Source: Aphrocallistes beatrix
Lineage: Eukaryota > Porifera > Hexactinellida > Sceptrulophora > Aphrocallistidae
Reading direction: 5' to 3'
NCBI GenBank assembly: GCA_963281255.1
Contig: OY725496.1
Location: 3,635,723-3,699,722 of the forward strand
Length of the DNA stretch: 64,000 bases
Shown: positions 1 to 64,000 of the stretch, one piece after another
How the letters are laid out: each line of letters starts with the position of its first letter
How positions within the stretch are numbered: the stretch's first letter is position 1
Program-made: the position numbers and the translations under genes
Notes under the pieces: model-generated
Seen by the model: the letters and a program-made list of their open reading frames with translations, nothing else
Told to the model about the DNA's origin: nothing
Database searches by the model: none

Positions 1-190
1 GGTGAAGATTAGAAATGCTCTCTATTTCATTGGTATGTGGAAACCTGGGATATTTCAAGTTAAATTTAACGTAGTCATGCATGTATGAATATATTTCTGA
101 GGAATTTCTCAAGAAATCTCAATTTCACTCACTCACTGTGCTCGTTGGGGCAGGTTTCTCTCCTTTTTGAAATCTCATTTATTTCGATAG

Positions 191-511
191 TCTTTCTCAC
201 GGCTCTGTTCGCTGGAGATCAAGCGGCAGGCTCGAAGAATGCCTTTCCAAGATGGACAGGAACTGTACCGGATTCATGTGCAACTTCACCAAATCACAGA
301 ACTTCGATGACACAGCCCTTCCACCTCCTAGTCTTGTACGTAATAATGATGGAGTGATCATCTCTAGAGATTATAGTATTTTAAACTTTTAATTGAGACA
401 TTTACGAATTTTAATTATTTAACATTTCTCATTTCCATTGGATAGAAGCAGTGGCAGACCTGGATCTGAATATGTTTAAGAAACAGCTCCGTATCAAGTT
501 TGAGGGAGAAG
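191..511 (+). CDS. Two putative internal exons of an unidentified gene, weakly HECT-like
   Basis: Two open stretches join in phase across a GT-AG intron: exon 191-339 (acceptor after a pyrimidine tract, donor GT at 340) and exon 446-511 (donor GT at 512). The joined reading ends with LNMFKKQLRIKFEGEG, which resembles the start of HECT ubiquitin-ligase domains, where a KKQL..EFEGE stretch precedes a GGV.KEF motif. No continuation with that glycine motif was found downstream, so this may be a decayed fragment, a gene with unrecognised exons, or a chance match. The first exon is cysteine-containing and polar but was not recognised. The gene would begin upstream of the window. Confidence 0.27.
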
Positions 512-1499
512 GTTGGAAAGTGGTACATTTCGAAATATTTGAGAGATATCCTTTCCACGCGGTTATTTAGGGATTTAGGGTGTATATTCTGAATTTGGTA
601 CTTTAAAAACTTTATGATAAATATTTTGTTTGTTTTTGTTCGCAGTGGTACATAAAATAACCAAATTTTGAAAATCTACTCGTGGGTAGCTTTTAACTGC
701 TGTCATTGGCTATTCAAGGGTGTTGTTGATTCAAACTATTACGTTTCAAAACCATGTAACACTTATTTTGCTTGTTTCTTTATAATGAATTCATCAATTT
801 GACTATCTTTAACAGTTGTCCGTTTTTTTAATAATGGATTTGTCAAATGAATTTTGAGCTTTGATCTAATTGAATCACATTATAGAGCCTTCAATTCACA
901 CAAAATCCTAATTGCGGGTAAATGGATTTGCTCTGATTAATGAATAGTGGCTCAATTAATCTGTATTATTAGTTTTCATAAATTGAGTAATCCCGGTGTA
1001 TTACGATATTCATATATCATGTGCCAAGTCCTCCTGGAGCTGCAATGTCAGTTTGTCGACCGACATTTTTCATTATTGAATGCTAAGTTTACTAATTCAC
1101 GAATAATTCGAATAATTCATAAAGTCTGAGAAGAATTATTCAAAATTGAAAGTTTTTTACAAGGAAATATCATGAATTATATGAATGAATTTTCGAATAA
1201 TTCATAATTCAGGATCTGAATTATTGGAATTATTCATAATTCTTTGCCATTTTTTAATGAATTAGTCAACTTAGATTGAATGGAGTGTGTAGGAAGCTTT
1301 TCTTGTTCATTATTTTTTTGCTATCTATGATAGTGCAAATTTGATGATTTGATCAGTCATCCTTCACTTGTGCAATACATTCCTGAATTAATTTCAGTCA
1401 AAATGTGTTAATAGTATCACGAATAGTCCTTGAATGACACGAGACTTCAAGTATACATGTACGGTATTATGGCTTTCATGTTAATTAATTGTTGATATT
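361..1499. other. Intergenic, AT-rich, no gene seen
   Basis: Apart from the putative exon at 446-511, no supported coding sequence is visible. Around 1090-1250 the sequence repeats variants of GAATTATTC in both orientations, a low-complexity self-complementary stretch. The short open frame at 947-1129 has no recognisable content. Confidence 0.5.
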
Positions 1500-3358
1500 A
1501 TGTATTACAACAAGATAGCGAATTTTCTTCAAACAAATTTCCGGATTGTCAGGTTACACAATATATTTTCTTTTTGGATTATCAAGGAACTTTTCATTTT
1601 GAACAAACTAGCCCTCCCGAACTCACTAGCCTATATATTAGCAAGTTTGAACAAGTTTATATGTTTGGTATTTGCTGGACATATTAGCTCGGATGAAAAA
1701 TTCTTGGATGGCAGCAGCATCGCTTTGTCTTTTACTCATATAACCGGAGGTGCTGTTTCCATTGGCTTAAGTTCTGCATTAGCAACTCTCTGCTCTCAAG
1801 CCTATGGGGCGAAGCAGTTCCGCCAGTGCGGCCTCTATTATCAGAAAGCTTTATTCATCCATGCGCTTCTATGTTTCCCACTCGCAGCTTTATGGCTCAA
1901 CTTAGAAACGATACTCCTTATCTTTCATCAAGATCCGGATGTAGCCAAAGTTGCTGGGCAGTTTATCTCCTACTTGTCTATATATCTCCCCGTGGTTCAA
2001 CTGTCTTACGTCACTCTAAAACTTTTCCAATCTCATAACCTGATCCTGCCACAGATCATCTGTACATCCTTTGGTATATTGGTGAATGGGATTGGACAGT
2101 ACGTCCTTGTCATCCACCTAGAGCTGGGTTTAAGCGGCTGTGCGATAGCCTTCACAGCTTCGCAGTATGCTGTCGCAGCTGGGTACATTCTGTATATTCG
2201 GTTCTCGCATCTCTATCAGCAGACATGGGGCACTGGCGACTAGATGCACTCTCCGACTGGTACCAATACTTCAAGTATGGAATTCCAGGGATGCTAATGC
2301 TATGTTTTGAGTGGTGGGCCTTTGAATTAGGTTATTTCACCGTTGGTGCGATTGCTCCTTATCCTAAAATTGAAATTGGCATTTACTCGGTTCTAATGAA
2401 CATTACAGGTTTAATCTACTCAATTCCACTCGGTTACATGATCGCAGCCACTGTCCGTGTCGGGAATCTTCTAGGTCATAACGAACCGAACAGAGCAAGA
2501 CAGAGTTCCTACCTCGGCTTTTGTACAATATTTTTTATTGGAATTACCCAGTTCTTGGTTGTGTTCTTTTCCAGACACTGGCTTTCTTTACTCTACACTA
2601 ACGACCTATGCATTCTAGCTGGCTCGATGTGGCCAGTAATCATAGTCTCCGTATTCCAATTAATTGATGGATATCAGAGTGTTTCAGGTGGAATAATCAA
2701 AGGCTGTGGCAAACAGAAGTTTGGCGCTCTAATCAATATCATCACCTATGGGTTCGTGTCTCTTCCACTGGCCTTCATATTCGCTTTCGTGCTGAAGTGG
2801 TATGCTTCTGGATTCTGGCTCGGATTAGGCATTGGAGTATTCACTCAAGGAATCGGTTACACGTTAGTTTTCTTGTGTATTGACTGGAGGGAGATGGCAG
2901 ATTTAGCAATGAAGAATGCCGGCGTCATTTTGGAAGATAAACACATTGGCAATGATAATCATTCAACCTCTCATATCAATTCTTCCTCAAGTGAGCAAAA
3001 CCAACATGAAGAGAAAACATATAGTTCAAGCGAAGATAATAATGTGGTAAGGACAAATATGGAATCACAAATCTCAAACGGGATTGATGAAAATAAGTCT
3101 CAAGATGATTCCGAAGTTGAGAATACTAACCTACTTATCGAACTTAGATCAGATCTACCATCTAAAGATTCTGAAACATCCCACCTTAGCTCTAATTTGG
3201 ATTCGACTACTTTTGTTTTCACAATCGCATCAAGAGTGTTGACGCTCATTATGTGTTTACTGATTTTGATATTTGGAATCATCATCAGAGAATATCGCTT
3301 CACTATTCCATTCCAACAGTTAAATCTAACAAATTCTTCATACTGCCCTTACCTTTAG
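1500..3358 (+). CDS. MATE-family multidrug and toxin extrusion transporter, frame broken once
   Basis: This is a membrane antiporter of the MATE (SLC47) family, which exports organic cations in exchange for protons. The first frame (1500-2243) gives the N-terminal bundle with the LSSA..TL.SQ.YG and QDPDV motifs seen in animal MATE1; the second frame (from about 2228) gives the C-terminal bundle with GMLMLC.EWWA and AATVRVGN..G motifs, a long Ser/Asn-rich acidic loop and a final TM helix, as in vertebrate MATEs. The two halves meet at a run of four G (2227-2230), where one base seems to be missing. Homology runs without a gap across the junction, so no intron is implied. The gene is intronless. 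It is either a homopolymer error in the assembly or a recent frameshift pseudogene; otherwise the protein looks intact at roughly 610 residues. Confidence 0.85.
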
Positions 3359-3440
3359 TAGAATTACATGTAGTGCATTTAGTATATGACCTTCTTATCT
3401 CTAAATTCAACAGTAATTTAAGTTTGAAATATGTATGGTT

Positions 3441-3760
3441 CAGAGTTGCACGCGGGCCGGGCCAGAAATCTTAGCAGGACTCCCTGCGATGGCAACCGAG
3501 ACGATGTTTTTAATCGTCACGAGGTACCAATTAAGGGATACTTCCATAAATGGAACTTTGTTAGTTTCCACTTATTTGTCTTTGCAGAAACTCACTCCCC
3601 ATAAAAAAATTCCCTAAGTGTCTCTCTATAGTTAGTAACTTACAAAGCGGGCCAAAAATATTTATGCTGGCTTCTTGCGGGCCGAATAGGTTCGGGCCGC
3701 GGGCCGGGTTAACTTAAAATTGCAGGCCGCGGTTACAAATTTCGGCCCGCGTGCATCTCG
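3441..3760. mobile_element. hAT-like MITE with 8-bp target site duplication
   Basis: The ends are imperfect inverted repeats sharing TGCACGCGGGCCG. The element is flanked on both sides by the direct 8-mer GTATGGTT (3433-3440 and 3761-3768), the target duplication length of hAT transposons. The interior is rich in GCGGGCC words and encodes nothing. It is a non-autonomous copy. Confidence 0.75.
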
Positions 3761-3847
3761 GTATGGTTTATTAAAACTCGACTATACCTAACCTGGGTAT
3801 TTTATTTATAAAATGCTTCACATATAAAATAGGCTGAACTATGCACC

Positions 3848-4270
3848 CTTAGGAGGCTTTTTTTAATCTAAAATGCCCACTCGGCTCAATAACTTTGAAT
3901 TAAAATTTTGACAAAATTTCCTCAAATCGTTGGTGGCAGCATAACTAATAATCATTATATCAAAACACATATCTCGGCTCAAAAAGACGCACCACTGTCT
4001 CCTGTACAAAATGACTGGTTTCGAAATTTGAAAAAATGCTTATGCCTAAGCCAAAAGTTACCTCAAAACTAGACTTTTTTTGAATTTGACTCGCCATTAC
4101 TACCTTAAAGGGCATTGTTTCACCAGTGATTTTGTGGTTTATCTTTTTGAGCAAAGATATTTTTTGATATAATGAATATTTTTTGAGTTATGCTACCACC
4201 AACGATTTGAGTTTGGAAATTTTGTTTTTGAGCCTAGTGGGCATTTTAGGTTCAAAGAAGCCTCCAAAGG
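3848..4270. repeat. Large near-palindromic foldback element
   Basis: The outer arms (about 3848-3950 and 4180-4270) are reverse complements with scattered mismatches, sharing for example AAATGCCCAC with GTGGGCATTT and CAAATCGTTGGTGG with CCACCAACGATTTG. The inner part also pairs: ATTATATCAAAA with TTTTGATATAAT, and GCTCAAAAAGA with TCTTTTTGAGC. The whole about 420-bp unit can therefore fold into one long hairpin, as in foldback MITEs. No coding content is seen. Confidence 0.65.
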
Positions 4271-4582
4271 ATGCTTGGTGGAGTTTTGAAACAAACCTTC
4301 AAATTTCAACCTCATTTCCGTCCGAAAGTGGACCTTTTCTGCTATATTTGATATCGTGCTCAGCATGGAATTTGCAGAAATTTTAAGTGACACATTACCA
4401 CATTTGGAAACAGTTGGTACTTTAGTCCACTGTCACGTTATTTTTTTGCCAAGCAACCGGACTATTATTGGAATTTGATAGGTATCGTAATAACTTAGTT
4501 ATATGTACTAGTAATCGAATCGATGTGTAAGTACTATGTATATTTGAATTTTTGATTATCAATTATTATTTAGAAAATCAAA

Positions 4583-7500
4583 ATGTATTTCTATCAGAAC
4601 AACACGGATTACAGAGGTTCCATTTTGTCTCAGATATTTTTCTCTTGGCTGGACAGACTGTTCTACAATGGGATAAGGAGGAAACTGAGTAAGAAAGACT
4701 TGCACACCTGTCCTAGGGAGTAGTGCTCTAGAGAATTGTTCCACATATTTGACAAATATTGGCAAGTAGAACTACAAAAAGATGGAAAACCTGATATTAA
4801 AATCGCCATAGCTAAAACCCTGAAAACAAGTTTCTTATTCTGTTGCATTTTACTTATACTGGAGCCAATAGTCTTGTTAACTCAAGCCATCCTTGTTTAT
4901 AACTTGTCCTCTCTCTGTACTGGCAACACAACAAATATTACTGGAGCTGAATTGGGTGCCAGTCTTGGCTACGCGTCTGCCATATCCATTTGTGCTGTCC
5001 TTATACCACTTATCCACAGTATCGGATTCTACGTTATCTTCTGCCTAGGCATTCAACTCCGCACTATGTGCATTACTGCCATTTACAAGAAGGTGTTTCG
5101 TGTACAACAATCTGTGCTACACAAGATTACAATCGGACATATTATCAATCTTGTTTCGAATGATGTGTATAAATTCGACTTGACAATGGTTTATTTCAAT
5201 TACTTATGGATTGCACCTATAGTCGCTATAATTTGTATCATCACGATCTCAATCTACATTGGTCCAATTGGCTTAATCGGAGTGTTATACATTCTATTGC
5301 ACAACCCCATTCAAATCATGCTTGGATTCTTATTCGGGTATTTCAGACATCTCCAGTCGATTACTGGAGACAGCCGCATCAAACTTATGGACCAGATAAT
5401 TCGAGGCATGCGTGTGATAAAATTCTACGTTTGGGAGGCTCCATTTGTGAAGTACATCAGCAGCATACGGCGTAGAGAAGTTAAATATATGAGTCTGGCT
5501 GGATTTGTCAGAGTAGCCACTTCTCCTTTTTCAACACAAGCATATTCATTTCTATCTTTATCGTCTATTCAGTGAGTCTAGCGGTTAACATCTCCATTCA
5601 ACCATCAGATCTTGCTCTACTGTTCCTTGTGTTCAACATTCTACGTGCCTACAACGTGCTCTTGTTCGGACATGCTGTATCCACGAGTAGAGAGTGTGTG
5701 ATAGCTCTGAATCGAATCCAGCGCATCCTAGAATTACCTGAGAATATCAGTCATTGCATAAGGAAGAAGTCAGCGGTAGAAGATAGCTGTCCGTCGATTC
5801 GGTTTCATAACTTTTCTGCTTCTTGGAAAGGAACCACAGAGGCAGATCGCGATCAATTACTTCTGAAATCCATCAACCTATCTTTCGACCGCGCCCAACT
5901 AGTCGCCATCGCCGGACCTCTCGGCTCCGGTAAGTCCAGCCTGCTGCTGAGTCTAATAAACGAGCTGCCCGGTCTATCCGGGGAGATCACGGTTTCAGGG
6001 GTGATGTCTTATGCTGCACAGGAACCATGGATATTCTCTGGCACCGTTAAGGACAACATTCTATTCGGTTCACCTCTCCACCGTGAACGTTATCGTCAGG
6101 TGATAAGTGCGTGTGGTCTGAAGGAGGACATCGAATCGTTGGAATCAGCTGACATGACGCTGATAGGAGAGCGAGGTGTGACACTGAGCGGGGGACAGAA
6201 GGCCAGAGTGTCACTAGCTCGTGCTGTCTACCAGCAGAGCGACACCTATCTCCTCGACGATCCTCTCAGTGCTGTGGATATGAGGGTTGGGAGAACAATA
6301 TTCGAGGAGTGCATCAGCACATTTCTGAAAGGGAAACTGGTGATTTTAGTGACTCATCAGATTCATTATGTGGAAAAGGCAGACGTTGTAGTAGTGATGA
6401 GGGAGGGAGAGATTGTAACCAGTGGGAGGTACCAGGATGTGGTAGAGCATGACGAGTTCTGTCGAGAGTTCTTGCGTGGGCTTAAAGATAAGAACGACAG
6501 GAAAAGACCTCTGTCACACGAAATAATCGAAACAAAGACTGATTTGTTGAAATCTGGAGATTGTGAGGAAGTATCGATTCGAGATGTGGAGATTGACGAG
6601 AACCCTCAACCCTTGTCTGTCTCTCTAACCACGGAAGAGAGTCAACAGCATTCATCTAGCATTGTCACATACCTCCGCTACTTTCTGGCAGGCGGACTGC
6701 TGGCAACTGTCTCCATGTTAGTTCTAACTGTGTTGAGTAACGGCTGTCTCCTCCTGTCATACTGGTGGATGCAATCCATCTCTGATTGCCTCTTCCAGCC
6801 CTTCACCAATTCCAGCTCTCTCAACGCAACGCAATCATGTCCTTGGTATTTCGACGAACAGTTCGTGGGTGGGCTGGGATTGGCGGCTCTCTTCACGTTT
6901 CTAGGGTCTGTTTTCGTATTTCTACGCGGGTTCAACTTCTACTACGTGGTGCTGCAAGCCAGCCGACGTCTTCACAACAGAATGCTGAACCGACTCGTAC
7001 ACACTCCCATGCGTTTCTTTGACACTAATCCCAGTGGTCGCATCCTCAACCGATTCTCTAAAGACGTCGGATTCTTAGATGAGCAATTGCCATTCATCTT
7101 CTACGACTTTTGGCAATTCTCAACTTACATTATAGCTGTGGCCATTGCTGCGTGTGCTGTTCAAGTATTCCTACTGATCCCTATCTTCTTATTGTTAGTC
7201 TTCACTCTGTTGCTGAGATTCTTCTTCCTCAAATCTCTGACACAGGTGAAGCGACTAGAGAGTATCGCCCGTAGTCCTCTCTACTCCCACATTTCCATCT
7301 CTCTACAAGGCCTAACCACCATCCGTGCTCTTCGGATTGAGGAGAGAGCCACACAAGACTACCATTACTTCCAGGACGACCACTCGTGTGCCTGGTACCA
7401 CTATGTGGCTTTCAACAGGTGGTTTGGTCTGAGACTAGATTTATTCATGGCTTTTGTGATTATTTTCGCCTCCTTCTCTGCTTCAATTGCTAGATGTATG

Positions 7501-8460
7501 TTTGGATGGAATGATTTGATCAGTTTTTCTATTCCCTTATTGATTTCGTTGGCTCTTTCTTTTCAATATGCGATTAGAGTGAGTGGTGAGGTGGAAATTC
7601 TAATGGTATCTACTGATCGAATACTCAAGTATTGCAACCTCCCTCAAGAGAGATCACTTGCATCTCGTCCTGATTCTGTTTCTAAATCCTATTTTGGCGC
7701 GCTCGAATACGAAAATGTACGTTTCAAATACTCGAGTGATTTGCCATATTCGTTGGAGAATCTGTGTTTGAAAGTGAAACCTGGAGAGAAGATCGGAATC
7801 ATCGGTCGGACGGGAGCTGGAAAAACTTCTCTGTTCAACTCCCTGTTCCTTCTGAATGAGTTGTTCTCTGGGAGCATCTCCATTGATCAGAAGGACATAG
7901 CCAGTGTGAATCTGTATGAGCACAGGAAGAGATTGTCCATCATTCCTCAAGACCCGTTTCTATTCTCTGGCACTCTCCGCTACAATCTGGATCCTTTCGA
8001 GGAGTACAGCTCCGCACAACTGTGGACAGCCCTCGACAAGTCTCATCTCAAGGCTAAGATAGAATCGCTGCCCGGTCAGCTGGAGGCGTGTGTGCTGGAG
8101 AATGGTGTGAACTTCTCGACAGGAGAACGTCAGCTGATCTGTCTCGCTCGTGCTCTGCTCCGAGATAACTCGATCCTCCTGATTGACGAGGCCACTGCTA
8201 ACGTGGATATGCACACGGACGTGTTGGTGCAACAGGCAATCCGATCCCACTTCTCTCACTGCTCTGTCCTCACCATAGCTCACAGAATAGAGACCGTGAT
8301 AGACTCAGACAGGATTCTGGTGCTGGAGAGAGGAAGGATCTGTGAAGACTCTGCACCGTTCTTGATGCTACAAGATGAGAACAGTTATCTGAGTCGTTTG
8401 CTTCTGCAGTTTGATCCCAGTACTCATATGCATCTCAAGCAATTGGCAAAGAATATCTAA
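4583..8460 (+). CDS. ABCC4-like ABC exporter, in-frame stop and frameshift near the N-terminal third
   Basis: This is a short-type ABCC (MRP4-like) exporter of organic anions and drugs in the plasma membrane, about 1290 codons and intronless. The ATG at 4583 opens the N-terminal lasso (SWLDRLFYNGIRRKL, like the MRP4 motif before TMD1). TMD1 follows, then NBD1 with Walker A GPLGSGKS (near 5914), signature LSGGQ (near 6184) and Walker B YLLDDP (near 6250); TMD2; then NBD2 with GRTGAGKT (near 7804), STGER signature (near 8116), Walker B ILLIDEA (near 8172) and the H-loop. Two lesions are present: an in-frame TAG at 4721-4723, and a lost base in the T run at 5527-5531, after which the frame changes while homology continues. 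All nucleotide-binding motifs are intact. It is either a young pseudogene or an allele or assembly with errors. Confidence 0.85.
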
Positions 8461-9490
8461 TCAGGATATACTTTACGGCCTTAGCTTCTTTAGTTTTTCA
8501 CTTTTTATGAGCTTCAACATTTCGCTTTTCAACTTCTATTAGAGATTATTGTTTATTAGTCGTCAGTATACTTGTTTTTCATTCAGAACTTTCATTTCCC
8601 AATTAAATACGGTGACTCCGTTTAATCGGGACACTTTGATCCCGGATATTTTGTCCCAATTAAGCGGAGTTGACTGTGCTAACCATTGCACTTTCTTGGC
8701 ATATTTGGTAAGCGCTTGTTTTTGCATCAGCTTTGCTATTTACAGTCGACTCCACTTAATCGGGAGACCGGATAATCGGGGCAACCGCTTAATTGAGACA
8801 AAATATCCGGGACAGGTTTATTATTCTGGAACCCAGGTGTTACAATCTAGATGGACTTAATGTATCAAAGAAAAGGGGTATTATATAGAAAATTGATGTT
8901 GCTGTATGCGTTCTATTATTGATAAAAGTATTTTGTTCTCAAAACTTTTCAGCCCACCCTTGTATTTCCAAATATTACTAATACTCCAATTCTACACTTA
9001 GAATGGCTACGGGTATGGAACCTCCTTTATATTTTACGAATGCTGCACCGTAAATTTTGCACTCGTGTGTGCTTTGATTCAATTAAACTAATCATGACTC
9101 ATTGCTGACTCGGCTTCTCGGCAACCTTGAGAGTACTGAACTCGCGGACTTGCACTCAATGCTAGGAATAGTCCCAGACAATCTAGCACCTGTATTTTAT
9201 AGGTAAGACCTGTTATCTGGCAGCTCATTCTGTGTTTAAGGTTTAACTCATTGTACATCCTGTCTCAGTAGTGATGTTAATAATTGTAATTTATTCAATT
9301 CGGGAATCACAAGACTGCATATCCCATCTTACAATTGATCTATTGTAGATATGCTTCAACGACTTCTCTACCTTGTATGCATAGCCATAGACTATATACT
9401 ATATATATTTATTATGTTAAAGTTATAAATATATTTTAAAGATTTGTATACTAATTTCAAGTTAATAGTATTGTTAGACACAATCAACAC
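8461..9490. other. Intergenic with pogo-like MITE remnants
   Basis: Two pieces with pogo-like terminal repeats lie here: 8610-8676, a 67-bp unit with facing ends around GACTCCG..TTAATCGGGAC and its complement, and a second end starting at 8743 (CAGTCGACTCC after TA) that runs to about 8815. The rest, including AT-rich sequence just upstream of the RING gene, shows nothing recognisable. Confidence 0.55.
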
Positions 9491-10573
9491 ATGCAAGTCT
9501 ACGGAATCTTGATTTTGGGGTTATTGATTTCATATCCCATAGTCGACTCTTACCACTACAGCTATACGAGAGGATATGTGTTTCTTCGCCTACAAGATCA
9601 GTTGCTCACTTCGTCATTTGAGTGCTTTTTCGCAACTTTTAGTACAATAACCAACACCTCCTGGCTTCCTTTACTCGATATCGGTCTAGCTTGTAATGAG
9701 ACTGACGTCATGTCCAGCTTGGCTGGGAAAACATCAGGGGGTTTTATTGCATTAGCAATGCGAGGTTCTTGTACATTCACTGACAAAACTGAGCTAGCTA
9801 TAAGGAATAACGCGAAGGGACTCGTAATTTACAACACAGATGTGACTGACGCCCCGTTCATCATGGGCAGCAATTCTGGGTTCGAGAGTACTATTCCTGT
9901 GGTTTCGGTGAGTGGGAACTCAGGTAGAGCTATCCTAGCATACATTAGTAAGGTGACATCAGCTAGCATTGATTTCAGTGAGGGCGATAACAAGTATGAC
10001 GGTTACCCCTATAACCAGATCAGTATCACCATATTCATTATCTTGACCAGCGTCGTACTGGTGGTAGTGCTGCTGGCGCTGCTACTCACTATATACCAGT
10101 TGTCCTGCCGCTGTTTCACGCTTTGGAAGCGAAAACAGAAAGAGAAGGAGGACGGACGCATTGTGAAGAAGAAACTTCAAGAAATCAACTGCAACCGATA
10201 TGTAGTGGGAGAAACAACCAGCATCGATGGATTCCATGATTCGTGTAGTGTGTGCTTGGAAGATTTCCAGATGGGAGACATGATACGCACACTTCCGTGT
10301 ACACACCCCTTCCACCAAGCTTGTGTGGATAAGTGGCTGTACAAGAAGCACAAGTGTCCCTTGTGCAAATTTGATATCATTAAGGGAGAGCACGAGACTT
10401 GCTCTGAGATTGAAGTTCCATACGTCTTAGAAACTCATAGACAAGGGCAGCCAGCTCCTGGCATGGTCAATGATAACGAGAACGTTCCCCAGACGGATGC
10501 AGAGATCGTGTTAAACTTGAGTGGGGAGTTCCTCATCCCCCCAGCAAGTAGAGAAGACCAGCAGCCGGTGTAA
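9491..10573 (+). CDS. PA-TM-RING E3 ubiquitin ligase (RNF13/RNF167-like)
   Basis: This is a 360-residue type-I membrane ubiquitin ligase of the endosomal system. In order it has a signal peptide (about 1-20), a lumenal protease-associated (PA) domain (about 25-170, including ALAMRGSCTFTDK and a GFESTIPVVSVS segment), one TM helix (about 177-204), a basic juxtamembrane stretch, and a RING-H2 finger at about 252-294 (CSVCLEDF..C.H.FH..CVDKWL..KHKCPLCK). The C-terminal tail is acidic and unstructured. Domain order and length match animal PA-TM-RING proteins; which paralogue it is cannot be told by eye. It is intronless and converges on the MRG15 gene with 267 bp between stop codons. Confidence 0.88.
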   Translation: MQVYGILILGLLISYPIVDSYHYSYTRGYVFLRLQDQLLTSSFECFFATFSTITNTSWLPLLDIGLACNETDVMSSLAGKTSGGFIALAMRGSCTFTDKTELAIRNNAKGLVIYNTDVTDAPFIMGSNSGFESTIPVVSVSGNSGRAILAYISKVTSASIDFSEGDNKYDGYPYNQISITIFIILTSVVLVVVLLALLLTIYQLSCRCFTLWKRKQKEKEDGRIVKKKLQEINCNRYVVGETTSIDGFHDSCSVCLEDFQMGDMIRTLPCTHPFHQACVDKWLYKKHKCPLCKFDIIKGEHETCSEIEVPYVLETHRQGQPAPGMVNDNENVPQTDAEIVLNLSGEFLIPPASREDQQPV

Positions 10574-10840
10574 ACCAGATTATTACGCATTCTCTTCACA
10601 GTTAATGTATTAATACAAGTGCTTTTCTTGCCATGCAGAATCTTTACGTCATCATTAACTTTTTAAGTAAAAGCATTGAGTATTACAGTTATTGGAGAAG
10701 CATTACGAATTTGTATACCTTGTGTTTGTGTTATTAATTAATTGTTAATAGTTACTCACATTTGATTGAAATTGTCGCATAAAATTTCTAAGTGTATAGG
10801 TAAGAATAAGAATAGATTTCATAATGTCATTTATGATAGT

Positions 10841-12626
10841 TCATTTTACACTGGTGGATTTTGACTCTGAACTTGGCTTCTCATACGCAACTGATTCTTG
10901 GTAACGTGAGAGGTTTTGTGATATGTAATCGAGCAAGTCTTGTAGATGCGAGCTGAGCAGAAGATAATGTTTGTGAGGAATATCTGCCTTACTCATGTAC
11001 TCAGGCAGATGCACGAACAGTCTGGCGAAATGTTCGATCCCGTAGACCTCGGAAGGCAGTGTATAACTGTCTTTCTCTTTTGAAGGCTTGCTGGCCGGTT
11101 TCAAGAATCCTCCCTGTGCAGTCGAGTTCGTAGCGCGTTCTCTATTCACGACGTACGGTATGTCAACTAAAAAGTTGGCAAGAAATAAATTACAACCATA
11201 ATAATTTATATTGATTAGAATATGCGTATTGCGACGTACTTTTAGTAATAGGTGCATACTTGATGTAATCTGGTGCGCAGGCGATGAGAAGAGGTTTAGT
11301 TCTGCTCTGAGGGAAGAACCTTTTGAACTGTGGCAATTCTGACTCGTACAGAAGTTGGTCTCCCACGAGAAAATCAAAATAGATCTTTATGCCATCCACA
11401 ATTTCACCGTAGATTCCATCTTGACCGGGAAATGTTTCTAATTTATGCTTGAAATATTCAGTTAGGATCTCTTTTACATTAGGACTTCTTGGCAACTTCA
11501 GAAATAGCCCTTCACTGATCTGATTCATGTCCTTCAGAAGTGAGGCTTTCAGCGCTGCGGGGACATTGAGAATAATCTTCTCTGGCATCTGAGAAGCTTT
11601 GCCATGAGGCCTGGTCTTACTCTGAGTTGATTCAGTACATGCGCCGGTCGATTCACTCTCCGAGACCTCAGAGTCTTTACTCGAATACCTACATACAAGA
11701 TATCCATTCAATCTCAGATAATAATACCTATTCAAAAGAAAGGGAAAGAAAGATTACGTAATCGATTGAATAAGACTTCATTCTTAAACATGATTGTAGT
11801 CATTCCTAGTAGTTTAGTATTACAGCTAATTCCAGTATAATTCTAAAATTAGTCAACAGTTTAAATATACAGGACTCACATGGTGTGTTCCCTGTATATT
11901 ATATGACGAAATGATATAAAGAATTCACGATGACAGCCAGAAATGGAGATAATGTTGATCTAGTGTGAACTGTGAATAAAATAGGCAGCTTATAATGTCC
12001 TAGCCTTTGTTTAATTCTGACAGAAGATTGTATAACATGGCAATACAAAAGATTAACCGCAAAGATCAACTGAGCATAATATCAGTTCAGGGTTTGTATG
12101 TGTGAAAGTAAAACAAAAAATGTTAGTGTTACCTCGTGCTGGTAACTGGTTCATAGTCGCTATCCTCGTCAGAGTCGTGGAATTTTCGATGTCTTTTTTT
12201 GCCCCGAGTCCCTACTTCTTTATTCCTGAATGTTATGGATTCATCTTTCTTTATCGCCCGATTGGCAACTCGATTGGCCCGTCTTTGTATCTCTCTATTC
12301 ACTTCATTATCCTTCAAAATCGAGCTCTCATCCACCCAACAATCCCAATTGTTACTCCAGCCCACAAAATGCATTAAGCATTCCGTCTTCGTACCTTTCT
12401 CGTCCTTTCTTTTCTTCTCTTTCCGCAGTTCCAAGACTCGAGCATCATACAACACTCTTGCTTTAGTGGGGTCTGGTTCATAGCACATAACTCTATCTCC
12501 TGGCTTGTACTTAGTCTTAGTTTCTATTTCTTCCTCACACTCAGAAGAGGTGTCTGTGGTTACTTCCGGTTTCTGCATTGATTGGGACTGTGCTAATTGT
12601 TTCTGTCTGCGAGTTCCAGAAGCCAT
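10841..12626 (-). CDS. MORF4L1: MRG15/MORF4L1-like chromatin protein, three exons
   Basis: This nuclear chromatin reader belongs to NuA4/TIP60-type acetyltransferase and SIN3 deacetylase complexes. The exons, read on the minus strand, are 12626-12133, 11688-11240 and 11166-10841, all with GT-AG junctions in phase, giving about 422 residues. Exon 1 encodes the N-terminal chromo-barrel region (KPGDRVMCYEPDP, LMHFVGWSNNWDCWVDES) and a basic linker. Exons 2 and 3 encode the MRG domain (ILNVPAALKASLLKDM; VYGIEHFARLFVHLPEYM). The protein is longer than human MORF4L1 (323 or 362 residues), mainly in the linker. The MRG helix usually reading QLLYKFER is altered to QLLYESEL. The introns are 444 and 73 bp. 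Confidence 0.88.
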
Positions 12627-13852
12627 CAGGTTGTGATCGCTCTTTACAATCTAGGAATAACCACTAGGACACATTTTCACTATTTACTCTTATATCAATA
12701 CGACATTGAATATATTTCGTGTAAACTTGTATTATGAAATAATTTCGATAAAAGCTATGGGAAGACAAAATCAATTAGCCATATTTGACTATTTGGAATC
12801 CCGATTTACTAAAATGATTGTATAATGTCTGCACTGAGCACTACTAGGTCTTGTGGTATTATGTGCTAGCTTGTAAGACATCCAATTTAGGAATCGTTTT
12901 ACACAGATAATTCAGAGGGGAATCATGTGATTAGATTTATCGTTAGCGTTTGTGCACTGAATACAGAGATCTGATGAATTCCACTTTTGTTTAATTAGTG
13001 TGTATTTGTGTCTCAGACACACACAAATAGTAACTTTCGATACAAATCAAGTAGGAATACACTGGTATCTCCAAGCATAAATCGAATGATGTGTAATACT
13101 GTGTACATTGAAACCACTTTTCAATACCTTAGTAAGTATTGAGTCATCCAATGTTTGTAATATACTGCTTCATTTTTATGAATTCTAATTTTTAATCAAA
13201 GAATAACCTTTGTGAGATTAATAATTATCTTAGTAGATAATTGAAGAATCAAAGTTCGATCATAGTTTTAGAATCCAAGCTACGTACAAGCACCTGTTGA
13301 TTATGATAAAAAAGCTGTCAGCATTATGACTGCTAGCTTCATTCATGTCTAATAATTGACAAAGTGTCGACAGTTTGTATAATAGGTGATAACATTCGGT
13401 CGTGTTTTTAATAAAGAAACTTTCCATTTCCCGCTTATCTCAACTCATGTTAATACGAATGATATAAACTGTCAGTTACCCTATGCCTAGCGGGATAATT
13501 CGTTCATTTGTACATGCGTACGAAGTTTAAAAATGAGCGCTTTGAGTAAATTTTATTAATACACAAGATACAACAACTTCTATGTGAGTTCAGGATTAGT
13601 TTTACTGTATTCTCAATCTAGTAATTCTTCAGCAATATCAATTGTACTGTAATATATTAAGTAATAGGGATCCTATATTATACGATGGATTGGGAACAAG
13701 AAAATCTAGGCTACATTATTCCTGTATCAGGCTATCATAGCTATCGATTGCATTCAACTAGTACAGGCGAGTTGATAAAGTGGCCTACATGCTTAGTGAG
13801 AGTGGAATATACACAAATATTATTATGAGCAAATTCAAAGCAATTGACTTAT
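12627..13852. other. Intergenic, nothing recognised
   Basis: AT-rich sequence upstream of MRG15. No open frame with recognisable content, no clear transposon ends and no RNA gene was seen. Confidence 0.5.
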
Positions 13853-13985
13853 AATCATTCCCATTCTCGGTCTGTTCATCTGGATGCAGTTCTCACTGCC
13901 CTGCTGAACTCACTTCGGAAAATTTGGGAAATGTCCTGAACATTTTGGGAGTACTGGGGTGGGGGATTTATGTGCTATTTCAGTA
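13853..13985 (+). pseudogene. Decayed partial copy of the neighbouring four-TM gene
   Basis: This stretch matches the 3' part of the gene at 14498-15151 (about 14970-15115) in the same orientation. Shared words include CCCATTCT, CTGTTCAT against CTTGTTCAT, and GTGGGGGATTT followed by TGTGCTATTTC. Scattered substitutions and a roughly 20-bp indel remove any useful frame, and nothing of the 5' part is present. It is a truncated tandem duplicate, with the intact gene about 0.5 kb downstream. Confidence 0.6.
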
Positions 13986-14175
13986 CATAAGTTGATGACT
14001 TTCTTTTCCAAAATATTACGAGATGATTTGATAGAAAAGAAAGATTGAATAGCCATTTTACACAATTTTAACAATTTTATATTTGTACACATATTTGTAT
14101 ATTTTTACATTTGTATGAATTGATCACAGTAGAATTAACTGTGAACAGGTATATTGACACCTAACACAAACACTC

Positions 14176-14206
14176 TACGAGGGTCGTTCAATAAGTTTTA
14201 AAAACT
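14176..14206 (+). repeat. Mariner-like terminal repeat, single end
   Basis: CGAGGGTCGTTCAATAAGTT directly after TA resembles the terminal inverted repeat of mariner transposons. No opposite end or transposase was found nearby, so this is a solo remnant. Confidence 0.4.
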
Positions 14207-14497
14207 AAAAATGTCTCAAAATATTCACCAGATGACTGCATAAACAAATCCATCCTTCTATCCGGTTAATACGAATTCCAGATAAGGTGTACAAAAAGTT
14301 AAGCCATATACTTTGAATGCTTATACCATTCTTCCTGGTTACTTCCATTGTCTACTGTAATTGAGACTACCTACGAGTAGATGGAATATTAAATTCCAAC
14401 CACTATACGAGCTACTAAGGTTTGCATGCCTTTGACGATATTTCCTTAGCTAGAAACTTTGTACACTACATGCTATAGAACGGATAGACTCAGAAAT

Positions 14498-15151
14498 ATG
14501 GCAGTTCCCATTGCACAATTAAAGGAGGATCACCCACAATTCTACCGTGTCTTTTCAAGGTTGAAGAAAGACTTACGCTCAAGCCATTTTCTTAATACAC
14601 TGTTTGCAATTAACTCGACTCATGTCCTCATCCACTACTACGCCTTTTATTTGTACGCACGCCCCACCAAGAACTATGGGTCAGAAGACGGGTTCAGTAA
14701 GCAGACACTGAACTGGCTGAATACGATACTCTTCATCTGTGCTCTGATATTCATCGCTTTCTTCATGGTGCTATTGCCCTTCGCGTGCATAGGGCTCGGA
14801 GTCTACGGACTAATTCACTGCGAGGAATCTCCGAGTTTGAATCTGCAGTTGTTGATTACTGGGGGCACAGCTACATTGGAATTAATTGCCCGAGTCATAT
14901 GGTACATCGTTGGAAGATTGGACAATAAAGACTCTATCTTCACCTACATAGAATCTTTTGATTTTCTAGCTATCCCCATTCTAGGCTTGTTCATATGGGG
15001 TTTAGTGGAAGCTGCTTGCTCTCACTGTCCTATTGAGCTCACTATAGTTAACCTGGGATTTGTGCTGAACGTCCTGGGAGTAGTGGGGTGGGGGATTTTT
15101 GTGCTATTTCGAATACAGAGAGGGATCAGTCTTTTCATAACGGAAGATTGA
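14498..15151 (+). CDS. Four-TM membrane protein, family uncertain (TMEM272-like layout)
   Basis: An intronless frame that is open from 14459; the ATG at 14498 (MAVPIAQLKEDHPQFY) is preferred because the 13 residues before it look like leader translation. It gives 217 residues with four hydrophobic helices: one near 65-95, then after a HCEESPSLN loop a second, a third ending in GLFIWGLVEAACSHCP, and a fourth with NVLGVVGWGIFVLF. The paired-cysteine loops between helices and the order resemble TMEM272-like proteins, but that is a resemblance of layout only; no function is claimed. A decayed partial copy lies about 0.5 kb upstream. Confidence 0.6.
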   Translation: MAVPIAQLKEDHPQFYRVFSRLKKDLRSSHFLNTLFAINSTHVLIHYYAFYLYARPTKNYGSEDGFSKQTLNWLNTILFICALIFIAFFMVLLPFACIGLGVYGLIHCEESPSLNLQLLITGGTATLELIARVIWYIVGRLDNKDSIFTYIESFDFLAIPILGLFIWGLVEAACSHCPIELTIVNLGFVLNVLGVVGWGIFVLFRIQRGISLFITED

Positions 15152-15472
15152 AAACGATTATTTTCAGTTCATTTTAACTTATTTTATTCTATAATTAATT
15201 GCAATAGACTAACTTGAATTATGTGGATTGTTTGTATTTATGTGTGTCTGTATTTATTCTAGTGTTTTCAAACTTTTTGCGTACACTACCCCTAAACATG
15301 TGTTCTGGGGGACGAAACTCTTAGATTTTATCTCCTGTCCAATATATCAATTCTAACCAAGGCTCCGCGGAATCAATTGGCCTATCACTTATCTTTAATT
15401 AATAATAATGTTAATTAATACATGGCCACTTCATATAACTATAGTGGGTATATAAAATTGCACTTGTTCTAT

Positions 15473-15886
15473 CTAAGCAGTTGAAGTTGCCTGCTGCTTC
15501 GTCGCACCCTTGTAGTTAGGAGGAGTGTTGGTGGCACTGAGGTTGTAGTACACGATGGATGCGTCGCTATCCACCAGAGCAATCATGATTGAGGGAGTCG
15601 AGTAATGGGATTGGATGAGTGCAGTCTGTGTGTGGAGGCTTAGTAAGGAGAGGGGACTCTCGCTAGACCGAGGGACTACCACCGTGTACGAGGCTCCTAG
15701 TGAGCTTCTCCCTATGAGGAGTGGTGCCTTCCCCTGTTCAGGGTGTAGCACTAGTTTCAGTTCTGGCCACAGCTTGACATCAAATAGGTCATTGTAAACG
15801 GCAATGATTCTCTCTTGCTCTGATTTATCCTGAACGCCCAGCGCTTCTAACTGTGCTCGGATTGGGTGTAGCAGTCCAGTGCTCAT
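15473..15886 (-). CDS. TSEN15: tRNA-splicing endonuclease subunit Sen15
   Basis: TSEN15 is a structural subunit of the heterotetrameric nuclear endonuclease that cuts introns from pre-tRNAs. The single-exon frame gives 137 residues. The C-terminal half carries the family's signature (IMIALVDSDASIVYYNL, close to the AIVESDSTIVYYKL of vertebrate TSEN15), and the middle contains a VVVPRSSESPLSLLSLH stretch where the family has VVPTP..ASLSH. It is shorter than human TSEN15 (171 residues) because the N-terminal disordered region is missing. Its ATG is 57 bp from the GSTZ1 ATG on the opposite strand, so the two probably share a promoter. Confidence 0.85.
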   Translation of the reverse strand: MSTGLLHPIRAQLEALGVQDKSEQERIIAVYNDLFDVKLWPELKLVLHPEQGKAPLLIGRSSLGASYTVVVPRSSESPLSLLSLHTQTALIQSHYSTPSIMIALVDSDASIVYYNLSATNTPPNYKGATKQQATSTA

Positions 15887-15943
15887 TCTGAATACCTCAC
15901 TCTAACCTAGACCTAATTAATAATTAAAACATCACAACAAGAG
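15887..15943. promoter_or_regulatory. 57-bp bidirectional promoter region TSEN15/GSTZ1
   Basis: The start codons of TSEN15 (minus, 15886) and GSTZ1 (plus, 15944) are separated by only 57 bp. Both 5' UTRs and at least part of the core promoter must overlap or lie within the first exons. No TATA box is evident, in contrast to the receptor genes inside the GSTZ1 intron. Confidence 0.55.
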
Positions 15944-18900
15944 ATGTCAGGAGCTACTGTGACTACAGTTGCCAAAGTAAGTTCATTAGCTACCCTAAAA
16001 CCTAATATTTCAGTGAGTAAATCCAATCTACATTTTCTCTCTTTCTAGCCAGTTCTCTACAGCTATTTCAGGAGCACTTGTTCTTGGCGAGTTCGTATTG
16101 GTTAGTCTACGATGCATTTAACTGGATACTGTACTAAGGATATTATTTTAAGATGTACAAGTACTTTCTCTTTCCTTTGTCTAATTAACATTGTGAATAT
16201 ATTCAATATAATAGTAAAAAGTCGCTCAGACATGATTTTTTGAAACTGTCCAAAAGCCTCTTACGTATTATAGATGCTCATTCTTCTGTTATCTAGCACT
16301 GACTCTGAAATGTATTGACTACGATTACAAACCAATTAACCTCATTAAAGATGGCGGTGAGCAGGTACGTATTCCACTTAGTTAAATTTTCTACTTGTCC
16401 ACTTTAAGTATAGTGTTATATGGTATCCCATGAAAATACATTGTTATTGATGAATTACGGTTTGTATCATCATAAGTACGCATTTTTCTAGAATAGCGAA
16501 GAATATACTCAGCTCAATGCAATGCAGGAGGTCCCAACGCTTATCATTGATGGACACACCTTAACTCAATCGGTAATGACTTGTTAATTTGAACAAATTG
16601 GCTAATTCACTTTAAAAAATTGTAAATAATTATTTTCAAATAATCAACTATGAATAGCTCTCCATCATTGAATACCTTGATGAAACACGCCCAGGGTTTC
16701 CGTTGATCCCCAAAGATCCTTTCAAGAGAGCTAAGGTATGACTGACCCTTGATGTATCTGCTCATGAACCCAGTTAGTTAGTGTGTGCATCTTACTTAGG
16801 TGAGACAACTCTCCCACATGGTGGCATCCAACATCCAGCCAATACAGGTAGTTTCCATTACTCACATTCGCGATTTTTAGCTATTATTTAATCAATGCTG
16901 TGAATACATAATTCTAATTGATTAAATAAGGAATGTGTATATCTTCACGAGTATTAACATATGCTGGGTATTCGCTCGGTGCTACATCTACGTACTCATA
17001 ATCGTTTGCACTACTACTCTCTACAGTCGCATAGTACGGGATTGAGTCTCTGTCAGGAGCAGTGCCATCTCCCACCACCAGGTAGGGGGTTATCCTGCAC
17101 GGCCATACATTAGAATTGTACTCTATAGAGTTGCTGGAGTGTGTGCTGCTGTGTAGAGATGCCATATCCTCGTAGACTTCATCCTTTCTTGCCACTTTAC
17201 TCTTCAAACACATTCTCCATGCTGAGATCGCTATGACTAGTGCAGTAGCACAGCTCAATACGAGACACGACACGGTAGCTGCAATGCTGCTGTAGATAAC
17301 TATCTGTGTGTTGATGGACAATTCCGGCACTTGGCTAGCAGTGTTTCTGTTTATTTCTTCTGTGTGGTGTGTTGCAGTGCCACCAGTAGTCGTGCACGTG
17401 CCATTCCTATCGCATAGTGAACCGATTGGACACGATACGGAACATGATTTGAACTCACACCCCTCTCCATTGTACATATCCAAGCACTTGCATCTGCCAT
17501 TACTCAAACAAGTCCCATTATTTCTGCAAGAGACCTTACAAGATTTGTACTGGCACACATCGCCATGGAACAGAGGAGGACAGTCGCATATTAAGCTAGA
17601 GTTGCACACCCCACCATTGAGACAACTTGATTGACACGCTTCTTCACACGTTGCGCCTTGCATTCCTTTTATGCATTCACAGCTCCCAACAATGCAAACA
17701 TTGCCAGCATCACAAGCGCTGTTACAGCTGCACTGTCCAGTCCTAGGCTCGCACACTCCTTCTCCATTGCATTGATCACTGCTGCTGCATCTCTCACATT
17801 CTAAGTTTGCTACATAATCACATTTGCCAGTGGCATGCGTGTGCGGACAATCTACTAGTCTCTTATGTGTGCTTGAGTTGCACATCAGATCGCTGACCTT
17901 TTCCTCGTTATTTCCTTTCTTCTTGTAACTCTGCACAGTACTGTCTGATCTAATAAACCCTAACTGCTTACATAGTATATCTGCTTCGTTTGCATCCCAG
18001 GCATCCTTGCATATGTACAGCCAGGTTAGTTGTCCTTCTCTTGTCTGGTCACAAACTTGTGGAAGTTTTCTTCTATCAACGATCCTTACATCTCCGAGCT
18101 CAGCACAAAATTCAGGTACAGAATGTGTGATCGTAAAAAAGATATACAATAATATTAATATATTTGTTTTGCTGACCATGATCGTAGTGTGCTTAAATTA
18201 CTTTCCGAATAATCTCTAAGGTTTTTATACGCATTCGCCAGATCTCTCCTGCACGTCAATGAATCCTTGTAATGTCTTGGAATATCTGCTCAATAGAAAC
18301 TGAAGTCTCGCAAACTATCTAATTGCTCTGTGTTAACATTGCGCGAGAATCTCAAAAACAACTTGATTCAGTGAACCCGGACTACTTTCGAGTATCAGAT
18401 CAATTCAAATTGCTAATTTGGCTATCTAGCTCTATTCTTAGAATATTTTATTTCTAGACACCTTTCTACCTAATAATGTCACTATTACACATAACTGAAA
18501 TAACTCAAAGTTGCTATGTGAACTCATTAATGTACTGAGAGATACTATATGCCACTAAAAATATTTCGATAAGATTGACATTGTGTACAATATTTTTACA
18601 ATATCAAGTGTTGACTATTATATTTATACATCTTCCCGACAGGAAAACCTCCGAGATGCGATATAATTTGGAGAAGGCGCTTGTTTAGGAACTCGGAGGT
18701 TCATAATGTATTATTTACGTAGTAGGACCGTCAATCGGGAGAATGGGTCCGTGTTGTATTTAAATGTTTACCTTTATATATATATATACAGTCGACTCCG
18801 CTTAATAGGGTCACATCGGTCAGAAGACTTAAGTGGAGAACCCTATTAACCGAAAATATTTTGTATTAGCTTCTATGCGTGAGAGCTATTCTGGTCCTGC

Positions 18901-21900
18901 CAAAAGTGGCCCGATTAAGCGGTTGAGCCGATTAAACAGTGACCCTATTAAGCGGAGTCGATGTATATACGTAGTATATATAGTTTCTAGTTATTTCAAC
19001 GAAACTTTTGAGCATGAGTCTGATGAGCGACCTATGATAAAATAATGATATGATCCTGATATTGTACATACAATATCAAGATTTATTTTACAATTTTTTT
19101 TCGATTAAATAATGGTTCACATATAGCACGAATTCGTGCCACTAAATCGGAGATATTCCCAATCCCTAACACATCATTAACTGTTTTACGTATAGTTGTT
19201 GGTACTATTAAGAAACACTGGTGGACAATTAGTCAAGTGGACTAACAGTATTTTCCATAATTGTCAATGAGTTGTGGGTGCCAGGTGGATTATTCAGGAA
19301 CATGTACAATTAATGAGAACTTACAGTGGTTTATTGTGTGCAATATTTTTTGTGTACTTTATTCCCATAATTATAAATCCCAAAGTATAGTTGTATTGAA
19401 GTAGTGAAAATTTTCACATACAATTGTATATTAATGATTACAAATGAAATTATACAATCCCTTATACAAATAGTAGTGACTATCCTATTAAAAAAGTATT
19501 TATTCAAGCAGTGAATTCCCTCAGTTGGGGAGTTAAGTGAGTTCAATATAACTTGGGATGCTTGACCTCGACATTCTCTCTTGCTGTTGTGTCCATAGTC
19601 CAACCCCTTGCCCGACTTTATGACCTTCTGATGCTCGCATGTTGACCTGTACCACCCCCTCTGTCCTAGGAGAACTCATATGTGTGTAGGAGGCTTCTCT
19701 TCTATCAGGTTTAATTGGCGATGGTGTGCCATAGTGCACTTCTGATATCCGATCATTCCCAGCAGGACTATTGCTATTTTGTTGGTCCTTCATATCTCTG
19801 TATACAGAAGCTCTGCGCCCTGCATTGTTCTCGTAATCTTCTTCACAATGTGAGCCATTTCTCTCAGGCCAGGTTTTCTTTGATTTCGGTTTAGGAGTAC
19901 GGGCACATTGCTTTATACATTGGAGACTAAGCAGTAGGATCGACCATGCAATGCAGCAGACAGTCAGTGATAACAGCGCGAGTGGAACGCCTACCAATAT
20001 TGGATACTCAAAGATATTTAGCTCATTTTCCCTGCAAGCAGAGCCATTACTACAGCTGCTAGCACATTCAATATCTGAGTTTGGACATTGCTCACACTCT
20101 GTGTTGTGCATTACATTGAAGCAAGACTCCGTTGTTGTAATATTACACTCAGTAATATCTCGTGCGTTTTCTGTGCAGCTTAGTTTCACTGTAGTAGAGT
20201 TTCGCAACAGTTGAACACTTTCTCCTATTGCACCGACTCGAGAAAAGCCCAGGTCTCTACACCAAATGTTCGCAGCATTCACATCAAACGTATCTGCACA
20301 TATACTAAGCCAATTATCTGTTTTAATCCTCTTCACATACCACAGTTCGTTTAAGCACGTAGTACCCGTATCCGTAGTAGTTAAGCGTTGCCTTACGTGT
20401 GTGCCTAACCCGAGGCATGAACTCCTTATGCTTCTTGCTTGGATCAGCAGAGTGATTAAGAAGAGTTGTGTGATTCTCGTAATCATGTTCAAATGTATGG
20501 TGCTTGAAGTTATAAAGTTGAGTTGTGTGGTGATCTGTGTTGTTCAATTCAGAGGTATTTATAGCAACTTTAATTGAAGATATCGAAAATATTATGGAAG
20601 CTTTTAATGATTTTCTTATTTAGGATTACGTCACTGAATTTTGCGGATTGTTTTTTTTGTAGTTAGTTAAACAATTCCTTATATATTAGTGCTGAAGATT
20701 TGCACAGGAAATCTTTTTTGTATGTGGTTGAACTTAGGGATTTTATTTTGCTTTATGTCCCTATGAAAATGATTAACATTTTCGACATAACATTACTTCG
20801 AATTCTTGTAAACCGTTCTCATGGTTTAGCAGATAGACGATAGAATGACTACACAAGTGGTGATTCTTAATTTTTCTCCTACTCTTGAATAATTTCCCCA
20901 AGAAGAATACTGAAAGTATTTTGTCTGTGTAAGACTGTGGTTTATGTGGGTTCGTTGCTTGCATAATGCCTTGTTTGCAATTTAATATTTCTTCATTTAT
21001 GGATTTAAAATAATTAAAAAACTTAATATACTCGTAGTTTCCAACGTCTGGTATAGTTTACTACAAAATTTATTCAACCACTGCAGTCTTGTTGGAATGA
21101 CAATGATTTGACAATGTTGAATTATACGAGCATGTGTAAGTACTTTTGAATTCATTGCCTTGCACGAGAGCTTTGAGGCAGTTTTGGCTGTTATACTTAT
21201 GGAACTAACAAATACGTTTTAACCTTATGATTAATTAATGTATCTTATCTAAGAGGTGTACTATTTCTGGAAGGAATATTCTGCTAGAATAAATCAACCA
21301 TACAAATAGCTTGTATCGAATGACACCCATGAACTCGTTACTTTAGGGAGGCATTTTATCTGCACTGGAGAATTTAGATATATGCCTCTAGGATCAAATG
21401 ATACTTCTCTCTAGTACAAATCCTGAAACAAATTCGTTTTATTGTAAAACTTTCTTGACTCGAATGGGGTTCAACTATTTCTTCCTGAGTTTGTCACTCC
21501 TACTTTTTGTTGGCTGTAACATTAGTGCGCAAGGTCCCTCCCTACCTCCTTGCAATGTATCAGGCGAGACTCGGTTGATTCCGTACCAGAATTCTTCATT
21601 TCCTCAGATCTGCATCTACATCAACACGAACGTTGTTAACACGAACCTCACAGTCGTCTCCGGCTACTACTACATCTTCATGTGCTATGCCGCTGGCTGG
21701 GGATCTGAGAACCGCGAAGTTTTCTGCCCAGTAGGTGGATATACCGGGCATCAAACTAGGCCAGAAAGACTGAGCATCCCGAATGTAGGAGTACCGAAAT
21801 ATACCAACGTTACCTGCAATGGAGACGAAAACACATTCTTGTCTTGTAGTGGTGGGGAAGTGATCACATCTCAGTGCGACTACGTCTATGATCTTTACTG

Positions 21901-24900
21901 CACCCCCTGTACTACTGCCAGCGATTGTTTGGGAGGTTCTAACTCCATGTGCAGCATGGGATTGTGTCGTTGCATCGGGTGTGCTAATGGTGCATGCTAT
22001 GCTGGAGGTTGTCTCTGTAATCAAGGATGGGAAGGAGACACTTGTGCCCAGAGAATATGTGTACCTGAGTGTGAAAACGGGGGTGTCTGCCAGGATAACG
22101 CCACCTGTTCTTGTCCCTTCCCATACACCGGACCCAACTGCCTCATGAACCTGACCTGTAATCCTGGTTGTTTGAATGGAGGCCAGTGTGTTGCGGATTT
22201 TTCTATCTCTACATTTCGGTGTTCATGTACACAGGGATACGGCGGATCTCAATGTCAATCTTTGTTAACCACGCCTACTCAAAACCCAACTACTGTTGCC
22301 ACTGATCAAGCGGAAAATACGACAAGTGTGCAAACTACTGTAGCCATACTGCCAGTTTCCATAGGTGACCTTTCTTACGTTTTGATCATCTCCATTTTGA
22401 TTCCAGTGCTCTGTTGTATAGGGCTGCTAGTCATCATTTTAATCGTCATCGTATGTTTGTTTGTTTGTTTTACCGTACTCTTTATGAAAAGAAACGATAA
22501 AAATGACACTCAATTGAAAGCATCAGGATTCGAGAACATTTCTCTCAATCCCTATGATCTAGAGAGGAAAGATACTATTTATACTGCGGTTGATGAAGCA
22601 GCCATGATTGATCACGCAACGCCGCCAGCCCTTCCGCCTGAAAATAAAAATGAACAATATGAAGTGATGCGGTCTCAAAGCCTTGAAAAGAAAACCTCCA
22701 TTTATGAAATTGAAGATCCTGTACTTGAAAAGAAAACATTTCGCCACAAACTTACGGAAAAGCAAACTGTTAACAAGGTTATAACTGAGGATTTAAGGGA
22801 AGGAAGCGAATATTCGAATAATCCCGAAGAAAGGAAAGATGAAATCTCCTCTCCCGCGGAGTCCCCTTACCTTGCCCTCCTGGGGAACTCGAAGAGTCAA
22901 GAACCGACTGCTAAAGCCTACTCTAATCCCTCCATAGTTGATGACTCAAATGCATAAGTTGATCCAGGGTTTGAAAAAGTCAGGATATGTTGATATGAAC
23001 TCGTGCATGCAATATATTTTTACTCTTTATTCGTATCCATTCTTTTTAGTGCTGTTTTATAACCTAGGGAAACTCTATGTCAGAGGCGTAGCCAGTCTTT
23101 AGGCCACACATCACATTGGTTACGCCACTACCTTATGCACGGGACGCAGAGTAAGAAATGGGCCAAGTTATGCCAATAAACAAAGCCCCACGAACCATAT
23201 CAGTTTCTTTTTCAGTGCAAAGTTTGATTTCTACCTGGGGCGGCGCTAGCTCCACACCGCTTTGTCTTTTTAGGTGGATTTTGGATAGTTTTCGTCTTGT
23301 AGCAAAAGGGAATAATGACTGCACATTTATTGACGATTTGTCATGAATTAGTGTTTTGGAATTCGAGTGTGCCCCACCACGGGTGGAGCACACTCGAATT
23401 CTCCTGGGGTCTGCCCCACCTGGCCTCACCCAACGCGGTGCCACTGATTTCTACTGATTGATCAGCACGATTTTATCTCTCTCGGCGAGATGTTAATGTC
23501 ACTAATACGAGTATCAAATATTTATCTCACATATTAGATCAATAAGTTATCACATACAAACACAATAAAATATAATCATACTTACATAATCTACAACTCG
23601 TTTACATTCCCAATCACATAGGCTGTTGAATGCCTAGCTTCCTTTACATCGTTTGACTCTCCACCACTCTTCTTCTCCGTGTTAGTTCGGGTCATGTTAC
23701 CGTTCTCCACATTCTGAACGCTGTCTTTATATAAGTCCATTATCTCATACGAAGCCGATTCATTTCCCTTAAGCTGACTCTCATTTCCAGCTTCGATGTA
23801 GTAATAATGGTGGTTAGGTATTGAATCGTAATCTAGTTCATATTCAGGACGCTTTTGCATCTCCGCTGATAAAGATGGAACATTCGTGTGTAAACTCATG
23901 TTTGTACTCGCGCTTGTACTTTCGCTTAGCTTGACTATTGTTTTTTTCATAGCATCCATTTTTTTTCTGGATATGGCTACACTGATTACCACTATAATCA
24001 GGGTAAATGAGATCAGTACGATGATGAAGATGCAGAGTATTGATGGTGTAACTGTAGCAATTAATAATAACGACATATCCTTTATAGCAATTTCCGTTAT
24101 AACTGATTGAGTACTGATAGATGTAGTACTTGTAGTATTTACTATTGCCAATTCACACCTCTGTCCATGGAATGTTCCGCTACACTGACAAGTGGCATTA
24201 GCAGTACACACACCTCCATTTTGACACGGAGGAGAACATTGAGCACAACCTCTGCCCTGAAATCCAGATGTACAAATACACATCCCAACGAAACAGTAGC
24301 CACCGTTTTGGCACGTTTCATTGCATATACAGACTCCATCCATCGTACACTCCCCACCTCTACACTGAGAACTCTCGTTACACGAAGCACACTGGACTCC
24401 TTTAGCTACCACACAGTTTACAACCATTTGTTCATAGGAACAATCCGTTATTTTGGATTCATTTCCGTTGCATTGTAGATTTTTAATTTTATTTTGACCA
24501 TCACCCCTCGTAACAGTTGACATGCTACCACTGTCAATCGATCGAAGGTATCCGAGTACATTACAAAACACATCACTTTCCTCCATACTATCGAATGCGT
24601 TACAGAAAAAATTCCATTGATTACCTCCGTTCACTTCATTGCAGAGTTGAGGATAATCCGTTGGTTTCATCAACCTCACCGTTCCTTCCGTTTGACATGA
24701 TGTAGCTGAAGGGGCGAATCCTTGTCTTAAAATATTCAAACAGAATAATATAAAGAACAGTTTTCTTACCATTGCTAGAATCAAATGAACTGAATGGAAC
24801 ACGATATCTACGTATTATACATAATCTTATTTTGAGAATACTGGCATAATGTTACTTGAAATATAATTCCTCTTCACATTTTCCTACTGATTAGGAACAT

Positions 24901-27900
24901 TCCTTAGATTTAGCAGCGGCACTGTGGTAGTATAGCCATCCATTATTGTATGGTATGCATATGCAAATACTTCAAACAATGGTGCAAATTTAAATACATT
25001 TCTGTGTCGTGTTGTGTGATATTCAAAGCATTACACTAAAGCAAGGCACTCCCTTTATTCTTTGGATCATGGACAAACAGAAAAATATTTTTTACTCGAT
25101 ACCACGCGTATAGACTGCATAAATCCATTACTGGCATAGTGTATAACCATTATTTTAACTGTAGAATGCCCAGCATTTATATGGCTTCGCTCTTTTAGGG
25201 CTTCAGTGCCATAGAAAATGGCTGGGAGACATCCGCGATATCGGGGACACTGTGTCCCCAGTGGGCATTCTGCGGTTAAAGTACATGAATTTGTCATATT
25301 CACATTGCATAACAAGATATGTATTACTTAATTTGGTGATTTAACTATTTAATACAGTCTTTTTGGCATGTTAGGATTCAAAGGGTATAGAAAATCTCAC
25401 TATGGGTCAGATATTTGGAATTGTTTGGTAACTAATTGTTTGGAAATTTACATTTATAAATCTTTAAATTTACCTATTATGCATTTGTATATACATGGAA
25501 GATGAGACTCTGTGTAAGAAATACCTGTTTTAGATATCTTGCATACCAAATATTCCAGATCATATGGACACTTTCGACGGTTTCCTTGAGTATAACATAT
25601 TCCTACTAGTACATGTCGTTCTAATTTGTGTCGTGTTAATCCGATTAGACTAGCATTGGTTACTGGTTTCTTGATATCTTGAACTGATTAGTACAATTAG
25701 AATATCTAAATTATTGTTTAATTATGCGGGCGAGTTGATTAATTGCTGTAATAATTACTATGAAATGAATTTCCATTCTGAGCCATCAATCTCTATCCAT
25801 TCCCTCTTGCTGCATTAAGATGTACTACACTACATACATTCTTAAGTTGCTGTTTGTAAGTTGAGACAAATTAAAATCTCTAAATATTTTATTCTAGACA
25901 TGAACGTAATGCTTCCAGGTTTCTGGCATAAATACATTATTAATTGCTCTATCTATTCGGACTGTCATTTCATTATCGATAAACTGCGTGCATACTGTAC
26001 ATGGAATTTTGTCTTTTATTATTTTGCATGTGATATCTTTGCTGTGCGTGTTTCACATCATCCTGTATAAGTATACAGAAGTTTACGTCGGAAGCGTAGT
26101 TGTATTTTGCCAACTAATCCAGCCATAAGGTAGATGAATTAATCTCGAGTTCAAGACCTAAAGTAGATTGAGGAAATAGCTCACTCTAGCTAGAAAACTA
26201 ACCGCTGATGATAAATTTAATACACCACTATATTTTGAAACTCTCACATTCACTCACATTCTATTATGAAGAAGTTTAAGCTCTAATTTCAGGAATATTG
26301 CCTCCATAATGGGTAATGCTATTTCTTGGCCACAAATCCTAACCCGCTACAATCATGATTATTAGTGGAAATGAAATTTCTTGAAATCATCAACATTTTT
26401 GGAATTTAATTGATTTGAAGTGCATTTTGAATTGATTGCATTTTGAAATTGACTTGAGAATCCATTTAAATAGGACGTACCTAAACACAGCACAGCAGCA
26501 TGAATTATAATCTTGTCATGAAGTTTCTAACCTGTTTTCTATGTTGTATATTGGGGATAGTTTATGCGAATAACTTAACCGTCAATGTGTGTATGGGACA
26601 GAATGAATGCTGGAGCCGTGAGTGTAACTCTACAAGTCAAGTTCCTTCACCTTCATGCGTGATCGATGTTTGCACTGGGGAGAATATGATATGTGAGAAT
26701 GGAGGTCTTTGCGTCCTTGACTCGTGCTTCTGTTCTAACAACTTCTATGGTTCTAGGTGCCAGTTTCTAGCTTCTACCCTTGGCGAGAGACCGGGATCAA
26801 CTGGCGATAGCATCACACCAACAGGAATTCTCGGTCTTGAGATAGGCTATCCTCTTTATCTCTCTCTAATCATTCCTAGCGCAGCGATATCTGCTTTCAT
26901 TGTCTGCCACTTATGCCTATTTTGCTGGGTTCCTACAATGTGTGCATGTCGCCGCAATGCGAGAAAAATAACGTCTGAAAAAATGCACACCACTATCATT
27001 TCAAATCCCATGCAGAGCTACCAAGCAGACACCCCTTCGGCTGGCTCACGTGTTAATTTGCACACAGTCCACCATGGGAACAGACAGGAGTCAGCATCAC
27101 ACGAGTACTCTGACATCGATGCTGACCAAAACGAGGCTTCTACTGGCGTCTTCTACCAAAACATGTGTCACAATACGCACTCATTACCTAACCGACCCCT
27201 CCCCCCGCCCCCCGCCTGGCCCCCTGAAATGGTTAACAACATGTGCATGCTGCCCTCCACATCTCCGCCAGCATTTGCTAAGTTGATCGACTCCGACAGC
27301 GACCAGTATAGCTACCCATACGTCACCTTCAGCAGCACTAGATCTCGAGACTCGACCTTTCCCAGGTGTAACGTACGCGGGCCGGCTGGCTGTGGCCGTA
27401 AGGAAGAGGTTGACCGAGGAGAGAATGAAGTTGTAGACTCTCAGAAGAGCGGATATACTTCCATGGCTCCTAAGTATGTCTTCCCGAATGGTGAAGCCCT
27501 TGTTTGAATTTTATTTCAAATTATTAATTTCTTAAATTGCAAATCAGTTTTGTGTATTTGTTGTTGTTTTTGAATATTTAAGTGAATATGCAAATACTAT
27601 GTACCTTAAAATTACTTTCAACCCCCGCTGCAAAGGTTTCGGTTTGGGTGTAGCGTTAACTGATTAAAACTTCACTGATTTATTTAAACTCAGCTTAAAT
27701 TGAAATCAATTAACGATCTTTATTCCAATAGAACGAGTAATCATCACTAGGTAAGGTTGATGGTGCAAGTCTGGATGCTAAATTGTAATCGGTAGAATAC
27801 AAGATTCTATTTAATCTAGCTGAGTATATTCCATGGTCCTCTCACTTCTAATTAGATATATGATCCCCGTAACTCCGAAGCATTAGTCATACGATACATT

Positions 27901-30900
27901 AACATTATTAACAATATCGTACTATATTTCTAGCTTAATGCATTAATCAAAATGTTTTCCCTCATGAATTACTCCATCTATCTGATAGTATTTATCCTTG
28001 CGAATATTAATTTCGTGAGAGTATCGTGTGAAAGCAATTTCGCTGGCTGCTTTGCTTGGAATAGTATGAATATTTCGCAAACTCTCGCCCTTAATACATT
28101 CAGTAACATTTCATGTAACCTTGCGGACTTTACTTGCATTGTTCAAACTTGCTTTCTTAATGACGGGTTCGGTATTTTCTTGCTGGTGGGATTTTCAACT
28201 TTGGTCTTGTTGATAATTTTAATAACTTGTGCTGTCTGCTTCGGTTTGCCATGTATGTGTATTTCATTTTGTATTTTGCGACGTAAACATTCCACAGTCC
28301 CATCTCCTCTAATATCTCGATACACAAGGCGTGGGCGGGATCTCTCGTTTCAGAACTCAAACCTTGGGACTATTGATCGGAGTATCATTTTGTCAGAAAC
28401 TTCCGATCACAATAAGTCACAAATTTCGGATAGCATCATGTACGAGTCATTCCATTTGGGGGAACACACCATGTCTAACTCTGCTAAGAATCCTGGGAAG
28501 CATATTAAAGAAATGAAAAATGCTAAGCCTAAGTACTCGAGACAAAAAAAGTCTTCCACCACAGCTGAGCCACTACCCACTTCCACTAGTACAACAGGAT
28601 TAACCATAGGCAACGATAAAATTGGCGACGAAGGCTATGGGTTCGATGGAGACAGCGTTGTCTATGAGGAGGTTTTAACAATTTATGAAGCCTTCGAGAA
28701 GGGAAAGGATTTGAATCAAGAAAATGATTCCATGTCGCGGATGGCATTGGACACGAACGTAAAGAAAGACTGGAAAACTGCGACAATAGTTCTCTCTAAT
28801 TCAGAGCGTGGGAGTGTTGGGAATAATTACGATTGTGTGTTCAGAGACGCTCCGAAGCAATCTTCGGGAGAGACGACGTACTTCAGAAGAGAGTCACAAT
28901 TTATGAATCCTTCAACTGATATTTCTACAATATTTAATGACATGGCTGACTTAAAAATTCGTGAAATAAACAGAAAAACGCTCTCTTTTGATGAGAAATT
29001 GGGACATGGTAATTTTGCTATTGTCTATAAAGGCACCTGGGCTAGTAACTACGGAGACATCCCTGTAGCGGTGAAGGTGATAAATAAACACAACCAGACA
29101 GACCAGTTGGTTGGGGTATTGAGAGAAGCCGCCGCAATGGCTCAGTTCGACCATCCTAACATTCTTAAACTCCTCGGTGTCGTTACTCTAGGAAATCCAT
29201 GCGTGATAGTTTCTGAACTAATGAAGGATCAGCTCGTTTACTTTCTTTACAAGTTGAACAGATCTCCGATTGCGAAATCGAAGTTTCCATCCCTTCTGCT
29301 CAAGTTCTGTTCTGACATCTGCCTAGGCATGGAGTACTTAGCTGGCATGAAGTTTGTACATAGAGACCTGGCTGCAAGAAATGTCTTGGTAGCAATGAAT
29401 CTTAACTGCCGCATTGCAGACTTTGGATTGTGCCGGGAACTCAAGAAAGAGTTGGACTATTATAAAGCATCAGGCGGGAGTATTGCAGTCAGATGGGCGG
29501 CCCCCGAGTCCGTCTTCTACCAGAGGTATAACGAGCAATCGGATGTCTGGTCATTCGGCATGACAATGTATGAGATCTGGACACTGGGTGTGAAGCCATG
29601 GCACACTCTCACAACAGAGGCAGTTATTGATATTCTTCTGAAGCATAGTCTCCCCACCCCGCCCACCGGATGCCCCCCAAACATCTACGAACTGATGATT
29701 GAGATATGGAATCAAGATCCGGAGAGCCGTCCCTCTTTCAAAGAGATCAAACATAAACTAAAAGCGATTAAACTCCCCACCCCAACGTCCGCAGAACCTG
29801 CTCACATACCCGGAAATGATCCTGCCTTAGCCAAGGACATGTACCCCACTTTGCAGAAGAAGTATGCGCATAAGTAGCATGCTGTGACACTAGTTAATAA
29901 TCCCACATTCTAACTCTCCTATTCTAGCTAGATACTTCTTAAATTGTGCTACTTCTCTAGAACCGTCGACACGGATTGTTTTGTAATTATAATTTTTTAT
30001 TCATTAGATTTAAGCTAGGTTTTAAATAATTTGTACAATCGCGAGTTTGAAGGAACAGGGTGAATTTAATAGTGTTCCAAATTTTGTTTTCCTTTTTTAA
30101 TTTCAACATTTATCCCAAATAAGTACTTTTGGTTTGATTGCTCTGTGCGGATTGCGAATACTTTCTGTCTACATTAGATGGCCGAGAACAACTTTGGCAA
30201 CCATAACTGATCCCTTCTCACTGTAGCTGGTCCGGGGTCGGACTAGCAGCGGTCCCCGAAGGACAACCTTATTTATCATATATGTATTACTTCCCGGATA
30301 TCTTACCCCTGGGCCGGAGTCATCCATTGATTCAGATGTCCTCCCGGGACTTTTTGTGTTAGATCTCCATAGACAATGTTTCCATACTTATACGTAGTAT
30401 ATCGCACTATGTTCTTACATCTAATTTCTCATCGTAGGGTCCTTATTAGCTAACTTTTTAAGTATAAAAGCGGACACAGAATGTTTTCGAGAGCTGCACA
30501 GTTCAAGCAAGCGAAGTGTATTTTTTTGTTCTTATTTTTATAACTTGAATATTTTTGAAATTCTCTGAAAACCATAACTAAGTCCTGATTTTCTTGCTAA
30601 TCGAGAAGACAGTTTTGAAATTCTTCTCAATTCTAAGCTTAACTCAGTTTCATATTAGTCAATGTAATTTATTAATATTCTGGATGGAAGATTATTTGGA
30701 TAAAGTGGTGATTGATAATGGTTCTGGTACGATCAAAGCAGGGCTCTCCCAGAATCTATGCCCCTCTTCTGTCTTTCCCTCAATTGTTGGAAGACCTCGA
30801 TTTCCTGGGCCTTTTATGTTCAATTTATATGGTGGCAAGGATACATATGTTGGAAACGAGACTCAAAGTAAACTTGGAATTCTCACTAGAAAATATCCTA

Positions 30901-33900
30901 TAGAACATGGAATTACGACCAACTGGGATGACATGGAGAAGATATGGCACAACGTATTCTACAACGAACTGCGCATAGCTCCTGAAGAGAGCTGTGTGCT
31001 ACTCACTGAGCAGCCTTTCAATCCTAGAAGCAACCGAGAGAAAGCCACACAAATAATGTTCGAGACTTTCGAAACTCCTTTTCTCTACCTTTCTCTCACT
31101 TCTGAATTGGCTGCATTCGCTTGTGGTAGAATGTCTGGGACGGTGATTGACTCAGGACATGGTGTCTCTCACACAGTTCCAATCTTCATGGGACGCGCCA
31201 TCAGAGGTGCTATACAACGGATGGACGTAGCTACTGGACGTGATCTAACTGATTATTTGACCAAAATTTTATGTGAACGTGGTTATGCATTTACGACAAC
31301 AGCTGAACGAGAATTGATAACTGATTTAAAAGAAAAATTATGTTATGTTGCTAAGGATTTCGATATGGAATCAAAAAAACCGATTGCTGACTTGGAGGAG
31401 AATTACGAGCTTCCTGATGGTCATGTTATGACGATAGGAAATGAGAGATTCCGCTGTTCAGAGCCTCTCTTCCAGCCATCGCTGATGGGAATGAGTACTA
31501 CGGGTTTACAAGATGTCCTATACAACTCCATAATGAAATGTGACACTGACATTCATGGCTATCTGTATGCTAATATGATCTTGTCAGGAGGCAACACCTT
31601 GTTCCCTGGCATGGGGGAGCGTGTAGAGAGAGATATATCTAAACTAGCACCTGGAGAAGCTAAAGTGAAGGTGCTCTCCAATCCTGAGAGAATGTACAGC
31701 AGCTGGAAAGGAGGAGCTATTTTATCTTCCATGGGTCAGTTCGAGAAAATGTGCATCTCTAAGGAAGAGTATTGCGAGTATGGACCAAGTATTGTGCATA
31801 GGAAATGCCTTTGACATGATGTAACTTTGTGCTTAATAATAATTTCTCTATAGTTCGTAGTTTTCAATGTCTTTAAAATTCACAGGTTATGCTATCATAA
31901 ATTGTGATTATTTTATATTAGGAGTAGACTCTGCTAACAATTACTTAAAATTGCCATTTAGTATCTGATAAGATGATATAGTGCACATTCAGTAGTTCGA
32001 ATCACATCACAATGATAATATTATATGTGCCTAGCATTTAATTACACATTCAGAACTTACCAAATCTCCCACAAAAAGAACGATTAAGCACAACTGTTCT
32101 CTACTTACTACATTTGGTACATATGAGGTTAAAAATAGGAATTATGTTGACGAATCTCCATTGTGGCGTCATGATCCCATTTAAAATTTCACTTTTTAAA
32201 ATATTTAAACCGATAGATCATTGTCGTAACCAAGAATACAATACACTTTCAATAATAGATCTAGGAATGAGTATTTTCTGATATATTTTAATGTTATGCT
32301 TGGTTTTTGGTGCGGTATATATGCAATTACGCGTATGTGTATTTTTGTTCTTTTCCATAGTAATAGCAATCACTATTTTAATTTATTGTTATAAGAAGTC
32401 AAGTAACTCCACAATAGTAACCAAGTAGATCCATGTATTTTAGCGGATCGATTAACTGCCTAATAACTCGAAAGAAGAATTTCATACACGAAATCTTAGT
32501 AAAGAGATAAGAGACGCCCGGAGGGGTTCATGAGCCCCGCTCCAAAGCGACTTAACCTTTAATTATTATTTAAACTTTTTAATTTGATTCAATTTACATA
32601 TGAAGTCCACCTCATCAAATTAACCTATGCAGTATATCTATTTACACTTAAGAATAGATTGATATTACAATCACAATGAAAAACAAATTAATTAAGTTCA
32701 CATTACAATTTGTAGTCTCTCAACTAGCTGTACTTTGTTTGGAGATCCATGTACAAGTTCTTTGCATATTCTGGATCGTTCCCTGGTATATCAGCTTCTG
32801 TTCCTGTTTCCGGTCTCGAGAGTACGATGGGCGCCTCTAACATCTGCCTGAACTGAGTGAATATGCATCTCTTTTTCGGGTCATGCTTCAAAGCTTCTAC
32901 CATCACGAAGTATATGTCGCGAGGGCACCCTGCTGGTGGCGGATGTACGCACTTCGAATGGATAGCTCTGATGACCTCCTCATTGTTCAGATTGTACCAT
33001 GGATTGAGTCCGAAAGACCAGATTTCAAATATTGTCATGCCAAATGACCACACATCCGATTTCTCTGAGTACATCTGATGAAACAGGGCCTCAGGAGCGG
33101 TCCATCGAATGGGAATATTCCCTCCAGTTGAAGAGTAGTAGTCGCTATTGTTTATTATTTCTCTTGCCATTCCAAAGTCTGCAATTCTGCATGTGTAGTT
33201 GTTCGCTATCAGAATATTCCTAGCAGCTAAATCACGGTGCACGAACTTCTTTGATGATAGATATTGCATACCGGCTGCTATTTCGCGGCAAAACCTTAGC
33301 AAAAGTGGTGGGAATTTGTTCACATCTAATTCCGAGTTTCTCACCATGTGCAGGAAATCGAGCATTCCCATCTTCATCAGTTCGGACACGATTGAGAAAG
33401 GTTCCTTGTTACTCACAATTCCCAGGATCCTAAGGATGTTAGGGTGTGAAAACTGTCCCATGATGATTGCCTCCTGAAACAAAACTATCTTTTTAGCTTC
33501 ATCGCTTTTCTCTTTCAGCATTTTTAGTGCTACCGGCACTTCTCCGATCTTTGAAATCCAAGTACCCTTGTAAACAATCCCAAATTCACCCATCCCCAGG
33601 TGATCACTTATGATCAAGGTATCCGGGTTAATTTCTCTGAAATTCAGTGCAGACATTTGATCGAACAGTTTGTCTAATGACGAAGAAGGTTCGTTGTAGA
33701 TCGGATTTTCTTTGAAGTATCGAGTTTTAATCTTATGCCTCCTCGATTTGGGTCTGGGAGGATTAATATTTCCCCCACGAGGAAGCGAGTTCCTCTCTTC
33801 TTGAGAAAGAACGACGCATTGCTCATCAATCTTGTCTGTACTATTCAGAATGCTATATTTATTATAGAGCTCCTTATCCTCTCCCTCCATCGCCTCATAG

Positions 33901-36900
33901 ATTATGTTTTCGTCCTTGCTGAGTAAATGCGAATTCCTATGGATTTCTGATCCACCGAACTTTATTTTCGGTTTCGGAGGTAAGGATGGTTTAGATTTAA
34001 CTTCAGACTGGCTACCTCGCTTTTCATCGTTTTGATGGATCGCAGCTTGAAAACTCGCCCTGTTGAAGGTGTTGGGATTTGTAAAGCAGTGTTCATCTCC
34101 ATACGGATCATCGAACAGAGTACTGTAGGTTCTATTAGGAGAGGTCGAAAGTGTTTCAGGATCTATATAGGCAATCATTTCAGTATTTCCAGTGTCAATT
34201 CCAGCCAAATTCTCAAAACTATCACAGTAGTCACCGTTAATCAAGGGATTTCTTGTTGGTACTGGTGGTGGCGATTCTTCAACTATAGCGTCTTCTAGCA
34301 AAACCGTAGGAAGCCTAGGCACATGATTGATAGTTCTTATGGATGAGTTGTTTCTCGGTCCGGGTAGTTGATGACTATTTTCGAAAGATTCCTTCTTTCT
34401 CCTACTCCTTCTTCTCAATGAACAAATGGTTTGAACAAATAGGATTGAGATCGTATATGATATGACGCAACAACATAGACCAATCAGTCCAACTGACACG
34501 CCGAATATTACAGGAAACCTTAATAAGTTTATCTCCCGAAATTGGAATTGACAGGAATCCCCCTGCGTTCCATTAATGCACCTGCATTCACCAGTAGGTT
34601 GACAAATCCCTCCATTTTGACAGGCTGGAACACATAGCTTATTTTGGCATATATTGCCAGAGTAGCCAGTAGAGCATAGGCATAAGCCGTTGGTGTAATT
34701 GCAAACACCTCCGTTGAGACACTGGGCGGGACAGTACCTCCCAATGAACTGGCAGGCGTTGCCATACCTTGGTGCTGGACATCCGCACATTCCGCTAGAC
34801 AGGTCGCATGTTCGGTTGAAACAGGGAGTTGAGCAATTCTTAAGTTGACATCTCTCACCGAAATACGGAAAACTGCAAATGCAGGCGCCTCCACTGCCAC
34901 AAGTTGATGTTCCGAAGCAGATAGAATCGTTCGTACAAACAAACGAACCCGAAACAGAGCAGAATGTAAGGATTATAAGAGTCACGCTGAATCTCAACAT
35001 ATTTTACAAGAAATTTAGATATTTACTGAATTATAAAGAATGCTTTGCTTTTATAATCTTAAAATGCCTTTCTCAACTCAGTCTATAACATGATTGAACC
35101 ACACAGTTCACAAACACCATCGCTCGCTGATATATTAGTGGTTGTTAGAGCCATCATTATACACGTTTCTCAGAGACGTGGCTCACGCACAACTGGTATA
35201 TATGATGACCTGTAATTTATAATTAATTGATTTGACAATGTTTAAGCAATGGAAATAAGCATTACTCCATTTTTGATGTATACATATTTTTGTCAGTGTT
35301 ATGGTGCAAGTATAATGAATTTGGTAATGGAATTGCAACTAATCTTATGTCTGTAATTTGAAATTGTTCATCTTTCTGGTTAAATTAACCTTGATTGGAT
35401 TTATGTATTAACAATACTCATTATTAGTTGTTGTGCAAACTAAGACTACGAATCACGCTGCCCTTTATTAATCTGTGATCGGAATGGAATGGTCATTCTT
35501 GGTCTCTTAATTATGTTGTGGGTAGCTTCTATATTGCGATATTTACGGGTATCAATTTCCTAATTAAGTTAGCAGGTCAGAATTATATATAAATCTCAGT
35601 ATCTTCACTTGTTTATTGACAACCTGAACACTCTGCTTGCTTAACAGAGTAATCTGAGCAATTTCCTGAAACAAATCTATTTTTTCTATTTCAGTTTTAA
35701 ATGAATGACTAGAATTAACTAAAAGGTTCGGATTCTGGTTGGAAGTTCCTAATTTTGTCGCTACTGATCATTTCGCGTTTGCACAAGTTAATATAACTAA
35801 TAAATTATTCAACATTAATATATATGTACCTGTTCCGGACAAACTGGTCCGGTATCAGTCATAGAATGTTGTATCACTTCACGTAACTATAGCGAATTGG
35901 CTGAACTTTGTGAGAATTTCAGATTGAAGAAATGCCTGCAATTAGTTTGTTAGACATTAATTTGACGGTTTCAGTCTTTCATGTGATTATATATTTAATA
36001 ATACTGGGATACACACAATGCGTGACAGGATTATTTGCAGGCTAACATCGATTTAATACTTGTAATGTTGACGGGACGCAATTAATTATTACTAAATCGA
36101 TGTTATACACTAGAGGTGGAACTTGGTTCTTAAATACATAGGGAATACCCGGTTTCAAAATATTTGATATCCAGGTATTATTAGATCATGAATGCAAAAC
36201 AAATGGTGTTACTTGTTTCATTGAAAGTATAAACCTTGAGTAGTTTCTAAAATGGATCAAGACTTAATTTGGATTTAATCAAAGGTAAAATACATACTTT
36301 ACTTGTATGATGTATATTAATTCGAATTTTTACTGGTATATAATCTTGTTATAATGTTCGTGGGTGCATATCTAAAACCCGCGAAATTTTGATTATTTTT
36401 GTTAATTGGCTTGGTCGAAATATTTAAACGCCTCGTTCGCTTTGTCTACGCAACTGACAAACGCATGCATTTAATGAAACCAAGTAAGCATTATTTATAA
36501 CGAAAGTCCCTTGACTTCAAAATTCTGCTTGATTTATGATTTACTTTTTATATTAGACTCGAAGAACTTGTTCAAACCAATTAGTAAAAACTAGGAATGC
36601 AAAAAATTCGTGTTTTTTTTTAAACAATTCGCAACACATAGTACTATATAAATAAACATACGTACATTGATATAATTTTATTAATAGTAGACCTAGATTA
36701 TCAGTGTCGAATCAATGAAAAATGATTATATACAGTCGACTCTGCAGAGAACATTTTGCCCCGATTAAACGAAAAACCCTATTAACCGAAAATATTTAGT
36801 ATTATCTTCTATGTGCGAGAGCTATTCCGGTCATGCCAAAAGTGGCCCGATTAAGCGGTTGACCCGATTAAACAGTGGCCCTATTAAGCGGAGAGTCGAC

Positions 36901-39900
36901 TGTAATTTGAAATTGATCTGCTTGGAATATAGAATTTTTCATGCTCAACTCTAACCAAGGATTATGTAAGTGCTTGGAATCTTCTATACTCGAGCCTTAC
37001 ACTCCCTGGACCTGGACAAAAGAATTCGTACACCCCAATATTCTTCTCAGATTTTTACTCAAATATGGATAAATGAAAAATATACAAAAGCGTAGTTTTA
37101 AATATTTTGTTTGTCACATCTTAAAATAATTAACAATACAGCATAGTTACAAACAATGTATTCAAAAAGTGAAAGTAAAAAATGGACCTTTCCGGGGAAA
37201 AACATTAAAACATATTTAAGAAAAGTAAATTTAACGGGTTGATATGAGCTATTGTTCATTATCTTTATTTCTAAACACTGAGGATCATTTTTGACCAGAG
37301 AAGGATCGTTTATGTACTGTGGATCATTTGATTTGTTTTAGTATAAACATCATCATTATTAACCCATTCAATCCTCTTGATTTCCTGGTCTGGCTCAGAG
37401 TAGTGGTGAGGGCTAGAGAGCATGCTGTAGTATTTCTCATTTGAACCTACTGGGTCTGGAGTCGAAGGGCGTACATCTCGCGTATTGTCAATGCTACTAT
37501 AGGGTGCATTTTTCTTTAGCTTGCGTTTTGATTTCAATCCCGTCTGATCCATTTCAATACTATTTGTTGTGGCAACGTTCTCAGTTGATGATCCATTTTC
37601 CGCATATAGAACATTCTTTTGTGATTGCGATCTTTTTCTGGCAGCGAACCATTTAATTAACATTACGACACAGCAGATTAACCCTGCTATAAGGATGCAT
37701 AGTGTCAGCACGAATGTCACTCCTGCGCTTATCCAGATATAGTGCCGTGGGATATCATTGAGCATGTTATTATCTGTGCAATTATCTGTGCAATTTGAGC
37801 AATCAATACAATCTGTACTATCCATTCTGCAGATTCCGTTTGAGGTATCGCATGTCTGATTCACTGGACAAGACATCGAACAGTTTTGGAATTCGCAATT
37901 AGGCCCAAAATAAGAAGATTTGCACTCACACATTCCTGTAAGGTTACAACACTCCTGATTACTGTTGCATCCACTCAGACATTGAACTAGCTCACAATTT
38001 GGTCCGTAATACTGTTGAATGCACTTACATGTCCCAGTGCTATTATCACACGTAGCATTATTTAGACAGGACTCTACACACGCTCTATACTGACAACTTT
38101 CTCCTTCGTATGGATATCGACACTGGCACCGTCCCTGGTCACAAAATCCTCCATTCTCACACGAACTCGTACACCGGCAAGCTTCGTTAACTGTACATAT
38201 TCCGGGAGGGTTACAATTATTACCATCTGTAGTATTAAAACAAGGGCTACATTCTAAGCCATTCAGATAGTGGCACTCGTCAAGAGTAGTGTTATAATAA
38301 CAATCGATTATACCTTCATTAATTGTTCTGTTACAATCAACATTAGCTATTTTGAGTTCTCCCTGCCCGTACATTCCAGATGTAATTTGTACAGAACTAA
38401 ATCCTTCGTAGAGAAGACTTCTCGACCTGCACCATACATGGTGATTATCAACACTCCAAATAATTCCATTCATGTCTTGAGAACAGATAAAACTCCAGTA
38501 TTTGTTTCCATTTGTATGATTTAAACAGACTTGAAGATAAGTTTTATCGGTCCCTGTCAAATTCAGATTTTGCACCCTCACCATCCCAACTGAAGTGCAG
38601 GTGTCAGATGTTACATATGACAGAAAAGTTAAATATATTAATAACTGAATTCTGTCCATGTCGAATAACAAATGCGTTAGTTTCTATCTATTCAAGTTTA
38701 TTAATTCTCATCACCATTCAAATTCTATCTTTATAGAAGATAGTTAGAATGCTTTAGACACAAGTCTTCTAATGTAATCATTAGTTGTAGACACAACGTG
38801 TCTACAACTAATAATTACATTCTACCATTCGGATAACCGGACTGATGTTGCTTGTCTCCATTCTGCCTACTAGTCTGGTGCTCGTTCTTCTTATGAATAT
38901 TATGTAGGCAGACATTACCTCAGAAGATCCACATCTTGAACTTTAACCTGAAATTATGAAAATGCTTTGTATGTTCTTATATGTATATTTAGTTTCTATG
39001 ATTTTAATATTATTGGAAATGATTTGGTCTTGATTTGGCTAGCCTATTACGGAGATAGTGATTTCCTAACTCTACTTCCCAGAACCAATGCTTTTAAAAG
39101 ATATATTTAACTAATAGAGATTGGGAACATATCTAATTATTCAAAGACCAGTTTTTAAAATTTTCCTTGTACATAGCAAATAAAATGACTTTACTCGGGG
39201 ATGCTAATCAGTGGCGTAGCCGGTATTGACTGCCCCCTACCCCCAGTTGCTACGCCAATGATACTGATCCCTGAAATTAGTTTTGAAGCTTTAAGGATTG
39301 TGGTTAAGTAGTTAGGCGGCATTTAATGATGACGTCCAGATTTAATAATATGACATTTTTATGACCATTATTATTGATTAAGACAAAATGTCTACTCTGA
39401 TTGATAGCAAAGGTTGAATAATTATTTGCATGTTGCCTCTTAATAATTTAATATTTTTCTTATATCAATGCTCTTCTAAAATGCCAATGTCGATTTTAGG
39501 GATTCTGTGTAACATCAGATTAATCCGAACTAATGCACACATATCTAACATTCGAACTAATGCATCTGGTATTATCCAGAGTTTCTTATTATCCGTGTTC
39601 GTATTAACGAGCTTATACTGTATCTCAATACAGACAATAAATCTAGATTTGCTACTATAATATAGGAAAAAGTTTTCTCTAGGACTATAATTATAAAATG
39701 GTCTTCTATTCTGTTGGCTGCCTCGGTGACATATACAGCAGTATATCAATGAAGTCCATTAATGGGAATGTTAGAGAGCGGGGATACACTCACATAGCTT
39801 AGAAGCTAATCGTTCTCAAATATGGATAAATGAAAAATATACAAAAGCGTAGTTTTAAATAATTTGTCTGCTGTCACATCTTAAAATAATTAACAATACA

Positions 39901-42900
39901 GCATAGTTACAAGCAATGTATTCAAAAAGTGAAAATAAAAATGGCACCTTTCCGGGGAAAAACATCAAAAACTATTTAAGAAAACTAAATTTAACGGGTG
40001 GATATGAGCTATTGCTCATTATTTATTTCTAAACACTGAGAGTCAATGAAAACTTTTGACAAGAGAAGGATCGTTTCCGAGTACGTACTCTGGATCATCG
40101 GATTTGTTTAGTGTGAATACAAAATCTTTTTTTAACAGCTGGCATACCTCCGTGAACGTGCACCTTTCATCTGCGTCATACTTCCACGTTTCTAGCATGA
40201 TTTCATAGATATCCTGAGGACACCCGGTTGGAGGAGCGATCACCTCTTGTGCTTGCATCATATTCACGATCTCTTGATTGGATTTATTGTGCCATGGCTT
40301 GTAGCCTAATGACCAAATTTCAAACATTGTCATACCGAAAGCCCAGACATCACTCTTCTCTGTGTAACGTTGGTAGAATATTGCTTCGGGAGATGTCCAC
40401 TTGACTGGAATAAGACCTCCTGAAGACTTGTAGTAATTATAGTTTTGTTTGAATTCTCGAGACATTCCGAAATCTGAAATTTTACAAACCATGTTTTTTG
40501 AGAGTAGAACATTTCGAGCTGCTAGATCACGGTGCACACATTCCTTGGAAGCAAGGTATTCCATCCCACGACCAATTTCCCGGCAGAATTTCAAAAGGAC
40601 AAGCTGCACCTTGTTGAGATCGATCCCTGATGTTTTGAAGCTTAGCAACACATCCAGCAGCTCTGCTTTCATCAGTTCGGTTACGATCATAAACGGGTCT
40701 GACAGACTGAGTATCCCTAGCAGTCTGAGAATGTTCGGGTGAGAGAATTGCCCCATTATCGCTGCTTCCTTCATAAATGCGGTTTTCACGTCTTCTTTTG
40801 AAGATTGGTTCAATTCTTTGATAGCGACATCAACAGTTTCTTCTCCTGTCTTCCACAAGCCTTTATAAACAGTTCCAAACTCTCCAGATCCCAGATAATT
40901 TTGTTTTGTCAAGGTGTCAGGATTTATTTCTCGAAATTTCATTGAAGACATCCGGTCAAAAATCTTCGGCAGATCGCGAGGCGGCTCAGAGTATTCAGAA
41001 GTCTGTAAGAAGAACTTTGTACTCGTGTCCTTCCGCCCTGTTTGCTTGATGAAGGTTTCGTATATTATCTCATCTTCTTGCTGTAGATGTACTGAGTTCC
41101 TCTCTTCCTGTGTTAAGACGATTGTAGCGTGTCTAGATGACAATGCACTCTCGTTTATTTTGGAATATATTACATAGAGTTGCTCTTCTGGTTTTTCTCC
41201 ATCCAAGAACACAGTATACGCCTCATCATAGATAGGATCAATCCCCTCAGAGTGAGCTGAGATTTCCTGGTCTGGCACAGAGTAGTGGTGATAGCTAGAG
41301 AGCATAGTGTATTTCTGATTTGGACTCACTGGGTCTGGAGTCGAAGGGCGTACATCTCGCGTATCGTCAATGCTACTATAGGATGCATTTTCCTTTAGCT
41401 TGCGTTTTGATTTCAATCCCGTCTGATCCATTTCAATACTATTTGTTGTGGCAACATTCTCAGTTGATGATCCATTTTCCGCATATAGAACATTCTTTCG
41501 TGATTGCGACCTTTTTCTGGCAGCGAACCATTTCGTTAACATTACGACACAGCAGATTAACCCTGCTATAAGGATGCATAGTGTCAGCACGAATGTCACT
41601 CCTGCGCTTATCCAGATATAGTGGCGTGGGATATCATTAAGCATGTTATTATCTGTGCAATTATCTGTGCAATTTGAGCAATCAATACAATCTGTATTAT
41701 CCATTCTGCAGATTCCGTTTGAGGTATCGCATGTCTGATTCACTGGACAAGACATCGAACAGTTTTGGAATTCGCAATTAGGCCCAAAATAAGAAGATTT
41801 GCACTCACACATTCCTGTAAGGTTACAACACTCCTGATTACTGTTGCATTCGCTCGGACAAGGAACTAACTCACAATTTGGTCCGTAATACGATTGAATG
41901 CACTTACATGTCCCAGTGCTATTATCACACGTAGCATTATTTAGACAGGACTCTACACACGCTCTATACTGACAACTTTCTCCTTCGTATGGATATCGAC
42001 ACTGGCACCGTCCCTGGTCACAAAATCCTCCATTCTCACACGAACTCGTACACCGGCAAGATTCGTTAACACAGATTCCGGGAGAGTTACAATTATTTTC
42101 ACCTATAAAACAAGGGCTACATTCTAAGCCATGCAGATAATGACACTTGTCAAGAGTAGTGTTATAATAACAATCAATTATACCTTCATTAATTGTTCTG
42201 TTGCAACTGACATTAGCTATTTTGAGTTCTCCCTCCCCGTGCATTTCACGTGTAATTTCTACAGACTTACTTTCTTTGTAGAGAAGACTTCTCGATCTGC
42301 ACCATACATGGCGATTATTAACACTCCAAATAATTCCATTCATGTCTTGAGAACAGATAAAACTCCAGTTTTTGTTTCCATTTGTATGATTTAAACAGAC
42401 TTGAAGATAAGAGTTAATGGGCCCTGTAAAATTCAGATTTTGCACCCTCACCATCCCAACTGAAGTGCAGGTGTCAGATGTTACATATGACAGAAAAGTT
42501 AAATATATTAATAACTGAATTTTGTCCATGTCGAATAACAAATGCGTTAATTTCTATCTATTCAAGTTTATTAATTCTCAATACAATTCAAATTCTATCT
42601 TTATAGAAGATAGTTAGAATGCTTTAGCCACAAGTCTTAATAGTATATTGCACAACGTGTCTACCTACAACTAATGATTACATTCTACCATTCGGATAAC
42701 TAGACTGATATCAGTAAAGCTTCTAACCAGTAGAATGTGGTGTAGGTTGCTTGTCTCCATTCTGCCTACTAGTCTAGTGCTCGTTCTTCTTATGAATATT
42801 ATGTAGGTAGACATTGCCTCACGAGATGCACATCGAACTTTAACCTGAAATTATGAAAATGTTTTGTCTGTTCTTATATGTATATTTAGTTTTTATGATT

Positions 42901-45900
42901 TTAATATTTATTGGAAATGTTTTGGCTAGCCTATTACGGAGATAGTGATTTCCTACCTCTACTTCCCAGAACCAATGCTTTTAATGATGAATTTAAATGA
43001 TCAGTTCAGAGACTAAACCACTTTTTAAGAATATAACCTAAAATTTAAATGGTATGAACCTTGTTTAGTTGTCGACATACTCTAATGGTCAACTTAAAAT
43101 AATTCTTACTATACCAGTAGCATATTCTAAACTCATTTTAAAAGATTGTGTGGCTGAGATCTCCTGGTGCCATTTTAAGCACTATGAAATATTAACTGTA
43201 ATAAAGTCAATGAATATTATGTACTATCTTTCTGAATATCAGATTTCACTGAGGAGAGATTACTTAATGAGCACACAAAATAATATGTCTAATTGAATGT
43301 TCTTCCTTAACGATATTATATAAGTTTATACGAATACTGTTATTAGTAATTCCAAACAGTATGCGAGAGAAATATCATTATTTTGGAATTGTATTACATT
43401 TATTAACGTTATCCAAATTATACGTGTTTTGTGGGAAATGCGATTCAGGAAGAAACTCAGCGGGATCTCCTGTTGAAGATACACTACAACTCATTAATAC
43501 CTGTTGGAACAGCACTGAAAAGCCGGATTGGAATCGTGCCTGCTTTGATTCCCGGATGGAAATAACTGTTGCTACTAGTTTATTCTGCCATCAGCTAAGA
43601 ACCACTATTAATTCTGAACTTAATTTTACGGTATTAACTTGCACAGGCTATGAACTGCCTCTTCAAGAGTGTAACTCCACTCTTACCACTAACCAATGCG
43701 ATTTTATTTCTGGGGTTTTACACGGGTGTGATATTTGCGGAAATGATAGCAAATGCCTTTATTCGGGAGGATGTTCTATAACAGAGACAGTGGGATGTGT
43801 TTGTCAAACTGAGTGCTTTCAAATTCTGAATAAAAACAGAGTAGATGTGGAAGTTGGATCATCTTCAGCTGGAGTGATCATCTTAATTCTAGTTGTTCTC
43901 GCACTATTCAGCATAACGGTCATTCTTTTCATCTGTTTGAAAGTGAAAAGAAAAGAATCCTCACTTTCGAATTCAATACATTCCAAACATAACTATAGTA
44001 CTATACCAAAAGATACAGATGTCCAACCTAAAAACAACCGAATAGGCAATTCTCAACAAAGGTTTAACTCAGGGAATTCATCTTCGAATACTTCCTCCCA
44101 AAGGCAGGCTATGAACAGACCTGGTACAACCAATAATAGCGAATTCAATGGTAGCATTGATTCCATTGAACATGAAGAGTCCAGGCCAGTAAATCCCTTC
44201 TCCCCTCCACCAAATAAGCCTAAATATCGATCACAGTTACAAAGCAGCACCAAGTACCACCCCACTACTTCCACACCAATTCTCACGCGTAGAAAAGCTA
44301 CAACCACAATTCAACACGGTAAAGATATGTACCTGTCCTTATTTTCTGGTGTTATTCCATTTGAAATCACAGACCCTTCTATAAGGCTAGAGCGTAGCAG
44401 TTCTACTCTGAAAGATCTGACATGCTCTGAGAAACGATTTGTCAATCCTCCCCATGATATGAAATCCCTTCGTAATTCCACCATATCTGTAAACCAAATT
44501 AACAAACTGGATTTGGTGATTCAGGAGGAGATTGCTCACGGTCAGTTCGGGATCGTGTATCGAGCATTGTACACTCCTGCTGAAGGGGATCCTATTCTAG
44601 TCGCTGTCAAAACGCTGAAGAATGAATCGAACAAGGAAGCTGAAACCGCGTTTCGAAGGGAGGCACTGATACTAGGTCAGTTCCAACACCCGAATATACT
44701 TGCACTTATCGGATTTGTCAGTGTTTCGCCTTATATGATCGTTACTGAACTTCTCAAATCCGAACTAGGACATCTTTTGGAGAAACTCAAAGACTGTCCC
44801 GTAGACAAATGGAACTTACCTCCACTGCTATTGAACTTCTGCATCGATATAGCAGTCGGTATGAGCTATCTAGCTAACATGAAAATCATACATCGTGACT
44901 TGGCGGCACGTAATATATTGGTGGCCAAAGATTTATCCTGTCGCATTGCCGATTTTGGACTGTCTCATCAGCTTACAGATGATGAGGGCGATTATTACAT
45001 TTCAAAAGGCGGCCAGATTCCGTTGAAGTGGAGTGCTCCCGAATCTGTTTTTCATAAGAAATTTTCTGAAAAATCGGATGTTTGGTCATTCGGAATGACA
45101 ATGTATGAAATTTGGGCATTGGGTGCGAAACCATGGGGTGGTTTGACAAATGAAAAAGTTTTGAAACATTTTTCTGATGGTGAGAAACATTTCCCTCCCA
45201 CGGGCTGCAATAGAGAGGTGTACATAATAATGTTGAAAACATGGCATAGTGACCAAACTCAGCGACCTGATTTCGCACGAATTTTTAAAATGCTTGATAA
45301 GATACAGCTCCCTCCCCCTACTCCAGAGTCAGACCCCGCCCTGATATTAGGGAATGATCATAAACTTGCTGCAGACCTGTACAAGAGCTTACGAACATCT
45401 TAAATTAATAGTTAAACCTCCATAAGCAATGATTGATAGGTCCTATGAGAATTCTTCTTGAAACTTTATTGTGGAGATATGAGGAATTTATTTGATGTAT
45501 AAATGCATGTACTATATCCAAACTCAGTTAATTAAATACTTGTTGTTGTATACGTAGATAATATATCGACTAATGTAAGGGGCACAGTTTAGTAATACAT
45601 ATTATTAACCTATGTGATTATAAACATTCACCAAAAATATATCCGTATAGCAACACAGAGTAGAAAAATTATTTAACAGTAGATTCAAATTCCACACTTA
45701 GAAAACGTAACATGGATTATTCTTAATATATTTACATATTTATCTACATATCTGCATTTTTTCGAGCTCGGGTCACTGTAACTGGATAAGTAGAATACAT
45801 TTTCTGAGATGTTTTTCATATACGTATACGTAATGAGCAGGGTTGATCCTTCATTCTCCGATATTGATTAGTATACTGCTCTACTGAAAATACTATGATA

Positions 45901-48334
45901 GAGACTTTATAGACTCTTCTCATACGCTATATCATCTTACATTATATATTTCAATAAAAAATATTTGAGGATATTGGGTAATGATCCATATTGAATTTAT
46001 TGAATGCTTCGGTAAGCAAACAGTGGATGCTCGTCAAAGGAATTAGGCTGAGAGTGTACAATATTTGCCTCCTATGTCCAGCTGCAATACCCACGTATAT
46101 AAGTGCATGATGGCAATAATTATATTCACACGCACAGAAATGAATTTGAAGAGCATTATTTTAATAGCAAACTTTGTTCTATTCGCTTCAGCCCAAATGG
46201 ATGTCTATGACGAGACAGGTGCAACTAAAGAAATAAAGAATTTTTTTTCCAGTTCAAAAAAAGTAACGATCCCCCAGAATATGCTTACTATAAACTATGC
46301 TGTGATAGCGGTGGCGGCATGTATGTTTGGCTGTGGTTGTGGCGCCTTTGTTCTGTGTCTGTGTTTTTTTATTTGTAATGAGTTTATCAAAAATAGGGAT
46401 AAACTAAGAGGCAAGAAACATCGTTTTAAAATAGTTTATGTTAACCCAAGGTGTATAATGAAATCGTTTCGGAGAGGAAATTTTACCAGAGAAGCAAATA
46501 AGGATAACCCTGTGTCTGAGACTCCATTGACTGCTAGACTTTCTGAATCTCACAGTAACACGAGCCCTAGATACACAGCAGATTCATCCAAAACAATTAC
46601 CCCATATGCATCCAGACAGAGTGACGACAGTATCGAGAACGGTTTGTGCTTGACATATGCTGAGGCTGTTAGCTCAGCAAGCCTCGATCCAATCCCATAA
46701 TCGGAAAGTTATCCCTACTCAAGAACTAACAAGTGTTTATTATTGATTGATCCTACATTAAAACCCGAATTAGACTAGGAAAGATAGGCATTACTATAAA
46801 TAGAATTGACCCCTTCTGGTTTGACTAATTCGAGTTTTAAGATAATAATAATAATAGGTATTGCTCCTCTGTATTAAATGACTTAAAACTACTTCTGTAG
46901 AATAATATCTGGTTATGTTTGTTTGTATTGATTAAAAAAATTATCTTTTAATTATACACTCCTCAACCTCATTAAAACAATTTTCCAAAATTGGGACTAA
47001 TATAAACTCATGGAGATAGCAATCTTGATTGTTCTCATCGTAATTTAAATGTTTGCTGACTATTTTACATTGTGGAAATGCCCCGTATTTGCCATTGAGA
47101 TATCTCTCTAATATTTGTTCAAAAGTTTAATATATCTATTATTTTATTAGAACCTTCGTGTGTTGCAGAAGGTAGGCAAAGACAGCAGTCAGGAATGGGG
47201 GCATTTCTGGATAAAGAGAGGCTTTGATGGTAAGTTACAAAGCATTAAAGGACTGCACCTTTTCATGATCGGAGGTTTCTTTAAAATAGTGGAGTGGAAT
47301 GCGTAGTTCCTTTCTTTGAATAACTTTAATATCACAATTTTTTAATACTTACAAGTACTAAAAAATGTTTTCTGAATTGTTCGTTTAATTTCCAATTCAA
47401 AACACAAAATATGTCACATATGTATAGTCGAGTAATTCCTCCTTTTTTTGGAGCAAAGCTTAATTTAAAAGAGCGATAGTTAAATCAAGTAATTAAAATT
47501 AACCCTTGTTTAAATTGTAATTATGAAATAACTTATTATAGCTCTGGAAGTAACACTGAAAGAAACAGCTGGAAAGTATTGTGTCGGAGATGAAGTGAGT
47601 CAACTTAGCAATGTTGATTTAATGCATTGAACATAACACCATTTCTGATCTAATTTGCAACTAAAGCAATTGAAGACTCCTCAGGAGGAACTGTTGATCA
47701 GTTGGCTTTTCAAAACATCAACACGGGCACGGGATTATTATTAATCATCCTAATTTAGATTTCATTTATAGTCAAATAAGAACGAAGACCCATTTGAAGG
47801 GTTGCGATAAGGCGTTGGAAGTTGGAAGACTCTGAGAGGCATGGAACTTGCTTTACAAACCGTTCCATTCATTTATATTATAATATTGACTTTCATGAGT
47901 TTTCCTGAAAATACCACAAATATTGCACATATCGATTGACATGAGATAAGACTATAGTTTGAGTGTAGAAGTTGATCATATCGAAATACGTATAAAAATA
48001 CAACCTTCCTGAGTTATCTAAAATCGGAGTATAGTCAAGTAGCTAACATCCAAATTTAGAATTCGAGTTAGTAATCTATCTATTTATTAGATCACAATGG
48101 TTGATCTCTGTCTCGTGCCTCAGATTTTCAACGCAAACAGGTATGCTACTATATCTGATTACTCCACAATCTATGATGGATGATGTAATCAAAATATAAA
48201 TTAGGTTCAAAGTCGAGTTGGAGCCATACCCCATCATCCGCAGGATCGCAGGAGAGCTTGAGGTACAGGATGCATTCAAAGCAGCTCATCCCTTCAATCA
48301 ACCAGATTGTCCAGAAGATCTCAAGACTTCCTAG
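15944..48334 (+). CDS. GSTZ1: Glutathione S-transferase zeta / maleylacetoacetate isomerase, ten exons with one 30-kb intron
   Basis: The enzyme isomerises maleylacetoacetate to fumarylacetoacetate in tyrosine catabolism, using glutathione. Exons are 15944-15976, 16049-16100, 16297-16364, 16492-16572, 16658-16735, 16800-16847, 47151-47229, 47542-47594, 48091-48140 and 48205-48334; all junctions are GT-AG and in phase, giving 223 residues (human 216). Exon 2 has the zeta-class active-site motif [13 protein letters not shown] (family SSCSWRVRIAL). Exon 4 carries the cis-proline [11 protein letters not shown], exon 5 [11 protein letters not shown], exon 6 [16 protein letters not shown], exon 7 NLRVLQKVG, exon 9 MVDLCLVPQ and exon 10 the C-terminal [12 protein letters not shown]. 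Exons 6 and 7 join exactly where vertebrate GSTZ1 reads IQPLQNLSVL, so the two blocks belong to one gene despite 30,303 bp between them. Confidence 0.87.
16914..18179 (-). CDS. Kinase-less SRCR/EGF type-I receptor 1
   Basis: A 421-residue membrane protein with a signal peptide (about 1-20), a divergent SRCR domain (about 22-128; [17 protein letters not shown] is the SRCR core), four EGF-like cysteine modules (about 130-262, for example [19 protein letters not shown]), one TM helix (about 293-320) and a 100-residue tail without any kinase. The tail has SH2-docking type tyrosines: YEDM (Tyr336, PI3K p85-like YxxM), YATV, YVDV (Tyr396) and YVNT (Tyr407, a Grb2-like YxN). It is intronless and nested antisense in the GSTZ1 intron. 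The ligand is unknown; a signalling role is inferred from the tail. Confidence 0.83.
   Translation of the reverse strand: MVSKTNILILLYIFFTITHSVPEFCAELGDVRIVDRRKLPQVCDQTREGQLTWLYICKDAWDANEADILCKQLGFIRSDSTVQSYKKKGNNEEKVSDLMCNSSTHKRLVDCPHTHATGKCDYVANLECERCSSSDQCNGEGVCEPRTGQCSCNSACDAGNVCIVGSCECIKGMQGATCEEACQSSCLNGGVCNSSLICDCPPLFHGDVCQYKSCKVSCRNNGTCLSNGRCKCLDMYNGEGCEFKSCSVSCPIGSLCDRNGTCTTTGGTATHHTEEINRNTASQVPELSINTQIVIYSSIAATVSCLVLSCATALVIAISAWRMCLKSKVARKDEVYEDMASLHSSTHSSNSIEYNSNVWPCRITPYLVVGDGTAPDRDSIPYYATVESSSANDYEYVDVAPSEYPAYVNTREDIHIPYLIN
18222..18229 (-). promoter_or_regulatory. TATA box of receptor 1
   Basis: TATAAAAA on the minus strand lies 50 bp upstream of the ATG at 18179, consistent with a very short 5' UTR. 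Confidence 0.5.
18789..18963. mobile_element. Pogo/Tigger-like MITE, copy A
   Basis: It starts CAGTCGACTCCGCTTAATAG after a TA and ends with the complementary ATTAAGCGGAGTCGATG before TA. The 175-bp interior matches the element at 36733-36902 (shared CCCTATTAACCGAAAATATT and AAAAGTGGCCCGATTAAGCG). TA target duplication and CAGT..ACTC ends are typical of pogo-type MITEs. Confidence 0.7.
18964..19532. other. Intergenic within the GSTZ1 intron, nothing recognised
   Basis: AT-rich spacer downstream of the stop codon of receptor 2, with no coding or structural signal noticed. The region 18230-18788 on the other side of the MITE is likewise featureless apart from a short TA run before 18789. Confidence 0.45.
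19533..20492 (-). CDS. Kinase-less SRCR receptor 2
   Basis: A 319-residue type-I membrane protein: signal peptide (about 1-24), SRCR-like domain (about 28-135; [19 protein letters not shown] core), a short cysteine-rich remnant where receptor 1 has EGF modules ([18 protein letters not shown]), TM helix (about 166-191) and a 127-residue tail with no kinase. Tail tyrosines include YENN (220), YRDM (231) and YTHM (269), two of them YxxM motifs, and YIEL near the C-terminus (315). It is intronless. A TATAAATA lies about 70 bp upstream of the ATG. EGF modules appear to have been lost relative to its neighbours. Confidence 0.8.
   Translation of the reverse strand: MNMITRITQLFLITLLIQARSIRSSCLGLGTHVRQRLTTTDTGTTCLNELWYVKRIKTDNWLSICADTFDVNAANIWCRDLGFSRVGAIGESVQLLRNSTTVKLSCTENARDITECNITTTESCFNVMHNTECEQCPNSDIECASSCSNGSACRENELNIFEYPILVGVPLALLSLTVCCIAWSILLLSLQCIKQCARTPKPKSKKTWPERNGSHCEEDYENNAGRRASVYRDMKDQQNSNSPAGNDRISEVHYGTPSPIKPDRREASYTHMSSPRTEGVVQVNMRASEGHKVGQGVGLWTQQQERMSRSSIPSYIELT
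20556..20563 (-). promoter_or_regulatory. TATA box of receptor 2
   Basis: TATAAATA on the minus strand about 70 bp upstream of the ATG at 20492. Confidence 0.45.
20564..21463. other. Divergent spacer between receptors 2 and 3, nothing recognised
   Basis: AT-rich. It should contain the promoter of receptor 3, but no clear TATA box stands out there. Confidence 0.4.
21464..22957 (+). CDS. Kinase-less SRCR/EGF receptor 3
   Basis: The frame is open from 21398; the ATG at 21464 is preferred because it directly starts a signal peptide ([18 protein letters not shown]), giving 497 residues. Then follow a degenerate SRCR-like domain ([17 protein letters not shown], ending CDYVYDLYC), EGF-like modules including [15 protein letters not shown] and the longer [22 protein letters not shown] (a canonical EGF), a Thr-rich stalk, a TM helix rich in Ile/Val/Cys and a tail of about 160 residues lacking a kinase. 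Tail tyrosines include YTAV, YEVM (YxxM), YEIE and YLALL. It is intronless and is the only plus-strand member among the first four receptors. Confidence 0.82.
   Translation: MGFNYFFLSLSLLLFVGCNISAQGPSLPPCNVSGETRLIPYQNSSFPQICIYINTNVVNTNLTVVSGYYYIFMCYAAGWGSENREVFCPVGGYTGHQTRPERLSIPNVGVPKYTNVTCNGDENTFLSCSGGEVITSQCDYVYDLYCTPCTTASDCLGGSNSMCSMGLCRCIGCANGACYAGGCLCNQGWEGDTCAQRICVPECENGGVCQDNATCSCPFPYTGPNCLMNLTCNPGCLNGGQCVADFSISTFRCSCTQGYGGSQCQSLLTTPTQNPTTVATDQAENTTSVQTTVAILPVSIGDLSYVLIISILIPVLCCIGLLVIILIVIVCLFVCFTVLFMKRNDKNDTQLKASGFENISLNPYDLERKDTIYTAVDEAAMIDHATPPALPPENKNEQYEVMRSQSLEKKTSIYEIEDPVLEKKTFRHKLTEKQTVNKVITEDLREGSEYSNNPEERKDEISSPAESPYLALLGNSKSQEPTAKAYSNPSIVDDSNA
23081..23130. repeat. Short inverted-repeat MITE fragment with GGCGTAGCC end
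   Basis: AGAGGCGTAGCCAG faces GGTTACGCCACT about 25 bp later. The same motif pair occurs at 39205-39268. This end sequence is common in small DNA-transposon relics of animals. Confidence 0.45.
23359..23402. repeat. Hairpin, 20-bp arms, one mismatch
   Basis: GAATTCGAGTGTGCCCCACC faces GGTGGAGCACACTCGAATTC with a spacer of a few bases. The sequence between 23140 and 23455 is GC-richer than its surroundings and probably belongs to the same small mobile element. Confidence 0.55.
23591..24802 (-). CDS. Kinase-less SRCR/EGF receptor 4
   Basis: A 403-residue frame; the Met at codon 11 (24772) directly precedes a signal peptide ([15 protein letters not shown]) and may be the true start. It has an SRCR-like domain ([21 protein letters not shown]), two to three EGF-like modules ([29 protein letters not shown]), a short Thr/Ser stalk, a TM helix ([20 protein letters not shown] region) and a 130-residue tail with no kinase. 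Tail tyrosines include YDSI, a YYYIE cluster, YEIM (YxxM) and YKDS. It is intronless and convergent with receptor 3. Confidence 0.82.
   Translation of the reverse strand: MFHSVHLILAMVRKLFFILFCLNILRQGFAPSATSCQTEGTVRLMKPTDYPQLCNEVNGGNQWNFFCNAFDSMEESDVFCNVLGYLRSIDSGSMSTVTRGDGQNKIKNLQCNGNESKITDCSYEQMVVNCVVAKGVQCASCNESSQCRGGECTMDGVCICNETCQNGGYCFVGMCICTSGFQGRGCAQCSPPCQNGGVCTANATCQCSGTFHGQRCELAIVNTTSTTSISTQSVITEIAIKDMSLLLIATVTPSILCIFIIVLISFTLIIVVISVAISRKKMDAMKKTIVKLSESTSASTNMSLHTNVPSLSAEMQKRPEYELDYDSIPNHHYYYIEAGNESQLKGNESASYEIMDLYKDSVQNVENGNMTRTNTEKKSGGESNDVKEARHSTAYVIGNVNEL
24803..26499. other. Divergent 1.7-kb spacer with a piggyBac-like MITE
   Basis: It contains the small TTAA-flanked element at 25155-25279. 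Otherwise AT-rich sequence without recognisable genes; short open frames here have no family resemblance. TTTAAATA about 30 bp before the ATG of receptor 5 may serve as a TATA-like element. Confidence 0.45.
25155..25279. mobile_element. 125-bp piggyBac-like MITE
   Basis: Both ends are TTAA followed by a terminal inverted repeat, C(T/C)G(T/C)AGAATGCCCA: TTAACTGTAGAATGCCCA on the left and the complement of TGGGCATTCTGCGGTTAA on the right. TTAA is the piggyBac target site. The interior shows extra self-complementarity around GGGGACACTGTGTCCCC. No coding sequence. Confidence 0.6.
26500..27507 (+). CDS. Kinase-less EGF-type receptor 5
   Basis: A 335-residue type-I membrane protein: signal peptide ([17 protein letters not shown] from the second Met), a short cysteine-rich ectodomain with one clear EGF-like module ([18 protein letters not shown]), no SRCR domain, a TM helix around 113-140 and a long tail of about 190 residues. 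No kinase. The tail has YQNM, which combines the YxN and YxxM docking rules, YTSM, YSDI and YPYV, plus a proline-rich stretch ([10 protein letters not shown]) that could bind SH3 or WW domains. Intronless. Confidence 0.8.
   Translation: MNYNLVMKFLTCFLCCILGIVYANNLTVNVCMGQNECWSRECNSTSQVPSPSCVIDVCTGENMICENGGLCVLDSCFCSNNFYGSRCQFLASTLGERPGSTGDSITPTGILGLEIGYPLYLSLIIPSAAISAFIVCHLCLFCWVPTMCACRRNARKITSEKMHTTIISNPMQSYQADTPSAGSRVNLHTVHHGNRQESASHEYSDIDADQNEASTGVFYQNMCHNTHSLPNRPLPPPPAWPPEMVNNMCMLPSTSPPAFAKLIDSDSDQYSYPYVTFSSTRSRDSTFPRCNVRGPAGCGRKEEVDRGENEVVDSQKSGYTSMAPKYVFPNGEALV
27508..27951. other. Spacer, nothing recognised
   Basis: A 444-bp gap between two co-oriented receptor genes; AT-rich, no coding signal, no clear TATA box. 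Confidence 0.4.
27952..29877 (+). CDS. Receptor tyrosine kinase with minimal ectodomain
   Basis: 641 residues: signal peptide (about 1-25), an ectodomain of only about 50 residues with a few cysteines and no EGF or SRCR module, a TM helix (about 71-95), a long juxtamembrane region with YESF, YEEV and YEAF, then a tyrosine kinase (about 344-610). Catalytic landmarks are present: VAVK lysine (375), HRDLAARN (from 470), DFG (490), WAAPES and [14 protein letters not shown]. The glycine loop is GHGNFA, with Ala where the third Gly is usual. The C-terminal tail has the [15 protein letters not shown] motif shared with the other kinases of the cluster. Intronless. Confidence 0.87.
   Translation: MFSLMNYSIYLIVFILANINFVRVSCESNFAGCFAWNSMNISQTLALNTFSNISCNLADFTCIVQTCFLNDGFGIFLLVGFSTLVLLIILITCAVCFGLPCMCISFCILRRKHSTVPSPLISRYTRRGRDLSFQNSNLGTIDRSIILSETSDHNKSQISDSIMYESFHLGEHTMSNSAKNPGKHIKEMKNAKPKYSRQKKSSTTAEPLPTSTSTTGLTIGNDKIGDEGYGFDGDSVVYEEVLTIYEAFEKGKDLNQENDSMSRMALDTNVKKDWKTATIVLSNSERGSVGNNYDCVFRDAPKQSSGETTYFRRESQFMNPSTDISTIFNDMADLKIREINRKTLSFDEKLGHGNFAIVYKGTWASNYGDIPVAVKVINKHNQTDQLVGVLREAAAMAQFDHPNILKLLGVVTLGNPCVIVSELMKDQLVYFLYKLNRSPIAKSKFPSLLLKFCSDICLGMEYLAGMKFVHRDLAARNVLVAMNLNCRIADFGLCRELKKELDYYKASGGSIAVRWAAPESVFYQRYNEQSDVWSFGMTMYEIWTLGVKPWHTLTTEAVIDILLKHSLPTPPTGCPPNIYELMIEIWNQDPESRPSFKEIKHKLKAIKLPTPTSAEPAHIPGNDPALAKDMYPTLQKKYAHK
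29878..30683. other. Spacer with a TATA promoter for the actin-like gene
   Basis: Around 30215-30350 there is GC-richer sequence with local inverted repeats (GGTCCGGGG against CCCCGAAGGACC-like words), probably a small repeat. The rest is AT-rich. Confidence 0.4.
30463..30470 (+). promoter_or_regulatory. TATA box of the actin-like gene
   Basis: TATAAAAG lies 221 bp upstream of the preferred ATG, leaving a leader of about 190 nt with no obvious intron. Confidence 0.45.
30684..31814 (+). CDS. Divergent actin-like protein, predicted poor ATPase
   Basis: 376 residues from the ATG at 30684 ([20 protein letters not shown] aligns with the actin N-terminus; the frame is open 30 codons further upstream). 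It aligns end to end with actin: [68 protein letters not shown] and the C-terminal HRKCL. Two nucleotide-site positions differ from conventional actin: the DSGDG loop is DSGHG (Asp157 to His), and the helix carrying catalytic Gln137 reads LTSELAAF, with Thr at that place. The DNase-binding loop is also altered. It is intronless, on the plus strand in the GSTZ1 intron, between two receptor kinases. A specialised or regulatory actin is inferred. Confidence 0.85.
31815..32723. other. Convergent spacer, nothing recognised
   Basis: AT-rich 0.9-kb gap between the 3' ends of the actin-like gene and the next receptor kinase. No coding signal. Confidence 0.4.
32724..35000 (-). CDS. EGF-repeat receptor tyrosine kinase
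   Basis: 758 residues: signal peptide ([19 protein letters not shown]), five or so tandem EGF-like modules (about 22-150; [31 protein letters not shown]) and no SRCR domain, TM helix (about 160-190), a long juxtamembrane region with YEAM and YNEP, then the shared FREINPDTL segment and the kinase (about 463-735). The glycine loop GMGEFG is canonical, followed by [12 protein letters not shown] (from 588), DFG and [14 protein letters not shown]. The tail ends with [15 protein letters not shown]. It is intronless, with a TATA box 55 bp upstream of the ATG. Confidence 0.88.
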   Translation of the reverse strand: MLRFSVTLIILTFCSVSGSFVCTNDSICFGTSTCGSGGACICSFPYFGERCQLKNCSTPCFNRTCDLSSGMCGCPAPRYGNACQFIGRYCPAQCLNGGVCNYTNGLCLCSTGYSGNICQNKLCVPACQNGGICQPTGECRCINGTQGDSCQFQFREINLLRFPVIFGVSVGLIGLCCCVISYTISILFVQTICSLRRRSRRKKESFENSHQLPGPRNNSSIRTINHVPRLPTVLLEDAIVEESPPPVPTRNPLINGDYCDSFENLAGIDTGNTEMIAYIDPETLSTSPNRTYSTLFDDPYGDEHCFTNPNTFNRASFQAAIHQNDEKRGSQSEVKSKPSLPPKPKIKFGGSEIHRNSHLLSKDENIIYEAMEGEDKELYNKYSILNSTDKIDEQCVVLSQEERNSLPRGGNINPPRPKSRRHKIKTRYFKENPIYNEPSSSLDKLFDQMSALNFREINPDTLIISDHLGMGEFGIVYKGTWISKIGEVPVALKMLKEKSDEAKKIVLFQEAIIMGQFSHPNILRILGIVSNKEPFSIVSELMKMGMLDFLHMVRNSELDVNKFPPLLLRFCREIAAGMQYLSSKKFVHRDLAARNILIANNYTCRIADFGMAREIINNSDYYSSTGGNIPIRWTAPEALFHQMYSEKSDVWSFGMTIFEIWSFGLNPWYNLNNEEVIRAIHSKCVHPPPAGCPRDIYFVMVEALKHDPKKRCIFTQFRQMLEAPIVLSRPETGTEADIPGNDPEYAKNLYMDLQTKYS
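35048..35055 (-). promoter_or_regulatory. TATA box of the EGF-repeat kinase gene
   Basis: TATAAAAG on the minus strand, about 55 bp upstream of the ATG at 35000. Confidence 0.5.
35056..37309. other. 2.2-kb spacer with a pogo-like MITE
   Basis: Contains the MITE at 36733-36902 and, from about 37040, sequence homologous to the 3' flank of the next-but-one gene (39815-40040), the edge of a tandem duplication. The remaining AT-rich sequence shows nothing. Confidence 0.45.
36733..36902. mobile_element. Pogo/Tigger-like MITE, copy B
   Basis: Perfect outer ends CAGTCGACTC and GAGTCGACTG, each bordered by TA. The 170-bp interior matches copy A at 18789-18963. No transposase. Confidence 0.75.
37310..38671 (-). 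CDS. Kinase-less SRCR/EGF receptor 6, a kinase-deleted duplicate
   Basis: 453 residues (the Met at codon 5 may be the start of the signal peptide). Signal peptide, SRCR-like domain (about 22-140), four to five EGF-like modules (about 142-285), TM helix ([20 protein letters not shown]), and a short tail. From the start codon to about codon 425 it is nearly identical to the receptor kinase at 40043-42541. It then jumps, within the tail, to sequence homologous to the last codons of that kinase gene, and the shifted frame stops soon after. About 1.2 kb, including the whole kinase domain, is missing. Tyrosines YSSI and YYSM (YxxM) are kept. The frame is clean, so it may be an expressed decoy-like receptor. 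Confidence 0.85.
   Translation of the reverse strand: MLFDMDRIQLLIYLTFLSYVTSDTCTSVGMVRVQNLNLTGTDKTYLQVCLNHTNGNKYWSFICSQDMNGIIWSVDNHHVWCRSRSLLYEGFSSVQITSGMYGQGELKIANVDCNRTINEGIIDCYYNTTLDECHYLNGLECSPCFNTTDGNNCNPPGICTVNEACRCTSSCENGGFCDQGRCQCRYPYEGESCQYRACVESCLNNATCDNSTGTCKCIQQYYGPNCELVQCLSGCNSNQECCNLTGMCECKSSYFGPNCEFQNCSMSCPVNQTCDTSNGICRMDSTDCIDCSNCTDNCTDNNMLNDIPRHYIWISAGVTFVLTLCILIAGLICCVVMLIKWFAARKRSQSQKNVLYAENGSSTENVATTNSIEMDQTGLKSKRKLKKNAPYSSIDNTRDVRPSTPDPVGSNEKYYSMLSSPHHYSEPDQEIKRIEWVNNDDVYTKTNQMIHST
38728..38735 (-). promoter_or_regulatory. TATA box of receptor 6
   Basis: TATAAAGA on the minus strand about 64 bp upstream of the ATG; the same element in the same position precedes the duplicate at 42541. 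Confidence 0.45.
38771..38821. repeat. Palindrome with about 24-bp arms in the upstream region of receptor 6
   Basis: AATGTAATCATTAGTTGTAG and the following ACAC face their near-perfect reverse complement with a 3-base loop (AAC). In the duplicated upstream region at 42640-42690 mainly the right arm is recognisable, so the palindrome is specific to this copy or has decayed in the other. Confidence 0.55.
38822..40042. other. Spacer between duplicated receptor genes
   Basis: 38822-38990 is homologous to 42690-42960 (duplicated 5' flank) and 39815-40042 to 37040-37309 (duplicated 3' flank). Between them lies unique AT-rich sequence and a small GGCGTAGC inverted repeat at 39205-39268. Confidence 0.5.
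39205..39268. repeat. Small inverted-repeat MITE with GGCGTAGC ends
   Basis: ATCAGTGGCGTAGC faces GCTACGCCAATGATACTGAT across about 30 bp containing a C-rich run. The end motif is shared with 23081-23130. Confidence 0.5.
40043..42541 (-). CDS. SRCR/EGF receptor tyrosine kinase
   Basis: 832 residues and the most complete architecture in the cluster: signal peptide, SRCR-like domain (about 22-140), four to five EGF-like modules (about 140-285; [14 protein letters not shown]), TM helix (about 310-335), a tyrosine-rich juxtamembrane region (YSSI, YTML, YDEA, YVIY, YETF), the FREINPDTL segment, then a kinase at about 550-815. The glycine loop [18 protein letters not shown] (from 670), DFG and [14 protein letters not shown] are all intact. 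The tail keeps GNDPSLVK but stops before the LY..L half found in the other three kinases. It is intronless and parent-like to the kinase-deleted copy at 37310. Confidence 0.89.
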   Translation of the reverse strand: MLFDMDKIQLLIYLTFLSYVTSDTCTSVGMVRVQNLNFTGPINSYLQVCLNHTNGNKNWSFICSQDMNGIIWSVNNRHVWCRSRSLLYKESKSVEITREMHGEGELKIANVSCNRTINEGIIDCYYNTTLDKCHYLHGLECSPCFIGENNCNSPGICVNESCRCTSSCENGGFCDQGRCQCRYPYEGESCQYRACVESCLNNATCDNSTGTCKCIQSYYGPNCELVPCPSECNSNQECCNLTGMCECKSSYFGPNCEFQNCSMSCPVNQTCDTSNGICRMDNTDCIDCSNCTDNCTDNNMLNDIPRHYIWISAGVTFVLTLCILIAGLICCVVMLTKWFAARKRSQSRKNVLYAENGSSTENVATTNSIEMDQTGLKSKRKLKENASYSSIDDTRDVRPSTPDPVSPNQKYTMLSSYHHYSVPDQEISAHSEGIDPIYDEAYTVFLDGEKPEEQLYVIYSKINESALSSRHATIVLTQEERNSVHLQQEDEIIYETFIKQTGRKDTSTKFFLQTSEYSEPPRDLPKIFDRMSSMKFREINPDTLTKQNYLGSGEFGTVYKGLWKTGEETVDVAIKELNQSSKEDVKTAFMKEAAIMGQFSHPNILRLLGILSLSDPFMIVTELMKAELLDVLLSFKTSGIDLNKVQLVLLKFCREIGRGMEYLASKECVHRDLAARNVLLSKNMVCKISDFGMSREFKQNYNYYKSSGGLIPVKWTSPEAIFYQRYTEKSDVWAFGMTMFEIWSLGYKPWHNKSNQEIVNMMQAQEVIAPPTGCPQDIYEIMLETWKYDADERCTFTEVCQLLKKDFVFTLNKSDDPEYVLGNDPSLVKSFH
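42542..43360. other. Divergent spacer between two receptor kinases
   Basis: Carries the duplicated 5' flank shared with 38672-38990, with TATAAAGA near 42598, and TATATAAG at 43317-43324 for the plus-strand gene. No coding signal otherwise. Confidence 0.45.
43317..43324 (+). promoter_or_regulatory. TATA box of the SRCR-only kinase gene
   Basis: TATATAAG begins 44 bp upstream of the ATG at 43361, the same motif and distance as at 46096-46140. Confidence 0.5.
43361..45403 (+). CDS. SRCR-type receptor tyrosine kinase
   Basis: 680 residues: signal peptide (about 1-25), a divergent SRCR-like domain (about 28-125; [16 protein letters not shown], ending [11 protein letters not shown]), a short cysteine-rich patch instead of EGF repeats, TM helix (about 172-195), a Ser/Asn/Pro-rich juxtamembrane region of about 190 residues, then a kinase (about 385-650). 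The glycine loop is AHGQFG, with Ala where the first Gly is usual; [12 protein letters not shown] (from 511), DFG and [14 protein letters not shown] are normal. The tail ends [15 protein letters not shown]. Intronless. Confidence 0.87.
   Translation: MREKYHYFGIVLHLLTLSKLYVFCGKCDSGRNSAGSPVEDTLQLINTCWNSTEKPDWNRACFDSRMEITVATSLFCHQLRTTINSELNFTVLTCTGYELPLQECNSTLTTNQCDFISGVLHGCDICGNDSKCLYSGGCSITETVGCVCQTECFQILNKNRVDVEVGSSSAGVIILILVVLALFSITVILFICLKVKRKESSLSNSIHSKHNYSTIPKDTDVQPKNNRIGNSQQRFNSGNSSSNTSSQRQAMNRPGTTNNSEFNGSIDSIEHEESRPVNPFSPPPNKPKYRSQLQSSTKYHPTTSTPILTRRKATTTIQHGKDMYLSLFSGVIPFEITDPSIRLERSSSTLKDLTCSEKRFVNPPHDMKSLRNSTISVNQINKLDLVIQEEIAHGQFGIVYRALYTPAEGDPILVAVKTLKNESNKEAETAFRREALILGQFQHPNILALIGFVSVSPYMIVTELLKSELGHLLEKLKDCPVDKWNLPPLLLNFCIDIAVGMSYLANMKIIHRDLAARNILVAKDLSCRIADFGLSHQLTDDEGDYYISKGGQIPLKWSAPESVFHKKFSEKSDVWSFGMTMYEIWALGAKPWGGLTNEKVLKHFSDGEKHFPPTGCNREVYIIMLKTWHSDQTQRPDFARIFKMLDKIQLPPPTPESDPALILGNDHKLAADLYKSLRTS
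45404..46095. other. Spacer, nothing recognised
   Basis: AT-rich 0.7-kb gap between co-oriented genes; no coding signal apart from leader-like open frame after 46065. Confidence 0.4.
46096..46103 (+). promoter_or_regulatory. TATA box of the stub receptor gene
   Basis: TATATAAG begins 44 bp upstream of the ATG at 46140. This supports 46140 rather than 46065 as the start codon. Confidence 0.45.
46140..46700 (+). CDS. Stub type-I membrane protein, seventh kinase-less member
   Basis: 186 residues from the ATG at 46140, which opens a signal peptide ([19 protein letters not shown]). The ectodomain is only about 35 residues, without cysteine modules. A TM helix rich in Cys/Gly ([18 protein letters not shown]) and a basic then Ser/Thr-rich tail with YTAD, YASR and LTYAEAV follow. 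It has no kinase, SRCR or EGF domain, and no YxxM. It is placed in the family by position, orientation, promoter and general layout, so membership is an inference. It could be an eroded receptor or a small adaptor-like partner. Confidence 0.6.
   Translation: MNLKSIILIANFVLFASAQMDVYDETGATKEIKNFFSSSKKVTIPQNMLTINYAVIAVAACMFGCGCGAFVLCLCFFICNEFIKNRDKLRGKKHRFKIVYVNPRCIMKSFRRGNFTREANKDNPVSETPLTARLSESHSNTSPRYTADSSKTITPYASRQSDDSIENGLCLTYAEAVSSASLDPIP
46701..47150. other. 3' end of the giant GSTZ1 intron, nothing recognised
   Basis: AT-rich sequence leading to the acceptor at 47150 (pyrimidine-rich ATTTTATTAG). Confidence 0.45.
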
Positions 48335-50585
48335 TTACTCGTGCTCTTATACTATATGAACTCAACATAGCCCATCACTAATTATTATAGTTTATTGAAC
48401 GAATTTTATTTTGATTATTTTAGTAATTTTATATTAATTCTAAACGAATTACGCCATAAATGTATAGATCCCAATTTAAATAGACAAGAAGATTTTCTCC
48501 ATTTAAAGGCCACCTACGTAGATTATACAAGCATTACTGTTTTCTTATTTGAATTGAACCCTTTCAATGTTATAAAACTTTGATGCGAGCATTGTTGAAA
48601 TCCAGCATGCCTCGATTTTGTACTAAAATTACCATCACCTGACCTCTAAATAATCTCCCTGCGAAACTGGTCGCTATTCCCATAGGATGAGGTCTCAAAG
48701 AATTATGTGTATGTTCTTCTTCTGGTGCCTCTTCATGTGTCAACTCGTCGAATCCGATTGTTCTGTCTCATTCATACTACACTGAACTGAAGTCGTTTGC
48801 TCGCCTTGTGTGCGTCCAGTATATGTGGAGGGAGCAAGTGGCCCACCGACATGCGGCCTCCATATGTTCGGGTACCCGCTTGGTTGCGTTCGTCATCGGT
48901 GATCAACCTTGACATTGCCACACTTTTCGTCCACTTTTCGACCTCTTGGTCCACTTTTCATCCACTTGTTAAGTTGTTATAGATCCAAAACTCAACACGG
49001 TATGCATTAGCCAATTAAAAGGATAATACAATCCGGAGGACTAGCCATTAGCTGTCATTAATAGATCTCCACAATGGTTTTAAGAATCATTTAGAATAGC
49101 TGTGACTGGGTTTCTAGAAACATACTCCAGGACCCCCAAATCGAAATTTTGTTCGAATACAATCAATTCAATGGGTATTGATTAAAACACCCGAAATATA
49201 CCTGGGGTCAGTCTTTTCTATTTATAGTGCGGAGCCCATATTTCTATGTAGATACGGGGCCTTGAAACACGTGTCAGGTACTTTATGTTGGAACCTGCTA
49301 TAACGGCTACTATATAGCGAACACCTGTACATAACGGTCATTTTTGGCCAGTCCCGTTTGTTCAGTTTCTCAATCGTTTGAGAGTTTTCGATGACTATGA
49401 ATGAAATAGGAATCCAAATACAGTGAAACTTGTCTAACCATAAAAACGTACTTTTCACTTTGGCTTCTATTCTCTTGAGAGCGTTCACAATCTCGACAAT
49501 CTCCTACAAAACACAAACGCTCAATCAGTGAAAGAGAATTGCATTTTAAGTTTCCAGGCGGAATGTCCTTGTTCTATATACTCTTCGAACGAAATCATAT
49601 CTATCAGAAAATATTGTGGTGACATTTATATACGTACAACGGCTTATACATATAGTGAGGACTATTTAAATAAATTATGGACATACGTATCATACTTGCC
49701 AACTGTCCAGTTTTTGGCGGGACGTCTCACTTTGTTCACTCTTCTATTGAGCTAATTTCCACGAGTGTCCCGCTTTTACATGAAATTTCCCCATTATGTC
49801 CCGCTTTATATTTTAGTTCCCTGGGCCCTGAGGTATGTGATAGCGATCTTGATTGCAGTAGGCTCAAGTTCAGGGGAGACATAATAAGATTGATACATGG
49901 ACGGAAATTTGTCCCTATTAAAATTACAGTGTATCCCTGAATATTCAGGGAATACGGTGCATGGTGGTTTATCTGAGGTGCACTTATACCGCCAGTTCTG
50001 AAAAGAATAACTGTAGAATAATCCGATTTAGTAAGTATAATTAATTGATCTCTCCATGGCTTCGAACAATCTAAATAAGCACTAGAATTGAACAAATTAA
50101 CTTTTGATAAAGTTATATTTAGGCAGAACCTGATCGTATAGATTCGATCGATTACGTCTTTGCTTATCTTGAACTTGTGGCTTCTTAATTTCTATTTCTG
50201 AACGAATGATCTAATCTACTTAACTTACAAAATAAGATGAAATAGTCATTAATCATTTGACTATTTTTCTAATATCATTGTTGGTCAATCGTGTCTCAAC
50301 ACCTTTGAAACCTAGAGCGATGACTCTCAAGCCATGAGATTAAACTCGAGCTTCTCCTCTAATACCTAAAAATAGACATCTGAAATTGGAGCGCACTTAC
50401 ATTGTGTACGAGTGTGAGGTGGTATCATTTTAACATTATAAAGTGCCTATTCACCATGTAGGCGAACATATTCTGTATGGAGACTACATATTTATTTGAC
50501 TAGCCTTGTATATATAGGAGTAGGCCAAACATTTATTTATATTTGTGTTATATTTTAATAATAGCTTATTGGCTAGACTCGAAAG
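48335..50585. other. 2.2-kb spacer with repeat fragments
   Basis: No gene recognised. 49691 to about 49820 carries a copy of the CATACTTGCCAACTG repeat (also at 52676). Around 48900-48965 a CCACTTTTCG-type unit occurs about four times. At 49201-49237 the sequence shares a stretch around CTTTTCTATTTATAG with 57240-57265 in opposite orientation. Confidence 0.45.
49691..49820. repeat. Copy of a dispersed CATACTTGCCAACTG repeat
   Basis: Shares its first roughly 100 bp with 52676-52760, including TTTTTGGCGGGACGTC and ACTCTTCTATTGAGCTAATT. It looks like a MITE; the right end is not clear in this copy. Confidence 0.5.
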
Positions 50586-51841
<1,256 letters not shown>

Positions 51842-52225
51842 AGTCACTGCGCCTGGATTCTTAACCTGTTTTAATTTCGTGTTTAGACTAATCACTGTTC
51901 TGCCATGTGGTCATGTTTTTATGGGTGCTGCTATGTACAGTTCATATTTACATTCAGTCAGTATTAAACTACTACCACTGCTTTTCTAGTATTTTATATG
52001 GTGTTATTTTCTAATTAAATACATACTTTTGTTTATCACAATAAATCTACATTCAAATGTGAATATTCTCACACATTTAGTTAAACCAGGGTTTCTTTTT
52101 CTAGGACATACGCCTAAAACATCTCTCTTTCTCTCATTTTTTTTCGCTCGCCTAGATTTACATTGGCTCGAATATAAACACCGTAGGCGTACCGGATAAG
52201 CCTGGATGAAACCCTGAGCTAAACC

Positions 52226-52578
52226 GGGGTACAGACTTTTCGTGACAAGACTTTTCGTGACAAGATGGGTACACCAATATTCTATAATTGTTGTGGTAAG
52301 GCGAAGTCATGATAATTATCTGTGAAGATAAAATACATATTGCACCTACATTATCAGTGTCATATAAATTAGTGAGAAGACTATTGGAAATTTTTAAAGT
52401 GCTTTCTTTCTGGGATACAGACTTTTCGTATTACACTTGTATTTTATCTTCACAGATAATTATCATGACTTCGCCTTACCACAACAATTATAGAATATCG
52501 GTGTACCCATCTTGTCACGAAAAGTCTTGTCACGAAATGTCCGTCACGAAATGTCTCGTCACGAAAAGTCTGTATCCC
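52226..52578. repeat. About 350-bp foldback element with long arms
   Basis: The arms 52226-52336 and 52436-52578 are reverse complements over roughly 100 bp, including a stretch from GGGTACACC through CTTCACAGATAA in complementary order. The outer part of each arm is built of repeated GTCACGAAAAGTC-like units (CTTTTCGTGAC on the left), with extra units on the right. Ends read ACAGACTTTTCG and CGAAAAGTCTGT. Confidence 0.7.
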
Positions 52579-52648
52579 AGTATCAGATTTACAAAAATCG
52601 CAAATACTACATTTTCATGTGGAAATATATCCCTCATCTATCGTGCGG

Positions 52649-53141
52649 TAAACGGGTGTTTCGTCGCTGATATCTCATACTTGCCAACTGTCCCGTTTTT
52701 GGCGGGACGTCCCGCTTTTTTTACTCTTCTATTGAGCTAATTTTTTCGAGTGTCCCGCTTTTTTTAATTCTATGTATAGTACATTTCTATTGCGTCCCGC
52801 CATGTCCCGCCAAATTCAACGCTGCGTCCCGCTTTTATCATGGCTCAGGTTGGCATATATCTCTTCGAATGGAATTACAAACTGTTGGGAAACATGAATT
52901 TGTTCTAAAGCTGAATAGAATTGATAAGAGAGTGAGAGCATTTTGGAGAGTATTTTGTATAAGAGCAAAGATAAAGTGGGCATTTTCGGTTTGAAATAAT
53001 ATCAAATGGCACGCGAGAGTGGTATTTTTATTTCGTGAGGGGGTGGGTGATTGTCACTTATTATTTGTTAGAATGAATGGGAGAATGAAAGTGAGGATTC
53101 AATAATTTCATTCAAAGAAATATCAGCGACGAAACATCCGG
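52649..53141. mobile_element. Outer MITE interrupted by a second element
   Basis: GTGTTTCGTCGCTGATATC (about 52654-52672) has its near-perfect complement GATATCAGCGACGAAAC-like at about 53125-53141, followed by further GCGACGAAA units. Inside lies another MITE (52676-52857), inserted next to the left arm. This is a nested insertion. Confidence 0.5.
52676..52857. mobile_element. Inner MITE with CATACTTGCCAAC ends
   Basis: The left end CATACTTGCCAACTG and right end CAGGTTGGCATAT are imperfect inverted repeats, and the interior repeats GTCCCGC words. Flanking ATATCTC on both sides suggests a 7- to 8-bp target duplication. A homologous copy is at 49691. Confidence 0.6.
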
Positions 53142-54057
53142 CGACGAAATATCCGCGACGAAACATCCGCCATTCCTATCGTGCTCATTCGATGTCATTT
53201 ATTACAAAAAGTATGGCCGATAAAGAATTCCAGAATTGTATAGGAGGCAGGTATATTCAATAGCGGCATTATCCAAAAATGAAAAGAATTAAAAGTAGCT
53301 TTCAACGCATATTTGCTAGATTTGTTTATCCCATTGAGAAATCAATATGTCCTAGATAAGTATTTACGTACAAATAGCTCAGTGAGACTTTGTTCAGTTG
53401 ATTGGATACTCTAACATCTGCAAACTCTTTGATTTGTTTGTAGTACGTTTCTTGTAATAAATATATGCGTTGCCGATTATTCTACTTTTTGAGAGTTTAA
53501 AATGAAAGGTTATTAACTAGTCGTGAGAGGTTAAAAGTACATACAAATGTAGATCTAACTGCCTTCCTGATTACATATTATTTGATCTTGTTTTTTAGCT
53601 TTATGCGGAAGTAAATCAAGGGGAGAATTACCCAGTTTATTACGGAAAAATAGGATTAAATTATCTTACATGTTCAATTTGTGAATTTTACAAAATCAAC
53701 TATTCATTTTGAATTTGCCATAAGACTAAAAACAAGAGACAAATCTGTTGATTCTGCAAAAAGATGTTTTTATCAAATTTTCTGCATTTTGACAATTAAT
53801 GATACGTAGTTGTGTGTGAGGCTCTCCATGATCACCAAAATTAGCCCCTTTCTAGCCGTACTTCTGATAAATTAAAGCCTCTCTCTCCCTCCTACTTAAA
53901 ACAATAATGTAACAGCGTAGCTATTTTACCACAGAGATGGTTTAATTTGATAGGGAGAGTAGTATGAATTGTCATAAAATTGTAATATTATACTTTAATA
54001 CTTTAGTTAATATTATACAAAAAAGTATGTACAATTTCATATTCAGAGTCACCATTC

Positions 54058-55065
54058 TCATGACAGTTTGGCTCTATTTCCTGACGAATTTATGTAGCTG
54101 GGGAGCTTGAGAGCTCGCTTGAGAAGAGACACCCATGCCTCATATTCATCTTGCTCGTATGCATACATGCTGTAGATGATTCCTGGGAAGTAGAGCGTGA
54201 AGCAGAACTTCTGCTTGTACTTGTGCTCTTTCTCTTCTAGCCAGAGCACCTGTGCTAGGTCGAGGGTTCTGATCAACTTAGCGTCGTTACATTTCAGATC
54301 TGAAGACGGACGCCCCGTGTAGTATGAGAGCTCGCGACGGTCCAGCACGAACCATCGTCGCTTCCAGTTTTTGCGAATGTGTCCCCTCTTGTGCAGGAAC
54401 CCCGCTTTGTAGATTGGACTATAAGATCCTGAAATATCTGACTCCTCTATCTTGAAAATACTCTCTTTAAACCTTTCAAGGGTGCTATTTTCTTTACCGA
54501 ATGACGCAGGATTATATATCTCATACTCGTGAGGCTCATTTATGTTACGTTCCATAGGGTACTTGAGAATAAGCGCGAGGTTTGGCCTCCCAATTCGTGG
54601 GAACTTCCTAAAGTGCGCTTTGAACTCTTCTATGGTGTACACATGGAGTCCGTACTCCAGGTTGAGAGTGGCCACGTTGAACTTGACTGGAAATTCGAAG
54701 GCACCACCCCCTGACCAAACAGAAAGTGTGTATAACTCATTATCTGGATTTTGAAGGGAATCTGAGGGTCGAAGCAGGTAGGAGCCCTCTAGGTTATGCG
54801 TTTTTAAGAAGGCAGAAGCCATACTTCTGTTCATGTTAGGATGGAACCATTCAATTTGCGTAAGAGAGTTGAGTGGATAGGTCTCGTCATCCGAATCACT
54901 GTGGGTGAGTTCTCTACTTCTAGAACAGGAGACTCGGTTGAGTGAGAACTTCTGCATTCCAGTCGTTGTAGAGCAGGTAGGTATTGGAGTGAGGGCTTTC
55001 CTTTCTACTACGAAACTCATGCTTTGCACAGGAAACTCAGGAATAGTATTACAATCTTTAGCCAT
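54058..55065 (-). CDS. SH2-PH adaptor, DAPP1/Bam32-like
   Basis: A 335-residue cytosolic adaptor with an N-terminal unstructured region (1-70), an SH2 domain (about 74-172; WFHPNMNRSMASAFLK, GSYLLRPSDS with the phosphotyrosine-binding Arg) and a PH domain (about 217-320; AGFLHKRGHIRKNWKRRWFVL, whose KRG..K..KRRW basic loop suits PI(3,4,5)P3/PI(3,4)P2 binding). The linker ERNINEPHEYEIY resembles the DAPP1 segment that follows its SH2 domain. DAPP1 links tyrosine-kinase and PI3K signals in vertebrate leukocytes. It is intronless here and longer than human DAPP1 (280 residues). It lies about 6 kb beyond the receptor cluster. Confidence 0.85.
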   Translation of the reverse strand: MAKDCNTIPEFPVQSMSFVVERKALTPIPTCSTTTGMQKFSLNRVSCSRSRELTHSDSDDETYPLNSLTQIEWFHPNMNRSMASAFLKTHNLEGSYLLRPSDSLQNPDNELYTLSVWSGGGAFEFPVKFNVATLNLEYGLHVYTIEEFKAHFRKFPRIGRPNLALILKYPMERNINEPHEYEIYNPASFGKENSTLERFKESIFKIEESDISGSYSPIYKAGFLHKRGHIRKNWKRRWFVLDRRELSYYTGRPSSDLKCNDAKLIRTLDLAQVLWLEEKEHKYKQKFCFTLYFPGIIYSMYAYEQDEYEAWVSLLKRALKLPSYINSSGNRAKLS

Positions 55066-56838
55066 TTAATATTGTTCTTTTGAGAACAGTTATTCCTATT
55101 AATATATATACAAGTGATTATTGCATTGACTACTAGGTTACATAATTATGGCTATCTAGATCTGTACTTTAGTACTAGGCAGTAATCCAGCAAAACATTA
55201 TTAGATCAAGTGCACTTGAACCTCAATTAATTGGAATGAGCATGAAATTAGCATTAATTCAGTATTTTTCAAGTAATTCTTTATAATACTATACAATGTT
55301 TAATTATTACAACTCTGCAGTATACGTTGTAAATTCTCCATGATGTTTTACTTTAGCATATGTGGCTAAAAAAGAAGTAATGCTCTTGCCATCTGTGATT
55401 ATTCTGCAGAAATCTTGTATTCCAATTATGTCACCTTAAGTCTCACATTACACAATTACTTGTTTATCTTTGTTTGCATTGCGTTAACAATAAATTGATT
55501 ACAAAAATATTTTGCTGAGATTGTTAGCTGTTGAAATTTATTTTCAAGTCTGGATGCAAATAGTCATTTCTTGATTATTTTTAATAAAACATCCACTTTA
55601 ACTTTCTAAAAGGAAAAAAATCAGCTTTTACATAATTGTGAAACATTTCATATTATCTTGTCGGGATCTCGGTTCTACTTCGAATATGAATATACATGTA
55701 ATAGGCCATACAAAACCGAAGTAATGAATTTTGAAAAAACAACATCAGGTGCACATCGATTCTACTCAATTTCTGGAATTGCAGTTCGTTGATGGAATGA
55801 GATCGTAACCTACGAAGAAATGAGAGAGAAGCATCCGTTCTATCAGTGACCTTATTAACATGCTTTGCTTTTGAATATCCATTGCTCTTGAGAAACCGCA
55901 ACCAAGATAAAAACGAGAGAACATCCGATCTAACGGAATTTGAAGTATATTCTTGATATTTTTAAGTTATACTTATGTACCATGGCCATAAGAAGCGGTG
56001 CGACTTTTAAGGTCATTGCCTGATTATCACTTTTTTAGTGCAGCTCCTATAGGGAGTTGCCCCTATGGCATCCTGTCATTTATTTTAAATCGAAACATCA
56101 GATAGTAAAACAGTAGATTCCATTTCCTCAATTTATTTCTCTTGTCTGAATTGATTGAGAATTGGAAGTCATAAGGATATGGAAATTGGCATGTAGGTGT
56201 CAAATTATGAGTCTACGGTTAAGCTCGAATATCTAGGCGGAATTGTCACACCTCTGCAAAAAAATGGAAAACAATATAGAGTATGGCTTCACTATCACAA
56301 TAGAAATCAATGTACAACACCACAATAGCATAAAATGTTGTTATTAATAGCAATAAGTTATATAGATATCTTATTTTTATTATAATGTATTGCAATAAAA
56401 AAGGTTATGTGTATATTTTCACACCTTTATATATATATATATGTATATATTCACACATTTTGACGGATTTTGAATAATATACTAGAGACTAGCTTTCAAC
56501 GGTTGACTTGGGGTTTATAGCAGGTTTGCCGTGGGTATCGGAATTCCCATACCCATAGGAATGGGGATCAGATTTTCTCCATATAGATCTCCATTTGGAT
56601 CTCCATATGTATTCCCATCTCTGAGAATACATAAAAAGTCAGGCATGCCCAACTCATCCAAGAGTTGGGCTTCATTTGATCGAAAATGCTTACTTATCTT
56701 GGGTAAGTGTTCGCTAGCAGCGCTATGCATTCCGCGGAGCGCGCTTGTTGTTATACTCGAGATATCTCAAATAATCATATACGTAGTATTTAAAAAAAAG
56801 GTGAAAATGACGTCATAATTCCATGATGAGCCGACTTT

Positions 56839-56884
<46 letters not shown>

Positions 56885-57474
56885 TAATCGAGTTTTAATA
56901 GTAAGGATTTGCATTAGTCTCTTTTTCTTTTGGTATGGGCTATGGAAAAAAAGATTTGACTACATATTCAGATTATAATATAGTTCTTAAAATTCTGACA
57001 ATGCTACATTATTAAGTATCGCCGAGGTGTGAAGACCGATTACAAATCACTATTTATTTTCTAGACGGAATTACTCACAAATCGTGTAATATGCTCGATA
57101 AACTTTCGAAATATTCACCTATGGGAAATTATAAAATACAGTATACGTTGTACTATTAACCCCGCCTATACCAGGAATGTGTTGCGTCATTTCCTGTTTA
57201 AGCCATTTTGGGCGGGGAAGCCATATAAATTTGGGGTCCAGACTATAAATAGAAAAGACCCCAGGTAAAAGTGGCATTAAGAATGCTGTTGAACCAGAGT
57301 TATTAATTTACCAGTCTCGCCAAAGAATATATTTAAAATTGTTCTGAGAAATCAGAAAATAATTATGTAAGCAAAGCTCTGTACCAGTCTCGCACAGGAT
57401 TTACACACATATAAATAGAAGAATGGCGGAGTCTAAACAATTTCCTAGCAAGGCAGTAACCTCTACATCTTCAA
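55066..57474. other. 2.4-kb divergent spacer with simple repeats
   Basis: Contains the TA run at 56841-56882, a GGAATTCCCATACCC-type self-complementary patch at 56530-56610, and at 57235-57265 a stretch around CTATAAATAGAAAAG shared with 49205-49230 in opposite orientation. No gene recognised. Confidence 0.45.
56841..56882. repeat. (TA)n microsatellite
   Basis: About 20 uninterrupted AT dinucleotides. Confidence 0.9.
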
Positions 57475-58557
57475 ATGGCTGCGCATTCCATTCTAAATCG
57501 ACTCACACGACATGCCTTGATACCTCCGGTACTTTGCTGCTCGACTAAACGCGATTTTTCCAAATTTCCGAAGTACAGCAAGGAGAACGTAAGCGGCGCA
57601 TTCTTCGAGCCTCGTTACTCCTGCCAGCCCTCCCTCATCCGAGCTGCCATGGAACAGGATCTCTCGAAGGTCGATGTAGCTCTGGTCGGTGTTCCCTTTG
57701 ACCTCGCTCTCACCAACCGTCCCGGCACGAGGTTCGGGCCTAAAGAGTTGCGTCTCCATTCCAGTTACGTGCTCCGTGCTGTGAACCAGTACACACACAT
57801 GAGTCCTCACACCACTGCACTCAGGGTTCGAGACATCGGAGATGTGCCTATTGACACGCCGTTCAGTGTTGAGGGGTCACACAAGTGCATAGAGGACTTC
57901 TACACCAAACTCAACGTGAAGGGGATCGTGCCAATTAGTGCTGGAGGGGATCACTCCATCTCTCTTCCCATCTTACGAGCTCTAGGCAGGGAACGGCCAG
58001 TGGGGATGGTGCACATAGACGCACATGCTGACACGGGGGAGTCCTACTTTGGATTCAAATTCTCGCACGGGTCTCCTTTCAAGGTGGCAGTAGAGGAGGG
58101 CGTTCTAGACCCAAAAAGAACCATCCAAATTGGCATACGTGGCACGCTGAGAACTCCCGACTTCTGGCAGTTCAGCTATGACAGCGGAATGCGAGTCATG
58201 CTGATGGAGGAGTTCTACCAACTCGTGCATGGCAGCAGTGGAATGCAGGCTGTGGTTGATGAGGTATACCGTGTGTGTGGGAGAGAGGAACCTACCTATA
58301 TCTCATTCGACATCGACGCTATAGATTCCGCATTCGCACCTGGAACCGGCACTCCGGAGATCGGGGGCATCTTGCCGATAGAAGCTCAGCTGCTACTGAG
58401 AGAACTGACGAATCTGAATCTGATGGGAGGGGACCTGGTCGAGGTGTCACCTCCCTACGACCCGCTAGGAATCACGTCTGACTTAGGTGCAGGCCTACTC
58501 TTCGAGATGGCTTGTGTTATCGTCGAGTCTCTCATCAAGAGGAGACCTCTACAATAG
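57475..58557 (+). CDS. AGMAT: Agmatinase-like ureohydrolase, mitochondrial
   Basis: 360 residues of the arginase/agmatinase superfamily; the expected reaction is agmatine to putrescine plus urea, with a binuclear Mn centre. Metal-binding motifs are GGDHS (near residue 157), DAHADT (182-187) and SFDIDAIDSAFAPGTGTPE (near 277-295). The N-terminal 40 residues are Arg/Ser-rich without acidic residues until later (MAAHSILNRLTRHALIPPVL), which fits a mitochondrial presequence as in animal AGMAT. The agmatinase-type NRPGTRFGPK and VEVSPPYDP motifs are present. Length matches human AGMAT (352). Some family members act on other guanidino compounds, so the substrate is inferred. Intronless. Confidence 0.88.
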   Translation: MAAHSILNRLTRHALIPPVLCCSTKRDFSKFPKYSKENVSGAFFEPRYSCQPSLIRAAMEQDLSKVDVALVGVPFDLALTNRPGTRFGPKELRLHSSYVLRAVNQYTHMSPHTTALRVRDIGDVPIDTPFSVEGSHKCIEDFYTKLNVKGIVPISAGGDHSISLPILRALGRERPVGMVHIDAHADTGESYFGFKFSHGSPFKVAVEEGVLDPKRTIQIGIRGTLRTPDFWQFSYDSGMRVMLMEEFYQLVHGSSGMQAVVDEVYRVCGREEPTYISFDIDAIDSAFAPGTGTPEIGGILPIEAQLLLRELTNLNLMGGDLVEVSPPYDPLGITSDLGAGLLFEMACVIVESLIKRRPLQ

Positions 58558-59218
58558 TCTTATTTTAGTACATCGTACGAATTTACGAATCTTCTTTCTA
58601 CCTACGTGCTATTACTGTCCGATTTTTTATTATATACTCTAATCAGATAAAAGTATTTGAAATCCTTATTAGTTATAAAGTGGGTTAATTAATGAGTGAA
58701 ATGTAATCAAACTGTTATAGATATTGTAATTTCGATTTAAAATTCATATTCTACACATTCGAATTACTCAGGTTAGAAGCTTTGTATTTATTTATTCATT
58801 TCCAAGGTTAAGATTCATCAAACTGCGCCACTTTGTGCCACTCCTCGTCATCATGTCTAATGGAAAATAGTAAGGATTTCGAATACTATTGTCCGGTTAG
58901 AGTATACCGATGCATAATTAGCAAATAAAAATTAATCGTAATAAGTATACCACAAACAGGTCCACCGAGGGGATAGGGAAGGGATTTAGATCAAAGTCCC
59001 CTGACCCAATACAGCATTGTAGTTCCGAACAAACCACATGGACAGCTGAGGTTAGATCATCATGCCTTATGGCAGTGATTCTCAAACTATTTTCTTCTCC
59101 ACCCATTTTATTCCATGCACTACCAGCATGCATAATACTATTTAATCTATATGGCTGGAGATATGTAGATGCAGAGCAAACCTTTATTAAACGAGTCTTT
59201 CCACGCAGATGCCTGGAC
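58558..59218. other. Spacer, nothing recognised
   Basis: AT-rich then mixed sequence with no supported gene; earlier exons of the gene at 59219-59726 could be hidden here. Confidence 0.35.
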
Positions 59219-59726
59219 CCCAGACACTCCCTCAGAAGATGGAGTCGACCTGTGGCAACCTAGTCATGTGACGGCCAGGGAGAGTAGCAGGTTCGATAAC
59301 GACTTCACTGGTGGGGAGACGCTATTCCCAGTTCACCTCAAGCCCTGTCCGGACGTCCCTCCCCCAGTAGACTTGGACAAGGGACTCGAACGTATGGGTA
59401 AGATGATACTGCACTCTCATATTTCTATGTTTCTGTCAACTATATAAAGTAGATAACAACTCTAAATACGTCTGTCTTACTGTTATAATCGATATCACAC
59501 GAAAAATCACCAAATTTGTCAATGATGACGTCATAACTCATCATTATATATGCTTTTTTCGACTCCCCGTCGCTCTGGTGCTTTGCACCATCCTTACTAT
59601 CCTTTCCGAGTCCAAAAACCATTCATCTCTGTCTCTACCTTTCTCGAAGAACTCTTGCTACCCCTTCAAACCCCTGTGGGACGTGAGGGGTTTTCCAGAG
59701 GTACGCCAGCAGGGTATGGTTTATGA
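59219..59726 (+). CDS. Two putative 3'-terminal exons of an unknown gene
   Basis: Exon 59219-59397 (acceptor CCACGCAG, donor GTAAGA) and a last exon from about 59650 to a TGA at 59724-59726 join in phase. The first reads an acidic, proline-containing segment (SSRFDNDFTGGETLFPVHL and on to PPPVDLDKGLERM); the second adds about 25 residues. I do not recognise the family. Base composition is markedly less AT-rich than the surroundings, which favours real coding sequence. The 5' exons were not found. It may be a gene remnant. Confidence 0.35.
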
Positions 59727-59984
59727 CAAATCAATTTTATTGTGTGATTCATGAATAATCACAAATCAACACTGTAAACGTAATTTAATTCAATGAGTTA
59801 GAAATTAGGTGCACTTAGATACTCTTAATCCACTCAATTTGCATATTAGTTTTTGTCGAGTTGAGAACACTAAAATGTATGCGAGACCGGTGAAACAACA
59901 AATGGATTGATCAAGACTTCTATAAAGAAGCCAAAATGTATTGAGAGGTCAGGATTTATTTAAACTATGTATTGTGTTGTGATT

Positions 59985-60760
59985 GAACTCCAGCTTAGTG
60001 GTACATGACCTACGAAATGTTGGAACCTCTGCTCTACGACACCTTGCCCCTCCTCGAACCAAAACCATCTTAACCCGTCGTCGCGTCCCTGGTTCACTAA
60101 GGCCATCAAAATAGCTAAGCAGGTTAGGAGAAAAGCTGAGCGAAAGTGGCGCGTGTCTAATGACCCTAGCGATCTGGCTGATTTTAAGCAGAAGCGGAAT
60201 GTTGCGGCACACCTATTCACCTTTGAACTTGGAGCGTCGCAAATTCTGATTGGATTAGCCAGGCTGGTCAGGACCAGCGATCTTCTTTCGCAAAGCGAAT
60301 TCCCTGCTTGGCTTACATCACAGCAACCTCTACCGCCCATTCTGACACCACTGCCCTCTCACAAGAACTTTCCAGTTTCTTTGTCCTGAAAGTAAACAAC
60401 ATCTTAAACAATTGATTCCACTAACATATATCTGTATCACCATCTTCTGATTCTTGTCAGATGATTCTTCCACTTGTGCACAATAACCTTTCAGCCAATA
60501 TGGAGAATTGTGACGAAGATATTCTTTCTCTCATTGGCTCTGCCCCGAACAAATCTTGCAGCATGACTATCTTCCAACTTCCCAGGTCAAATCATCTTGA
60601 CATATCCTAGCGCGCATCATAAAGAAGGTTATTACATGTCTTTATCCTCTGGTCACTTTCCCTCTCTCTTTAAACACACAATCATCCAACCCAAGCTCAA
60701 AAAGTGGAATCTTGATCCTATCTTTGCAAACTATCGAGAATTTTGTTCCAATTAAATAAA
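59985..60760 (+). mobile_element. Decayed CR1/L2-like non-LTR retrotransposon fragment
   Basis: Broken pieces of a LINE ORF2 in consecutive frames and correct order: SRPWFTKAIKIAKQVRRKAE and KWRVSNDPSDLADFKQKRN (linker between endonuclease and reverse transcriptase), ILSLIGSAPNKSCSM (the family's S.P.KSC..DP.PT box), and SLSSGHFPSLFKHTIIQPKL then NLDPIFANYR (start of the reverse transcriptase). Frame changes and missing segments show it is inactive. The endonuclease start and the catalytic YADD region are absent. Confidence 0.7.
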
Positions 60761-61251
60761 GGTTTTGATTTTATTTAAGTGAATATCTACTGAGTCAAAT
60801 AGAATTTTTTACCCGATATTAACCAACTGCCCAATTAAGCCGAGCGACGGATACCATCTAAGTGATGAGTCGAATTGACATAATGAAAACACAATGTACA
60901 ACCAAAGAAAAAGAGAAATATCAGTGGGATCTGATAGCTTGTAAATATATATAGAGAGAAAATGTAAACCACTCTATCCTTGAAAGTAAGAACGGTCATG
61001 ATTTGGATATTAATTTGATTTAAATACGTAATTGCATACTCTAGTAAGATAACAACGATAATCACAATCAAAGCTAACTTGCAGATGAAGTAATCATAAA
61101 CTCGAATGATTTAATGCAAATAATACTAAAATGAATGAATAAATAAATAAATGAATAAAAGAACCAATTTCTACAATTACTGAAACCAGATTCGAGATCA
61201 TGCATAATCCGCTGACTGCTAAGCTGTAGAACTTAAATATGAAACCGACTC
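60761..61251. other. 3' spacer of SPTLC1
   Basis: AT-rich, with a short ATGA/AATA-type tandem repeat at about 61130-61160. Nothing else seen. Confidence 0.4.
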
Positions 61252-62667
61252 CTACTTGTCTCCCACCATCTCCCCTATCGCCTCAGTGAGGACAGCTGAC
61301 ACCTGGGAGAGATCCTCTCGCGTGAGACAGCTGTTCACCACCAGGCGTAGGCTCGGCTCCGGCAGGTTCTTCTCCTCTCCTCGCACGTACGTTGCCATCG
61401 TTACCGCGACTCCATTGCTGTTCATCTTGTCAGCTGCTCGCTTCAGAAGGGCGTGGTCCCGATCCCAGTCTGTAGGCGCTATAAGCCGCAGATGAAATAC
61501 CGGAGAGTCGCGATGGTTGCTAAGCTTGACGCCGTCTACCTTCCACAGTTCATCGTAGAGGAAGTTGGCGTTCTCCTTCAGACGGGACAGAAACTCCGGC
61601 TGCTGCTCGATCAGGTCCAGGGCCTTCAGAGCTGCGGCGGTGAGGTAGGGAGGCAGGGCGGCAGAGAAGCAGTAGCCCAGTCCCCCCAGGCGCTGCAACT
61701 CGATCATGTACGCAGTTCCGTATGCGAAGCCCCCGTTCGACCCCAGGGCGTGGTCCATCGCCACGGTGACCACGTCAATATCGGAGTTGTCCAGCCCGTA
61801 GTACTCGGCCGCGCCCTTCCCAGTCGCCCCCAGCACCCCGAAGGAGTAGCTCTCATCCACCAGCAGCCTGGCGCCGTACTGGTACTTGAACTCTATCAGC
61901 TCCTTCAGCGGACAGATGTCTCCGTAGTAGTTGTACAGTCCCTCCACTATCAAGAACTTCTTGGTCACTTTAGCCTGTCTCGAGTTCCGCTTCTCCCAGC
62001 GGGAGTGTTCCTCCAGCAGAGAGCGCAGATGCTCCATGTCATTGTGCTTGAAGTAGTGCACCTTAGAACGCGAGGCCTCGATTCCCTTCTGAATGGCCAG
62101 GTTGGATCCCTCGTCGCAGAACACCACATCCATTCGCTTGCAGTAGCAGTTGATAGCACTGCTGATGGTGGAGAAGCCGTACGAGTAGAGGATGGCAATC
62201 TCGGCGCCCAGGTATTCTGCTATGCGCTTCTCGAAGTCCAGATGGATATCAATGGTACCATAGAACGCGCGCGGCCCACACGCACCCACCCCGTACTTGT
62301 CAATAGCGGACAGCGCTGTCTGAATACAGTCCTCGTGTCCATTCATTCCATGGAAGGAAGTGGTTGCTAGGTTCAGCCGTTCATCTCCGTTTATTGTGAT
62401 GGTCCTGGTGGCCGGCCCTTCGACAATGTTCTGAGGCTCAGGCTGAGACTGCGAGGTGTCAATTGGAGGGACAAGAGGCTCTGGGGTCCACTCAGCTATC
62501 AGCTCCTCCTCCTCTTTAGCAGAGAGGCCCGGACGCTTTCGGATGTAGTAGCTCTTCAGGAACAGGAGCTGGAATATCCAGATGATGAGCAGCCCTTCTA
62601 GTATCAAGTGGTAGAGTGGTGCCTCCATCACCAAGCCAGCTACGTACACCACCGGATTGAATCCCAT
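61252..62667 (-). CDS. SPTLC1: Serine palmitoyltransferase subunit 1 (LCB1)
   Basis: SPTLC1 is the non-catalytic partner in the ER serine palmitoyltransferase that makes 3-ketosphinganine in sphingolipid synthesis. The frame is open to 62769, but the ATG at 62667 (MGFNPVVYVAGLVMEAPLYH) matches the family N-terminus and gives 471 residues against 473 in human. Features are a TM helix near 20-40 (HLILEGLLIIWIFQLLF), EEELIAEWTPEPLVPP, YGVGACGPRAFYGT (keeping the Cys that is mutated in human sensory neuropathy), IVEGLYNYYGDICPL and an aminotransferase-fold core. At the place where the catalytic subunit has its PLP lysine this protein reads AMDHALGSNGG, without lysine, as expected for SPTLC1. GC-rich and intronless. 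Confidence 0.9.
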   Translation of the reverse strand: MGFNPVVYVAGLVMEAPLYHLILEGLLIIWIFQLLFLKSYYIRKRPGLSAKEEEELIAEWTPEPLVPPIDTSQSQPEPQNIVEGPATRTITINGDERLNLATTSFHGMNGHEDCIQTALSAIDKYGVGACGPRAFYGTIDIHLDFEKRIAEYLGAEIAILYSYGFSTISSAINCYCKRMDVVFCDEGSNLAIQKGIEASRSKVHYFKHNDMEHLRSLLEEHSRWEKRNSRQAKVTKKFLIVEGLYNYYGDICPLKELIEFKYQYGARLLVDESYSFGVLGATGKGAAEYYGLDNSDIDVVTVAMDHALGSNGGFAYGTAYMIELQRLGGLGYCFSAALPPYLTAAALKALDLIEQQPEFLSRLKENANFLYDELWKVDGVKLSNHRDSPVFHLRLIAPTDWDRDHALLKRAADKMNSNGVAVTMATYVRGEEKNLPEPSLRLVVNSCLTREDLSQVSAVLTEAIGEMVGDK

Positions 62668-62824
62668 CAGACCGCTATTAGCACTAATTATATCATCGTC
62701 AGTAGAAAAGAATAAACTGAAGGGAACTATGTTAAATTCACACCAGTTAGGTTTTTCAGAATTTTTCACTTTATGCTTCTACTTGTACTATTGTAAACAA
62801 AATAAGTAAAATATTCATCATATA

Positions 62825-63080
62825 CAGTGGAGTTCGCCTATTAGCAACCAATTTTAAGTCCCAAGTGTAGATTTTGTATTAATTAACTTTAATTGATGTA
62901 AGAAAAGCCCCTCACAGAGGGCTAGAAGTGTGCTTCCAAATTCCTGGGATGACGTGTATTGTGTCATCATCCAAGGAATGTGGAAGCACACTTCTAGCCC
63001 TCTGTGAGGGGCTTTTTGTTTATTTATTTTTTATTTTATGTACCCCAGGTTGGGAACTCAAAAATTGCTAACCAACACTT
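62825..63080. other. Candidate MITE enclosing the hairpin
   Basis: CAGTGGAGTTCGCCTATTAG after TA at the left resembles pogo-type ends, and GGGAACTCAAAAATTGCTAAC near 63053-63073 partly mirrors the left end (TTAGCAACCAATTTT...). The inverted relation is imperfect, so the boundaries are uncertain. Confidence 0.35.
62903..63016. repeat. Long hairpin with perfect 36-bp arms
   Basis: The arm 62903-62938 (beginning AAAAGCCCCTCACAGAGGG) is the exact reverse complement of 62981-63016. The 42-nt middle also pairs partly (TTCCT with AGGAA, GATGAC with GTCATC), so nearly the whole 114 nt can form one stem. It may be a foldback MITE or a hairpin RNA gene. Confidence 0.75.
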
Positions 63081-63797
63081 AACTATAAGAATCTGTACAA
63101 CAAATCCATAGCTAGCTAGCCTCATTAAAGATCAAACGGTGAAGAATCAGTTTAATTTTAACTAACTGTCTAGTCTGATCAAATCCTTTAAACTGAACAT
63201 GTACTGGATTTCAAATTAACACAAGAATCTGATTCATACTGGACGAATAATGAATTATTGTATTACGTCATGGTAGCCATACAGCTTTGTATTTCACCAT
63301 CCAACGTTGTGTAATAAGTATAACTATCACCTGGCAGGACGGAAAATAACTGGACTGTGTATGTAAATTTATTGATTACAAGATAATCAATGAATCTCCA
63401 TATACAAAGTATAGTAATCTAGTATGTGTCCATGATTCTTAGGAAATTCTAGTCATTATTCAATCAAACCAAGTTTATCTTCCTTTTGCATAAACATTTT
63501 GGAACACAAATGTCAGTAATTTACCCCTTGATTAAAGTTTCAAGATTGAAACAAACGTTAAATTGAATAATCAAATTGCTAAGAAGTTTGTAAGCTCTGC
63601 AATACACTTTACCATAGCACACTGTTATGCAATATGGCACTAAAGATTTTGGAAACCTTCATGATTGGATAAAATGATTTAATTTTAATATTGTATCACA
63701 AATTTTAGTCAACTTCATACTTCATTCCATGCTGACATAAGTTTGATCCAAAAATATAGCTACCTAATAGCTTTTTTTAGATTATATATATATAGTA
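63081..63797. other. AT-rich spacer, nothing recognised
   Basis: No coding or structural signal noticed. Confidence 0.4.
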
Positions 63798-63864
63798 ATA
63801 TTTTTTAAAATACTTAATTAAATCGTCAATTTCATATGCAATATTGTACGAATATTTTTCATCA

Positions 63865-64000
63865 ATGGAAGCCATTGGAGACCCTAATTTAGTGAAGGAT
63901 CTTCCTAATATCGATATAGGAAACATACTCCAGAATATACAAGGCTCTCTAGATCTGCCAACCAAATCCTGGGAATTGCCCAATCGACAACTTGTGCAAT
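63865..64000 (+). CDS. Possible 5' end of a gene running off the window
   Basis: From the ATG at 63865 the frame stays open to the window edge (45 codons: MEAIGDPNLVKDLPNIDIGN and on to NRQL). The preceding open stretch starts after a TAA near 63795. Composition is protein-like and less AT-rich than the upstream sequence, but no family is recognised. The opposite strand is also open here, so the strand is uncertain. Confidence 0.25.
   Translation, partial: MEAIGDPNLVKDLPNIDIGNILQNIQGSLDLPTKSWELPNRQLVQ

Follow-up and report, generated by a model that had tools for sequence, protein, structure and literature searches.

Receptor tyrosine kinases (RTKs) of animals, including those expanded in sponges and choanoflagellates, are type I membrane proteins that combine a modular ectodomain with a tyrosine kinase carrying HRDLAARN and DFG motifs. 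The glass-sponge locus described here shares these traits, yet it differs in the fusion of SRCR to the kinase, in its kinase-less relatives, in its uninterrupted genes and in the kinase gene conversion of sister clusters. With SRCR receptors such as MARCO, SCARA5, DMBT1, CD163 and CD5/CD6 it has in common the SRCR fold predicted for one member, g9K. Here, however, one divergent SRCR domain is joined to EGF modules and a tyrosine kinase, with 10-25% identity to the listed solved structures. CD5 and CD6 also bear tyrosine tails that are phosphorylated by other kinases.

In vertebrate paired receptors (KIR, LILR and others), paralogues of one cluster have an ectodomain in common but differ in their signalling tails; the neighbouring genes g8 and g9K resemble them in this. 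There the split is between ITIM and ITAM-adaptor, whereas here it is between enzyme and YxxM tail. An earlier note on this DNA had likened the cluster as a whole to receptors of paired type; this may fit g8/g9K with their common ectodomain, but not the other window members, which have no closely shared ectodomain. In Brassica SRK/SLG, too, a receptor kinase lies next to a kinase-less paralogue whose ectodomain is almost the same. Those proteins are unrelated, however, SLG is mainly secreted, and the present locus gives no sign of a mating or fusion role. Finally, the PI3K-coupled receptors CD28, ICOS and CD19 have no kinase of their own and a cytoplasmic YxxM, which occurs beyond chance here; unlike in these, the ectodomain here is of SRCR/EGF type, and p85 binding is predicted from the motif.

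The Halichondria panicea transcriptome contains more than 600 SRCRs, with EGF among the partner domains, according to passages of the respective article (PMC8242945), and shuffling of RTK extracellular domains has been described in an article from which 'SRCR' is absent (PMC8662651). Neither 'SRCR' nor 'tyrosine kinase' occurs in the main text, as far as available, of two glass-sponge genome papers (PMC10280926, PMC10282587). At the level of titles, abstract openings and passages, the literature yielded no SRCR-tyrosine kinase fusion, no kinase conversion in animal RTKs and no account of this family, although an earlier description is possible. New here are the kinase deletion in g8, the YxxM enrichment, a kinase-less counterpart in another genome and the kinase conversion in sister clusters.

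Composition of the cluster

The window, i.e. the whole stretch of 64,000 nucleotides that was analysed (C10:3635723-3699722), belongs to a genome of 100.5 Mb in 28 contigs. Its receptor ORFs are named g1 to g11, with the suffix K for kinase-bearing ones (Table 1). All eleven type I receptor ORFs are uninterrupted and lie where the earlier note had placed them. Each has a hydrophobic N-terminus (judged by eye), a cytoplasmic tail and, according to hydropathy, a single strong transmembrane (TM) stretch. The four complete tyrosine kinases were likewise confirmed: Pfam PK_Tyr_Ser-Thr (PF07714) matches g6K, g7K, g9K and g10K with 259-284 bits (E 6e-77 to 1e-84), on one chain with an ectodomain and a single TM, giving an RTK architecture with predicted activity. 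HRDLAARN and DFG are intact in all four, and their activation loops show a tandem YY (by eye). As to the glycine loop, g6K has Ala in place of the third Gly and g10K fails the pattern used. By sequence, the best 60 of 2488 matches of g9K to solved structures are EGFR, Eph, Abl, Fes and a Src-Abl ancestor.

Table 1. Receptor genes, motifs and neighbouring features of the window; positions count from its first letter.
Feature	Position	Strand	Description
g1	16917..18179	-	Kinase-less; SRCR + EGFs + TM + Tyr tail; 421 aa; Pfam SRCR_2 28.7 bits (cut-off 27), EGF_2 31.2 bits (cut-off 22.1)
g1 YEDM	17163..17174	-	In tail
g1 TM	17226-17288		Hydropathy
g2	19536..20486	-	Kinase-less; SRCR + TM + tail; 317 aa; Pfam SRCR 26.5 bits (cut-off 26.1)
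g2 YxxM pair	19677..19802	-	In tail; YTHM 19677-19688, YRDM 19791-19802
g3	21464..22954	+	Kinase-less; SRCR 21548-21907 + EGFs + TM + tail; YEVM 22658-22669; EGF 21.7 bits (cut-off 21.5); SRCR HMM 84 bits (model includes g3's own row)
g4	23594..24772	-	Kinase-less; SRCR + EGFs + TM + tail; YEIM 23738-23749; Pfam SRCR 31.4 bits
g5	26518..27504	+	Kinase-less; weak EGF + TM + tail; YQNM 27154-27165, YTSM 27454-27465; EGF_TEN 21.4 bits (below cut-off); BLAST to g3, g4 E ~1e-5
g6K	27952..29874	+	RTK; short ectodomain without known module; kinase 28981-29760; PK_Tyr 263 bits
g7K	32727..35000	-	EGF RTK; kinase 32841-33611; PK_Tyr 265 bits; EGF_TEN 44.9 bits (below cut-off of 65)
g8	37313..38659	-	Kinase-less tandem copy of g9K; 449 aa; SRCR 38237-38602; YYSM 37421-37432
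g8 putative deletion junction	~37338-37379	-	
g9K	40046..42529	-	SRCR-EGF RTK; 828 aa; SRCR 42107-42472; kinase 40136-40909; PK_Tyr 284 bits
g9K segment absent from g8	40110..41260	-	Late tail + kinase; blastn blocks stop and restart there
g10K	43361..45400	+	RTK; probable degenerate SRCR 43436-43741; kinase 44516-45292; PK_Tyr 259 bits
g11	46140..46697	+	Small TM protein with tail; no Pfam SRCR/EGF/kinase match; candidate member
SH2-PH adaptor gene	54061..55065	-	By the cluster; Pfam SH2 28.7 bits, PH 52.8 bits

The claim that all eleven share SRCR and EGF modules had to be narrowed. SRCR is supported in g1, g2, g3, g4, g8 and g9K and possible in g10K, EGF is supported in g1, g3, g4, g5, g7K, g8 and g9K, and g6K and g11 carry neither module by Pfam. 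SRCR exceeds the Pfam cut-off in g1, g2 and g4 but stays below it in g3, g8, g9K and g10K, while EGF exceeds its own in g1 and g3 only among the eleven ORFs. The g9K domain missed by Pfam adopts an SRCR fold in the predicted structure, and the SRCR regions of g3, g8 and g9K align with those of g1, g2 and g4. For g10K, whose structure model has a pLDDT of 36, the assignment draws on a cysteine alignment and on 47.5 bits from an HMM that includes g10K's own row. Fourteen family domains went into this SRCR HMM. It recovers each of the seven window proteins in which SRCR was expected, a result that is partly circular for these since seven of the training domains come from the window itself. NCBIfam profiles, searched with four proteins, gave sub-cut-off matches only. 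A sigma-70 promoter scan was set aside as meaningless in an animal.

Pairwise BLAST linked g1, g2, g3, g4, g8 and g9K via SRCR/EGF (with g3 and g4 homologous over 227 aligned aa, E 3e-24), tied g5 to the pair g3/g4 and joined g7K to these via its EGFs; g11 showed no BLAST relation to the ten other window members. The cluster as drawn is incomplete, with a further kinase-less gene, L029k, on the same contig (C10), ~44 kb upstream. The general picture of a modular SRCR/EGF family that mixes kinase and kinase-less members and gains and loses modules is upheld, its direct case being g8/g9K, where a single deletion appears to have removed the kinase.

The family in this genome and beyond

Our survey of the family covered ORFs near a choice of the genome's strongest kinase matches (28 loci, 98 ORFs of at least 150 aa). 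Like receptors lie in clusters on C10 (4.58 Mb), C15, C9, C11 and C12 and singly on C10 (4.05 Mb), C3 and C16. Of the 16 family kinase ORFs that were scanned elsewhere in the genome, ten are SRCR-kinase fusions, with SRCR above the Pfam cut-off on the same chain, and some C9 genes have two SRCR-like domains. The SRCR HMM also matches 15 ORFs of the other clusters. Thirteen of these have the kinase motif; the others are L019, whose kinase domain is present with a changed catalytic motif, and L028_3_977, the front of a kinase gene split by the chosen locus border (a 724-aa open frame unites both parts). One family member is a likely pseudokinase. Searches with g1, g8 and g2 revealed, at their sensitivity, two further kinase-less members, namely L029k (C10, 597-aa open frame, SRCR not over the Pfam cut-off) and L030k (contig C20, 441-aa open frame, SRCR above it).

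The kinase tree comprised 39 domains: 27 family kinases of this genome, the database proteins P0001-P0003 and, as outgroup, nine other kinases of the genome. L019 and L028_5064 were excluded as not matching the catalytic-motif pattern; counting both, the family has at least 29 kinases in the genome, in unequal clusters. Some long branches were flagged by warnings in this tree, which separates the 27 family kinases and P0001-P0003 from the outgroup (support 99/97) and bears out kinase kinship, for which the earlier note had suggested a phylogeny. Within the family, g9K groups with P0001-P0003 (100/99), then g7K (97/83), g6K joins weakly (90/63), and g10K falls with genes from C15, C3, C16 and C10-4.58 Mb (98/95). 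With g10K placed apart from g9K and g7K, the window cluster therefore consists of two subfamilies.

The closest named relative of g9K is P0001 from the hexactinellid Oopsacas minuta, and the ENA proteins P0002 and P0003 are equally close (46-47% across nearly the whole length). All three have the architecture of g9K, their kinases being 73-75% and their ectodomains 38-47% identical to it. From leader to last residues, L029k matches P0004, a kinase-less counterpart from another genome. Judged by a search with g8, P0002-P0004 are foreign to the window's genome, and they probably stem from glass sponges. P0004 and the g9K relative P0002 probably share one contig (listed length 1,808,754 bases for either), in which case linkage of kinase to kinase-less members would be common to both genomes. 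A search for kinase-less homologues elsewhere found 13 proteins, of which two were the window's g1 and, going by length and contig, g3 and the rest EGF carriers; it missed the query member P0004 and was hence insensitive. Another, for SRCR-kinase fusions elsewhere (E up to 1e-20), gave four proteins, one from this very genome (P0019) and three kinases without a listed SRCR, which is weak evidence of absence given a shared-5-mer search. So far, the SRCR/EGF RTK family has been seen solely in apparent glass sponges.

The earlier note had set its idea of a recognition locus against receptors that are conserved as developmental ones are, and part of the family looks like the latter: g9K and, among the kinase-less genes, L029k seem to have conserved one-to-one counterparts in other genomes, which speaks against a recognition role because developmental receptors behave so. 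The foremost alternative to the reading that we prefer (see below) is an ordinary, conserved family of developmental or growth-control RTKs of glass sponges, with no special role towards microbes or non-self. We consider it unlikely, albeit a serious contender, as the full-length relatives of g9K in O. minuta and two ENA records and the existence of P0004 speak for it. So does the SRCR comparison, where none of 11 pairs had a dN/dS significantly above 1 and no one-sided test fell under p 0.2; within this one genome, the ratio is ~1 for g8/g9K (0.091/0.089) and 0.6-1.6 in ten pairs of five C15/C3 genes. On the other hand, the sheer number of kinases in unequal clusters, the recent kinase loss and gene conversion described below and the likely pseudokinase suggest rapid turnover of much of the family. 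The gap between ectodomain and kinase identity among the g9K relatives points the same way, though an ectodomain less conserved than the kinase is common in RTKs.

Tyrosine motifs of the kinase-less tails

The nine kinase-less tails (g1-g5, g8, g11, L029k and L030k; 1182 aa) contain 11 YxxM motifs, against 1.8 expected from per-tail shuffles, and none of 2000 shuffles scored as high. Eight of the nine have the motif (1.67 expected; 0/20000 shuffles), the candidate member g11 being the one without. About nine patterns and several tail sets were tested after the tails had been seen, for which the 0/20000 shuffles leave room for correction. YxxL is at chance (4 vs 3.7), the counts of YxxI (5 vs 2.6) and YxxV (7 vs 3.5) are not significant, and Yxx[ILVM] pooled amounts to 27 vs 11.6. 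Nor is the ITIM signature enriched in these tails (4 vs 2.6 expected), and ITAM-like spacing occurs in none of them, as opposed to 8 vs 0.8 in 18 kinase tails picked as non-redundant out of 24. These kinase tails have YxxL, YxxI and YxxP in excess and YxxM near chance (5 vs 3.1). Twelve other ORFs of the window showed no YxxM excess (3 vs 3.7; 500 shuffles). Between the tails of L029k and P0004, 8/9 tyrosines are identical compared with 45/121 other residues (p 0.003); between g9K and its three relatives, 6-7 of 11 tail tyrosines are identical vs 40-43% of the other residues, i.e. with no clear preference.

Phosphorylated YxxM is the classic site for the SH2 domains of p85. The genome has two p85-like genes, an SH2-iSH2-SH2 ORF on C12 and, on C2, an ORF of this kind that is split, whose SH2 domains pass the Pfam cut-off whereas the iSH2 regions do not (22.9-28.2 vs 31.5). 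In the SH2-PH gene by the cluster, a possible downstream partner, PH is closest to DAPP1 (1fao) and SH2 to SHP2. Besides, an ORF of the GRB2 type, with SH2 flanked by two apparent SH3 domains (by eye), lies 27 kb upstream of the window.

The architecture, the shared kinase descent, the kinase loss of g8, the YxxM excess, the conservation of one kinase-less tail, the p85-like genes and the conversion are computed. The function we predict, to which we would give an even chance, is that the locus encodes a family of SRCR/EGF RTKs together with kinase-less relatives acting as PI3K-coupling co-receptors. A ligand, which may be a microbe, self or non-self, or an ordinary cue for growth or adhesion, would bind the SRCR/EGF part. 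The YxxM tails of the kinase-less members would be phosphorylated in trans, either by a catalytic member or by a cytoplasmic tyrosine kinase, on which p85/PI3K could dock and give rise to PIP3. Kinase-bearing members would recruit another set of SH2 proteins via their YxxL/I and YxxP sites.

YxxM may also act as a sorting signal for AP2 (YxxPhi), and SRCR proteins are often scavengers. The kinase-less members might then be decoys or endocytic scavenger receptors that bind the same ligands without signalling and use YxxPhi for uptake. This appears a less probable account than the developmental one, even though g8 has the whole ectodomain of g9K without the kinase and the pooled Yxx[ILVM] enrichment would suit it. 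AP2 sites are expected to favour L, but the excess is mainly in M, with L at chance and I and V short of significance, and the conserved tail tyrosines of L029k extend beyond its YxxM site.

Probable kinase conversion and kinase deletion

Ten gene pairs (seven of the close pairs listed and three with window kinases) were compared for synonymous differences at codons for the same amino acid, in the kinase versus the rest. In four sister clusters the kinases are nearly identical at synonymous sites while each gene's own ectodomain is anciently diverged, with 5/255 vs 71/191 in the C12 pair, 11/254 vs 92/183 in C10-4.58 Mb, 6/236 vs 43/62 in C11 and 7/246 vs 43/321 in C15 (p 5e-6 to 2e-30). Two less recent pairs follow the same trend (C15, 26/201 vs 67/145; C10, 22/223 vs 46/90). 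No homogenisation was seen in the remaining four, i.e. g7K/g9K (77/130 vs 81/130), g6K/g7K (76/121 vs 54/93), g10K/L014 (94/147 vs 72/100) and a C9 pair (48/171 vs 76/255), which disfavours a general constraint on kinase codons; the window kinases show no recent conversion by this pairwise comparison. Protein-level selection alone should not split synonymous sites in this manner; recombination accounts for it, indicating gene conversion between clustered kinase domains in the four sister clusters. These clusters reverse the pattern of paired receptors, with uniform kinases and divergent ectodomains.

In the C11 pair, inverted copies ~4 kb apart, 710 bp are 100% identical. This tract runs from a point within the kinase domain into the C-terminal tail, is flanked on either side by receptor sequence that has diverged but can still be aligned, and thereby has the shape typical of gene conversion. 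The tracts of the C12, C10 and C15 pairs examined end at the stop codon or at most 17 codons from it, and there a receptor may alternatively have captured the kinase end of another. Collapsed or mis-polished repeats in the assembly could mimic such uniformity, as the exact identity of the inverted C11 copies might suggest, but we regard an artefact as very unlikely, since the C12, C10 and C15 pairs retain scattered differences (counts above) and every gene retains its own ectodomain and flanks.

Within the window, g8 and g9K are 89% identical across 427 aa. By blastn, their 5' flank, ectodomain, TM and early tail align at 90.5%; the alignment then breaks and resumes, at 87%, in the last stretch of the g9K kinase gene and in the 3' flank. 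About 1.15 kb of g9K is replaced by ~40 bp in g8, whose last codons are read in a shifted frame. Since the kinase is present in P0001-P0003, its loss is the simpler reading, by which g8 is a tandem copy of g9K that lost the kinase via one internal deletion of ~1.15 kb. Loss is shown for g8 only, and the ancestors of other kinase-less members may never have had a kinase. The 3' block of g8 is the sole trace of kinase descent beside the kinase-less genes of the window, where tblastn of the eleven proteins found no kinase remnants, with no match outside the ORFs at E 1e-4.

Synonymous divergence between g8 and g9K is ~0.07 across the ectodomain, and dN/dS is ~1.0 in SRCR, 0.55 in the EGFs, 0.3 in the TM and 0.76 in the tail. 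The three coding gaps (6, 3 and 3 bases) are all multiples of three, whereas flank gaps include 1, 2, 7 and 10 bases, and coding divergence is 5.3% compared with 10.0% in the 5' flank (p 0.001) and 7.5% in the 3' block (p 0.15). The open frame, the in-frame gaps and the lower divergence of coding sequence than of the 5' flank therefore favour g8 as a gene that is kept rather than decaying. That the kinase-less genes are remnants of receptor kinases in the course of decay, as the origin of g8 by deletion and its frame-shifted last residues might suggest, is the least probable of all the readings given these features of g8 and the conservation of L029k/P0004, above all of its tyrosines, across genomes.

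The enzyme-less receptors of vertebrate immunity mostly belong to other gene families than the kinases by which they are phosphorylated. Here, kinase and kinase-less receptors are found within one family, and the step of kinase deletion is readable in the DNA. The repertoire may have changed through tandem duplication, kinase loss and fast divergence of ectodomains, while gene conversion would hold the kinase uniform in the sister clusters. As for the role in self/non-self recognition or microbe sensing put forward by the earlier note, we infer it with much reserve. In full, it would amount to a recognition system of a syncytial glass sponge in which catalytic SRCR RTKs work with PI3K-tuned YxxM co-receptors, ectodomains diversify, conversion keeps the kinase uniform and kinase deletion supplies enzyme-less partners, and as a whole we hold it to be improbable, more so than either the developmental or the scavenger account.

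Glass sponges are syncytial (PMC5684314), and how an animal with a shared cytoplasm might distinguish self from non-self or detect microbes would be the question at stake. A compact locus of kinase and kinase-less genes, a docking motif and the recombination signature of the sister clusters provide testable handles on it. That nearly all kinase-less members carry the same docking motif may be a sign that recognition and signalling are organised as a system here.

Receptor kinases and SRCR domains outside the window

Because its HRDLAARN motif reads HRYLSARN, L019, an SRCR receptor kinase in the sister cluster on contig C15, is likely a pseudokinase; apart from the changed motif, its kinase domain shares 96-97% identity with those of its neighbours. 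In the C9 receptor kinases (L026-L028), several kinase matches end at about position 213-219 of the profile, while others continue across stop codons; this suggests an intron near that position, whereas the receptor genes of the window are uninterrupted.

Elsewhere in the source genome (G000), canonical SRCR domains form a very large array on contig C4 at 4.93-5.82 Mb, estimated by eye at roughly 100 among the about 150 PF00530 matches listed, and kinase-domain matches at 5.54-5.575 Mb lie within this array.

Genes within and around the receptor cluster

Features in the window and at related loci
Feature	Location	Strand	Remarks
L019, SRCR receptor kinase	C15:2638000-2647999, ORF 3244-5718	+	
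L026-L028, receptor kinases	C9:90000-119999		SRCR-like domains, two in some
MatE transporter ORF and ABC transporter (by eye)	window 1485-8460	+	precede receptor cluster
Actin, full-length, uninterrupted	window 30684-31811	+	best matches cytoplasmic actins
SH2-PH adaptor gene	window 54061-55065	-	PH nearest DAPP1, SH2 nearest SHP2
L033, SH2 ORF	G000:C10:3607500-3610500		SH2 match

The putative ABC transporter, recognised by eye, is spread over overlapping frames, and its gene likely contains introns. The actin gene sits amid the receptors.

The SH2 match of L033 is flanked by two SH3-like parts recognised by eye, an order (SH3-like, SH2, SH3-like) of the GRB2 type. This ORF is located 27 kb upstream of the window, with L029k, a kinase-less family member, on one side and the receptor cluster on the other.
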